64,000 nucleotides of DNA from Mytilus galloprovincialis (taxonomy: Eukaryota > Mollusca > Bivalvia > Mytilida > Mytilidae), in NCBI RefSeq assembly GCF_965363235.1, contig NC_134844.1:78709244-78773243 (forward strand). Reading direction: 5' to 3'. Within the stretch, counting starts at the first letter, position 1. Each line of letters opens with the position of its first letter. Positions 1 to 64,000 of this stretch are shown here, piece by piece. A program made the position numbers and the translations under genes. The notes beneath the pieces are model-generated. The model saw only the letters and a program-made list of their open reading frames with translations, was not told the DNA's origin and did not search any database.

Positions 1-3000
1 TCAGGACAAATGGAAAGCATTAAGTGAGGTATGTACTTTATACAGATAGCTGTGTGATTATAAATGTGTTTGAAATCAAAGTATTGCATATCTTTATCGA
101 TATTTTAAGTTTTAAAAAATTATAGGTTATAATGAACTTGATTTATTTATTTAATAGATTTTTTTGTTAATATTTCGAATTCTTTTCATCCCATTATACT
201 TGACAATTGCAGGCAATAATATGCTTTAATGGTGGACACAGCCCTCGTGGTATTATAGACATTTTGCATTGCGACCTCGATGGCTCGTATAATGGTGATA
301 TTGTGACATCCTTATCGACTGAGATCGATGAAATGAAAAGTGACCTCACATTGGTTGAAGATGAAAACAATCACATGAAAAAAGTACTCAGGAGAACTGA
401 ATTACAACTAGAAAATGTTCGAAGTGACTTTTACTATTATAAAGATGGCTATCTACCAAAAAATATATCAGGTTGGTTGTAATAAGATAGTAAGATACAA
501 CTGTAGACAAAATAGCTTTTTAAGAGGAACATGTTGTTGTGATCAATTTTTATCGTTTGAGCTTCAGTCCCTTTAATTATTGTTCAGATGAGTTATAATA
601 CTATCCAGTTTGTACTTAAATTGGACTTTAAATCGTTTTCATTAGACACTGATGCGTATATTGTAGACAAAATGCACGTCCGGCGTTTAAAACAGTGGCA
701 TTAAATTTGTAGCTTTGGAACTAATTAACGATAGATACACTTAAAAACATATGATACATTTGAAGAAAAAAAAACAAGTACAAAGTGAGTACAAATTTCA
801 GGATCAGAAAACTTGCTGAATCTGTCAGTTGTTTGTCAAGTTGACACATTATTTATGATGTTATGAGTGTATGGTGCTTAAGATTTCCTGAAAGTAATAA
901 TAACTAATTCAGAAACCGAATAAAGATTTTTTGAGTTCTAAACAGTTTCTCTAATTCCAGATCTTAAGATTTCTGCTGGTACACAAATTAACAGTGATAT
1001 ACTTATGCATATATAATACATTGATAAACAATAACAACAACAATTGAAAGTATTTTGCATGTTTCACCGAAATAAACTTCTACTGAAGATAAAGACAAAT
1101 ATTTGCAGGTTACATAAAACAATTAATTGGTTTTAAAAATATTGTCAATTTAAGGTATAATTTGCAAAAGTACTATTTTTGTCCATTGTTATCTTTCTAA
1201 AACAGGTTCTTCTAACAGGTTCCACATCTTAATATATATTGGGAGGGGTTGGAGGTCAGTAGAAATGCCAATAAAACAATCAAATATCGTTAAGGAAAAC
1301 AAGAACTTTTCGTTTTGAATTTTCTTTGGGGTTCGGTATGTTTATTATCTTATTTTTCAAAGGGTTTCAATGACTACAATATTATAGTGTTTAAAACACA
1401 CAAAGTTCTATTTGATGAACATTTCGACAGGAACTAAAATCCCTAACACGTCTAAAACAAAAACTAAATTAAATAGATACTAACAGGGTACAGATCCATC
1501 AAAGCAAACTTTTATTAGATTTCAATAACATTTCAGATAATATTAAAGATTTGATTAACAAATGGAGAAAAGATGACGAAACTTTTTTTGTGACTAGAGC
1601 TACAAAACAGGTATATGATCGGTTAAAATCTGAAAATATTGTCATGATAGTTGGTTATTCTGGTTCGGGAAAATCTGCAATGGCTCACAATGTAGCCTTA
1701 AAATGGCTTACATTCGGTTATGATGTTGTTCCAGTGGAATCTGTTGAACAAATATTGGAATATAGATGTAAAGAAACAAAGCAAATCTTTGTGATGGACG
1801 ATGCAGTAGGGAAATACTCAGTAAGCGATTCCTATGTCAATCAATGGGAAAGACTAGATTCGAAACTATCAGCTTTATTTACTGACAATAATGCAACACT
1901 AATTTGTACATTGCGAAATGTTTTGGCTATTGATAAAAAATTCAAGTCGGCGAAAACTATTTTGAGCGACAAAGCTTATGTCATGGATTTAGACCATGAA
2001 AACAACTGTCTTTTAAGCGAGGAAAAATTATCGATTTTAAAAAATCATTTAATTTACACTGATAGGCAAAACTATATGAGCGATGAGGAATGCAGAGAAT
2101 GTTGTAAAGCGAACTTTGCCTTTCCTCTATTATGTCATGTTTTTACAACAAGTGACAAATTGTTTCAGCGCAAATCAGAGTTCTTTCAAAAACCATTCAA
2201 TTATCTAAATGATGAGATTACGAAACTGCATCAAAGAAACAAAGAAGTATATTGTTCATTAGTAATATGCATGATTTTCATACAAAAGTTTAGTGTAACT
2301 ATGTTTTCCGTATCTGATTGCTCAAACAAGGAACAAAGCGGGCACATTTTAAGCATGATCTCTGAGGCATGTGGTCTTCTTCGTAATATTTCAAGGCAGA
2401 CATTATTTGAAAGTTTGATATCTGTAGAAGGCGTGTATATAAAAAACATTTCTGGAAAAATTACCTTTTTACACGATTCCTTTCTAGAAGCTATTAGTTT
2501 TCATTTTGCAAAGGTGAATTTATGTGTATTTTTAGAATGTTGTGATTGTCAATTTCTTATGCAAAGAGTAAGGGTTATATCTCCACAGGCCAACGATGAT
2601 CAAAATGTAATTGTATTGCAAGAGGACTCTTTTTGCCATTTAGCTAACCGATATATAGCAGAACTAAAGAAAGGTAATTTCATGTATGTATTATCCAGCC
2701 AACCGATTAAAGAAGAATCATTTGTTAAAGTTATTGGCAAGGTAATAGACAGTGGACACTATGTATCTAAAAAAAGGATTATGGAACAGAAAATCAATGA
2801 TAAAGCTTTTTTGAAATGGTTGCGTTTTGATCCCGTATATAGACAAGACGGTGCTATGGAAGCAGTTGCTGCAATCTTAGAGATTTTTCCTACAGACAAA
2901 ACATTGTTTCATTGGGTCATAGCCACTGGTCGTTGTTGTTTTTTCAACTACTTTTGGAAAAACATTTCACAAAAGCAACAACAAAAATACCTTCGAGCAG

Positions 3001-5333
3001 ATAAGTCTATGTTCTCACTAGCTTTATTAGGCGGTTGCAAAGAAATTATAAAACGAATGCTCGAAAGTGGTGCAGATGTTAATTCTACCGAAAGTCAATA
3101 TGCCTTGCAGAGAATTGTAATAAATGGCAGACACACTAAATTGTTACCATTTTTATCAATAAATGGAATTAGCATGAGTTTTATTCATGATGGAAAGTCA
3201 CCGCTTTTCTATGCAATTACAACAAAAAATCTGAAAACGCATGCGTTCTTAGTTGAAGAAGATTCAAAGCAGAACCCGCTGCATAAAGCTGTTTATTATT
3301 CAAACATTGAACAAGCAGAAAAGCTTTTAAAGATCTATAACATAAACTTGGTTTCAAAAAATGGTTGGTCGGTTTTTCATTTTGCTGCATATAATAATGA
3401 CATCACAATGATGAAGTGTATTTTCCAAACTATTATTAAAGGATATGTGTCGTCAGACAAAAGTCATAAAAAAGCTTTAAAATTTAATGATCTGTTTTCG
3501 GCTATTGACAAAAGAGACAAAATTGGATGGAGTCCTCTTCATTTAGCTTTTATCTTGTGTAATTATGAAATCGTTGATTTTTTAATTAACAAAGACGCAG
3601 CAGATTATACAGGCAACCTTGATGAAAAATCACTTCTACACTTTCCTTGCAATGAACAGTTAAGTGGCTCTTTATTACAATACGAGCATTGTTTAAAGAA
3701 ACAGACCTCTCAAATGATTTCAACCGTATCACGACATCAACCTACAGAAGACATCACTTATTGTAAAGATCTAGCAACAAGTGTTAGGGATGTTCGTAAT
3801 AACGTGGTCAACCTATGGCTCTACACAAATGAAGTGATAATGGAAAATAACATTGACTTTGAACAAGATAAAGAAAATAATTGGACGCCATTCATGAATA
3901 ACTTTCCAGTTTATCAGGATTTCATGAAAAAAATTCCCAACGATATGAAAAACTGGCGCCCATCTGTATTTGCCTTGATCTATGTAACTTGCATGAATAT
4001 TCTTTTCTTTTGTTTTTCCGTTATAAGGTTCCGAAGGAAGATTGATTTACCTGACAATGAAGGTAATACCCATCTTCATGCTGCTGCATCTAATGAAAGT
4101 CAAGATGACAGCATAGAATTAATAAAAAGGCTTCTGAAAAGAGGAGCTAACCCATTATTTTATAACATTAATGGTTGCAAGCCGTCTGATGTTGCGTTTA
4201 ACAATAGATCATATAGAGTAAAACTATTTCTGGATGTACATTCAATGAATGCATCGAAACAAGGCACTGTAGTTCTTGTTTTAATGACAATCATTTCATT
4301 CCTTCTGGTCATAACTCTATGTTTAGCTTCATACTTTGTATGTACAAGGTTTCAAAACTTTGATGTAATGCACAATATGAACAATGCTTCTACATGTATA
4401 AGTCAATTTCACAATTATTCAAATACCGATGTTAAAGATAAACCAAGACAGGCGCTACGGATGCAAGAAACCAATAAAGAGATATTTTCGTTTTATAGTG
4501 ATATTAATCTTAGCTCACAAAACAACTATTTTCCAGACTTATCTTGGGATAGAATTGAAAACAATCAGAACATGTACTTACAATTGTTCATTTGCATTCA
4601 TGTCTTGTCAATTTATTATGTATTGTTTTTTAATGTTACTTTGGCACTGCAAAAAAAAATTCTATCTACAAACAAATCAATTCCCTTTGAAGGCTTTTAC
4701 TATATGTATGTTCATTTGGCAACAGCTTTTGATTTGACATATATTTATTTCTTTAAACAGTCAAAATTTGAAATACTGAAATTTATTATTTTAGACTTTT
4801 GTTTTATGAACTCACTTGTTTTATTTATTGATACAAGTTTAAGTTTAAAGCAAATATACCATTCAGACTGGTTTATGTTCATTCCATTTCCATTCAAGTT
4901 TTTATACTTTTGCTTGTTTACATATATTGGAAGAATATTTTATCCTCCTGTTCGTAAGTTAATTCTAAGAATGGTATTTATAACCTTTACATTTGCAACT
5001 CCAACAAGTTGGTCAATTATGTTAATTTTAGTTAGCTTTTTCTTTGCATTTTGTGCTATTCATATTTACATCAATGTTATTCCTTGTTGTTTGTATCTAA
5101 TTTTGTTAAAAGTGTGGGAACAATACAAAGAGTTTCGCATATACTCATATTGTTTGCAACTCAGCATCTTTTACCAGACTTTTCATAGCCCCCTTTGTGT
5201 CTTTCCCCGTTTGGGCAATCCATCGTTTACATGGCTAAATATTTTTCAAGCTACTCTTATTTTTATTTTGATCAATTTTGAAACTTTCTTTTTCACGATT
5301 CAGTCTCTCCATATTGACATGTTATACCTTTGA
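1..5333 (+). CDS. Gene A: HEPN-STAND NTPase-ankyrin-multi-TM protein, 5' end outside the window
   Basis: Three coding pieces are visible: the end of an exon at 1-28 (reads QDKWKALSE, donor GT at 29), an exon at 213-471 (phase 0 in, phase 1 out) and a last exon at 1537-5333 (stop TGA 5331-5333). The 213-471 exon is a charged, coiled-coil-like linker. The last exon starts with a STAND-type P-loop NTPase: Walker A GYSGSGKS at 1653-1676 and Walker B IFVMDD about 110 bases further on. Ankyrin-like repeats follow at about 2998-3660 (SPLHLAF and similar). The C-terminal third holds roughly eight hydrophobic segments (about 3964-4025, then 4265-5310), with one further ankyrin-like unit at 4030-4230 between the first two. 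An Asn-rich loop near 4380-4560 has NxS/T sites, so it may be luminal or extracellular. The HEPN exons expected upstream lie outside the window; this is inferred from gene B. The domain calls are recognition by eye. The role as a sensor or cell-death switch is inferred from the STAND family. Confidence 0.85.
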
Positions 5334-6096
5334 ATGATGTCGATAATGATAATTGCAACTTTTTAATGATATGTCCTCTTTTATTGGTCAGATATTGAAC
5401 TGTTTTTTTTATGATTAACGAGTTTTATATTGCCAAACGTACGTCTGACTTAATGAGTTACTAAGTGTATTTGACGTTTTCAAAAAGTCATCTTTTAAAA
5501 ATTAGAAAATAAAATAAGTTTCAAGCATTAATTTCTAAAAAATGAAGAGTAAACATGGACTTATGTCAAATTGTTAAACATATTTGAAGAAATAAAACAA
5601 AAGATTTGTTATTCAACTTTAAGGATGTGAATTTAAGCATGGATGCAATTTGGTTACTCCACATTACAGAACCGTTGATCGTTTGGATTTATATCATTGT
5701 TTCTATGATTTAATATGGATTCCAAATAAAATTAGTGCAACCATATAATAAATAATGATACATCTACAAAATAAACAAGTAATGGAAACTTTTATCTAGA
5801 GCATAAATAAACGTTGGTGAAAAAACCTGTTAGAATAGGTATAATATAAGTACCCTCATTCAAATGAAGTCCAACGAAATATTTTACCCTGCAAACATCA
5901 ATAAATCACCAATTCGATTTTTGTCTGAGTGTTGTTCTGCTTTAGAATTGTTGTATGTCTAAGATATAACTTGCAAGTATTTATAGCACTTAACTTATTT
6001 CTGAAATAAAGATTTGAAAAAAGAAATAAACCTTATTGTCAGCTCTGTATGCATTATTTTGTTTTATACTTAGACATATATTGGTTACTTTTATTA
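5334..6096. other. Gene A 3' flank
   Basis: This is AT-rich sequence with several possible AATAAA poly(A) signals (for example near 5510, 5590 and 5728). I see no coding potential. The 3' untranslated region of gene A probably ends here, but the cleavage site cannot be placed. Confidence 0.4.
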
Positions 6097-6319
6097 ATTG
6101 TGACAATTTGACTTAGAATGAGTTTGCATAGCAGATAAAACAGCACTAGTTCTTCGATGTTCAAATCTTATTAATTGTACACAAAATAGACAAAGGTTAC
6201 AAACAAAAAAAATATTGAATCGTAAAAGGAGGAAGAACAGACGCAACAAAAAACTAAGCGTCTCCTGCTATGCTGAGTTATCCGCTATGCAAACTCATTC
6301 TAAGTCAAATTGTCACAAT
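6097..6319. mobile_element. Foldback MITE-like element, 223 bp
   Basis: Terminal arms of about 41 bp at 6097-6137 and 6279-6319 are inverted copies with one mismatch seen. Each arm begins ATTGTGACAATTTGACTTAG when read inwards. The 140 bp between them has no coding frame. The shape is that of a non-autonomous DNA transposon; no target-site duplication is clear, so the family is not assigned. Confidence 0.65.
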
Positions 6320-6429
6320 CCAAGTAAGACACTGTCCATAAAATAACAGATTAAATGACTTCTTTAGTATCTTATGATTTTAGAAAACGTTCTACTACTA
6401 ATTGTATCCTGCTTTAAAAAAACAAGTTA

Positions 6430-6860
6430 GTGTATAAGTTTTACCTCTGTCAGTCAGGCCGTCAGTCCATCCATCCATCAGACAGTCCGTCCGTTCGTCA
6501 ATTGGTTTGTCCGTCCCATATATATTTTAAGTCGCAACTTTCTCACGGACATAAGGATTTCTGAAATTTGGTTTCAGGGCTCATATAAGTCAGCTTTACC
6601 GTGTGATGCCTTTTAAGATTCATCACTCAAAAACTTCATGTTTACCGAACACTTGTATCATTTTACACATGATAGCCTTTTTGTATATTTTAATCACATT
6701 TTTCTCAGGAACTACAATACAAGGATTTGTGAAATTTGGTTTCAGGTTTCATATAAGTCAGCTTTACCGTGTGATACGTTTTCAGATTCATCACACCACA
6801 ACTTCCTGTTTACCGAAATAATTGGGGCGGGGTATCATCAGTGAGCAGTATCTCTACATT
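6430..6860 (+). repeat. Dispersed mollusc repeat with a doubled internal unit
   Basis: A CCGTCCGT/CATCCATC simple-repeat head is followed by a unit of about 180 bp that occurs twice (about 6550-6660 and 6720-6820), sharing TTGGTTTCAGG and AAGTCAGCTTTACCGTGTGA. It ends with GGCGGGGTATCATCAGTGAGCA. I recognise this as an abundant bivalve interspersed repeat. The short frames inside it are not genes. Confidence 0.65.
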
Positions 6861-7002
6861 ACACTTACACACAATGTTATCGAGAAAAAATTCTCACATT
6901 TATTCAAATGGTCTTTTGAACAATCTCCTTGCAAATTTATTTGCTGAAACTCTTTTAAAGCCTTTTTCTGTGACGATAAGGGTAAGTAAGCTATATACAC
7001 TT

Positions 7003-7152
7003 ACTAGAAATGTAAAGACATGATTGAAGCTTTAAATTTTCTCCAGGAAGACATATATGTACGTTTCGGCAATAGCGTGTATCGACAAGTAGTAGCCCAA
7101 TGAGCAGTAACTGTGCACCTTTAATAACAGATTTAATCCTGTATTGCTATGT
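7003..7152 (+). pseudogene. Eroded reverse-transcriptase fragment
   Basis: Translation gives DMIEALNFLQEDIYVRFGN and then, in another frame, PMSSNCAPLITDLILYCY. This matches the conserved RT block seen at 59299-59613 (GIPMGTNCAPLLADLFLYYY). It is a short fossil of a non-LTR reverse transcriptase, probably Penelope-like or related, with no complete domain left. Confidence 0.6.
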
Positions 7153-8283
7153 ATCCCAGTTTATGACCAAACTTAATAAAGATATGTTAGTGTTACATTT
7201 GGTTTATACATTCATCAATACCTACCGTTAACTTGATGATAATTTTTCTGTAAATAATTCAGAGCTCTGTAAACTAACTACTGACATTTACCTAAATGAA
7301 CTTACTTCAATTAAGTCTTACATAAACATTCAGCAGTAGTTGCCCTTTTCCAGATTTAGACAATTGTATTTCTCAATGAAAACTCTATACTGAAATTTAC
7401 GACAAAAGCGACGCTTTTGTCATTCACTATTATCAGTTTGCTTTTTTTAGACGGCGAAGTTACTTTAGCTCAACAATACGGTGCTTATCTATTCCATTGC
7501 GTTCGTTATGTCCATGTGCAAGAAGTGATGTCAGAAATTTTAACGAACGTAATCAATGTATCACTGGTAAATTAGGGATTTCGCTACTATGAATTACTTA
7601 AAACTTTAATTAAATTCTTTCATAGGTTCAAGTATAGATTAGCTGTACCTGTTAGCTGTACCTAACTCACAAAAACGTTATTTCACAACCTCAATTTTAC
7701 GGTAATATTGTACTAAAGCGCGGAAATCACTATCTGATCAGTGTAAACTCATCGAACCTTTAAACAAACTTTAAAGTACATAGATATAAGAATTATACAC
7801 CCGCAGTATTAATTTATGGTATAAGTGCCAATATGGGTTATCTTACAAATATTGTAATCATATCTTTGAATTTAGTTAATATGGGCACAAATATCGATTT
7901 TTTTATTTAGTAAATTAAAACATAACTAAATTTGTATTCTTTTCAAAAGTTTTTTTAGAGATGTAAACATACACATCTACCTTCATTTTCAATATAAATA
8001 TTACTCTATCCATGAATACATTATACTTATTTATCAAAATGAGACTCCTATCTATTCTACTGCCTGTCGATACTATTATTTTTGGCATTGCACAAGTTAT
8101 GTCTTCTTTGACTGTCCATACCGTTAAAACAGTAAATCATGTAAATCCCTGAAATGTGTTTTAGCTGATTTGGTCCCGGGTGCATAATTTCCTTTATTAC
8201 AAATTGTTTTTGTCCATGGTTATGGTTGTCTTTCTGATATTGTTTAACATCTCATCCCTTGATTAATTGAATTTTGTCATATT

Positions 8284-8417
8284 TCAAATTCATTCGTTCA
8301 GTGTATGTTCACTTGTTTGTGTCAATATGTTTTTTGATACAGTTAAGATATCAAATTCATTCGTTCAGTGTATGTTCACTTGTTTGTGTCAATATGTTTT
8401 TTGATACAGTTAAGACA
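8284..8417 (+). repeat. Exact tandem duplication, 2 x 67 bp
   Basis: A 67-base unit beginning TCAAATTCATTCGTTCAGTG occurs at 8284-8350 and again at 8351-8417, with only the last two bases differing. It lies at the edge of the dispersed repeat that follows. The near identity suggests a recent slippage or unequal exchange, or an assembly duplication. Confidence 0.85.
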
Positions 8418-8429
8418 TTTTAATTGATA

Positions 8430-8795
8430 TTTTATAGTGTGACTTTTTATGTTGTGATGTTACACTATTGGTTTAGGTAAGGGTAAAAATTGAAACGTCT
8501 AAACCCGCTGCATTTGTTTGCACCTGTCTTAAGTCAGGAACCTAATGTTCAGTGGTAGTCGTTTGTTGGTGTGGTTCATTAGTGTTTCTCGTTTTTGTTT
8601 TTATATAGATTAGACTGTTAGAATGGTTTACACTTGAAATTGTTGGGGCCTTTTATAGCTTGCGGTTTGGTTTGAGCCCAGGCTCCATGTTGAAGACCGT
8701 CCTTAGACATATATTGGTTTACTTTTATAAATTATGACTTGGACAGAGGGTTGTCTCATTAGCACTCATACTACATCTTTTTATATTTTTTATTG
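8430..8795 (+). repeat. Mussel dispersed repeat, family R1
   Basis: It contains the marker blocks of a family found many times in this window: CTTAAGTCAGGAACCT, GTGGTAGTCGTTTGTT, GGGGCCTTTTATAGCTTGC, TTGAAGACCGT and GTTGTCTCATTAGCACTCAT, then an A/T tail. Copies occur on both strands elsewhere (27330, 30040, 34790, 39160, 60325, 62160). It behaves like a short retroposon. The two short frames overlapping it are not genes. Confidence 0.7.
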
Positions 8796-10990
8796 AATAA
8801 GAACGACCTCATATCGCATACCGTACAGTCAGCTTTAAATGGTCGCGACAAGATACGATATGATACAATCCGAACGAGGAAAAAAATCATCTTTATTATA
8901 AAAGAAAAAACAATTAACGAAATCATAATATGATAGATATTGACCATTGGCAATCACTGGATTAAAGACTCCCAACATGGGACAAACACATACACAGTTA
9001 AACTGTGTGAGTTTTCAATCATTCCTTCATCAAAGACAGAAATGTAACATTACAATTAAACAGACGATAAAATTCAGCTGGAAAGGACTTGCCTGATCAT
9101 ATTTCCTTACATGACCTACTGACGAATATCAATTCAAGACCAAAAGAGCTCATTAAACAAATCATATTGTTGCACTAAAATATCAAACAAAATGCATGTA
9201 ATGTGTTAATTATCAAAATAAATTGTTAAAGAACTGTTTTTAACATCATTTATAGAACAGTTACATAGTTGAGCTGTTCCAAACTGCTCTATGGAAGAAC
9301 TATCATGATACATGATAGACCGTTTCTGCTTATAACATGAACTCTTTGATTATCATTGTACAGGTAACGTTTTTATCACATAACTTGTTTTTGGGATATA
9401 CAACAATGATTTGGTCGTGGCCTTGCGGGTGTACATCTAGTATTACTGGTTTATCAATCAAGATACTGCGCTGAACAATTTTTCTAAATAACAATCGAGG
9501 TATCAACCCCTCAAGGCGTCTAATGTAGAAATTTATGCGCACAACATTTATATCAAGAATAACAATCACGGTCATGGTCGACAGATACGACAGATCGTGC
9601 TTGTCTGGGTGGACATGAGATTTAACTGTGTTACATTTCGTGCATATAACAAGTATTACTGGAATAATTCATCAACGATAAGGCATTAGAAGTACGTGCA
9701 TGCCATGCGCACAATATGTATAACTGGAATAATATCCGCGATACGGTCGCGGTTTTCAATGCTAAAAGCACGCGTTTGTGACCTTTAACCTTCAACAATA
9801 ATATTTTGTAAGTAATAACATCATTGTAAGATCTTAAGGACGTCAAATTCTGGGTTTCTTTTTTTTTGTATTGTGGGGTGTTTTGCTGGGGGGAAGTGTA
9901 CAAAACAAGAACGAAATGAATTTAGATGACAAAAGTTTACAGATACGCATATCTTGTAAATTGATTAAAAAGTAACATTTTTATGTAAATAAAAATCATG
10001 AATAGGTGCGTTGACATGATAAGGTTCTGATAGAAAAATTATTAAAATGTTGCAGTCCGATTCTAAGTTTCATCGAATATTGCCTGACAGTTTCCTTTAC
10101 TTTAAAATTTTGCCATTTTGAATTTAATAATTTGCAGCAGCTATTGAGCTAGTGAAGCTTATTTGGGAGTGGGAACAAAGTAAATAAATAATGCGCGATA
10201 TAAAAGATGATAATGTTGGCTTGCAAATTACTGTAACATCTGAATCCTTATTGTTTGAATCATCTTAAAATTACAATAAAAAAACGATACTAAGGAGGCT
10301 TAATAAAATATCCTAATATAAGTAACTAAACTTTAATTCGGATTCAATGTTTCAAAGACCTTATCAGGAATTTAAATCTAAGTATACGTATACCGCCATA
10401 AGTATAACTGGCAATTAAAGTTATAGTATACATGTCTGGTTTTCATATTCTCATGTGCTCTCATTTACGTATTTTAATTCAGATGAATAATTGTCACTTT
10501 AAAGATATTATCCAATCTTTTATATTTGAATAAAGAAAAGTTGGTCCAACTAACTAAACGACATTTCGAATCTTAAGAATTACTTGAAGTTTTATTGGTT
10601 TGGATTTCTTTAAAGAAATATGTCATATAATATAAGCTATAGAATAAATTCTCTTTAAAATGCATGTGTTCACATAGCAACTAGAAAATATTTATTGAAA
10701 ACCACACAACTTTCATTTTATTTTATCAACTTCTTTTCAGATTCATTTAAACGTGTTTGCCATATTGAATAAGATTTATACACGCAGTATAACACTCCAA
10801 TTAAAACGGTTCAAAACCTCACTAAATATGACAATCAATTAACATTTAACCACAGAGCTTATGGAAATCACTCGCTTTTTGTTATTTTTCTTAGTCACAT
10901 AATGTTGATGAATATTTTTTTTTTATCTTTATTCTCCTTTATATAGTGTGTTGATACGACCAAAGCTAAGTAGTAGCATCCTGTATATGT
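8796..10990. other. Intergenic stretch without supported genes
   Basis: This is AT-rich sequence. Short open frames at 9330-9575 and 9631-9903 on the minus strand show no recognisable domain and no splice context. I see no clear repeats beyond simple A/T runs. Confidence 0.4.
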
Positions 10991-11079
10991 CACACTCTAC
11001 TCTTGCTTTCTTACAACGACAGAGAAAGGGATAATGGAAACAGTTATTATAATCATATCTTCTCAACACGTGTATGGGA

Positions 11080-11187
11080 CTCAAGTTTACTTTCCTTTTT
11101 GAATTTGTTAGAAATTGATAATGAGGGTCGGTTGAAAACAAAACCTTACGACAAAAGATATGATTTCAGATTCCCACTTGTGAACTA
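11080..11187 (+). pseudogene. Eroded reverse-transcriptase fragment, post-catalytic block
   Basis: The frame reads LEIDNEGRLKTKPYDKRYDF and on to FRFPLVN. I recognise this as the block downstream of the catalytic motif in the same RT family as the 59299-59715 piece. It ends at a stop, and the flanks give nothing coherent. It is a fossil fragment in the spacer between genes A and B. Confidence 0.55.
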
Positions 11188-11189
11188 GA

Positions 11190-12440
11190 AAGTTTACATG
11201 TTATTTGAATAAATATGTCTTGAAAATTAACTTCGAGTTTCATATGAGATTTATATGAGTTTCCAATATCAGCTCGGTTGCGGTGAATTTCAAATAATAT
11301 TCACGTGAAACTCAATTTACGTGAAAGTTTACCTCGTGCAATTTCACTGTGTACGTTTTATTTTATTTTTTGATAAATTAATAAATGAAAGAGAAATGCA
11401 TATGTGAAGGAATTTATTCATTTTTTTTTCAAAGTTATGAAAAATCGTTTGTCAATATTAACAAATCATGTATTGTCTTAATGAAACAATACGAAGCGAT
11501 AACACCTGATTCATAATAATCTACTTAGTCGTTAGCCAAAGGTTTACAAACTTTAGCCCAGTTTATTTTGAATCTTCTCGTTTTAAATGTTTTAAAGTCT
11601 ATTAAATCATCAGTATGTTTTACGTCAACGTACAGTAGGTATATCTTTTATGCTTACAATGTGTCTCGGTTGGATATGAATTGTAATAGAAAGTATTGAA
11701 TATGTAATGAATAGTCTATATCAATCGAATGTTTATACACACACGGTATTTTTTAAAACCTGTCCTTCACAAAGAACCGCATTAGAATAAGTGCAAGATT
11801 ATTTTAAATGTCTTTTGTGTCTGGATAAACAAATTAAAAGCCTGGTACCTTTGATAACTATTTCAATAAAATCACGATTGACGTAAGCAATATTTTTAAA
11901 TTTATGATTACTTTACATGATACGATATATATGTAGGTATAATGTAATATGAATATCGCTTACAGAGGTTTCTGAACATAACTTCAGTCACATATATATT
12001 GAAAAACCTTGAAAATAAATACCACCGTTACGTTTCATTCACTCGGCTTAGGACACACAAGGAACTGGTATTATACAAGAGCTATAGGAGAGAAAAATGA
12101 GAAGATTGGAGTGATTTTTGAGTAGAATAAAAGTTTACAAGTCAACATATTAGCCACGCTATTTTTCGTCGTCGAAAACTCACCATCTTGATTACCAATG
12201 ATAATTCCAGTAGTCAAAGTAAATGTTCAGGACTAATACATATGGTACAATTAACTTGCTGACTGCATTATGATCTTTTTGCAAGTTAAAGTTGATATCA
12301 ATCATTCTATTTCATATCATTTGAAACTCTGATAATGCTGAATGTTACCATTGAAGTAGAAATTGAAAAATACAAAAAATGGTGTGCAAAGATTATAGTT
12401 TTGAGTGGTCCACCTATGTCAGTATCTAAAAAAATGTAAG
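11190..12440. other. Intergenic stretch, nothing supported
   Basis: This is AT-rich sequence with only short frames and no motif I recognise. The minus-strand frame at 12307-12501 overlaps the RT fragment that follows on the other strand and is a shadow. Confidence 0.35.
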
Positions 12441-12885
12441 TATGAAATTCATATTCTATTTCTGTTATATCATTTTTAAAGAAAGTTCTTCTTGACAACA
12501 TCTATGCACGTTTCTGCAATAACATTTATGAGGATGCTTTGTGAGTAACACACCTTTGATAGCATATTTAGGCATGTATTGTTATAAATAACGGTTAATT
12601 GTCGCACTGAGTAATGATTTGTACACATAAGGTTTTTAATGATCAATTGATTTTTACTTAAATTTGCTTTCATAAATCTTATGTAAACCACCACAGTTGT
12701 CTTTTTTATATTAAGATTATTTTTCCGTTTAACAGTGAACACTTTTAAACAAACATGAAAACATGTGACGATTTTTCGCTCCTTTTAGTTATTATCTTTG
12801 TTGGACGAGTATTTTCCATATACCCCTTCGTACGGTGTATTTATATCCGAAATTGTTCGATTTCAACGTGAATCCAGTACCGTTT
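12440..12885 (+). pseudogene. Eroded reverse-transcriptase fragment, two blocks
   Basis: The first block (about 12440-12600) reads SFLKKVLLDNIYARFCNNIY and then a shifted SNTPLIAYLGMYCY. The second block (about 12790-12885) reads TPSYGVFISEIVRFQRES. Both match the order of conserved blocks in the RT family seen at 7003-7152 and 59299-59715. The catalytic centre expected between them is not recognisable. Confidence 0.5.
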
Positions 12886-13004
12886 TAGATTTAAATAAGA
12901 TTTTAGATCTGAATAACATTAGCCATGGATGTGTGTTTAATTATCAAGTAAAGGATTCCGTCACCACAAATTATGTAACTTTTACAAAAATAAATCATAG
13001 ATAG

Positions 13005-14183
13005 CAGATATCTGTAGAATTTGTATAAAGACGGATACCACGTCTTTATTTACGGCAATGTTGTTTAATGAGTCTGACATTTAAAACGATCAATATGAAC
13101 TCATTTATTTTTTTTACAAACTTGTTTCTGAAAGCTACCAAATTAAGAAGATATGTTAACAAGTTTTTATTTGTACTAGATTGTTGTTCATAAATTAAAT
13201 CATAATCAATTTTTTTTTATTACTTCATGTCATAACAAAATATCTACTACTGTATACCAATATCCGGTGAAGACAACATGTGACAAATGTCCAACTAAAG
13301 TACTGAATAGATCAGTTAGGAGTAACCTAAAGGTCAATCTTAACCATTACAAACTATAACTCAAGCAAACAGGCAGGTCAAAAGAGAAAATATCTACTTT
13401 CCTAAAGAAATTTGTATACGCAAAGTGTAAAACATGTCTAAAAGTCTTTTTTATGAGTGATAAATTCTGTACTTACACTATAACTTATATTTCAAGAATG
13501 GTAAGTAGTACTTCACTTCAATGCTGAGATATATTACAGCGGTATTGTAAAAGTTTTTACATCAAACTTGCTTTTTAGCCTATAGATATACATAAAACAC
13601 ATATATTGTTAAAATTTGGTATACCATATGAATATTCAAGTCACGGCTCAAATGACATCTTGAATATTGGTTTTCTTATAAAATTGAGCAGTAACATCCA
13701 AGATTCATGAAAAACATACTTTTGTTATTATTATTTTGTATTATCTCGTCCTGAATATCCATGAAATAATTGACACTGACTATTCAGCAAGCAGCAAACA
13801 ATTTAAAACTACTTAGTACAGTTGACAATATTTTCATTATAGACAAGAAATTCAAACAATATATTTTTTTAAGATTTACTGTCAGCGGAATTGTACATGT
13901 AGACAATATGTTCAAGTAAGTCAAGAGACATATTGCTTAACTTAACAAATGTCATACTACGCCATTGGAATTATCATTTTAAATTTGTTTGAAGATGATA
14001 CAATTACTTAATTGTTGGATTCATCAATTGGTTAAATTCCATTTTATTAATGAGCGGATTTCATAATAGAACAATGAATGTAAATAACACGTTATTTAAA
14101 AAAAAATATTTGACCAAACGTGTACTAAAAATAATATTATTAATCTATGAGTTCATTTAAGATCACTGATTTTTGTAGAGAAG
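13005..14183. other. Upstream region of gene B
   Basis: This is AT-rich sequence with no coding frame of note. Just before the gene B start, TTTTTGTAGAG directly precedes AAGATGGCAGTG. That may be a splice acceptor from an untranslated 5' exon. No core promoter can be placed with confidence. Confidence 0.35.
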
Positions 14184-17100
14184 ATGGCAGTGTCGACACT
14201 GAGACTTACTGTAGAAGAAAAGAATTACTGGAAATTTTGCATGCTTAATGTCAGAGTGGTACCAGATGCACTTCGAAATTATTTTGACGGGCTAATACCA
14301 CCTACAAGTTTAGCTACAACAATCAACCAAAACTCATCGACAATTTCTTACCTTGTTACAAGAAAAGTTATCAATGCTGCACAACTTAATATACTACAAA
14401 GAATACCTGGAACCATATGGCCACTCAAGAGCACTCGCGTTCTCATTGGAACAACTGGTATTATAACATCATTCTTGTTGTATCTAATATGTTATGCTTT
14501 TCTAGTTTGTATAATGAACCTAGTATCATAAATGATTTTCGTACAAAAAAAACCTAAATCCTAAGTATTGTTTAAAGATTATTTTCATTTCTTTACCTTT
14601 CACCTGATATATCTTTATAACCTTTTTTTTATAACTTCATAGCAATACATATATAATATACATTCATTAAAGGAACTAGGTTTATAATTTAGTAATACTT
14701 TTGTGTATTTATAAATTCAACTGTTAGGTTTAAAATATACCTAAATGAATGATGAATGACAGATGGAAGATAACAAGCAAATAGACACAACTCATATGTC
14801 GTAGGAAAACTGTATCGCCATAGCAATAAATCAACAACGAAAAAACAAGTTAAAAAGTGATCTACTAAAATCCCAACAAGACCATGGTCAAAATCCAGAA
14901 GGTTTAGCAAATACAGGACATTTAGTGTTGCGCATCAAATATGATACTATGATAAAATTTAATATACCTATTTACTTTAAATTAAGAATTTTAATTCCTC
15001 AATAGCATTTTTATATATAAAAAACATAGCATAGTGTTAAGACCAAGATGATGACAGATAAGCGGCAAGTAAGAATGCATATAAATCTGACCCTTTTTAC
15101 CGATTCAGTTAAAGATTTTAATAGTTTAAAATACAATAACTCTTTAGAATAAAAATGACAATAGCAAGTATCAGAATCTAGTATCATTCACCGAACTGTT
15201 TTAGGGAAAAAAGGTAAAGGAAGGGAATGTTTTCCGTGTATAATTTGAAAATAACGTGTACTACGTACATAAGCTTTCCTTGAACTTTAAAATGTATATA
15301 ACGTCTCTAAAAACAATACCATCAAATTAATTTCCTGCTAAAATTAAAAGGTTGATACATAAATGACTTAGACATCTTCTTAAATTTTTTCAGCTACATC
15401 TTCTGCAGATTTTGATGTTAGCTTGTTAGTATGTTTATTAAGGAACATTCCATTACCAGGAATATACCCACCCACATCGGGATGGGATAATCTACCTAAT
15501 CCTCATGACATATCTCCGGGGGCTCATTTAGCAAGAATAAAGTACTATCGCAATGAGTTGGCACATGCAACTGAGAACAACTTAAACATCTTGGATTTTC
15601 AGGACCGGTGGGCAACAGTAACCGAGGTTTGTATTGAATTCACGGATCTATAGTATTTAAGGAATAAAATATTATTTCAAAAACAACCCTCCGAAGTTTC
15701 TGTTCCTAAGCTTGGTAAGTATGAAACTCATTTTATTCAATGACGATAAATTAATTTACTTCACGTACTAGTGCCATTTATATTGTGACTCCAAGAATAG
15801 TTGAAACAATTTTAAGTCTGCAATAAGCCGCCAGCTATAGCAAAAATACGATGTACACAGATCAAGAAGACGGTACTATGTAGGGCAAACATAAACCTTG
15901 AAATTTGATTTTGGATCGTATGTTTTTGTGTTGAGATGTACCATATCTTTTTTTTTTTGTTCAATCAAATAAAGTCTTACCCAAAAAGTGTATATATACT
16001 TATATATATATATATATACTGGCAAAAAGTTTTGGAATAGACTTGTGCAGTACGTCAATTATCCTGAATTGTGATACAATTTCTTATTTTTGTTGTGCTA
16101 CCGGTAGTATAAAAATTAAAGTCGGTGGTGTCTTAAAACACTGTTGATCTTCTGTACAATCGTGTGTAAAAGCAATGTAAATTTCAACAGGTTCCCCTGT
16201 TATATTGACCAACGATGCAGTGAACAACAATGTGTCAACCTGAGTTTGTAATCTTTTGCGAAAAAATCTGGTTGATAAGTATAATTTTTAATCCTTGTTT
16301 TCAAAATTCCAATAGGGAACATACCTTTTATAATTGTATAAATAAACCAATTGTTCAGACGTTTCGGCCATTGGCCTTCTTCAGTTATTTATTATTCCTC
16401 TAAACTACATGGCTGACATTTGTTTTTTCAAACATTGAAAAGATGTTATAGATAAATGTCCTTGGAAACATCATGACGTCATAATACTCTAACGTCATAA
16501 TAACATGACGTCACAATACTTTTGTATGAATGAAAGTTAAATTATATAAGTTTTGATCAATTAAAGTCATTCCTTTTTAACGTTAATTCCAAATGGTCTA
16601 ATTGTATTTAATTTTTGCATCCATTGTGCCTCAATATATCTCCTGTAATTTGCGGATTTATCGTAAATCTGTTGCAGAACCTGAACTGTGATGTCCTCTT
16701 TACAATGATCTTCTTGGTTAAAATGTTCTGCCACAGCTGTATCTCTATCATGTCTGATATCTGCTAGATGCTCTTTTATTCTTTCGTTGAGTGATCTTTC
16801 TGTTTCTCCAACATAGACATAGTGGTTACATTTTTCACAGTGAAGTCCATAAATAAGGTTCACCAGTTGACATCCATGAATGTTCTTTTTGAGGTTGAAT
16901 GTTTTATCTCCGAGTATAATTTTTTCTTCATGTCTTTCAATATCGCAAACTTCACATTCTTCTTTACATGTTTTGTTGCTGTTGTAGTTAGTACATTTTT
17001 TGGTGATCTTATTTAGTTTTCCATGTACAATTATGTCTGCTAAGTTTCTATCTCTTCGATAAGCTACTAGTGGTGGTTCTGGAAATATTTCTTTCATCAA

Positions 17101-20100
17101 GTTACAGTTATGTAAAATATTAATTCTTTTTTTCACAATGTCATGAATATCAGGTAGTAAATCAGCAAAGGTTACAACAAGAGGTATGCGTTCTGATGTT
17201 TTTTTAATTTTATTTTTTCTCTGTAATAACTCTTTTCTATTTCACATTTAAACTTTTTAAATTCCTGCATTAAAGACAACGTGGTTCCAAATGGATTTCA
17301 ACTAAAATGGAAATTTAATCTAGATGCAAAACCAGAAATCATTCAAAAAGGCAAAATGGTACTTCATGATGCGTCAATGAAACTCTTAAACTTATCGATT
17401 AATGTATGTGAAAACAAAATTAATGAAACTAGTATTACCCTAAATCAACTGTCCAATAAACTATGTGATACAGATGTAGATAGTTACTACAAAATCAAAA
17501 TGGAAGCAAGAAATTTGTTAAAAAACAACAAAGAGGAATATGACAACAGAAAGAAATCAAAGATGAAAAGGATAAAAGAAAATCAACTCTACAGCTGCAA
17601 TTGTAATACAGATATGGTCAAAAATAATTTCCAAAAATTGTCAGATCACAGTGGGCAAATCAGGGATGATGACTTTATAAAAATGAAAGTAAGAGGAGAT
17701 GGGAATTGTTTCTACAGATGTATAAGCCTTTTTCTCTATGGCATTGAAAACCACCATAATAAAATAAGACAAGCAACAGTAAAATATATGAAAGAACATA
17801 AACATAGATTTTTACCTTTAATAGACGAAAACTTTAATTTACACATGGCTCATCAATCTATGACTGATGGCACACTAGAATCATGGGCAACAGAAGCTGA
17901 AATAACTGCAGTAAGTGAAATGTATGAATATACAATATTTGTAAAAACTAAAGTAGATGGAGCAGTTACATGGATAAAATATTCACCAATGAATGGTGCA
18001 CATGATAAAGAAAGATGGATAGCCATTGAGCATTTACATAATCATTTTAATTTATTAAAATTTAAGCAGAAAAAGTGTGTATGTAAGCAGATTCATCTTA
18101 CAACAAGTAACATTCAAGAACAAAAGAACATGGTTGGAAACAGAAAGGTACAAAATGATGAGATAGATTGGTTTGATCAAACTAACATGAAAGATAATAG
18201 TAATAAAGACATAGAACCAGTTACGTACAGACCGGAGAAAGAAAAGAAAAGTGTTCAAGAAAACGAAGTCACAAATACAAGTTGCCCAGTCATTAATCTG
18301 TCCAGTAAAAATCTAAATACAGAACATATGTCCTTGTTATCAAAAGGATTGTCTTTCATTCCTGCTCAAAAGAAGGTAAACATTGGTAAAGTTTTAGCAG
18401 ATTTAACAGAATGGGAAAGAAGAATGAGACTAAAAGAATATTTTTACAACATCAAGGAACATGAAGAAGTTAAAGAGAAATCAGAATGCAGCAAAACACG
18501 TAGAAAAAATAAAGATTTTACACCAAAACCAGGAAAAAACATCTGGTTAGATACTTACATAGAGGTAGTTAAAGGAGATGTCATGAATGGTCTGAAACAG
18601 CGCAAATCAATAAATCTTACAACGAAAGAAGAAAACGCTCTTAAAGATATTTTACAAGATGATGATATAGTTATACGGCCGGCAGATAAAGGATCAGGAA
18701 TAGTAGTTATCAACAAAGAAGAATATTTTAAGAAACTAGAAGAGGAAATAACAAACAATGATACTTATTCTGAGACAGAGCAAAACACGACACATCAAAT
18801 TACAAAAAAGGTAAAATCATTAGTAAATAGAATGAAAAAAGAGGGATCAATTTCTGGGGAAATGAAAACTTATTTGATACCAAAACATCCACATCCAGCA
18901 AAATTAAAAGGCAACCCAAAAATCCACAAACAGAACAAACCATACAGAACAATAGTTAATGGGATAGGTACTGCCACTGAAAAAATTGCAGAAATAGCAG
19001 AAAAGGAACTAGATAACTATGTTATCAACTCACCAAGTTATATTAGAGATACTACCGATTTTTTAAATAAACTTTCAAAAGTAAAACAGCCAATACCAAA
19101 AAACAGCATATTGTTTTGTTTCGATGTTGTAAAATTATACCCATCTATTCCTAGAGAAGAAGGAATAAAAGCATGTAAAATAGCTCTTGACACCAGAAGA
19201 AATAAAGAAATACCAACCAATGATATCCTAGAAATGATAAAATTAGTTTTAGAGGGGAATAACTTCAAATTGATTGACAGAGATTTTCTGCAAAATGAAG
19301 GTGTGGCTATAGGGTCAAAACTAGGAAAAAATTTTGCTTGTACTTATATGCGACAATGGGACAAAGCACTGGAAAAATTCAAAGAGAAACCATTGTTTTA
19401 TAAACGTTTCATTGATGATGGTTTTGGAATTTGGACTCATGGCGAACAAAAACTCAAAGAATTTATGGACTTTGCAAACTCAATAAATGACAAAATAAAG
19501 GTGGAACTTAGGTACAACAGCAATCAGATTGAATTCTTAGATACACTTGTGAAAATAAAAAATAGTAAATTAACAACAGACCTTTATACAAAGCCAACTG
19601 ATAAACATATATATGTTCACAGCAAATCATGCCATCCAAAAAATGTAAAAAAGGCAATTCCTTATGGTTTAGCATTACGATTAAGAAGAATTTGTGAAAA
19701 TGAAGATGACTATCAAAAACATAGACAAGAACTAAAATTACAACTGCGAAAAAGAGGCTATAATGGAAAATTTATTGAAAACCAACTAAAAAGAGCAGAC
19801 GACTTAAATAGAAAAGAGTTATTACAGAGAAAAAATAAAATTAAAAAAACATCAGAACGCATACCTCTTGTTGTAACCTTTACTGATTTACTACCTGATA
19901 TTCATGACATTGTGAAAAAAAGAATTAATATTTTACATAACTGTAACTTGATGAAAGAAATATTTCCAGAACCACCACTAGTAGCTTATCGAAGAGATAG
20001 AAACTTAGCAGACATAATTGTACATGGAAAACTAAATAAGATCACCAAAAAATGTACTAACTACAACAGCAACAAAACATGTAAAGAAGAATGTGAAGTT

Positions 20101-23100
20101 TGCGATATTGAAAGACATGAAGAAAAAATTATACTCGGAGATAAAACATTCAACCTCAAAAAGAACATTCATGGATGTCAACTGGTGAACCTTATTTATG
20201 GACTTCACTGTGAAAAATGTAACCACTATGTCTATGTTGGAGAAACAGAAAGATCACTCAACGAAAGAATAAAAGAGCATCTAGCAGATATCAGACATGA
20301 TAGAGATACAGCTGTGGCAGAACATTTTAACCAAGAAGATCATTGTAAAGAGGACATCACAGTTCAGGTTCTGCAACAGATTTACGATAAATCCGCAAAT
20401 TACAGGAGATATATTGAGGCACAATGGATGCAAAAATTAAATACAATTAGACCATTTGGAATTAACGTTAAAAAGGAATGACTTTAATTGATCAAAACTT
20501 ATATAATTTAACTTTCATTCATACAAAAGTATTGTGACGTCATGTTATTATGACGTTAGAGTATTATGACGTCATGATGTTTCCAAGGACATTTATCTAT
20601 AACATCTTTTCAATGTTTGAAAAAAGAAATGTCAGCCATGTAGTTTAGAGGAATAATAAATAACTGAAGAAGGCCAATGGCCGAAACGTCTGAACAATTG
20701 GTTTATTTATACAATTATAATTTTTAAGTTTTAAATCGGAATGATAGTCTAGTTTGCAAACCAACATGTTTGTTATTTATGGGACCTGAATCACTTTGCG
20801 GGAACATTAGTTTACTGATGTATGCATACCCTTCAAGCTAGTGTTTCAGGTCTGTTGAACGCTATATCAAATATATTATATATGTACAACAATTATGAAA
20901 TCATTGCTATCAATCCTGTATGGATGTAACTCCGTGTTAAAAACATGTTAAATGTGTATCTTATCCGCCGTCGACGATGTATTACGCAACATAACAAAGT
21001 TTTAACTAAATAAATATTTAACATAAGCAGTGTATTTTGAATCAAACTTTCGGATTTTCAGGCCATAAAATTCTGTAATGGTGGGCATAATCCTAATGGC
21101 ATTACAGATATTTTGCACGGCGACTTGGATGGTTCGCAGAATGGTGTTATTGTTGCTTCCTTGTCAACACAGATAGAAGCAATCAGACGAGACCTCACTT
21201 TGGTGGAAGGTGAAAAAATCAAGATGGAAAACGAACTTAAAAGAACTGAATTTCAGCTAGAGAATATGTGTAGTGACTTTCACTTTTATAAGGATGGTCA
21301 CATAGCAAAAAATATTTCAGGTTGTTTTTTTGGTATATTTGTTTGTAATATTTTTAAAATGCAACTTTCAGCGGTCCAGGTTTTTATTAGGACAGATTAT
21401 TTTCATTTGGAGATAAAGCAATAGTACCCACAGGGAATCGTCCACAAGGCAAGAAATAAAATTGTTGGTCTTGAAGAGTCTTGCATATCTGAACTGAAAA
21501 TTCAAATTTGTAATTTGCCTTTTAATTCTACATTATAACGAAAATCATATATAAAACACGATTTTACACATTTTGCAAATCAGAAAAAGATGAGAATCAA
21601 GCATTGGCTAACAAACGAACATAAGTTAAATAGTTAGTACATTTAAGAAAACAAATGTTGGTCTCTGTGACGAAAACAACCTATTAATAAGCCTAGGCCT
21701 GTAAAATATAATTACAAATCAATGTCACTGAATTATTCTTTGACATATTCACGCTGACAAATTCAAATAAACTTGGGTATACATAAACTCGTCATAGATA
21801 CCAGAATTAAATGTTTACACAATTGACTCATTAGTGACTACTGGTATCGACTCAAAAATAGTTTAAAAAAAGGATCATATCTGTAAAATACATATAAATT
21901 CATCTTTCCAGATAACATTCAGGATTTAACAAACAAATGGAAGAAAGACGATCAACCTTTTTTCGTCACAAGAGCTGCAAAACATGTGTTTGATAAGTTA
22001 GAAACTGTAAATATTGTCGTGATTATTGGACAGTCTGGCTCTGGGAAATCAGCAACTGCTCGAAACGTAGCTTTAAAATGGGAATCACAAGGTTATGATG
22101 TTGTACCAGTAGAATCTGTTGAAAAAAATTATAGAATATAGATGCAAAGATACACAACAAATATTTGTGATAGACGATCCCATCGGTATATACTCAGTAA
22201 ACGGGTCGTATCTAAATCAATGGGAGATGCTAGATTCGAAACTAAAAGCTTTGCTTAACGACAATAATTCGAAAATAGTTTGTACATTGCGCAAAAACAT
22301 GGCTATCGATACAAGGTTAAGAGCAACGAACACTATCTTGAACGACAGAGCGTACATTATTGACTTAGATCATGAAGACAACAGTCTTAATGGCGTGGAG
22401 AAAATGTCAATTTTAAAAAATCATTTAATTTATTCTAACCGACAAAATGATATAAGCGATGAGGAGTGCAAAGATTGTTGTAAAGCAAAGTTTGCCTTTC
22501 CACTTCTGTGTCATATTTTTACAACAAATGACTGTCTGTTTCATCGTAAATCAGATTTCTTCCAAAAGCCTTTTGATTATCTGAACGATGAGATTACAAA
22601 ACTGCATCAACGAAACAAAAAGGTATATTGTTCATTAGTAATATGCATGATTTTTGCTGGAAGTTTGAATGCAAAAAGTTTTTCTGTTTCTTATGGTTTA
22701 AAAGAAAATAAATTAGAAAATAGACGAATTTTCGACATGATTATTGAGTCTTGTGGTCTAGATCGAAATACTTCAAGACAGGCATTGCTTGACAGTTTGT
22801 TATCCGTCGAAGGCGTTTATATAAACATATATTTAGGAACAATTGTTTTTTTACACGATTCTTTTCTTGAAGCTATAAGTTTCCATTTCGCAAAAGTGAA
22901 TCCATGCATATTTTTAGAATGTTGTAAAACAAAGTTTCTAAGGGAAAGAGTTAGGGTCATATCGAAACAGGTTAACGACGATCAGAACGTTATTGTATTA
23001 GAAGAGGAATCGTACTGTCATTTAGCCACCCGATTTATAGCTGAACTAAAGAAAGGTGAATTTATGGATATATTATACAGCCAACCTATTAAAGAAGAAA

Positions 23101-25688
23101 AATTTCTAAAAGTTATGAGTAAGGTAATCGACCGTGGACACTTGATTACTAAGCAAAAACTAATGAAAACAAAAATATCTGATAAAGCGTCTGGAAAGTT
23201 AGAGAATTTCGATTGTATATATAGACAAGAGTATAATATGGAAGCAATAGCAGCAATAATAGACATTTTTCCAGCAGACAAAACATTATTTCACTGGACA
23301 ATAGCAACTAGTTGTCATAATTTCATGAACTATTTTTGGAAAAGTATGACAAAAAAGCAGCAAAAGAAATATCTTCGAGCAGATAGGTCTATTTTCTCAC
23401 TAGCTTTATTAAGCGGTTGCAAAGAAATTATTATACTTATGCTTGAAAGTGGTGCAAAAATTAACACTTCTGAAAGTCAGTATGCCTTACGAAAACTAGT
23501 GATTGACGGCAGGAATACTACATTATTGGAATGTTTGATACAAAATGGAATGGGAATTAATTTTATCGACTATAATAATAAATCGTTGCTTTTCTATGCA
23601 ATATCGTCAAAGAATTTGAACTTTCAGACATTACTTATTGAAACAGATTCAAGGCAAAATGCATTACATAACAATGTGTTTAATGGCAACATTGAAGAAA
23701 CAAAAATTCTTCTCAGTACTTATAATTTAAATTGTGTCTCAAATTACGGTTGGTCAGTATTTCATTTTGCAGCATATAATAATGACACCAACATGATTGA
23801 ACTTATTTTTGAAACTACAATGAAACGGTGTAACAAAATAGATCGAAATCGTAAAACAGCTATGAAATGTAACGATATTTCAATCTCTATTGATAGACAG
23901 GACAATATTGGCTGGACTCCTCTTCACTTAGCGTCTGCCTTGTCTAGATATGAAGTTGTTGATTTTCTTATCGGAAAAGGTGCGAATCCCTTGCTTGTGG
24001 ACCTGGATGGAAAAACACCTTTACATTTTTCTGGTAATAAACGGATAACTAGTGCTTTATTAAAACACAAGGATATCGCAAATGAATCGACCATGTCGAT
24101 TTATGAAGGAAATAGAAAGACGTCTAATAATGAAATACAATTACCTGAAGAACTACTTCATTTGAACCTAGATACTACCTTTATGACAGATTTCACCAGA
24201 ACAGATGATCAACCTGAATATATCAGAGATATTCTTATTGAATGGGAAAATGGTCGCCGTTACTCTCAAGAAGTAATAGAGGAAAATAACATTCACTTTG
24301 AACAAGATAAAGATAAAAATTGGAAGCCATATATAAAAGATTCTGCAGTATATCAGGACTTAGTGAAGAGAATTCCCGAACATATGAAAAACTGGTACCC
24401 GTCTATATCTTCCTTGATCTATGTTGCTTGCATGAATATTCTTTTCCTGTGTTTTTCAATTATTAAGTTCCGGAGGAAGATTGATTTACCAGATAAAGAA
24501 GGAAATACACTTCTCCATGCTGCTGCAAGTATGGAAAATCAAGATGAAAGCATAGTATCTGTGAACATGCTTTTAGAAAGAGGAGCCAATCCCTTATTTT
24601 ATAACATTCATGGCTGTATGCCATCTGATGATGCGTTTTACAATCGGTCATACAGATTAAAAGTAATCCTAGATATATATTCAATGCATGCAGCTAAAAA
24701 GGGGTTGAGAATTCTTGTTTTAATTTCAATCATAACGTTTTTTCTATTTGTATGTCTTTGCTCCGCTTCCTACTATGTCTGTCCAGTATATGACAATGGT
24801 GACGAGAAAAACAATTCCTATGATGTTTCTAATAGTTACTTTAATAATCATCCAAATAACAATTTAACTAGTTATCTTAATCTTACTACGCAAAATATCA
24901 GCAGTTTTGTGCTGTCTGGAAACACGACTGAAGACTATCAGTATGAATACATACAACCCTTCAGTTTCATTCACCCATTTTCTTTTTTTTGCGTATTGTT
25001 TCTAAATATAATTTGGCCAATTGGTAAAAAAATGCTATGTAGACATAACTATTTTCTTTTTGAATACGTTTATATGTATGTGCATTTGACATCACTTTTA
25101 CATCTAACATCAATTTTTTTCTCTAATAAGGAAAAACAAGAAATATGCAGATACATCCTTATGTCGTTTTCGCTTCTAAGCCTATTTGTTTTCCTCGTCG
25201 ATCTAGTTTTAAGTTTAGTAAAAAAATACAATGCAGAATGTTTAACGTTCTCTACAGTTTCATATCTGCTTTTGTTCAATTGTTTTGTTACATTTTTTGG
25301 TGTAATTTTTTTTAATCCGTTCAATAAGTTATTCTCGGGCGTATCTTTTATAAAAGACATGTTTGAGAATTTATCAAGTTGGTCGACGATGTCACTCTTA
25401 TTTAGTTTTATAGGTACATGTGTTGCTACTTATATGTATATCAATGTTTGTTCTTGTTGTGCGTATTTGATTTTATTGAAAATATGGGGTAAATCCAAAA
25501 ATTTACGTGAATTATCATATCATTGGCAACTTAAGGCCATTTACCCTACTTTTCATAAACCAATCATTTCTTTCCACCGACTGGGCAGTCCCTCTTTAAA
25601 ATGGCAAATTATTTTTCAATCTACTTTCATCCATATTTTGCTCATTTTTGAAACTATTGTTTTTTACGATTCATATCATATTGGCTAA
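14184..25688 (+). CDS. Gene B: DZIP3-like HEPN-STAND NTPase-ankyrin-multi-TM protein, with a frameshift
   Basis: This is a tandem paralogue of gene A with the same exon plan. I place coding exons at 14184-14457, 15394-15626, 21062-21320 and 21912-25688; the junction phases agree (1, 0, 1). Exons 1-2 encode a DZIP3-like HEPN domain with the RNase-type motif RNELAH. Exon 3 is a charged coiled-coil-like linker. Exon 4 has Walker A GQSGSGKS (22028-22051), Walker B IFVIDD, ankyrin-like repeats (about 23370-24090) and a tail of about eight hydrophobic segments. A run of seven A at 22122-22128 puts the frame out by one: read straight, exon 4 stops at TAG just after the P-loop, while the next frame is open from 22119 to 25688 and matches gene A throughout. 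This is either a real inactivating indel or a sequencing or assembly error in a homopolymer. A 5.4 kb intron (15627-21061) holds a Penelope-like insertion. Confidence 0.82.
15394..15626 (+). CDS. Gene B exon 2: HEPN catalytic-motif exon
   Basis: The exon starts after a TTTTTTCAG acceptor and ends at GAG|GTTTGT. It reads DFDVSLLVCLLRNI and then LARIKYYRNELAHA. Arg and His of the R-x4-H motif lie at 15549-15566. In the HEPN superfamily this motif forms a metal-independent RNase site. The surrounding words are those of the DZIP3-like HEPN domain used by many bivalve and other invertebrate proteins. The frame joins exon 1 at a phase-1 junction (ACT G|CT). Whether it cuts RNA is not shown by sequence alone. 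Confidence 0.8.
16280..16291. repeat. Candidate target-site duplication, left copy
   Basis: TATAATTTTTAA occurs here and at 20716-20727 on either side of the Penelope-like element. The right copy overlaps the last bases of the inverted repeat. The word is AT-rich, so chance cannot be excluded. Confidence 0.5.
16328..17242 (-). repeat. Inverted copy of the Penelope element 3' end (left arm)
   Basis: This is the reverse complement of 19806-20720; paired positions add up to 37048 all along the arm. It contains a minus-strand frame at 16567-17136 identical in protein to the C-terminal 189 residues of the main ORF, including the GIY-YIG nuclease. The mismatches seen are one in an untranslated stretch near 16420 and one in the sequence upstream of that frame near 17167. 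Just after the arm ends the sequence becomes unique, and the main frame continues. Confidence 0.9.
16358..16384 (-). ncRNA. Mirrored hammerhead-like core
   Basis: This is the exact reverse complement of the motif at 20664-20690, carried in the left inverted arm. It would be transcribed from the minus strand. Confidence 0.45.
17281..20481 (+). CDS. Penelope-like polyprotein: OTU protease, reverse transcriptase, GIY-YIG endonuclease
   Basis: The 1066-residue frame begins with GTG at 17281; the frame is open from 17230 and the first ATG is at 17356. Because family-like sequence (VPNGFQLKWKF) lies before that ATG, the true start may have been lost at the junction with the inverted copy. An OTU cysteine-protease domain lies at about residues 130-265: DGNCFYR gives D140 and C143, and HFNLL gives H255, so the expected Asp/Cys/His set is present. 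The reverse transcriptase lies at about 470-800, with CFDVVKLYPSIP (motif A), GVAIGSKLGKNFA (motif B) and RFIDDGFGIW (motif C, D712-D713). A Cys-rich knuckle (CKEECEVCD) precedes the GIY-YIG nuclease at about 970-1020 (YVYVGETERSLNERIKEH). RT plus C-terminal GIY-YIG is the defining Penelope layout; the N-terminal OTU domain is unusual. No introns are apparent. Confidence 0.9.
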   Translation: MVPNGFQLKWKFNLDAKPEIIQKGKMVLHDASMKLLNLSINVCENKINETSITLNQLSNKLCDTDVDSYYKIKMEARNLLKNNKEEYDNRKKSKMKRIKENQLYSCNCNTDMVKNNFQKLSDHSGQIRDDDFIKMKVRGDGNCFYRCISLFLYGIENHHNKIRQATVKYMKEHKHRFLPLIDENFNLHMAHQSMTDGTLESWATEAEITAVSEMYEYTIFVKTKVDGAVTWIKYSPMNGAHDKERWIAIEHLHNHFNLLKFKQKKCVCKQIHLTTSNIQEQKNMVGNRKVQNDEIDWFDQTNMKDNSNKDIEPVTYRPEKEKKSVQENEVTNTSCPVINLSSKNLNTEHMSLLSKGLSFIPAQKKVNIGKVLADLTEWERRMRLKEYFYNIKEHEEVKEKSECSKTRRKNKDFTPKPGKNIWLDTYIEVVKGDVMNGLKQRKSINLTTKEENALKDILQDDDIVIRPADKGSGIVVINKEEYFKKLEEEITNNDTYSETEQNTTHQITKKVKSLVNRMKKEGSISGEMKTYLIPKHPHPAKLKGNPKIHKQNKPYRTIVNGIGTATEKIAEIAEKELDNYVINSPSYIRDTTDFLNKLSKVKQPIPKNSILFCFDVVKLYPSIPREEGIKACKIALDTRRNKEIPTNDILEMIKLVLEGNNFKLIDRDFLQNEGVAIGSKLGKNFACTYMRQWDKALEKFKEKPLFYKRFIDDGFGIWTHGEQKLKEFMDFANSINDKIKVELRYNSNQIEFLDTLVKIKNSKLTTDLYTKPTDKHIYVHSKSCHPKNVKKAIPYGLALRLRRICENEDDYQKHRQELKLQLRKRGYNGKFIENQLKRADDLNRKELLQRKNKIKKTSERIPLVVTFTDLLPDIHDIVKKRINILHNCNLMKEIFPEPPLVAYRRDRNLADIIVHGKLNKITKKCTNYNSNKTCKEECEVCDIERHEEKIILGDKTFNLKKNIHGCQLVNLIYGLHCEKCNHYVYVGETERSLNERIKEHLADIRHDRDTAVAEHFNQEDHCKEDITVQVLQQIYDKSANYRRYIEAQWMQKLNTIRPFGINVKKE
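19806..20720 (+). repeat. Penelope element 3' end (right arm of the inverted pair)
   Basis: This arm holds the last about 225 codons of the polyprotein, the stop at 20479-20481, an untranslated tail with repeated TGACGTCA-like words, and the terminal block GGCCAATGGCCGAAACGTC. It pairs in inverted orientation with 16328-17242. Confidence 0.9.
20664..20690 (+). ncRNA. Hammerhead-ribozyme-like core in the element terminus
   Basis: CTGAAGA, then a GGCC-AAT-GGCC hairpin, then GAAAC and GTC follows the order of the hammerhead core (CUGANGA, stem II, GAAA, cleavage after UH). Penelope-like elements are known to carry minimal hammerheads at their ends. There is an extra A between the core and stem II, stem III would be only two pairs, and the stem I pairing next to the core is weak, so activity is uncertain. 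The mirrored copy is at 16358-16384. Confidence 0.5.
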
Positions 25689-27330
25689 GTATGAAAGTTC
25701 AATTGCTATTAAGAAACAAACCTTTTTGGGATCTTTTTATTGGGGCTATAATTGAGATTCATGTGTTTTAAATTTTAATACTTTCTTGATATCAAACTTC
25801 ATTTTTCGTCTATTATATATTTCAAAATTAAATTTGTCAAAAACTGTCTCTTTTATATAGTATAGCAATCATTTATCCAATACGCTTGCATCTATGACGA
25901 GTTTATTTGCAATATCTATGTATAAAAATAAAGTGTTTCAATTTATGAAATATATATTGAGAGATATCATGTAATAAAAATATATAAAAAAAGTTGTAGT
26001 TTTGTAATACTTGCTTTCTCAGTAAGGAGAACAAATGAGCACATCAGGGCGAGCTGCATGACCTTCAATCTGTCATTTAATTCATAATTTGACAAAGATG
26101 CTTACAACGCTTGACATTTCTATTTCATAACTTGACGTCACGGCTTAAAATGTCTTGACACACGTCCTGTCTTTCCAACATAGATAATTGTTAATACGTA
26201 ATCTAATTTCATAAAACTATTATTTATTTTTCAATATGTATTTCACCAGTTTTTGGACGGATTCATTTTGCTCAGACTTTATTGTTCTAAGTTGTGTTTT
26301 GTAGTACTGTTTTGTGTCTTTAAGTCTTTTTTATCCATTGCGTTGTCAATTTACTTTTAATATGCTCGCCTCTCTTGTCAATCCATTTTCGGCTTAAGAG
26401 TTTGATTGTTTCCTCAGTATCCTTCGCCTTTCTTGTTTTAAAAAGAACCAGCATAAATTCTGTAACGTGACTGAGGATGCGTGGTAAGTGAAAACCATTC
26501 AGTAAATTTTGTCTCGAAGGCTTTGAATGTCGTTAAAAAATGAGATATAATCATATATACATTTCTATGTTTTACTTATTCTGTATTGCACGCTAGGCGG
26601 AAATCCTGTCGCAATACCAGGGATGCAGTTAATCTAAGTTGAAAGATTCGGTCAACTTTCAATTTTGTCTGAGAGATCTACAGTTTTCATTAACTATAAT
26701 TCATATCATTTTGATTCTTTTGAAACGCTTTTATCAAAAATTTATTAGCAGAGACCATAAAAAAGCAAACCCAAATAAAAAGATAGACACCTACGGAATT
26801 ATGTCAGGTGACATGGTTAACTTAAGTGAGCTAAGTTAGCCTTCCTTAAATCTTTTGATTGACAAAAATTGCAACTACGAATCAAGCCATAAAAAACAAC
26901 GTAACCCTAGTAAATCTAGTTTTGTTTTTGATTGTTTTTCGTTGGTGCTTTTTTTGGGGGAAAAGGGGGATGCATTTTTTATAAAAGTCAAATAAAACAA
27001 ATCTTGACTGTGTCATTGTCACAAGAGATTTTCATCAGTAACTGAGAGGTCCAGTCTGGTTTGATTGATTTGAAAGCACTAGCTGGTTGTGATATCACAC
27101 TTCTTGTCAGATTCATATTCTAAGAAGGTATGTATATAGTTCAAGACAAATTGCAATACATTGTATGTAATCGGCAAGAAGACAAGACAAGACATTTCTA
27201 AACCGACACAAAATAGTCTTAGATGCATGATTTATTTATTAGTTGTTAGTGGCTTTAAACTAGCTGTCAGATAACTGCGAGTACTCTCTTATCTGTCCAT
27301 TGTGTCGGGATGTAAAAGTAACCGGCCACG
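25689..27330. other. Gene B 3' flank and intergenic repeats
   Basis: A possible poly(A) signal AATAAA lies at 25927-25932, about 240 bases after the gene B stop. A dispersed repeat with the words TGCGTTGTCAATTTACTTTT and CTTTCTTGTT is present at about 26290-26440, related to the one at 49200-49325. No gene is supported; the frame at 26639-26839 has no recognisable domain. Confidence 0.45.
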
Positions 27331-27770
27331 TCCACTTTTATTTTTGTCCATCTGATGAGTTAAGCCTTTTTCAACTGATTTTCATAGTTCGTTCTTATAT
27401 TGTACTGTTATACCACTGTCCAAGGTTAGGGAAGGGTTGGGATCCCGCTAACATGTTTAACCCCGCCACATTATTTATGTATGTGCCTGTCCCAAGTCAG
27501 GAGCCTGTATATTTAGTGGTTGTCGTTTGTTTATGTGTTACATATTTGTTTTTCGTTCATTTTTTAAAATAAATAAGGCCGTTAATTTTCTCGTTTGAAT
27601 TGTTTTACACTGTCTTATCGGGGCCTTTTATAATGGACTATGCGGTATGGGCTTTGCTCATTGTTGAAGGCCGTACGGTGACCTATAGTTGTTAATGTCT
27701 GTGTCATTTTGGTCTTTTGTGGATAGTTGTCTCATTTGCAATCATACCAAATCTTCTTTTTTATAGATTA
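27330..27770 (+). repeat. Mussel dispersed repeat, family R1 (long copy)
   Basis: This is one of the fullest copies in the window: CATCTGATGAGTTAAGCC, TACCACTGTCCAAGG, ATCCCGCTAACATGTTTAA, CCCAAGTCAGGAGCCTG, GTTGTCGTTTGTTTATGTG, GGGGCCTTTTATAATGGAC, TTGAAGGCCGTACGGTGACC and GTTGTCTCATTTGCAATCAT. The open frame at 27300-27572 is repeat sequence, not a gene. Confidence 0.75.
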
Positions 27771-27911
27771 TATAAAAAATGAATATGCCGCTATGCTGTA
27801 TTTGGGTTTTGGAAATTTTGAAAGTCGAAGAGTCAAAACGTAAAAAATTGGTATTCTGATAAATCATTAAACAAAGAATAATATTTATTGATATGTCGAT
27901 ATAACAAAAAT

Positions 27912-30900
27912 CTATGATTGTGTGATCGAGTTAACACTCTGAGAACAATCAGCACTTCCCAGTACTTTAGTGGATACGTCTACAGTTCCTTCGACGGCAT
28001 CAACACAGAAACAGTGCTCTGAAATGAAGATAACAAAAATTTTGTTGAATTGAACCAGCTGCTAAGTTATTTTTTTAAATCAAGTAGAAAAAGATAAACA
28101 TTTTAGCTAGGAGCATTTTAAATCCGATTGATTGTACCATGACACTTATCTAATTCAAATTTAACCAAAATTGCAAATTTACCAAAAATTACAAATTTAC
28201 TCATTTATCCATATCTACCGACAAAATAGCCAATATTGTAGTTAGAGTTATACAATTTACTTATAACAAACTCCCAGCGAATTATTTAAAAAAATACGTT
28301 TACATTTTAGCTATAGATTCGGTTAACGTCGAACGTCAAGTAGGATAAATATCATGAAATACAGAAAGAGAACTAATCAAACAATGCCAATGGGTAGACT
28401 GGGATGATAAGCAGGCAATTTGGGTTGTTAATGGGAAGGGAAATAGTGTTAGGCAGTATACAATTTCTCACAATACTGTAGGTCATTTGAAGCCATCAAA
28501 GATTTTTGAAAGAATTCTTTAGAAGCTGTGAGTTCAGTGGGTCACATTTATTGTCGCCATTCCATGCAAACGTATTTTATGAATTTGCATCTCCTTATTG
28601 TGTGTCTTTTAAAAAATATAAGGGCAGAGATCGACGCAGTCATATTTCTTTATCAAATTGAACACTTTCAAAAAGATTGAATTCAATGCATATACTTGAA
28701 GCTATAACATCAAGACGGTTTTTTTCTACTCATAATCTGCGCATCATCGAGAAAATATCACATAATGATTATCGCTTTTTTATGCAACTGCAATAAGGCA
28801 ATGAAAAAGATGGACGTACACTTTGGGTTTTGATTTGTTTAAAAAAATTTAGCTTGACTAAGTTTTTTGGGTATTATCTGTTTAATACTATTGTGTCAGT
28901 TTAAATCCGTTCATAAATCTATGTTGGATGTCCAGAATTACGACTTCAATGTCTTCTAGAAGCAAAACTGCTGATAGCTATTCCTGACATTGATTATAAT
29001 GCATATATTGATATAAATGTTTTAAAACAACTTACGGGTATTGTCACACTGTTCCGGCATAAAATTTCCAAGAGCGTCACATTTTGGTGTCCACATCCCT
29101 TTCCATGTTACAAATGAAATCATTCGTATGTCTCTGATTTGTTGACATTTTGTCTTTTTCAATGTCTGTCTTTTCTTACTTGAACATTCAGCGCTGCCAA
29201 GTACTTTGGTAGATTCGTCCACAACACCATCAACTGCACTTACACAGAAGCATTTTCCTAAAAAAAAAAGTTCAATGTACAAATTAATTTAAACACATTT
29301 TAAGCGTTTTAATAACTCTTTTAGTATAATTATCTAAATGTTCTTTTTGAAAAATGATCACAGACTGATGGTTGAAATAAACGTATTTATTTTTTTATTT
29401 GGTTGTCTTATCGCTTCGAAGATTTCTAGAAACCAAATGATGTGAGTATATTGAAAATAAAGATCAGCTTGCTTATTTTTGCTTACATTGGTATGTTTTC
29501 CTAAAGTTCATACGTAACAAAATGTCTTACCGGTATTGTCACATTGTTCTGGCATGAAATTGCCCAGAGCATCACACTTTGGATACCACATGCCTTGCCA
29601 GATGGCAAAACTGAACTGCATTGAAGCATATTTGAGTTGACATTTTGTCTTTTTCAATGTCTGTCTTTTTTTACTGGAGCAGTCAGCGCTGCCAAGTACT
29701 TTGGTTGATTCATCAACAACACCATCAACTGCACTTACACAAAAGCATTTTCCTATATTGTATTTTAATATTAGTTGATGATAAGATCGATTTCTATTGT
29801 CTGTATACACAATGAAGCATCTCGAAACGTTCTTGAGTTGTCCAAAGTGTTTCATTTTACTTCAGAACTAACGAAATATTAACTCACTGATCAACTGTTG
29901 ATAGGGGCGACCAAAAAGAACACTGAAACCCTTCCACGATTAGCATTGCATGTTACTCTATTATAATAGAGGGTATGTTTAAGGTGTTATTTGGCGTGTT
30001 TATAAACTCCACCTATTTACTAGCAAACTCTATGATTATAAAAAAAAAGATGTGGTATAATTGCCATTGAGAAAGCTCTCCATAAGACAATAGACCAAAT
30101 GACACAAAAATTAACAACTATAGGTCTGCGTAAAGACCCCGAAATGACAATGTAAAACAATTCAAACGAGAAACTAACGGCCTAATTTATGTACAAAATA
30201 TTTACGAAAAACAAATATGTTACACTTAATTCTAATATGACGTGCTTCTTTCGCTTTTTCTCTAATTTTTGTGCTATTTTCACATTTCCTGACCGGTGTG
30301 AGAAAAATATTTCTCCTCACTAGTGAAAAATCTGTTCTCGGCAAATGATTAGTCGAAATTTGATTATGACGTCTAAATATTTTGTTTTCTTCTGAATTTT
30401 CCTATTGTGACGTCATGAAAAAAGGCGACCATGCCTGATGACGTCGCACATAAAGAACACAAGTTTCTGAAAATCTTTGAAAAAGAAGGATAAAAATCAT
30501 TAGAGAAACAGATTCCTACACTATAACTCGTGTATTACGATATTTCTCCACTCTCGACAGTTAAATTTTAGTTATTTAAAGAGCTCGGCAAGCCTCGCGC
30601 TTTAAATAATAAAATTTAACTGTCTCGAGTGGAGAAATATCGTAATACACTTGTTGCAGTGTAGGAATCTATATGTAAACAACACCGTGATAAAATTCTC
30701 GATATATCTATACTTAGCGCAGACTCCAAGATGTACACAAATGGCTGTTTAAATATGCCTCCCACGTAAATCCACATGTATCGTTACCTATGTGTAAACG
30801 GTTGTGGATTTCGTTGTTAACAATTACAATTGAATAAAACCCTACAGAACATTTATTCTGATTCTGACGCATAACAAAAAGAATTTACACATTAGAGAAC

Positions 30901-33900
30901 GGAAAAATGGACAAAAACAAAATAAATCAAAATTCCGCGAAATTCCAGTAATGATTTTGGCGCATTAACGTCATTTCAAAACATGACGTCATACGTATGA
31001 AAACGTCAAAGCTGTAGGTTTTTCTATTGCGTTTACCTTCTAAACTCGGATACAATTGCATTAAAATAAATTATTGAGGTAGGTGTTGCTTGTTTTCTGT
31101 TCTATTGCATTATTCGCACATTTACTGATTTCAGCAAGTCAACATGGCGGCTCCTTGGTTACAACATGTCAAGAGTGAATTTGACGGTAGCTTACGATAA
31201 AAAATGTAAATTTAGAATTCTAACATGACGTCCTTCAAACGCTTTGAGTACACACCCGTGGTAAAATATGAATATATTGCCAGTGCTGTTCCGATTGTAC
31301 TCCCACGTCGTATGCTTTTTTATGAATGAGATGCCCGACGTCATAGAACAATGACGTTAGAATGTAAGCATTTTACGGGAAAATACACGCTTGTGAATCC
31401 GAAAATCATCACAAGGAAACATACACAAATGATGCTAAAATGTGGCAAAAGCCCTTTATTGTACATCAAATAAGACATATAAATAAATTATCATTCAAAT
31501 TCATCAAAAACTGTCTAAATACATTATTTTAAATAGTTTAAGCATGTCACTAATGCAGTTTGCTCCGTTCTTTTACGCTAGTTTATTAGTGCGTTTATTT
31601 ATGGGAACGGCAAATATGTGCCTACACCTAGAGCGCTTCGATCCAAAAGAATTGCCGTATGTGTCCTATCAGAATCGAAATAATTCATGGGGGCTTGAAT
31701 ATATCTAGATTTTACCACGGGTTGTCCCTTTATGCCGATATTTTACCCCTCGCTTTCGCTCAGGGGTAAAATATTTGTCATAAAGGGCCAACCCGTGGTA
31801 AAATCACGATATATTCAAGCCCCCATGAATTATTTCTTAATTGCAAATGTTGGGTTTACTGAGAAGTAACAAAAGGAATCACATTTTTTTTCTAGCGGTT
31901 AGTTAAGAAATCATTCATGCAGGTTTATTAAATTTGTTTTACATTTATCGAACAGTGGGTAAAATAGAACAGCCACACACACGGTATTCCCATCATCGCT
32001 TCAGTTTTTTAATGATCGTATTTGTCCTATTAGAATCGAAATAATTCATGGACTCGAATATCACGGCCCAGGCCATGTGTAAATTTCCAACAAATCTATG
32101 GCTTCCATGAATTAATTCTTAAACAAACGACAACCACTGAACAACATTCTAAGTTGAAACTAACCTGTGTTATCACACTGTTCTGGTTCAAAATTACCCA
32201 CGGTATCACACTTTGGATACCACATGCCTTGCCAAATGGCAAAACTGAACTGCATTGAAGCATATTTTTGTTGACATTTTGTCATGGTTTTGTCTCGTTT
32301 GCTGACAGCACAGTTTGCAGCTCCAAGTGTTGTATATGTTGTCTTGTCAACATCACCGGTCTTGGAATCAACACAGAAGCATCTTTCTGTTGGGGAAATC
32401 AAGGAATATAATGGTTTATTATTGTCATTATAATCAATAAAGCATTATTGATATGATGTATATTGTGTCTACATCGAACACCAAAGCGGCAAGTACTTCC
32501 ATATCAGGTCGACCACCAGTGGCGGATCCAGAATTTTTGAAAGATGCGTATTTCTGTGTGTGTTATCTCAGATATTCCGGAAGAGACGTTTTGGTAACTT
32601 CTTGACCCTTACAAAATTTCCTGATCTACTCATGTGTGTGAGTGTAAATTAAGCTTAACAATGGTGTGAGTAAATTAAGCTTAACATGGTGTGAGTGTAA
32701 ATTAAGCTTAACAATTAAAAGATTAGTAGATACATACTTTACGTAAGACCATTGTCATTGTTAAATTAAATTGCGATTTTAAACTACTTCTTTAATTCAT
32801 CTTTTTCCAAACAAAGTTTACATTACCAAATTGAATTCTTGCAAATTTGTTCTCGAAATCATGAACTAGCGAAAATGACGAACAGCAAATAGCCCTAAAT
32901 CAAAGGAATATATGAAAAAGCCAACTCATGTTTTGACTTAGGGGTATATGTTTTGCTCATTTTGTACGGCGACCTACAGTTGTCAATTTCTATATCTTTT
33001 GGTCTCTAATGGTGAATTGTGTCACTGGTACTCATACCATATCTTCTTATTTTCATATTTGGAGCATTTGACATTCGAAATATTGGTAAAGAAACAGAAA
33101 AAATACTTAATTCATTCTTGTGCTTAACAGATGGCGCCACTTACTCATATTATCACATTGTTGGTCCATAAAGTCTCCGTTGATGTCACATTTTGGCATC
33201 CACCATCCCTGCCAAACTACCATAGAAATCATACGTACTCGTCTCATCTGTTGACAGGCGGACAATGTATCGGGAATTGCACGACCTGTAATAACAGACG
33301 TATCATAACAAAGAAAAACATTAACGGGAACAATTTTACTGCATGCACCAGATGTGCATTTCGACAATTAATGTCTCTTAGGTAATGCTCGAAACCAAAA
33401 TATGTAAAATCCAAATCCTAATAGAATCTTTGAGAAGCTGATCAAACCGAAAATATACAGTTGTTTTCGGGAATATATAATATATGACAAATCCGAATAT
33501 ACTCTTTTCATGTGCCAATTATTCAAAGAACTAAAATTATTTTGACTAGTTTTTAGTTTAAAAGATTATTTATGAGAAAAGAGTTTAAAAACTAAGATCT
33601 TTAATCTTAGTATAGTTGGTATAGCCGATAACGAAAAATTTAAGAATTTCACTGAACATGTACAAAATATTTGCCAAAGAACGTTAAGCAACCAACAAAT
33701 AATCATTTGAAATTTAAAAACTGAAATCGTTTTTATGAAACAAGCAAATATTTAGCATTCAACTTTTTGTGTCTTCAAAAGTGTTAGTAGTATGATTAAA
33801 AACAACAGAAAAACATACTGATTTTATTATTTTTTTGAAAATTATGTACAGGACGTTTAGTCGAAATATTAGTAAGACCTTTTTACTACCCCTTCTCTAT

Positions 33901-35304
33901 ATTGCGCGTCATAAACACCTTGCTATAACTTTTTGTTGTGACAATTTATGAAGAGTTTTGATATTGAAAAATAAAATTAATAAAATTTATTTGCAATGAT
34001 AGCTTGATAAATGGCCTGTCGTTTAATAGCATAGTCATTTTTTTATAGTTCAGTGTTTGTTTATTGTTGAAGGCTAAACGGCTCTTATAGTTGATTACGT
34101 CATTCTGACTCTGTTTTATGGTTGTTTCGTTCGTGGTTATACCACACATCCTTATTTTAATACTACTAATCCATGGCCGTTTGAATTTGTTTTACACTAG
34201 TCATATAGGGTTCCTATATAGCTTGCTGTCCGGTGTTCGCTACGGGTCCATGTTGAAGGCCGTACTTTGACCTATAATAATTAACTTTTTATACATATTG
34301 ACTTGTATAGAGAGTTTTCTCATTTGCACTTATACCACTTCGTCTTATTTCTACTCCCATCTGATAGTCTTACGTACGTAGATCAGCTTGATCTGTCTTC
34401 ACGCACTGTCCTCTGCCTAACAACATCATAGGGTGTCCAGTGGCTTCTATTGGAGCAGTACAAACCATACCACTGTCACATTTCCCGGCAGGTATCATAC
34501 CAAATGAGTAATGAGCTTGGCATTCTTCTCCTTCTTGCTTCAAACACACAGTAAAGAAAAAGGAAGAATAGTTATTGAATAAGAAAACGTACCTTATGTC
34601 CACCTTAAATCTAGATATCAAAATCGTAAACATGTAAAAATTGTCTTAAACATTATTTAAGCTTGAGGTTAAATTAATTTATTAATATATTATAAGATTT
34701 ACTAAACTTCTTCAGAAAATTCATTTTTTTAGGGGAAATCTATTAAGTTTTCGGTTGCTCGATTAGTTTTTATGCATCATATTAAAGTAAGGTGTGGTAT
34801 GATTGCCAATGAGACAACTCTCAACAATAGACCAAAGACACGGGAATAAACAACTAAAGGTCATCTTACAACCTTCAAAAATTAGTTAAACCCAAACCGA
34901 ATAGTCAGCTATAAAAGACCCCGAATGACCACCATTCCACCACAACCGTAAAACAGTTCATTTAAGTCTTGCTCCCAGTTTGACTATGTAATTCTACCCT
35001 TTTCACGTGGCAGGTAAGTGAACTTTGAATTAAGATTTGAATGATGTTAATCCGGCATTCACATTACGGAACATTTACTTGCTTGTCTATCAGCGTTGCT
35101 TCAAACCTTCCCCCTTTCCCCATCTGTAGTTTAAGAAAAACTTACCTTAGCGCAAACATCGTAACATCCACACAATCCTCCATTTTTAATGATGGATCCT
35201 TTACAATTGAGAGGTTCTTGAACTGCATTCTTACACAGTTCCGGGGTGCATACAAGGGCACGGCCCACAGAAAATATAGTACAAATTAAAATTAAAGGTA
35301 ACAT
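27912..35304 (-). CDS. Secreted IGFBP-domain protein with four thyroglobulin type-1 domains
   Basis: Seven coding exons, read on the minus strand: 35304-35146, 34537-34378, 33285-33145, 32386-32165, 29752-29531, 29257-29036 and 28018-27912 (stop TAG). All junctions have GT/AG ends and matching phases (0, then 1 throughout), giving 410 residues. Exon 1 begins MLPLILICTIFSVGRA, a signal peptide, and runs into CGCYDVCAK. With exon 2 (QEGEECQAHY to LLGRGQC) this forms an IGFBP-type N-terminal domain. Four thyroglobulin type-1 domains follow, each split by an intron between the PKCD...QCDN half and the CFCV...C half. Vertebrate IGFBPs have one such C-terminal domain; four in tandem is unusual. Likely roles, from the family only, are growth-factor binding or inhibition of cysteine proteases outside the cell. 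Exons 4, 5 and 6 are each exactly 222 nt. No known gene name is assigned. Confidence 0.85.
28019..29035. other. Intron of the IGFBP/thyroglobulin gene
   Basis: This 1 kb AT-rich intron has no further thyroglobulin-type exon and no recognisable repeat. The flanking splice sites are CAG at 28019-28021 (acceptor, minus strand) and GTAAG ending the exon at 29036. Confidence 0.6.
30035..30230 (-). repeat. Mussel dispersed repeat, family R1 (inverted copy)
   Basis: GATGTGGTATAATTGCCATT, AATAGACCAAATGACACA, AACAACTATAGGTC and CAATTCAAACGAGAAACTAA are the reverse complement of the end of the family R1 unit. It lies inside an intron of the thyroglobulin gene. Confidence 0.65.
30512..30669. mobile_element. 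Foldback MITE-like element
   Basis: The left arm from 30512 (GATTCCTACACT...) and the right arm ending 30669 (...AGTGTAGGAATC) are inverted copies about 70 bp long with several mismatches. The centre is GCTCGGCAAGCCTCGCGC. The whole unit would fold into one hairpin. It is non-coding and intronic. Confidence 0.65.
31677..31836. mobile_element. Foldback MITE-like element
   Basis: Arms of about 74 bp run from GAAATAATTCATGGGGGCTT at 31677 to the mirrored ...CCCCCATGAATTATTTC ending 31836. They are separated by a short CGCTTTCGCT centre, with a few mismatches. A weaker unit with the same AATTCATGG end word follows at about 32035-32125. Confidence 0.65.
32635..32715 (+). repeat. Short tandem repeat, about three units
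   Basis: The word GTGTAAATTAAGCTTAACA, with small losses, is repeated about every 30 bases three times. It is non-coding and intronic. Confidence 0.7.
33990..34350 (+). repeat. Two eroded copies of repeat family R1
   Basis: One copy is at about 34030-34155 (TTGTTGAAGGCTAAACGGC ... TTATACCACACATC). A second is at about 34165-34350 (GTTTTACACTAG, TATAGCTTGCTGTCCGGTGT, CATGTTGAAGGCCGTAC, AGAGTTTTCTCATTTGCACT). Both lie in the intron between exons 2 and 3 of the thyroglobulin gene. Confidence 0.55.
34785..34960 (-). repeat. Mussel dispersed repeat, family R1 (inverted copy)
   Basis: GGTGTGGTATGATTGCCAAT, GAGACAACTCTC, AATAGACCAAAGACAC and CAGCTATAAAAGACCCCGAA are the reverse complement of family R1. 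It lies in the intron between exons 1 and 2 of the thyroglobulin gene. Confidence 0.65.
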
Positions 35305-35830
35305 TCTTGAATATTAGAGAATTGTGAAATCGTTATCAGTGATCTTTATACATATAGCATTGCTTGAACTGTCTTATCTTCGCATCGTAATAATAGTACT
35401 TTGTCATATTGTTACAATCCGTGAGCTCATTTTTGGACAAGGTTGATCAAGTTACAAGGAAAACTGACCGCCATTAAATAGCACAATAGTACTGAAAGTG
35501 GAGTTTAACATCAATCAATCAATCATATCATGAAGCTTGATATTATAGTGACCTATTCGTTATCCTCTTATTCGACCCAAGTAACGACAGATTTGAATTT
35601 TAACTAGGTTTGGGATATAGGAGCCCCACTCACCCCCACTATCCATTATAGAACAATGACGGGAAAATATGTGAACTTATAAAATTATACCCTGTTCAGT
35701 CTGAATAATAATAAGATTACATACTGGCGTGTTCTGGTTTCGACATTTATAACCATAATTATAATCTTCGTTTTTGTAAACAAATTAAATAAATTTACAG
35801 TTGATAATAAAATGACAGTTAACATAAAAA

Positions 35831-37322
35831 ATGACCAAGGTTCTTGTATTTAACAAATCAGGAAGACTTAAAAATATTAAAATATCATTAGGAAACCAGA
35901 CTTTAGAATGTGTACAGAACTACACATACTTAGGTATAAATTTTTCATCATCTGGGAGTTTCCAAATAGCAAAGAAAGAACTTTATAACAAAGGAATGAA
36001 AGCATATTTCAAATTAAGGAAGACATTTTCAGTGGAAAGCCCAAAACCTAGTACTTTATTACACATCTATAACCATACAATCCGACCAATCTTGTTGTAT
36101 GGATCTGAAATTTAGGGTTATATACCACATAAGAAACAAATACATTTGGATAACTTTATATCAAAAGAAACTGATTATCTTGTACTAGAGAAAATTAATA
36201 CTAAGCTTTGTAAATTTTCACTTGGAGTTAATAAAAAACATCAAATATGGCATGTAGAGGAGAACTAGGTTCACTCCCTACACTGTATTATGTAATAATG
36301 AATTTGGTAAAATATTGCATCCATCTTATGAAAGATATTGAACCTTCAAATATTATTCTAAGGGAAGCCATAAATCTATCTCATTCTATGGACAAACATA
36401 ACCAGGAATCTTGGATAGGAAGCATTAAACATATATTTAAATTTCTAGACTTAGAATATCTATTTGTTAACCAGTCAAACTTTAAACAAAACCATATTCT
36501 AAAAAAAGTAAAAACATCTTTAACTATTAAATTTAAAGAAAGCTGGTTAGCTAGTTTAGAAAGCAATTCTGGGAAGTGTACTAATTTACAATCTGGCAAT
36601 AAATCAAGAACTTACAGAAAATTTAAAAATATTTTTATGTTTGAACCATATTTAAAAATGAATTCAAAAAAAGACAGGCAAATAATCACAAGATTTAGAA
36701 CTAGCTGTCATGATCTTGAAATCGAAAGAGGGAGGTATATTGGAATTAAAGCTGAAGACAGAAAGTGTAAGCTATGTAAGAACGCAGTTGAAGACGAACT
36801 ACATTTTCTTTTAAAATGTCCTGTTCTAAAAGATACTCGATCTCAACATCTATCTAATTTAAATTCTAAATTCAAAAAATTTTCAAGATTATCTGATGAA
36901 ATGAAATTTGTTTGGATTCTTTCATCTGAAGATTTTTTTGTTACTTCAAACTTATCTAATTTATTGCACTCCCTTTTTGAAGAACGAAAGAAAATTATAG
37001 AAAATATTGTTGCTTGGAAAAAAAAATAGAAGAAAAATATATATAGGAAATAAAATTGATCAGGAGTTGTCTCCCATAAACCTAGAACTATCCTAAAGAT
37101 TTATGTAATTTCTCCAGGTCACAGTGGCACCCATAACAACTATGTTTTGTCAATAACTTGGTTTATATCAGGTTAATTAGTGTAAATATGTATTCATGTG
37201 GTTTTGTGTTTAAATGTACTTTAATCATTCTAATCATTTTCTGTGCCTTATTTTGTAATTCATTTGATTGTATAGCTCAAATTTTGGGCACCATGATTGG
37301 TTAATAACATTATCTATCTATC
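35831..37322 (+). mobile_element. 5'-truncated, decayed LINE (non-LTR retrotransposon) 3' end
   Basis: The frame at 35831-36115 reads LECVQNYTYLGINFSSSG ... IYNHTIRPILLYGSEI, the region after the RT fingers and palm in many LINEs. An in-frame TAG follows where the family has Trp (GSEI-stop-GYIP). The sequence goes on in frame to about 36235, where one A is missing from an A run (NKKTSN context), and the frame at 36247-37029 completes the C-terminus. That part has a zinc-knuckle CKLCKN ... HFLLKC. The 3' tail runs to an (ATCT)n tract near 37310-37322. No endonuclease or RT catalytic core is present, so it is dead, with at least one stop and one frameshift. The clade is not assigned. Confidence 0.75.
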
Positions 37323-39160
37323 TGTTCGCAGTATTCGCTTCTCCTTGCGGGATTAATCGGGATACTTCACTCGTACAGTACAACAGAGAGGTTGAGCAAA
37401 AGTGTGCATACGAAAACGCGTATGAGTGGAATAGAAGTACACGAACACGCAAATATTTGTTATAATGTAAATTGAAATGCGTTCAGGAACGTCATAATAT
37501 ATTTGGCCTTGTACGTGTAAAGGCCATATTTGCAACGCGTAAGGCAAAGTGGCAAAAAAAGTATTGGCAATAAATGTCGTTGTACGTTCTACTTTTGCCG
37601 ATTATGTATTTTTTTTTATAAGATTAACTTTGTGATGTACCTCTTCTTATGTTTGACTGCATAATCGAATAAGTGGAATAGGTAAAAAAATATTGGGCCC
37701 TTCGTCAGTCATGTAGCTTAAACAAATTCGGTGACCTGTGTGAAAATGACAATTGTAGTAGCAATAACATATTTTCAAGGACGATTCTAGCGATTTTCAG
37801 AAACTTTAATTTAAAGTCATATCATTCAATATTTTGCTATATTTGCAAGCATTCTATACATGTATAGTCAGCTTATTAATTTGAAGAATATTCAGTTTTA
37901 TTCTTAAAGAGGAAAAGGCTACCTTTTATACTTTTTCAATATTCGTATAAGATCAACATAGTACAGTAATGGTTTGCAAATTTTCACAAAAATCCGTGAG
38001 ATGCTCAATTTACGTACTAGTATCTGCTTCTTTGGCATTCGGCAATCCTCGGTAGAATCCGCTACTCTCCTTACGGAATCGGCCGAGTTGAGACGAATGC
38101 TTCTTTGGATGTAAGGGAACGACCATTTAACTTTAAAAAGTGGGGTTAATTATTTTTTCAAATAACATATGAAAATATGAAATATTCTGATCCCCAATTT
38201 GATGAAAATAAATATTGCGAATAGTGTGGTCAAGCATATAGCAAAACATCCAGATTTTCCTCATACCTACTATTGTTAATACCCCTCTCCAACCCATCCC
38301 TTATAGTTGAATGAATGCTCCCTAAATGAACTGTCAACCGATTTTACTCGTTTTATTTGGAAAGAACCTAATTTCTTCGCAAAATCAACTTTCCAAACAC
38401 TTTACATTCTGACTTTATCAAAATATTTCGGCGACAATAAAAGCAAGTGAAATACATCGAAGACACTTGAGAAGACTTCATAAGTTTGATAAACTTATAT
38501 CTTATCCCTTTTACATAGTTAAGCAAATAAAATATGTTTAGATCACACTGAACCGACATGATGATGTTCCTACTTGTCCATCATATTACATGTTTATGAA
38601 CCGTGAAATTTGGGTCAAAACGGTTGTATCAAAAAAAACCATCACAACATTGTAAACATGTAAACTAACCTTTGAAGTTAGAAAAATACCTGATCCAAAC
38701 ACTTTAACTTGATACGAGACAGATAACTTCAAATAATAATTACTTTGTTTCAGAATAGAAAAGAAAAAACTTTGTTTTGAATTTCATTGAACATTGCTTT
38801 CATACATATATACAACATTGAGTCAACGTTTTTCTTGTTAATTAGTTTTCTTGTTGCTGTACATATCATTGAAAAGGTAGTGTTTTTCTTTCTTTTATTA
38901 AAGTCGGGAGAGAAATAAAACTCCAACAATATGAATGGTCGGCGCCTTACATAAAGAGTTACGCATAGTTCAACTTGAATAGTCTTCGATTTATAATTTT
39001 TGGACGCCGAATGTTTGCTTTATCATATAAATCCTGAGAAAACATTAATTCAAATAATAGTTATAATAAATTTAACGACCAAAACGGTCCTGTACAATAC
39101 CCCCTGGGTCCGTTACTAATGGACTATGCCACTCTGGGAATTTGTTATAGATGTATTCAT
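37323..39160. other. Intergenic stretch without supported genes
   Basis: This is AT-rich sequence. A short imperfect hairpin with CGGCAATCCTCGGTAGAATC lies near 38040-38090, between two CTTCTTTGG words. Open frames at 37268-37547 and 38368-38559 have no recognisable content. Confidence 0.35.
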
Positions 39161-39575
39161 ATGTGTATCCATCGGAAGATTTAAGCCTTTATCAACTCAG
39201 TGATTTGTATAGCTCGTTCTTAAGTTGTACTGTTACAGCACTGTCCCAGGTTCGGTGATGGGATCCCGCTAACATGTTTAAACCGCTACATTATGTATGG
39301 ATGTGCCTGTCCCAAGTAAGGAGCTTGTAATTAAGTGGAGTTGTCGTTTGTTTCTGTCATTATCTTTTTGTACATAAACTAGCCGTTAGTTTTCTAGTTT
39401 GAATTGTTTTAGTGATTTCGGGACCTTTTATAACTGACTATGGCTTCTGAGCTTTGTTCGTTGTTGAAGGCCGTTCTGTGACCTATAGTTGTTAATTTCT
39501 GTGTCGTCATTTTGGTCTCTTATGAAGAGTTGCATTGTCGCATTGACAATCACACCGCATCTTCTTTTTTATATA
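39160..39575 (+). repeat. Mussel dispersed repeat, family R1 (long copy)
   Basis: TATCCATCGGAAGATTTAAG, GTTACAGCACTGTCCCAGG, GGGATCCCGCTAACATGTTT, GTGCCTGTCCCAAGTAAGGA and TTGTTGAAGGCCGTTCTGTG, ending AATCACACCGCATCTTC. The layout matches the copy at 27330-27770. Confidence 0.75.
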
Positions 39576-41280
39576 TGGAAAGCTAATCTGAATTACTTTT
39601 TTAGGGATGAATTAGCCAAATGATTTTGAATAGAAAAAATATCACATCTTAGTGTCCGAAAGGAAAGAACCTGCGGGCTTGATTTGTCAATTTCACAAGG
39701 CTTCTCTGTAATTCGCTAGACTTACGCATGTGCATTATCATGTAAAGCAATCTATGAGCAGCGTTTTACATATTTTTTTTTTTCAAAAATTTATGAAAAA
39801 AAGGTACTAGATCAATTCTTAGTTTACAGATGATAAAAAAATATTCATATATACAAACTGAAAATAAGACATAAAAGATCATAAAACATAAAACTTATTC
39901 ACTCAGACTTATAAATCGTAAGACAGTACTAGACTCAGTATAAATTAAAGGTTTTTATATATATCATAGAAAACGTGACGAGACGAAGGCTCCAATCAAC
40001 TACCCCCCCCCCCCCCCCCCCTCTCTCCAAAAAAAAATAATAATCAAAATACACACCCTGTCCACCTCCATGAATACATTAAAAGCAAGTATTTATAAAG
40101 CAACAATCAACAGAATAATTTAATAAACTGTAGTCTGAGGTTTAATCAATTTCACAGTATTAAAATATAATTTTTTTTCCCGGGCGGGCAGATCTCGAAT
40201 CTAAATATATATGAATTATTCTGAACCCAATGTGATAAAGTTTGTCAAGTACTCATGATACGTCTAAGAGGTTGATTGTGTATATTCTATTTTATTACTT
40301 ATATGAACAATGTATTACATTTTCTTTATTGCTGATTTAGCACGAATCCGCTAATGGAATATATAATTATAAGTCAATTATCATTAATTGATTCGCTTGA
40401 GGTCATATTTTATTCAAAAGACTTCCTCCGCGAATGATTAATTACACAAATATGTCTTGCGCGGTGACAACTTGCATGTAACAGGTAACCGGATGCGTCT
40501 GATTTTCACCTGAACGCATGCGCTGTACTTCTCCACACCTGACAGGTGAAAGCGGAAGTAAGCTTTGAAATACAAACAAGAAATTTTTTGTTTAATGATA
40601 TAGACGAATAGGTGAGTCATTTTTATTCCAAACAGTAAGTAAACAAAGGCAAATAAACAAATCATAACTGGTTCATAAAAAAAGGTGTCTTTAGATCATC
40701 TCGGCCAGTGTTTTTTTCTCAACGAATTGAGGTAGATTTCTTCATATTCGAATTGTACCTAGGTATAGCTACTCCAGGTAATCACTAAACAGCCAAAAAG
40801 ATGTGTAATTATAACTTAAAAATTATTTTGCAATAGTTACGAAAACTATAGAATACTTTTTAAGATAATCCGTAATTGGACTCGTTAAAGTTTAGCAGTA
40901 CACTACTGTAACATTTGAATCGTAAAAAAAGTGGGTTACATCAGGAACATACAATGTATATTAGTTAGATACAATGTATAATGTTCCCAGGTTACATGAC
41001 CACAGAGACTGAATACCTTAATACCAATATAGGAAGGGGGAGGGGTTGCAGAAATCACATCTGAAGAAGAAATAGACAATACCAATGCTGATGATACAGA
41101 AGCTATAATAGCATTAATGTCAATATAAAATTCTCTAAAATATACTACATGAATCTTGGAAAGAGAGAGCTGAAAGAAAACATAGAAGAAAGTACAGAGT
41201 TTGTTAAAATGCTGAGACAGAATGGTTAAGAAAAAAAACATCAGAAGATTTAAAACTTTATTTGATGACAATTGTAACAT
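39576..41280. other. Intergenic stretch with homopolymer runs
   Basis: This holds a C run at about 40003-40020 followed by CT and A runs, and AT-rich sequence with no gene I can support. Frames at 40438-40665 and 40936-41280 show no domain. Confidence 0.4.
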
Positions 41281-41281
41281 A

Positions 41282-41955
41282 AAATATTGTCCTCCATGAA
41301 ATATTGTCTGTCAGACAAATTTTCAAATAAAATATTGTCCACTGACAGTATTTCATTATGAAATAGTGTTCTTGTCCATGAGATTTTGTCACCTCCTTCT
41401 GGACAATATTTCACTATGAAATTCTGTTCATGATCGACTGGCTTTGAAAATATTTTTTAATCGAATTATTTCACAATTAGAAATAGTACACAAGTATGCA
41501 GCATGCACATTTTTAGATTTATAACTGAAATTGTTTTGTATAGTAGAGAATTTTCTATTATTACTAATAGTGAGTTTCAAATTTGCATAGAAATTGTTGA
41601 TAATCTCCCCTTCATGAGACAAAATTCCATGACAATCTGTCTATGAAATATTGTCTCAATATTCACGAAATATAACCAAAATATAACCTCCCTTTAACAG
41701 GACACAATTTTGTAGTATTTATTTATGAAATATTGTCTTAATTCACACAAAATATAACCCCCTTTAACAAGACAAAATTCCATAGTATTAATTCATCTGT
41801 GAAATATTGTCTATATACAGACACAATTTCACTATGCAAATTTGTCCTCAGGACATTTTTCCATAGACGAGGACAATATTTCATGATACATGGTTATGAA
41901 ATATTGTCTTGTGGTACAATATTTCATAGGACAATATTTTGCTTTACACAATCAC
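41282..41955. repeat. Cluster of GAAATATTGTC words in both orientations
   Basis: The word (A)TGAAATATTGTC or its complement GACAATATTTCA, with one- or two-base variants, occurs about fifteen times in 670 bases (for example at 41298, 41402, 41645, 41726, 41801, 41872, 41897 and 41928). A CAAAATATAACC-CCTTTAACA phrase also occurs twice, at about 41675 and 41750. Spacing is irregular, so this is neither a simple tandem array nor a CRISPR. Confidence 0.7.
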
Positions 41956-42189
41956 AGTGTACCATCTGGCATCATCAGTTAAACGCAATCATTCCTAATA
42001 AAATTGTCATGTCATATGTTAATTTCATTATGCATATATGTGACACCTTTAATAAAAGATTAATTACTTATATTGTTTATTTAAAAAAAAAAGTACAATA
42101 CTGGAATACAATACTGGTACAAAATTTTTATACCAGTATTGTGGACAATACCAGTATTGCGATCACCAACTACAGGAGATCCTACATGA

Positions 42190-43440
42190 CATTATAGATT
42201 CTGTGTATCTTCACTACAGAGGGGCATTAAGGGGGAAGTAACCATGGTAACTGCACAGAAGAACGTAAAATAAAATTGCCATTTCACGATGAACGAACAA
42301 TGATCAACAATAAAAAATTTCTTGCACATTGATCTTTTTACAGATTTCACAAAACACAGTAAATAACGAACCTTTTTCAAGGCTGCACATGAAATAAAAA
42401 TGGCAAAACGTTGCACAAAAAAACCCTTTACCATGTTTAACAGTTTGAGCTTTACAAAATTATCTCCCTTTACCAATCTTAGAACTTTGGTTATACCTAT
42501 TGTGTTTACTGCTTTGGCTCAAATCAGAATCCTTGTCTGTACACCCAAAAACAAGTTATTGTGTCCATTCTCTTTCGCCCCTTTCACTCACACCACACAC
42601 GTTCACTCCGTTTTTATAAGTTTTGTCAAGATTTGCATAGTACAACATGATACATGTAGTTCAATATAAGAAGTTTTGTGTTCAATAATATTGTAATCAA
42701 GTTTTAAATAAATCTAAAATCATGTTTAAATTGTTTTTTTTTCATAATATTTCTAAATAACATACCAAGCTTAGTAATAGGAGTAATATTACATCAAATT
42801 AAGTTAAAACAACAATCATAATTTTTGAGCACAAAACAATAATACCAAATTTAGCTAGATACATACCAATTAGCAGTAATCATACATGTACATAATTAAC
42901 ATTAAATAATTAATCATATAATTAATTGATAAAAAAAAATATTGTATATAGTAATTCCTCAATCTTTATTCAGGAAAATATAATTTATTTGGTATACATT
43001 GCATTTTTTTGTATAATATATACATATAAAAAAAATATCTAAATGTTTAATAATTTAACTGGTTTTTGGATAAAAATTGGGTTTGAAGGTGTAGGGTGCG
43101 AACATGCAAGGTTCAAAAGTGTATTGAGCTTTTTTGCCAACCAAAGAAATCAGAAATACCAGCAAATTTCCTTGTACTAAAAAATGACATGATTGCCCTT
43201 TACAGTCATTTTGTCTATGGTTAGCGTCAAATTGATAAAACTTTATTGTGATCGATACTTATCATGATTTGTCAGAGGTCTCAAATAATTATGTGCTACT
43301 GTTAATTTTGGAGAGGTTAGAATTTAATATCATTCTTCAAAATCATTTTTTTTAATTGTTATAAAGAGACTCTCAAGTCAAATACCTACAAATGTAGTTA
43401 TCAAATCCATACCTGCCACTTATTGGGGTTCTATATGAAA
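42190..43440. other. Intergenic stretch upstream of the CD225 gene
   Basis: This is AT-rich sequence. Overlapping frames at 42192-42476 and 42400-42669 lie on opposite strands without recognisable protein content. The untranslated first exon and promoter of the CD225 gene must lie in this stretch or just after it, but I cannot place them. Confidence 0.35.
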
Positions 43441-43450
43441 GAAGGCTCTG

Positions 43451-43614
43451 ATACACCTTATCGCTAATCCTGGCTGACCTGGTCGCTGGAACTTTTGCCG
43501 CATACAACAATCACTTTTCCATTGTGTCGTCAGATATTTTGTTTTATGTCGTCAAAATTTTACAGGAACCTGTGTGATATCTAGTAATGGCGGACAAATA
43601 GCGATAAGGTGTAT
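43451..43614. mobile_element. MITE-like element, 164 bp
   Basis: The ends are inverted copies: ATACACCTTATCGCTA at 43451-43466 and TAGCGATAAGGTGTAT at 43599-43614, exact over 16 bases. The interior is non-coding. I recognise similar units as frequent in mussel DNA. It lies about 250 bases upstream of the CD225 coding start. Confidence 0.65.
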
Positions 43615-43724
43615 TATAAGTCCTACTAAACCTTCATGGGGGCCTAATAAAATGTCTTTTAATGTTGTTTTTCAACTTTTTTGTCTTCTTCAAACTTTTA
43701 CAAGCCTACATGTATATATATATA

Positions 43725-43860
43725 TTCATTGTAAATTTAAAAGACATAAATTTTACATTTTTATATATATATTCATTGTAAAATTAAAAGACATAAATTT
43801 TACATTTTTATATATATATTCATTGTAAAATTAAAAGACATAAATTTTACATTTTTCTTT
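43725..43860 (+). repeat. Tandem repeat, three 47-bp units, abutting a splice acceptor
   Basis: Units start at 43725, 43772 and 43819 with TTCATTGTAAA, followed by TTAAAAGACATAAATTTTAC and a TATATATA tract. The last unit runs straight into the TTTTCTTTTCAG acceptor (CAG 43862-43864) before the CD225 coding exon. Confidence 0.85.
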
Positions 43861-43870
43861 TCAGAATAAA

Positions 43871-46064
43871 ATGAATAGCGATAAACAGATACTTGTGACC
43901 CGAGATCCAGTCTTTGTCAATAAGAATATCATTGATGGCAGATACATTGGGAAAAGACCTCCAAACTATTTTGTCTTAGCCGTTGTCATTACTGTGTTAA
44001 ATCCACTATTGGGACCAATAGCTATTTTGTTTTCCTGTAAGTATTTAATCACTTTTTGATACAGCCGCTTACCATACAGATAAAAACAGCTACTGTATAT
44101 TTAGAAATTATTGCAAGGTTTTTATTATTGCGAAAAATGCGACAGGGTTATAATCGCAACAATTAAAACTGGCATTTTTGTTTTTTTTTATAAAAATTTA
44201 ACAAGATTTTTCTCGATATCGCAAAGATTAAAATCGCATTTTAGTATAAAATGACAGAATCGCAATATTAAATACATGCAATAATTTCTGAATTTACAGT
44301 ATATAAATTATCTCATTAAGGATACCAAAATTAAAAACGGTAAATTCCTCTACAATAGACTTGCTGTTACCCTCAATCTAAAAAGTAAAAAAGGTCAAAA
44401 AAAGAACTAATGATATAGTTGATCATGAAGAACAAAAAAACATGATTATAAGTACTGAAACATTAAATTTTTATTTATAAACTTGAGAAAGGCTTAAACA
44501 TTATTTTAATGCTTAGATAAATGTATTGATGGTGTTCATTTATATTTAAGCACAGGTTTACAACTCCTTGTCCAATCAAATTGCTTGAATTTACCCTTAA
44601 AGTTTCGCTGATACATACTTTTTCTATGTACTACATGTAAGAACATGTAACTATTTGCATGAATAACCACAAGGAAAATATTTCATTGTAATTGATATTG
44701 AGATATTTAAAACAAAAAGTGCCACTGGCTATTTTAGATTAAAATATTGTGTCACAAATTTAAGAAATATTTTTGTTCATGAAATTATTTGTCACAAGTT
44801 GTTAACTATTTATATATCTTGCTTATAAAAACCTTGTTTTTTTTAAGTAAAATGTTTTTAGAGGACAAGTACATTTTGTAACTCACCACATCTGGATTAA
44901 AAACTGTGATCAAAGTAAATGCAATCTTATTTAACTGTGGTCATCCAACATTTATATTTTATACAGAAAAAAGTATATAATATAAAATCTTGTGTTGGGA
45001 ATTTCAAGCAGTTTGTTTGTACAAGGACTTGATATATTTACTTGAGGGGGTGGGGGTAGAAAAGTCACACAAAATGAGGATGATGGTGTTTAATTTATAA
45101 ACTATAAGCTTTATAGAGTTTGATTTTTTTGGCTAAATCAACATAGCTTTAGTTTTGATGTGAAACGGTAAAAAACCCACTTTCACTTAACTGCATATCA
45201 ATTTATGGTCAATTTCTTTTCTAATCTTATGCAAAAAAGTGGACATCTTTTTATCTCAATATAGACATTATACATACTAACACCAGCAGCCACATTTCTA
45301 TCGTCTTCTTTTAGGGTTAATGGCCTTTTAAAAATCGGGAAAGCTCCCAATTGTAGGGACACTGCCAAATGCCCCACCAATGTCCTGATTATGGGTGTGT
45401 GCTACATTTATAAACTCTTGTAAATCACAGTGTACATTCCAGTCAGCCTGTTTTTATATAACATTTGAGCTCAAGATTAAACAACACCTCAACATGTTTA
45501 ATAAAACATAAAAATAATGAAATTGAGAATGATTGTACTGTAATGTTGAATGAGACAACTACAAAGTACATGTATGGTACAATGTAGTGTGAACAAAGTA
45601 CCAGAATATTAGTACATGTGGGTCTCTAAGGCCTTCAACAGTGTTCATGTGTAATGTATATATGTCTGTATGACTTAAAAAACTCCTAAGAAAATCCTAA
45701 ACGGATCAAAGTCCGTTCTAGATTAAATTTGAAGTATTGAATTTTAATTGAGATACACTGTAGTATTTACCATACATTTGTAATTACAAATGTAAATAAT
45801 TGTTCTCTTAATGAAAAGAAATTGAAATATCATGTGTTATGTCGATCCATAAATTTGTATTGATGCACAAATAATAATTTTTTATCTTTCTTTTCAGTTA
45901 TGTCAACAAGGTCGTACAACGATGGTGATTTGAAGTATTCTGAGAAGTGGGCCTCTTATGCCTTCATGTGGAGCATGTTGACTGTCGGTATAACAATAAT
46001 ATTGGGATGTGCTATAGGCTTCGCTCTAAGTGAGATGTCCATATCAGGAGGTCACCAACCTTGA
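43871..46064 (+). CDS. CD225/dispanin (IFITM-like) small membrane protein
   Basis: Two coding exons, 43871-44036 (donor TCCT|GTAAGT) and 45898-46064 (acceptor TTTTCAG|TT), join in phase 1 to give 110 residues ending GGHQP. A CAG acceptor seven bases before the ATG indicates an untranslated upstream exon. The protein has a short polar N-terminus, then PPNYFVLAVVITVLNPLLGP with IAILFS (first hydrophobic segment, residues about 31-55), a cytoplasmic loop RSYNDGDLKYSEKWASYAF, and a second segment (about 75-100). This is the CD225 plan: intramembrane helix, loop with the Asp-Gly-Asp/Ala-like spacing, then a transmembrane helix. Vertebrate relatives include IFITM antiviral proteins, synaptic PRRT2 and TMEM proteins; function cannot be told apart here. 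The Cys pair usual in the first segment of IFITMs is absent. Confidence 0.8.
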
Positions 46065-47340
46065 GAGACTATTACCCACAATGCAATTTTATGGCAACAC
46101 AGCTGAAGGACAACATATTTTAAATTTTATGTTAAATTTTAAAACTTATTATTTTGTTATAACTTTGAATGAAAGATGAATTGTAACTAGAAATTATTAT
46201 TAATTAATCATTGGTTTTAACTTTTAATATTTTAAAGTATACTTAGTTCAAAAAATTGCAGTAATTATGGAATTTTTTTTAAATTGTTTTATTTGGAAGG
46301 GGAGATAATTATTGAAGAAATTTGAAAAATTATATTTTTTTGATTTTCATTTAAATTCCAAATGAAAATAAGGTCATATAATTTGTAGAAATTCCTTTGT
46401 AAAGGACATTTGTGTATTTTATTGTTGAAAATTATTTCCCAGAACGCATCAGCTTCTTAAATGGTGAGTTCTGATAAAACATATTCACCTTTTCTCTATA
46501 GACTTATACTTAAACATTCCATATAAATCATTACATTCCATAGTATTTTTTACCAAGTAGATTCAAGATCTTTTTAGAAGCTATGCATTTAATTTGATTT
46601 GAAATTATTTTACTTGATGTCTCAATTTACTCTTGTCTGAATTAATTAAACCACCGACATGTATTTCCGGTAAAACATATATAATTTACTTCTTTTTCTA
46701 ATTTAAAAAAAAAATTACAAAACACATAAGGTGATTTTATTTTATTGAAAATCGCTGTAAAATAACAAAAATAGTGATTGTGGTTAAAAAAAAGCTGAAA
46801 TTACTCTGATTTTCCAACCAGTCCCATATGCTTATATAGTAGGCATTTATTATAGTTTTAGCTTAATTCACCAATGAAATATACCACCAAAAAAGTCAGT
46901 GGTGTAAAAACAACACCCAGAGTTGTTTATAAATAAATCACCTTGTTTGTACGTAAATAAATGCATATAGCTGTTAACCTTTTCCCTGGTGTTAAATTAT
47001 TGTAGACACAAAATGTGCATTCTGTTATGAACATTAATCATAGATTCATAATTGAACATGACAGATTGTTTTTATATTGTATATTTTGTCTTTTATGAAA
47101 TCCAAATATTTCAATGAATTTTCACAGAACGTTTTTTATACTTGTGCATTTTATGAAAACAGTATTGTGTAAGTTATTGATGTTAATTAAGGTTATACAT
47201 TTTGTATACTTATATAGGTTGTAAAATTGTCTGAGTTGTGGAAAATGTCAAATTTGATTTAAGACAGAATTTGAAAAAAACTATGAGATGAGTTTACATA
47301 GAAAATTTGGTAAAAATCCAAATAAATTTTTGAATGAATG
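46065..47340 (+). other. Probable 3' untranslated region of the CD225 gene
   Basis: This is a long AT-rich tail with no frames of interest. Candidate poly(A) signals AATAAA lie near 46930 and at 47321-47326, the latter about 1.26 kb after the stop. Which one is used cannot be told. Confidence 0.4.
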
Positions 47341-48301
47341 TACCCTACATTGTCCTGTGTGGCAAATCCTTTTTTTCTTTATTTCTTGTGCAGCTTAAAT
47401 TAGATATTTTCTAATTTAGCAATCAATTGAGAATTTGAAAAACAGGTAAAGTAATCAAAATCTCATAAATTCCTGTTGTATAATTTAATTTTTATAATAT
47501 AGAGAATAACATCAACTACCTCATCTCAAATCTGACTGAAAACAGCTGTTATATATTCTTTTTTTTCATCTTTCTTCAACCTTTATTTTCTCGAAAATAT
47601 ATATATTAAAAAAAATATATGAAATGTTATTCTTATATTAACCTAAACTGATAAATTAATTACATATGAATTGTAGATACCTCATTTTCAGATAAATTTT
47701 TGATCATTTGATAGAAAAATATAAGTATGTTTTAAAATTTTGAAAATGTATACCGATATTTTTAAAGATTTAAGCTCATCATCTCAAAAAGAAAAAAAAT
47801 CAGTGAAAAGAAATCAAAATAAGGGTTTCAGTTTTTAATTTGGTTTAAAATTCAAGATTGATTTATAATAAGATAATTATTCTTATGAATTATGAAAACG
47901 ATGTATTTTGTGATTTTTTTTATATCTAATCATCCACATACTCTTTGTTATGACTGACAAATCATACTTATATAGTATGACAACCAGCACAAGATGGTAC
48001 TAAAATTGTATATAGAACATTTTTTAACAAACTTTTAGAATATATATGATTTTAGCATAATTACTGTTAATACAATACAGGACTGGCACAAGTTCATCAA
48101 AAGCTGGCAACTTTGTCAATTTTATATTCTCTTTAGCAAAATAGGTTAATTCATGGTGCATCTGTTTTGTTTTAGCAGATAAAAGACTCATTTTTTTATC
48201 ATGCAAACATCTCCTTTTAATATGTGCCCTTTCAATTTTAAAACATTTTTAAAATCATGGAAAATTAATGTAACCATACATTTGTATGTTAGTTAGGAAT
48301 G

Positions 48302-48419
48302 ACTGTAATATTTTTTCTGTCTATCCAAAATAACATAAAAAATGGGGTGCACACTGTTTAATAACCTGCTGCACCACATTTTTTATGTTATTTCGAATAG
48401 ACAGAAAAAATATTACAGT
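48302..48419. mobile_element. Foldback MITE-like element, 118 bp
   Basis: Arms of about 51 bp start ACTGTAATATTTTTTCTGTC and end with the mirrored GACAGAAAAAATATTACAGT. They have four or so mismatches and a loop of about 15 bases. The unit is entirely palindromic and non-coding. Confidence 0.7.
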
Positions 48420-50460
48420 AATTTGTTATAATTTAATTCTAAATTTCATTTAACTGGAGAAAACCATGAAAAACGTTGATGGTGTCACGGTCACATGACT
48501 AAATTTTGTCTATGGGCTAATAACTAAATAACGTCAGCCAATCAGAAGAAGCGTTACATCCAAAATCAAATTATTTTCAAATAGCTGTTTCTTGAGTGAA
48601 TTCTATGTAAATCGGAAATTAATGTACATATTTTATAACCAAGTGCTTGTGACAGAATTTAAACATAAAACTTAAATTTGGCATCGCCCACAAAGAATTT
48701 TTTTTAAGCACCATGATATTTGGACAAACACTTTTTCACTTACAATAACTCTAACTAGAAGAACATCTTGCCAAGTTTGTAACTTTAGCCAGTCCTGTAT
48801 TGTAGAAAAGATATTCTGAAGAAATGATTTTTAGTCTGGTACAGGTGCTTGAAATATTTGTATATGAATTATCTATGTATGTTTTAGACAATTGTTATAG
48901 AATTTTAGTCATTTTATCAAATCATTGTATTTACCATGTTAAATCATCAATTAAAATGTAAATTCACAATTTTGTTTGTCTGACATTTTTACTTGGCATG
49001 CTCAATATTTTACCAAATAATTAGTCCAGTTTCACAATAACAGATGTAACACTGATTGAAAGTTTAGTGATTTGTCTAATATGCCTCCATGCTGATCTTA
49101 GCAGTTAATTTAAATCATTCACAGCTTTAATTTTTCTGAAGTTCATGCAATTTTCAAAGCACATGAGATCACCCCCAGATTGTGTGGGGTTTTTGCTGTT
49201 CATGCAGTCTTTAGTTTTGTATGTTGTCTAATGTACTATTGTCTCTCTGGTTGTCTGTTCATATTTGTTTTTGCCATGGAATTGTCAGTTTATTTTTGAC
49301 TTGGGTATCCTTTGCCTCTCTTTCACTTTACGTTAAACTCATCCCTTAAAGTCATAAAACTTTCGAGTCAGTTTTTTGTACTCATACTCCAAAATCAACC
49401 AATCAAAATGTAGGATTTCATGTTTCGAGCATAATTTTTGTGCTCCCAGCACTGAGCAAAGTTTTATGACCTTGAAGGTACAACAATCTTCTCTTAAACA
49501 ATGGCCGATTAAGAATCAAATTTAAACACGGTCATCATTGGGATATAAAAGTTAAAAAAAACATGTGTCTGATCAAAAAGAAACCATAAAAAATGTAAAA
49601 TGCACTTATTTTTCAGTATGTTTAGAAATTTTAGAATGGAAGAAGTTGGCTGAATATGCATGAAATATTTGTCGCTGGACATTTAGCAAACAACAATCAT
49701 TTTCATTAATCAACAATAAAATTGTGCGATTAGGTCGATGTTTTTAGTACATGTACTGTATGAAATAATTCATCTTTCATTGAAAGTTGTAATACAGTTA
49801 TGTCTGTCAGGGATCAACTGACCAGGCACTCATTGTTACATGGTTCTTTAATTAAACTTTGATGTTCAGTTTATGTACTACAAAATTGAATGCAATAGCC
49901 AAACCATACTAATCTGTTTATATTAAAATTGTATAAGTATTTGTAAAACGACATAAGGTGAAATACAAAATTACCCCTCAGTAAATTCAATTTCTTTATA
50001 AAGACTGATTTTGTGATATATTCTGTAATTTTACAATAACATTGACCCTACATGCACATGTCCGTCAGTCAGGATTTACCTGACGGACCTCAATCTCATT
50101 TAATAGATTAATGACTAATGTTAAGGTTTTTTTTGTCAAGTTAGTATCTCACATACTGTAAGCAGTTAGAGTTCAACTTTGTTTGGTCCGAATGTGAGGC
50201 TGTATCTGACCCTGACCTCATTTTCATAGTTCATTGATTAATTGTTTTGTATTCGGATCAATTTGTTAGATACTATAAGCAGAAGGGTAACTATACATGG
50301 TGTATAAAATGATTGCAATGTGTGCCTGTCGACTAGAGAAAGCAACTACCAGCTGTCTAAAGGGAGATCGAAATATGCTTGCTTTATTTATAAGGCCTCA
50401 TATCTTGACTTTAAATTTAGTAAACAGTACGTCAGTACTTTGATTGTAAGCTAATATGTT
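48420..50460. other. Intergenic stretch with one dispersed repeat
   Basis: AT-rich. At about 49200-49325 lies a mussel repeat with TTGTCTCTCTGGTTGTC, TGCCATGGAATTGTCAGTTT and GGGTATCCTTTGCCTCTC, related to the copy near 26290-26440. Otherwise I see nothing coding. Confidence 0.4.
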
Positions 50461-50484
50461 CATTGATGGGGTTTTTTTTGTTGA

Positions 50485-51180
50485 GCCTTCGACTTTAGTC
50501 GAAAAAGCGAGACTAAGCGATCCTACATTCCGGCGGCGGCGGCGGCGGCGTCCACAAATATTCACTCTGTGGTTAAAGTTTTAGAAATTTTAATAACTTT
50601 CTTAAACTATACTGGATTTCCCAAACTTGGACAGAAGCTTGTTTATCATCATAAGATAGTATCCAGAAGTAAATGTTGTAAAAATAGAATTCCATTTTTT
50701 CCGTATTTTACTTATAAATGGACTTAGTTTTTTCTGCGGGGAACATTACATTCACTCTGTGGTTAAAGTTTTTAAAATTTTAATAACTTTCTTAAACAAT
50801 CCTGGGTTTGTACCAAACTTGGACAGAAGCTTATTTATGATCATAAGATAGTATCCAGAAGTAAATTTTGTAAAAAGATAACTCCATTTTTTCTGTATTT
50901 TACTTTTAAATGGACTTAGATTTTCTTCCAGTTAACATTACATACAGTCTGCAGTTAAAGTTTTCAAAACATTTATTAGATTCATTAACTATCCTAAATT
51001 TTTACCAAACTTGGACAGAAGCTTCTTACAATCATAAGATAGTATCAAGAGGAATGTTTTTATTGAGTTTTTTCCTCATTTTTGTTGAGCCTGCGATTTA
51101 CAGCAAAAGTAGGCGAGACACTGGGTTCCGTGGAACCCTTACATATTGTCTATTTTGGGTTGTATTTAGGTTTCAGGTAT
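50485..51180 (+). repeat. Dispersed repeat with three tandem units of about 190 bp
   Basis: The head GAGCCTTCGACTTTAGTCGA is followed by a (CGG)n run at 50531-50551. Three units then start near 50565, 50753 and 50945 with CACTCTGTGGTTAAAGTTTT or a variant, each carrying ACTTGGACAGAAGCTT and CATAAGATAGTATC. The tail repeats a head-like word, GTTGAGCCTGCGATTTACAG (51083-51102). I recognise this as an abundant bivalve repeat. The frame at 50910-51182 is repeat-derived. Confidence 0.7.
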
Positions 51181-51589
51181 AGATGTAGATAATCATTATA
51201 ATAACAAAACAAAATTTTAATAAAAAAATAAACAATTAAATAACTAAACAGAAGAAATGAATGTATCTATAAATCAAAGACAGCCTATTCACTATCTTCG
51301 GTATTCTGGCAGTACAGCAACAGCAAAGGTGTTTCAGCAATTTTCTAAAATGCTGAAATCTACCTGCTGATTTTAGAGTATATCTGAGGGTAGATTCACT
51401 TTGCTGGCTATTCAGTATTTCTATCTGAACTTATTCGGTTGGTTCATTTTCGTCAGTTGACAGTCTTTTGACGGATTCAAATGAATTTTTGCATGTTAAA
51501 TCTATAGTGGAAGTGTATTGACTGATTCAGTGTATTTATGAGTGGACCAAAGAGAAATTATGAGAAGGAATGATTGCCTTCAATTTAGT

Positions 51590-51925
51590 TGTAATCAAAT
51601 CAATACAAATTCATAGGGAAAATTGAGAAAGGAAATAGGGAATGTATCAAAGAGACAACAATCCGACCATAGAAAAAACAACAGCAGGTCTTCAATGTAA
51701 CGAGAAATTCCCGCATCCGGAGGCGTCCTTCAGCTGGCCCCTAAACAAAAATATACTAGTTCAGTGATAATGAACGCCATACTAATTTCCAAATTGTACA
51801 CAAGAAACTAAAATTAAATAAATACAAGACTAGCAAAGACCAGAGGCTCCTGACTTGGAACAGGCGTAAAAATGCGGCGGGGTTAAACATGTTTATGAGA
51901 TCTCAACCCTCCCATTATATCTCCA
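51590..51925 (-). repeat. Dispersed repeat related to family R1
   Basis: GAATGTATCAAAGAGACAAC, CCGCATCCGGAGGCGTCC, CCAGAGGCTCCTGACTTGGA and GCGGCGGGGTTAAACATGTT mark a reverse-oriented repeat sharing its last blocks with family R1. The same GTCAAAGAGACAAC word recurs near 53320. Confidence 0.6.
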
Positions 51926-51984
51926 GCCAATGTAGAAAAGTAAACACATAAAAATACGAACATCTAAAATTCAATTCAAGAGAG

Positions 51985-52285
51985 GTCCAAGTCTGAGGGG
52001 GGGGGGGGGGGGGGGTAGCACCCCCTTTATTTTGGCCAATCAATGCATTTGTATCGGGACATATGTTTTGCTCTCCCCTTTGTCCTGGGTAAGCACCCCC
52101 ACCCCCTATTTTATGCACATTGATAATAAAAACAACAAAAAGTAAAAAAAATATAAAATACCAAAATAAGTAAAAAGAAATCATTAGAATAATAATGTAA
52201 ATAGAAAATATCGCCTCCAGAGGTTATATATTAAAGGACTAGCACCCCCCCCCCCCCCCTTTTTGAAAATTGCTGGATCCGCCCT
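51985..52285 (+). repeat. GGATCC-ended SINE/MITE-like repeat with G/C homopolymers
   Basis: A G run (about 51988-52014) leads into TAGCACCCCCTTTATTTTGG, ATCAATGCATTTGTATCGGG, ACATATGTTTTGC and GTCCTGGGTAAGCACCCCC. Later come a C run (about 52246-52258) and GCTGGATCCGCCC. The same blocks occur in the same order at 56257-56415, so this is one repeat family. Confidence 0.7.
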
Positions 52286-52288
52286 AGA

Positions 52289-52380
52289 CCAAATAATTAT
52301 GACGTCTTGCAAGGCTTTTTTATAACTTTTTTATGACATAAAAATATAAAAAAGCCTTGCAAGACGTCATAATTATTTGG
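52289..52380. repeat. Perfect inverted repeat, 36-bp arms
   Basis: The arms at 52289-52324 and 52345-52380 are exact reverse complements (CCAAATAATTATGACGTC at the outer end, AAGGCTTTTTTATA at the inner end), with a 20-base spacer. It sits between two GGATCC-type ends (GGATCCGCCC before, GATCCGCCCC after), so it forms part of, or lies inside, that repeat. Confidence 0.85.
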
Positions 52381-52779
52381 ACTAGATCCGCCCCTGCTGA
52401 GGATCACACATACATGTGCTGAGTTAAAGCATAAATTTGTGGACTTGCACCCACATACCTTTAATTGGGAAAGCATATACTGTAATTTAATTGCATGACA
52501 TCTTGTTTTTGTACACAAATTATCACAAAGACTTTTCAATTTTCTTCTTCTTTTTACAGCCCCTTAGAACTGCAATTAAATTGTGGATCCGCCCTTCTCT
52601 AAACAATTTAAATTTTAAAAAGAACCTTTTCTTTGAATTCCAGAGTTCTTCCAAAGTTGCCGGCCAGGAGAGAAACTGCAATTTACACGACTGAAATAAG
52701 TACATTACCATATGATTGGAATCGATGTAATTTTGAAAATATATTTATAAAATCTATGATTATTTTATTCTTAATAGCT

Positions 52780-52911
52780 AAAGAAAAGAAGAAAAAGAAG
52801 ACAACTGATCGTTTCGAGTTATTGGCTGAGGCATCAGAAAGGCGACACACGGAAAAAATGGAATGCTTCAAAAGTCTTATAGATGTCATGAAAGACATTG
52901 CAAAAAAGTAG
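52780..52911 (+). CDS. Probable last coding exon of a Harbinger Myb/SANT-like protein
   Basis: After a TTCTTAATAG acceptor the frame reads KEKKKKKTTDRFELLAEASE and ends MECFKSLIDVMKDIAKK at TAG. A basic stretch followed by a short helix of this type (RxxKMExFKSLI) ends many Myb/SANT-like DNA-binding proteins encoded by PIF/Harbinger transposons. It points tail to tail with the nuclease gene at 53464-55043, the expected partner. No SANT domain is visible upstream, where other repeats lie, so the gene is probably truncated. Confidence 0.4.
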   Translation, partial: KEKKKKKTTDRFELLAEASERRHTEKMECFKSLIDVMKDIAKK

Positions 52912-53149
52912 ATCCAGATGTAACTCTGTATCAGATCTCATTTCTTGTTGACACTTTTTTTATGTTTAATTGTTTCCACACAGATATGTGTTTTATTTGT
53001 TTTATTGTTACAGAGTATACCTGAAGAATATACTTATTATTAAATATACACAAACTGATGATTTTATTTGATTTTTATGAAATTCTTGAATCCAGCATTT
53101 CAGCATCAAGACAAACATATGTTGCATCTTTTTTTTTTGGTTTCCTATT

Positions 53150-53290
53150 TGAATTTTTGAACACTGGTAATTTTGGGCCTTTATAGCTTGCTGTTTAGTG
53201 TGAGCAAACTTGAAAGCTTTGTGCTTAAGACCCTACTGTAACCTAAATTTGCTTATTCATCCGAACTCATACCATATCTTCTTCAGTATT
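53150..53290 (+). repeat. Eroded copy of repeat family R1
   Basis: GGGCCTTTATAGCTTGCTGT, GTGTGAGC, CTTAAGACCCTACTGTAACC and AACTCATACCATATCTTCTT follow the order of the R1 end. It lies between the Myb-like exon and the nuclease gene. Confidence 0.55.
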
Positions 53291-53463
53291 TTTATTGAAT
53301 AAGAATGGAAACGGGGAATATGTCAAAGAGACAACATCCCGGCTAAAACATACAAAACAACTCAAGGCCACTAAAACCAATAAAATCTACATAATGTACT
53401 TTAATCATGGGTGTATTTGTTTGAATAACATTTCAAAGTTGAAATAATGTTTATTGTCATTTA

Positions 53464-55043
53464 TTAGCTGTTGACTCTGTTTAATTCGATAGTTAGATTG
53501 TTTCTCTTCAAGATACCTTCTCCATTGTCTGCATTCACTGGAAAGTTCTCCCCTAAATTTGCGTCCAATTCATCAATTTCTGCATCAATAAATTCAGCAA
53601 TGTCTTCATCACTTTGTAGGCAGATATTATGGAGAACACAGCAGGCTGAAATTATTTTACAAATACACTTGATATCTCTAATGCTAACGTATTTCAAACG
53701 ACGAAAACGTCCTTTTAACAAAGCAAAGGCTCTTTCAATTACCTGTCTTTTGGATGACAGAAATTTGTTGAAATTATATTGCTCTCTTGTTAAATTTCCA
53801 TTGTCGCGAAATGGTGTTATAAGCCACCTCATTAGTGCGTAAGCCGCATCGCCTAGAATGTGATATTGTCCTTGCCTGCAGAGTTCATCTCCAATTTCAG
53901 ATAAATGAGAATGCTTAAACGCCTTAGCGTCATGGCATCTTCCTGGCATACCTACACAAATGTTAACGAAACTAAGATCGTCTTTGCATACGGCCTGTAA
54001 AATTACAGAGTGAAATTTTTTTCTATTATAGTATGAATTGGGACATTCCAATGGCTGCTCAATCGGAATGTGGCTTCCATCGATTGCCCCTATAATGTTT
54101 TGAAATTCGTATGTCCCCATTTCATTAAACTTTATTGCGACAGAATCCAATTCTTCAGGCCACTGAACAAATCTGGGGAGAAGATCATTTATTGCGTTAA
54201 CAACCTTTTCTCTGTACTTGGTAAATGTTGAAACAGTTATATTAAACCGATCGCTTATTCCTAAAATAGTTTCTTGTGATGCTAAATATCGCAAAACGAT
54301 CATTACTTTTTTCTCCAATGGTATTTCTTGTCGTCCCCCTCGATATGTTCTTTTTGCCAATTGTTCATTAGCTCCTAACAGTTGACATACAAGTTCAAAA
54401 GACTGAGGTGAAATCCTAAAAAATTTCTTGAACATATCTGGGAAATATCTTGGAACTGTCCACTCGAAAAAGTCCTGTGTTTTATGACGATCCTTTCGAT
54501 CACTGAAATTAAGAAAATAAAGATGTATATTTTCTGATACATACAATTTAATATTCAAAATATCCAATAGGAAAACGATTAAGTTGAACAGTGAAGAATT
54601 GATATGCTTGATAAATGTATTTGATATTATTTTTAGTACAATTGTTTATTCTGAGAATGCTGGCTTTATAAACTGCCACACTTTTTTATGAAGGTAATCT
54701 GGTAAACTTGTCCAGGAGCGAATTCATAAAAAAATAAAAATGCCGAATCTCGAATTCACGAAAAAAGTAAGGAAAAGAAATCGGCCAAATCCCGAATTCC
54801 CGAATGATGTTATTTTTATAGCAATAAAAATGAAGGGGGATGGTATACATGCCGGTCACGCCCCTTTACACACATGCTTACACATACAAACAAATAGTAG
54901 GAAAAATCAACAAATTAGCTCAAGGTAGTATATTTCTTAAAAATAAAATACCTTTCCAAAAGGAAATTTGACTCATCATCTGAAGATTCCATCAATTCCA
55001 TGGCAACACAAGTTGCCACACAAATAGCACTGCAATCGGCCAT
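53464..55043 (-). CDS. HARBI1-like PIF/Harbinger nuclease (DDE_Tnp_4)
   Basis: Two exons, 55043-54952 and 54502-53464, join in phase 2 (GAA AG|T GAT) to give 376 residues; the start is MADCSAICVATCVAMELMES. The donor is AAAG|GTATTT and the acceptor is TTAATTTCAG. The DDE nuclease core is complete: AIDGSHIPI (first Asp), LGDAAYALM (second Asp) and ERAFALLKGRFRRLK (Glu), followed by the usual CVLHNIC end. A helix-turn-helix region with SDRFNITVSTFTKYREKV precedes it. Length fits the HARBI1 family (about 350-400). It could be an active or recent Harbinger transposase or a domesticated host HARBI1. I could not find clear terminal inverted repeats or a TAA target duplication, so this stays open. 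Confidence 0.85.
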
Positions 55044-55091
55044 ATTGTATATAGTCGGTTCGTTCGTTTCTACGGTTGGTCCGGTGTAGAT

Positions 55092-55105
55092 CGACCACGT
55101 GGTCG
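55092..55105. promoter_or_regulatory. 14-bp palindrome with E-box upstream of the HARBI1-like start
   Basis: CGACCACGTGGTCG is a perfect palindrome centred on the E-box CACGTG, about 50 bases upstream of the HARBI1-like ATG (minus strand). Related GTCGGTTCG and CGAATCGAC words flank it. It may be a promoter element or part of the transposon end; the role is inferred. Confidence 0.3.
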
Positions 55106-55214
55106 GTGTATACCGAATTAGTCAGAAACGAATCGACCCACTGCTCAAGATGTCCAAGTTTCTTGACAAACTATGACCACGACGAAAGTACTCCTATTTC
55201 AGTTATTTGTTTTT

Positions 55215-55640
55215 CTTGTATTTTATTTCTCGCACCGATCTTTTGAGTTAGGCCAATTGCTACTGATTTTTATATGTTGTTCACATGTTGTGCAGTTACA
55301 CCGCTGTACTGGGAAGTTTGCGAGCTTACAAACAGGTTCAACCTCGAAACTTTCTTAATGTGCTTGTCTCAAGTCATAGTCATGTTATTCGAAATATCAT
55401 TTGAAAATATTAAAGATAATGCTGTCTTCATTCGATGTTTTGGTGTCGGTATCTGTGCAAAAAAAAAAGACACTTATTTAAATTCAATAATAGAAAAAAC
55501 ATCAGAAACAAGACCACCAACGAAAACAGCAACAAAAATAGAAACAACATCAAAAACAAAACCACCAACAGAAATAACGGAAACAGCAACCACAATGGAA
55601 ACAATAACAACGAAAAGGGTGTTGTGGTGGAGTTGTAAAT
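55215..55640 (+). repeat. Eroded R1-type repeat followed by an A/C-rich low-complexity tract
   Basis: 55245-55390 follows the order of family R1 (GAGTTAGGCC, GTGCAGTTACACCGCTGTAC, TTGTCTCAAGTCATAG) but is diverged. 55490-55620 is a tract of AACAACA/CCACCAAC words that translates as a Thr-rich string. I do not regard the frames here as genes. Confidence 0.5.
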
Positions 55641-56256
55641 TGGAAAGTTTGTAATATTATTGAAGTTATAATTTTTTTTCTATAGAGTATTTGTTACCGC
55701 TCCACAATGCCAATAATAGCTCTAGTTCTTCAGTGTCTAGCTGCGTACTCCTATGATCAACTATATATATATATATATATTATTTTTCATTTGAAAAAAT
55801 AAAGACATGTTCATTGTATGAACTTGGTTCATACTCCGTTGAAGAGTAAGACGACAACAAAATACCAACAGCTGGAGTGTGAAATTCATCAAACTGTTTC
55901 TTTATCTTTTCTTGTCTCCTTTTTATGCGTCTATGCTCTCTTTCTTTTTTCCAACTTTTATCTCTTTCAAAATCTTCAATATAAACTTTTTTTCTTTAAG
56001 AGTCTCTAACTGCCTGAAAGAAGGCAGAACGTTCTTCTTCGCTGGCGGTTTCTTCAGTTTCAAGAGTATCTGTTTCACCATGATACTGATCCCCCTTTTC
56101 ACCGTGTTTTTTGTTGTGTGTAGCAGTGCCAGTTAGCTTGTTAAGCTATAGCTCTTTGCTTCTAAAATCTCCAAAAATAGCAGCTCTCTCCTCTTCTGCT
56201 GCATGTTTCTTCTCTATCCTTTGTTTAGCTCTATAGTTATATTATTTGTATCCCCC

Positions 56257-56415
56257 GCAGTGGCGGACCCAGAGGGGGGGGTTCCGGGGGTGCGCACCCC
56301 CCTTTATTTTTGCCGATCAATGCATTTGTATCGGGACATATGTTTTGCACCCCCCCCCCCTTTGCCCTGGGTTAGCACCCCCCTTTCGAAAATTCCTGCA
56401 TCCGCCCCTGCCCCG
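56257..56415 (+). repeat. GGATCC/GGACCC-ended SINE/MITE-like repeat
   Basis: CAGTGGCGGACCCAGAGG opens the unit, then GTGCGCACCCCCCTTTATTT, ATCAATGCATTTGTATCGGG and ACATATGTTTTGCACCCC, ending TGCATCCGCCCCTG. The ends are roughly inverted copies (CAGTGGCGGA and TCCGCCCCTG). It is the same family as 51985-52285; a further end-like word CAGTGGCGGATCCAGA is at 32517. Confidence 0.7.
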
Positions 56416-56419
56416 TCAC

Positions 56420-58180
56420 GGTTTGTTGATCAGAAACAGAATCGGATTCCATTTCGCTGCAAGCAGCGTACAATACGGATTGTATGAACCCGCCCAGGTT
56501 GCTATCAAAATTCGCTTCATCCATAACTGAAGGAAATCAGACAACATTATAAAGACCAAGTTGAAAATCACCATACAAATATACAATTTTAACTACGGGG
56601 TTGAAAACTCAAATCAAAGGCTTTCCATACCGACTACTAGTAATTTAATTAAAATTGTAATATCAATCAATATTCATTTTTTCAGTATTTCAAAATAGTA
56701 TATCTGAAAATTGTCTGATTGATATTTTTTAATTACAGAAGTTTTCAAGTGGTAAAGTATGCATCGTGAAGTGCTGCCAAATGCGGCATCAGAAATTTGA
56801 ATCTTCGTTTATTTCCGTGTTTTACGTTTAATATGTTTTCACTGCGAACCGTCAATGTATATAAGTTAAGCTTAACTTTTAGCCATTGCCAAGTAACCAA
56901 GAGCAATATCTGCGGGTTTATACATGAATTACAGAAATGAAAAAAATAGCAACAACATAGTCGATAATTGAAAGTCAAAATTATACTCGAAAATGGCGGA
57001 AACTAAAAAATACTGATTACAGAAATGGATGACGAACAGAATAAAAAAAACCTTCATAACTGCAGAACAGTAAGATCAATTTCAGGAATTTTTGTGGCTA
57101 AAAGTATTAGTTATGTTATTTATTTTATAGAGAACAGTATGATATAATTTTCATTATGCTTTAGATCATTAGGGCACTGTGGCACTATTTGTCAAATTGT
57201 ATGAAGGGCAGTTCTGCCTATTCACGCAGCGACTATTTGCATGTGTCTTGTGACTTTATTTCATGTGTAAGCAATTCCAAATTAGTAAATTCTTGAGTAT
57301 ACGCCAAGACGAGCATCATCTTTTAAACGTTTGTTTCATTTTATAGACTGTGTACCTGAAATGATTTTACAGAAAAAAATGTCTTCACTGGGAACCTCAT
57401 AGAACATTTCAGGTTAACGGGGACAATACTCTGTACCCCCGTTTTGTCATTTTTGCACGAGGTATTTTAACAAAGAGTATATTACCCCTTGAGCTCCTCC
57501 TATGAGCGTCTGAATGAGGTTGACGGAATAGAGTTATGGGCAAAATTCGTAGGACAAAGTGGGAAAATTTAAAAAATACCAAAAAATTGGCAAAAATAAG
57601 GAACTGAAAATAATGGGGTGCTAAAATATAAAGAAGGAAAATAAATAACGAAAAGAGAAAAAAAAATGTCTGCATAGCTACATGTACCGGTCACTCAAAC
57701 AAATAATACATATGGAATTAATAGCTACACTGAAATAATCACAACTTTGGAAAAACTCGTAAGAACGAAAATATCCGCAATTATTTCAAGTTTCAGTCGA
57801 ATATGTCGAAAAAGATTAATAGCAGATAACATACAATAAATAAACTTCTCAGATGAGAAAACCATACTATATAATTACTCTCAACTCTTGAAATTCCTGA
57901 TTTATTTTCTGAATTATACTAAATTCTATATTTTTTCTCTGAGATTCTCTGTGGATAAATAAGTATAGACTGCTTCGCTCGACAACAACGTTGCTACTGA
58001 GGACACTACGACGTCCGACGTCAAAACCGCACTGAAGTACGTCCATTATTCATAGTTCATTATTCATTATTCAATTTATAAATCAATGGTCTATTAAAAT
58101 TCTGTTATAAGAGAAATAATGTAAACTAAAGCAATAACAAATAAAAAAAATATAATTAAATGTCGAAATTTAACGAGACA
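56420..58180. other. Intergenic stretch without supported genes
   Basis: AT-rich. A short frame starting ATGGATGACGAACAG near 57025, between an ACAG and a GTAAGA, could be a small exon but has no supporting partner. Frames at 56745-56978 and 57409-57675 show no domain. Confidence 0.35.
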
Positions 58181-58186
58181 TTACAA

Positions 58187-59231
58187 CCGGCTAGCCGGAA
58201 TAATAGTACCTGGGCTATTTGTAAGGCCAATACAATGCGCACGTCACTATTTGTGTGTGCTTGTAATATTATCTTCAGCAGCACCAGGGGGTAGCAAATA
58301 TATGTAATCTTTATTGTTAGGGCCTAATCTTGTTACTGGCAATTAAAATTGTTGTTTTCTTCATACTTGTATATAGTCCAATGTGGAGAACGAATAATTA
58401 GGAAAAAAAGCATATATATTCCATATTCTTTTATATAAGAAGAGAGAAGAAATAACTTATAAAACAAACTTGGGTAGTGTTTGACTCGTGCATTTTAAGT
58501 TAACGTAAAGGATTTTGTTTAGCTGAAAAAGGTACAAAATTATTATGTGTGTAGCTGTCAAAGAGAATTATAGACCCCTTGACATAAAGTTATTCATATT
58601 TTGAGTGAGAGGTGGTAGTTTTTTCTGTACCCCCCACCCAAAACCCAAAGTAAACAACACTGTTAAATCTTATTCAGAAATTCTAGGTGGCATTTTATTT
58701 TATTTACGTGATGGGGTCTGGGTGACACGGTGTGCTCCTTTTCCCAAATTCCTCTTTTCTTCTCCTGATCCCATCTTTGTTGTCCCGTGTATTTCATTTC
58801 CCCACTTTTTATAATCCTATATCCAACATCCCTACTTCAAGTATGTAACCCCCCCCCCCCCCTCTAACTTGATATACCACTTCGAGGGCTACTTGCAAGA
58901 TTCATTTTCGCAATATAACTAAGCTAAATTTTATTCAGTTAAGACATGCAATTTCAAAGGCCTTTCTCAACTACCCATGCTATGAACATCTTTTCCACCA
59001 TTTACACAGCTGTAGCGAGTCAAATAATTTTGTAAAATTATAGTTCTCTTATCAATCATCGCCGTTTTCAGCCATGATCTTAAAATTGGAAATCAGTGAT
59101 CGGATTACACGCGCACCCTTGTTGCTACTGAAGATAATATTACACGCACTTCCGAACGCACATATATTATATGACATGCGCATTGCAATGGCCGGACAAA
59201 TATCCCTAGCACTATTCCTCCGGCTAGCCGG
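58187..59231. mobile_element. 1.05 kb unit bounded by inverted repeats of about 110 bp
   Basis: 58187-58291 and 59116-59231 are diverged inverted copies. Both start at the outer side with CCGGCTAGCCGG and share GGCTATTTGT/GGATATTTGT, CAATGCGCA and TAATATTATCTTCAG. The interior is pyrimidine-rich with a C run at about 58850-58862 and no coding frame I trust. It may be a non-autonomous DNA element or an element-end rearrangement next to the RT fragment that follows. Confidence 0.6.
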
Positions 59232-59289
59232 ACAATTAGCCACTCCGAATTATTAATGCTTTCGAGTCCCAACAAGTGGTAATCTGCCA

Positions 59290-59715
59290 AAATGATAATC
59301 AAATACAAACGCTGAAAACAAACTTAAGAAGTTCCTGCATGAAGTCAGCCTCATAATAATAAAGAAACAAGTCAGCAAGTAGGGGGGCACAGTTTGTTCC
59401 CATTGGGATTCCGACAGTCTGTTGAAAAACACGTCCTCCGAACGTAACAAATATGTTGTCAATCAAGAAATCAAGCATCTTGATAATATCGGTTTCAGAG
59501 AATTTTTTATTTGAATCAGAATGATTCTTTACAAAGTAGGATTTATCCCACCCTAATACAAGATACTTGTATCTACGTTGGCCATTCTTTTTTATGAAGC
59601 AAAATAATACCAACTCTTTTAATTTGTCTTTTAGTTTGGAATATGGAATACTTGTGTAAAGAGTAGAAAAGTCAAATGTTTTAATACTATTAAAATACTT
59701 TTGTGATATTCAGAT
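59290..59715 (-). pseudogene. Reverse-transcriptase fragment (Penelope-like or related)
   Basis: Read on the minus strand it gives KTFDFSTLYTSIPYSKLKDK (motif A), then RYKYLVLGWDKSYFVKNH, FLIDNIFVTFGGRVFQQ and GIPMGTNCAPLLADLFLYYY (motif B). The sequence stops before the catalytic DD motif, and the neighbouring sequence is unrelated. This is the largest piece in the window of the RT family whose scraps lie at 7003-12885. It differs from the 17281-20481 element. The exact clade cannot be settled by eye. Confidence 0.7.
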
Positions 59716-60324
59716 GTAATATAAATGATTCTTTGTCATAATATTCTCACAAATACAAATTTTCTTCAAGATCTCGACGATTACTTATAAAAATAAAGAC
59801 TGCAGTTATAGTCCGAATGATTATTTTAAACGTCTGGCAAGGCAATTTTTTTTTTGGGACCAGATATCAACAATTATATTGCGGTAACATTTAATGGTAG
59901 CTTTCTGAATGTTGATACTGCGTAAAAATTGCGATTGCAATGCGGAATAAATCCGTTAACTATCCGCTAATATCTTGCAACTGAAGATGTTATGGACCTC
60001 TTAAGGTCCTTCAAACTGCAATCCAATCTTAGTTGATAGTTACCCGGCTGTTATTTTGCCAATAAATACATATGCGACAAAACATACACAGAGATGCAAA
60101 AAAAAACAGAACTACATTATTACACGAAACCACAATTACGAATCTAACAGAGTGTAATTTTTCCTAAGTATTTCCGATACCTCCGCGAATTACGGATCGA
60201 GATACCAGGTGTGGTATATTGAAACGAAGCTAAAACACTTTGAATTCATTGCATCTCAATCATACATGATATATACATTGTATGTATACCGTTAGAATTC
60301 ATTTACGCCCAAACAATTATACTA

Positions 60325-60650
60325 GATATAGGAAGATGTGGTGTGAGTGCCAATGAGACAACTCTCCATCCAAATAAAAATTCATAAAAGTAAACCATTA
60401 TAGGTCAATGAATGGCCTTCAATACGGAACCTTGGCTCACACTGAACAATAAGCTATAAAGGGCCCCAAAATTACTAATGTAAAACCATTCAAACGGGAA
60501 AACCAACGGTCTTATGTATATAAAAAACGAGAAACGAGAAACACGTATTAATTACATAAACAAACGACAACTACTGTAATTAGATTCCTGACTAAGGACA
60601 GGTGCAAACATTTGCAGCGGGAGTAAACGTTTTAATGGTACCAAACCTTC
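60325..60650 (-). repeat. Mussel dispersed repeat, family R1 (inverted copy)
   Basis: GAAGATGTGGTGTGAGTGCC, AATGAGACAACTCTCCATCC, GGCTCACACTGAACAATAAG, CTATAAAGGGCCCCAAAATT and ACAAACGACAACTACTG are the reverse complement of the R1 blocks. It is a well-preserved copy just downstream of the NHL gene. Confidence 0.75.
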
Positions 60651-60857
60651 TCTTTTTCTGTAACAATAGTATACTAGTAACATCACAACATAGAAAAACA
60701 CACGATAAAATATCAATTGGAAGGCTTAACTCAATCAAAAAACGTACATTAACACACTATGAACGAATAAATTTGATCTGCGATGCCTGAATGTATATGT
60801 ACTAGTAAATTGCTTTCAACAAAATTGATTGAAATAAAGACAGTGTTTAATGAAAGC

Positions 60858-61757
60858 TTAAGGTTTGCAATACAAATCAAACAAGGCGAAAATGTTTTGA
60901 AAGTTAGCGACAAGCAACTGCTTTGTTGGTCCATTATAATGAAGTGATGTGGGATCTTTAAGACCATCGCGTGCTGTTAATATTTCTCTATGTCGTTGTC
61001 CATCAGGGGAGATAAGAACAACATTGTGTGAGCTGTTCCCCACCACGTACACATTGCCATCACGATCTACATCAATACCACGAGGTGTCTTCAGGACGTT
61101 TTCATTTTGGAATGTCCATCGAGGTTTACCTTGTAGATTATAACATGTAACTGTGTTTTTTCCCCAATTTGAGTGATATATTTTGTCCTCAAATGTTGCG
61201 ACATAACAGTCAGGGGTCGTATCCTTGTCCCAGACTATGCCGTCACTTCTAGACGGGTCAGACGGATTGATCATTCGTATTCCTTCGTAACAAGAATATA
61301 TCAAATTATTTTCTCTAAGTGCTATCCCAGAAGTATGCGAATCCATTAAAATTGTCTCCTTAATTTGTCTCCTTTTTAGGTTCAAAATGGTAATAGTAGG
61401 CTGTCTTCCACAACCAGACGTAACGGCATAAGTATCATCCTCGTTGGTGTTCACTATGTCAAATGCGTTGTACCACATTTCCATCTCAAAGTCTTGAGTT
61501 TCGTCAATGTTAATTACTCTTACTTTATCTTTATCACAGGTAATAGCAATTTTACCATTCGGCATTATGCAACATCCGCAAATTGAGTTAAATGGCATGT
61601 TTATTCTCTTGTGTATTTTCAACTTTATATTTTCAAATGATCCTGATTGAAGTGGTACCGCAACTTGAGCTTGTATGGCCATCGTACTGTTCAGAATGAA
61701 ATCTGCAAAAGCCTCAGTATGAACTTCTTCCAAAATATTGAGGTCGGGTCTAAACTT
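60858..61757 (-). CDS. NHL-type beta-propeller exon of a TRIM-like protein, N-terminal part not seen
   Basis: The frame, read on the minus strand, starts right after a CTATTTAG acceptor-like word (61758-61765) and runs 299 codons to TAA at 60858-60860. It carries about six blades: CCIMPNGKIAITCDKDKVRV, DIVNTNEDDTYAVTSGCG, GIALRENNLIYSCYEGI, ATFEDKIYHSNWGKNTVTCY, PRGIDVDRDGNVYVVGNSSH and SLHYNGPTKQLLVANFQNI. PRGIDVDRDGNVYV is the classic NHL-repeat signature. In mussel relatives this propeller follows a B-box and coiled coil, making TRIM2/3- or TRIM56-like proteins, often substrate-binding ends of ubiquitin ligases. No zinc-finger exon is visible up to 64000. An upstream frame on the same strand (about 61764-61880) is in another register. 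It is either the 3' exon of a gene running off the right edge or a partial copy. Confidence 0.75.
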   Translation of the reverse strand, partial: KFRPDLNILEEVHTEAFADFILNSTMAIQAQVAVPLQSGSFENIKLKIHKRINMPFNSICGCCIMPNGKIAITCDKDKVRVINIDETQDFEMEMWYNAFDIVNTNEDDTYAVTSGCGRQPTITILNLKRRQIKETILMDSHTSGIALRENNLIYSCYEGIRMINPSDPSRSDGIVWDKDTTPDCYVATFEDKIYHSNWGKNTVTCYNLQGKPRWTFQNENVLKTPRGIDVDRDGNVYVVGNSSHNVVLISPDGQRHREILTARDGLKDPTSLHYNGPTKQLLVANFQNIFALFDLYCKP

Positions 61758-61763
61758 CTAAAT

Positions 61764-64000
61764 AGAAGTGTTGATCTTGAATGCTATTTAAGCAATGACG
61801 GTCCTCATCGTTATCAAGCGACTGAAGGACATTATCTTTAGTAGAGACTTCTTCTGCTACAGATTTGTTTCGTTTAAAGAACTACCTGAATAATAAAAAA
61901 AAAACCTAAAAACAATGCTTGTGGTCATGTAAATTTTCAAATCAGTGCTAAATTAATTTAACAAATTAGAAAAAGCAGTAGCTGCCATGTTTGTTGGCGA
62001 ATAGGTCACCACATGAGGTGGCACCTCTGTCGAGATTCGCTAATTTAATTCCATGGTTTTTAAAGATGAAGATGATATTTTGAAAATTAAAATGTCGGCT
62101 GATGGGCGACGGGCGCCAAGAGGTGACAAAATATCACTTGTTAGCTAAAAGTGACATGTAGTTTGGGGCCCGTTATAGCTTGTTGTTCGGTGTGAGTCAA
62201 GGCTCCGTGTTGAAGGCCGTACATTGACCTATAATGGTTTACTTTTTTGAATTGTCATTTAGACGGAGAGTTGTCTCATTGGCACTCACACCACATCTTC
62301 CTATATCTATATATCATCAATCCATAAACCACATGATCAAGCGTTAAACATGCTTTTCCATTTACACGACTGGATCATGATTTAAAACTGATTCAAATCA
62401 TTTGAAAACAACAGTTTTTAATAAAAAGACAATCTTCTCGTCAGGGTCATACAGCTATCTTTTGAATGGCACCAAACGAGGAGAACGTTAAAAAAAATAT
62501 ACGACAAAAATAATCCACTGATGTAGGAAAAAAACAATAAGCAAACTCAAGTATGACAGGCAACTACTCAATTTCAGGCTCCTGACATGATTAGACTCAG
62601 AATGATATGGACGAGTTGATATTTTTGAAAACGTTAAGTCTCCCCTTACCGGAGTAAAGGCACAACCGAACAAACTACAAAACTCGCGTTGAAGAGGCTC
62701 GACTTAAAAGTGATTATCAGCGCATAACAATTAATGTTAAGAAAAAAATATATTAAGTACCAATCCAGAATAAATGTTTTTACTTTATTGACTACAGTGT
62801 CTGAAAAATAGACCAAACAGTAACAACTCAAATATTATTAAAAGAACCATGAATGAAATTTCAAGGTCAGATGAAACCTGTCAAATGAACACTTACACAT
62901 TTTCACTCATGCAGAAAATGTTGCATATCTTTTGATTATAGTATCTGATAAATATACCAAACAACCAAAGCTTAGCATTGATAACTATACCATGGAATGA
63001 GGTTAAAGTCAGGCGCGACATGTCTGACAGACCAGTATATCATGCACAGATCCCATATTTCTTCTATATAGTTATCTTGTTACTCATAGTATTAGTATCA
63101 TAGTGTGTTACATAAAAACAAACTTTTTTTTCAAGCTGTACCTCAATATGAAAATGAGTTCAAAAACAATGGTCATATCAGCAAACGGAAATTTCTATAC
63201 AAGGTAATAAACATTCAGAGCTTTTTGTTATGTTTTGATTAATTGTTAATCAAGCTAAAACATTTATTTTCGCATTTTCTCCAACAAATATCTCAGTAAT
63301 ACGCATGTGGGTACAAGCTTTTCAAGATTGTAACGTCTATAAACTTTTTCGAGATATTTGGCTCTTCTGATTAAACATTTCTTTATATGCAATATCGAAA
63401 CTGTATTTAGATTTTCAATTATTAACATCGCACGGGCAGTTTCCGATGCAATGTTAACATGTAATCAGATAAAATCTACCTACCTTATTTGTTCGTTAAT
63501 CTTGAACTAATGTGAACTTTTTATCTAATTGAATAACTTTGCTTTCAAAAGTTACTCTGACAAGTATATTCTATATTTGCTATCAGTTGATACATACAAT
63601 AACTAGACGGATTTCAAGCAAATTTTCACTTGCTTTATTTTCATGAAAATATTTAATATTTTATGATATCTTTTAGTTACACTTGAAGTGACGCATAGAG
63701 TGGTAAACGTATTTCATTACCCTTTAATTGACGTGGACATAATTAAACAATAGAATCACAACGCATACAAAACTGTTTAAGAGACACAATGACATAGTGA
63801 GTAATTGTTAGTCAATTGAAAAGTTAAAAGTACGAAATTCAATGTTATGGTTCCAGTTCCGAACACTTAATTTCATAGTGTATACCTTCCCATTGATTAT
63901 TTTACAATCGATACATAATCTGATCATTGTAAAAAAAAAGTTAATGAAAGAAAAAAAGACCAGACTCTTCATTAATTTAACGAGCTATGTGTTATGTATA
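61764..64000. other. Right-end stretch with one R1 repeat and no supported gene
   Basis: A family R1 copy lies at 62160-62310 (GGGGCCCGTTATAGCTTG, GTGTTGAAGGCCGTACATTG, GTTGTCTCATTGGCACTCAC). The rest is AT-rich with no recognisable exon, including none with the Cys/His spacing of a B-box. An upstream intron of the NHL gene could occupy it. Confidence 0.4.

What the first reader, a model, noticed from the sequence alone, without database searches (positions are those of the whole stretch)
1..25688. Tandem pair of HEPN-STAND-ankyrin genes with a multi-transmembrane tail
Genes A and B share an architecture I do not know as a named family: a DZIP3-like HEPN domain with an R-x4-H RNase-type motif (seen in B), a coiled-coil-like linker, a STAND P-loop NTPase, ankyrin-like repeats and about eight membrane segments. 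STAND proteins usually act as ligand-triggered switches and HEPN domains often cut RNA. Anchoring such a switch to a membrane suggests an innate immune or cell-death sensor. The domains and exon phases are seen in the sequence; the role is inference.
Basis: partly seen in the sequence, partly recalled or inferred. Interest (0 to 1): 0.85.

Follow-up and report, generated by a model that had tools for sequence, protein, structure and literature searches.

The report
Membrane-bound RNase switch gene array
A mussel-like animal carries a row of six related genes whose proteins join a likely RNA-cutting domain, an ATP-driven immune-type switch, ankyrin repeats and a probable many-pass membrane anchor, which would tie a defence switch to a membrane in a way I found no description of.

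Summary
A and B are the last two of six same-strand tandem copies; four lie upstream of the window. Each has four exons, with GT-AG junctions at conserved phases where readable: DZIP3-type HEPN (5e-27 with exons joined), a coil-like exon, then one giant exon with nSTAND3 (8e-29), ankyrin repeats (8e-23) and a hydrophobic tail. A, C3 and C4 are intact; B has a one-base frameshift after the P-loop, C1 a stop, C2 is degraded.

The first 'membrane segment' is probably a helix between ankyrin repeats; about seven others follow, with one sequon-bearing loop that would face outside. Sequence profiles of the tail hit nothing credible beyond ankyrin. A dispersed sister clade on five other contigs shares the design; in 10 of 10 sampled more distant nSTAND3 genes the open frame has no hydrophobic segment.

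Best reading: a membrane-integral, NLR-like switch whose oligomerisation turns on HEPN RNase. Architecture well supported; function inferred. No expression data, other species or usable structure model were available.

The parts
1..28 (+). Gene A: end of exon 2 (HEPN core; most of it lies upstream of the window, G000:C7:78709039-78709271)
213..471 (+). Gene A exon 3: end of the HEPN match plus coil-like linker (phase 0 in, phase 1 out)
1534..5333 (+). Gene A exon 4, one open frame of 1265 aa: nSTAND3, HD (MHD-like) motif, ankyrin repeats, membrane tail
1584..2051 (+). Gene A nSTAND3 NTPase (exon-4 residues 17-172), Walker A GYSGSGKS, Walker B IFVMDD
3279..3608 (+). Gene A ankyrin repeats, best-scoring stretch (exon-4 residues 582-691); a further ankyrin pair lies at residues ~835-900
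4269..5330 (+). Gene A polytopic membrane tail (exon-4 residues ~912-1265, ~7 hydrophobic helices, loop ~931-1016 with 3 N-glycosylation sequons)
   Evidence: hydropathy only
14184..14457 (+). Gene B exon 1 (HEPN N-terminal part), ATG start, phase 1 donor
15394..15626 (+). Gene B exon 2, HEPN core with YYRNELAH
16328..20720 (+). Retroelement insertion in intron 2 of gene B: ORF 17230-20481 with OTU domain; 915-bp inverted arms 99.8% identical (16328-17242 / 19806-20720)
   Evidence: the name Penelope-like is recalled
21062..21320 (+). Gene B exon 3, coil-like linker
21912..25688 (+). Gene B exon 4 (nSTAND3, ankyrin, membrane tail) interrupted by a one-base frameshift at the A-run 22122-22128

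Best explanation
Shown: a family of four-exon genes encoding HEPN(DZIP3-like) - coil-like linker - nSTAND3 - ankyrin - hydrophobic tail of about 7 segments. It exists as a six-gene tandem array (T7) plus a sister clade (Td) on five other contigs. Inferred: the protein sits with HEPN, NTPase and ankyrins in the cytosol and its tail in a membrane. At rest the NTPase is ADP-locked (conserved HD motif). A ligand, read by the ankyrins or passed through the membrane tail, frees the NTPase to bind ATP and oligomerise. Oligomerisation brings HEPN domains into pairs, which builds the composite RNase site, and RNA near that membrane is cut, stopping translation or killing an infected cell. In effect it is an NLR-like switch with RNase L/Ire1-like output, fixed to a membrane.
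For: HEPN, nSTAND3 and ankyrin profiles. R-N-x3-H kept in 5 of 6 array copies, the sixth (C2) being degraded, and in 6 of 7 HEPN exons fetched next to sister-type NTPases. STAND motifs in 24 aligned nSTAND3 genes: GK[ST] in 24, hhDD in 23, H-D in 22, T-x-R in 20. Purifying selection strongest in HEPN and STAND (dN/dS 0.12-0.34 and 0.22-0.31), weaker in ankyrin (0.33-0.53) and tail (0.37-0.56). Topology: sequons concentrate in one long loop that is outside if the N-terminus is cytosolic (array 1-5, sister clade 4-7), and short even-numbered loops are often K/R-rich (in L036 one helix was missed, which shifts its numbering). Array and sister clade form one branch, 100/99. Precedent: nSTAND3 is the switch in the antiphage protein Avs5 (PMC12931631, passages); the DZIP3-type HEPN is fused to NACHT, ankyrin, Death and CARD in animals (PMC3710099, passages).
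Against: No expression, infection or biochemical data. Both AlphaFold jobs, each on two window sequences, failed (mean pLDDT 34.3 and 33.9), so neither the fold nor the number of helices is confirmed. Transmembrane helices come from hydropathy only, and A's tail does not exceed composition shuffles by count. Three of six array genes carry lesions in this assembly. In finer cuts of the tail some pairs approach or pass dN/dS 1 (up to 1.14). All six sister-clade proteins in the tree have an altered Walker A (S-x4-GKT) and one HEPN exon has lost the histidine (RNQLAR), so activity need not be universal. The membrane is not identified (plasma membrane or ER).
Confidence: 0.5

Rival explanations
1. 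The membrane tail is the effector: on activation it forms or opens a pore or channel, as plant resistosomes do at the membrane, and HEPN is a secondary or regulatory output.
For: Polytopic tail with about 7 hydrophobic segments after ankyrins, a layout also seen in ankyrin-bearing ion channels (recalled); present in both clades.
Against: No match to an ion-channel family: Pfam at E<=10 on 5 array tails gave only ankyrin and two weak, unrelated hits; of the PDB hits listed (60 of 70 and 60 of 280), aligned stretches fall on the ankyrin part. The tail changes fastest, unusual for a pore. STAND pore effectors known to me are N-terminal (recalled). A channel fold is not excluded, since no structure model was usable.
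Confidence: 0.17
2. Membrane scaffold: the protein works like Kidins220/ARMS (ankyrin + P-loop NTPase + membrane helices), organising signalling complexes, with HEPN used for RNA or protein binding.
For: Ankyrins and membrane spans in one protein, as in Kidins220/ARMS (abstracts in the listing; its P-loop NTPase is recalled).
Against: The NTPase is nSTAND3, and no KAP NTPase model appeared among the Pfam matches shown. The catalytic R-x4-H is kept, and tandem copies with lesions suit an immune repertoire better than a housekeeping scaffold.
Confidence: 0.12
3. Surface receptor: the outside glycosylated loop is the sensing part and the ankyrins only transmit, so this is an outside-in RNase receptor.
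For: In the array the loop varies in length (53-86 aa in five copies) and sequence; of 10 pairs, 2 have dN/dS above 0.8 and 7 are at or above 0.6. The sister clade has a different long loop with 3-4 cysteines.
Against: dS is often near 1, so these ratios are rough. Fast change may be simple lack of constraint. No ligand or cell-surface data.
Confidence: 0.15
4. Non-functional decay: the array is a set of dying duplicates and the tail is a read-through of chance hydrophobic sequence.
For: C2 is degraded, C1 has a stop, B a frameshift. A's tail does not exceed composition shuffles by segment count.
Against: A, C3 and C4 are open over 1477-1521 codons in four exons. dN/dS over whole segments is below 0.6 among A, B, C3 and C4. 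The tail recurs with the same layout in the array and, in similar form, in the sister clade.
Confidence: 0.06

Closest known systems
HEPN(DZIP3/hRUL138)-STAND repeat proteins of bivalves and cnidarians (e.g. Pinctada HEPN-NACHT genes, PMC9646362; cnidarian HEPN-NACHT, PMC8260672; passages seen)
   Same: N-terminal DZIP3-type HEPN (R-x4-H common in Pinctada), central STAND NTPase, C-terminal repeats, large lineage-specific expansions.
   Different: NTPase here is nSTAND3, not NACHT; repeats are ankyrin; a polytopic membrane tail is added. The passages I saw of those papers mention no membrane tail on such proteins.
Avs5 (AVAST type 5) antiphage proteins (PMC12931631; passages seen)
   Same: Tripartite effector - nSTAND3 - helical repeats.
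   Different: Bacterial, Sir2 (NAD hydrolysing) effector, TPR/Sel1/PPR repeats; no membrane tail is mentioned in the passages seen.
Kidins220/ARMS (abstracts in the listing; domain details recalled)
   Same: Ankyrin repeats, P-loop NTPase and membrane helices in one protein.
   Different: KAP NTPase, no HEPN, different order of parts (recalled).
Ire1 and RNase L (KEN domain, HEPN superfamily; PMC3710099 passages; mechanism recalled)
   Same: HEPN-superfamily RNase switched on by oligomerisation; Ire1 is membrane bound and RNase L has ankyrins.
   Different: Kinase-type rather than STAND control; different HEPN family; one membrane pass in Ire1.
Crassostrea virginica TRADD-N receptor-like expansion (PMC8195603; passages seen)
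   Same: Bivalve immune-type proteins joining a membrane part with STAND, HEPN or ankyrin domains.
   Different: Single N-terminal membrane helix with a Cys-rich ectodomain, plus DED and TRADD-N, which were not among the Pfam matches here.

Membership tests
DZIP3/hRUL138-like HEPN (PF18738) | Profile match above curated cut-off (27 bits) | tested here: met
   94.9 bits for A and 88.8 bits for B with exons joined
DZIP3/hRUL138-like HEPN (PF18738) | R-x4-6-H RNase motif | tested here: met
   RNE[IL]AH in 5 of 6 array copies; the sixth, C2, is degraded
DZIP3/hRUL138-like HEPN (PF18738) | RNase activity | not testable with these tools
   needs purified protein
nSTAND3 STAND NTPase (PF20720) | Profile match above cut-off (27.2 bits) | tested here: met
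   A 100.7 bits, C4 96.3 bits; B in two pieces, 43.3 and 41.2 bits
nSTAND3 STAND NTPase (PF20720) | Walker A and B plus HD (MHD-like) motif (motif set recalled) | tested here: met
   5 of 5 array rows (C2 not included); HD in 22 of 24 rows overall
NACHT NLR | NACHT domain above cut-off (26.7 bits) | tested here: not met
   13.2 bits in A, 22.5 in the B P-loop piece, 15.1 in C4
NACHT NLR | C-terminal LRRs | tested here: not met
   ankyrin repeats and no LRR among the matches shown
Kidins220/KAP family | KAP NTPase domain | tested here: not met
   no KAP NTPase model among the Pfam matches shown for A, B or C4 (one list was cut at 25 of 34)
Ankyrin-bearing ion channels (TRP-like) | Ion-channel transmembrane profile | tested here: not met
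   no such Pfam family at E<=10 in 5 array tails; PDB hits shown fall on ankyrin only
Ankyrin-bearing ion channels (TRP-like) | Channel fold of the tail | tested here: inconclusive
   AlphaFold model of the tail has mean pLDDT 34.3; no fold search run
Polytopic membrane protein | Several membrane-spanning helices | tested here: inconclusive
   hydropathy and sequon/charge pattern agree; no experiment and no dedicated predictor

The most novel reading that the evidence does not exclude
A previously unnamed class of animal immune receptor: a multi-pass membrane STAND protein whose fast-changing, glycosylated outside loop senses invaders or damage across the membrane and whose cytosolic nSTAND3 switch then assembles HEPN RNases. 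It would be an outside-in receptor with direct RNA-cutting output, held as a diversifying tandem array plus dispersed sister genes.
Probability: 0.17. Interest if true: 0.85.

Novelty: new variant of a known kind. Interest (0 to 1): 0.55.

Why it matters
Most STAND/NLR-type sensors known to me are soluble until activated. Here the gene itself seems to build in a multi-pass membrane part, next to an RNase-type domain and a switch shared with bacterial antiphage systems. That makes a defined question testable: does a STAND switch in a bivalve cut RNA at a chosen membrane? Three intact genes, clear point mutations (HEPN R/H, Walker A, HD) and natural broken copies are at hand. It also suggests that membrane attachment arose more than once among nSTAND3-ankyrin genes of one genome: a polytopic group and a separate group with a single C-terminal helix.

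Tried and rejected
Structure prediction of the tail and of NTPase plus ankyrin, each with two window sequences, gave no usable model (mean pLDDT 34.3 and 33.9), so no fold search was run. Profile search of the tails against PDB sequences and Pfam found only the ankyrin pair among the hits shown, apart from two weak unrelated Pfam hits. Profile comparison of array and sister-clade tails found secure similarity only in that ankyrin pair (prob 97) and no secure similarity in the membrane part (prob 49); their common origin rests on the NTPase tree and gene layout. Search of solved structures with the NTPase part and with the HEPN-coil part gave nothing useful. PADLOC gave ankyrin and candidate-system hits only. 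No HEPN exon was found by tblastn in the 4.0-4.5 kb upstream of two of the three single-helix genes (only chance-level pieces), which does not rule it out. Paper searches with these domain names found no description of this architecture in the listings and passages seen (open-access library only). Considered and rejected: HEPN and NTPase exons as separate genes; NACHT NLR; KAP family.

Other species could not be surveyed: the collections at hand are bacterial, archaeal, viral and plasmid.

Full report
WHERE IT IS. The window is G000:C7:78709244-78773243 of an unnamed 1.38-Gb genome in 331 contigs. The HEPN matches fall on contigs C1 and C3-C14. Fourteen large contigs and this size would suit a mytilid mussel, but that is recalled and no call names the species.

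THE ARRAY. Open-frame listing of the window plus 78 kb upstream and tblastn with the exons of A and B show six same-strand copies, called C1, C2, C3, C4, A and B. Exon 1 starts at window -64201, -48722, -34041, -22208, -1244 and 14184. Exon 4 starts 2.3 to 7.7 kb after exon 1 (the longest, B, includes the retroelement). No seventh copy was seen from about 98 kb upstream of the window to about 20 kb downstream of it; a distant relative (28%) lies downstream at window 78160-77237 on the other strand.

THE GENE MODEL. Each copy has exon 1 (about 92 codons), exon 2 (77 codons), exon 3 (about 86 codons) and a giant exon 4. Where the frame could be read, junctions are GT-AG with phases 1, 0 and 1; C1 has a shortened exon 3 whose donor I did not place, and C2 is degraded. 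Spliced models of A, C4 and C3 are open from ATG to stop: 1521, 1486 and 1477 aa. The HEPN_DZIP3 match is 80 bits for B's exon 2 alone and, with exons joined, 88.8 bits for B and 94.9 for A, covering profile 1-138 and 1-137 of 144. Whole-segment dN/dS between copies: exon 1 0.12-0.34, exon 2 0.12-0.33, exon 3 0.20-0.32, NTPase 0.22-0.31, middle 0.27-0.41, ankyrin 0.33-0.53, tail 0.37-0.56 (exons 1-2 on five copies, the rest on A, B, C3, C4; dS 0.21-1.30, so these are rough). In finer cuts of the tail some pairs approach or pass 1 (1.14 for A-C1 and 0.86 for A-B over TM2-TM4, 0.99 for A-C3 in the long loop, 0.96 for A-B over a 43-codon block).

LESIONS. B: a one-base length change at an A-run just after the P-loop splits exon 4 into two overlapping frames. 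C1: one stop in exon 4. C2: stops and frame breaks in several exons. Intron 2 of B contains a retroelement whose 915-bp inverted arms are 99.8% identical, so the insertion is probably young. Its ORF carries an OTU domain (2.3e-11); that it is Penelope-like (RT and GIY-YIG) is recalled from the look of the sequence, since Pfam at E<=1 gave no such match.

THE DOMAINS. A exon 4: nSTAND3 8.3e-29, Ank_2 8e-23. Motifs in 24 aligned nSTAND3 genes of this genome: GK[ST] of Walker A in 24; Walker B hhDD in 23 (L042 has DN); T-x-R in 20 (S or N replaces T in L030, L035, L027, L041); FP-x-x-C in 22 (not L045, L032); H-D in a winged-helix-like position in 22 (L032 HS, L033 HE). All five array rows have the full G-x4-GKS; all six sister-clade rows have S instead of the first glycine. 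That the HD plays the part of the NLR MHD motif is my inference.

THE TAIL. After the last ankyrin pair, A, B, C4 and C3 have 4, 6, 6 and 8 hydrophobic segments at GES>=1.5, and five sister-clade proteins have 6 each; the open frames of ten tail-less nSTAND3 genes have none. One of those ten (L027) is cut by the end of the fetched stretch, and later exons were not looked for, so 'tail-less' means within the open frame. Composition-shuffled tails average 1.3-3.5 and reach 4-7: B, C4, C3 and L036 exceed their shuffles; A (4) and L038, L039, L040 and L049 (6 each) do not, so for these recurrence and topology carry the weight. The hydrophobic stretch before the ankyrin pair (A residues 812-830) has in its place in the sister clade a stretch with no segment above threshold (placed by eye; counts; the profile alignment starts only after it). 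I read it as an inter-ankyrin helix, which also spares an ankyrin pair from lying outside the cell. With a cytosolic N-terminus, sequons concentrate in the loop after helix 1 in the array (1-5 per protein, five copies) and in the long loop before the last one or two helices in the sister clade (4-7 sequons, 3-4 cysteines, five proteins). This is loop 5, hence outside, in four of five; in L036, where one helix fell below the threshold, it counts as loop 4. Single sequons also occur in other loops. Helix counts at the looser threshold were 6-8 in five array tails and 6-7 in five sister tails.

RELATIVES IN THE GENOME. HEPN_DZIP3 has 711 first-look candidates (150 scored, all over the cut-off) and nSTAND3 682 (22 scored, all over). 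The nSTAND3 search also rings in all 14 control genomes (7 over the cut-off), so unscored candidates may include other NTPases; the HEPN search rings in none of 14. The array tail as query finds 7 matches at 6 places, all in the array. The sister-clade tail finds 15 matches at 9 places on C3, C4, C10, C12 and C14; one (C3:97.99M) is a tail with no NTPase detected in the 4 kb fetched and one (C10:38.4M) is full of stops. L037 has its tail in a second frame and L049 lacks part of the middle. HEPN exons fetched near sister-type NTPases read RN-x2-AH in 6 of 7; the seventh, C7:49.2M, reads RNQLAR, and that locus belongs here by its NTPase (34%) while its tail was not found. An exon-1 match (52%, 7e-28) was found at the one locus tried for it and an exon-3 match (31%, 6.5e-13) at the one tried for that. 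The NTPase tree of 24 rows puts the 5 array rows and 6 sister rows on one branch (100/99), the 3 single-helix rows on another (100/99), and 10 tail-less rows elsewhere (midpoint root). The choice of rows was not random: 6 of the 22 scored, the rest from the hits plus one neighbour of the array; C2, the fragments L047 and L048, and four near hits (C7:49.19M, C14:2.546M, C14:2.550M, C4:51.81M) were left out. The single-helix group (L042, L043, L046) ends in one hydrophobic helix at the extreme C-terminus, like a tail anchor. So membrane attachment appears at least twice, unless it was lost in between.

HOW IT MOST LIKELY WORKS. The parts match a three-part switch: effector (HEPN), NTPase (nSTAND3), sensor (ankyrin), as in Avs5, where the same NTPase family accompanies a Sir2 effector against jumbo phage (PMC12931631; passages). 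HEPN RNases are commonly built from two subunits (recalled), which STAND oligomerisation would supply. The new element is the tail, which would fix the switch to a membrane before activation. Which membrane, and whether the tail senses, anchors or conducts, is open. Cutting viral or stress RNA near the membrane is my favoured output because HEPN is among the most constrained parts, with the motif in 5 of 6 copies.

COMPARISON WITH WHAT IS KNOWN. HEPN_DZIP3 fused to TPR, Zn-ribbon, RING, ankyrin, CARD, NACHT, Death and LRR, with expansions in Nematostella, oyster and Capsaspora, is listed in PMC3710099 (passages). HEPN-NACHT expansions are described in Pinctada (PMC9646362, passages) and cnidarians (PMC8260672, passages). 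Crassostrea virginica has receptor-like proteins with an N-terminal Cys-rich ectodomain, one helix, DED-TRADD-N and variable STAND, HEPN or ankyrin parts (PMC8195603, passages). Passages of PMC9334734, PMC7773633 and PMC11817969 added nothing on this architecture. None of the passages I saw describes HEPN-nSTAND3-ankyrin with a multi-pass tail; nSTAND3 by name or accession appears in only two papers of the library searched. I therefore file it as a new variant of HEPN-STAND-repeat proteins.

VERDICT. Architecture: about 0.9 likely as described. Membrane-integral, STAND-controlled HEPN RNase switch: 0.5. Outside-in receptor with RNase output: 0.15-0.17. The finding is real, larger than first described, and moderately surprising; the missing pieces are transcripts, other species and a structure.

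Noticed in passing
window 16328-20720: Probably young retroelement in intron 2 of gene B with 915-bp inverted arms (99.8% identical) and an ORF combining an OTU-type protease domain with what looks like a Penelope-type RT and GIY-YIG end (the last two recalled, not matched by Pfam).
   Followed up: partly
L042:263-2764, L043:276-2786, L046:3-2531: Three nSTAND3-ankyrin genes elsewhere on C7 end in a single C-terminal hydrophobic helix, like tail-anchored proteins; they form their own branch in the NTPase tree.
   Followed up: partly
L036, L037, L038, L039, L040, L049: The dispersed sister clade has an altered Walker A (S-x4-GKT) in 6 of 6; five of its tails were analysed and each has a long loop with 3-4 cysteines and 4-7 sequons, between helices 5 and 6 in four of them (in L036 one helix fell below the threshold).
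   Followed up: yes
G000:C7:49209700-49210250 (L056): A HEPN exon upstream of a sister-type NTPase in which the catalytic histidine is replaced (RNQLAR), a possible inactive or decoy copy.
   Followed up: no
L047 (C3:97.99M): A sister-clade membrane tail with no NTPase detected in the 4 kb fetched and an ORF of possible retroelement origin nearby.
   Followed up: no
window 53467-54645 (-): DDE_Tnp_4 transposase-like ORF (3e-37).
   Followed up: no
window 60861-61757 (-): Beta-propeller-like ORF (SBBP 1e-6; SGL 8.8e-6, just below its cut-off).
   Followed up: no
window -71532 to -68818: Upstream of the array, two frames that look like a broken GIY-YIG/RT retroelement (name recalled).
   Followed up: no
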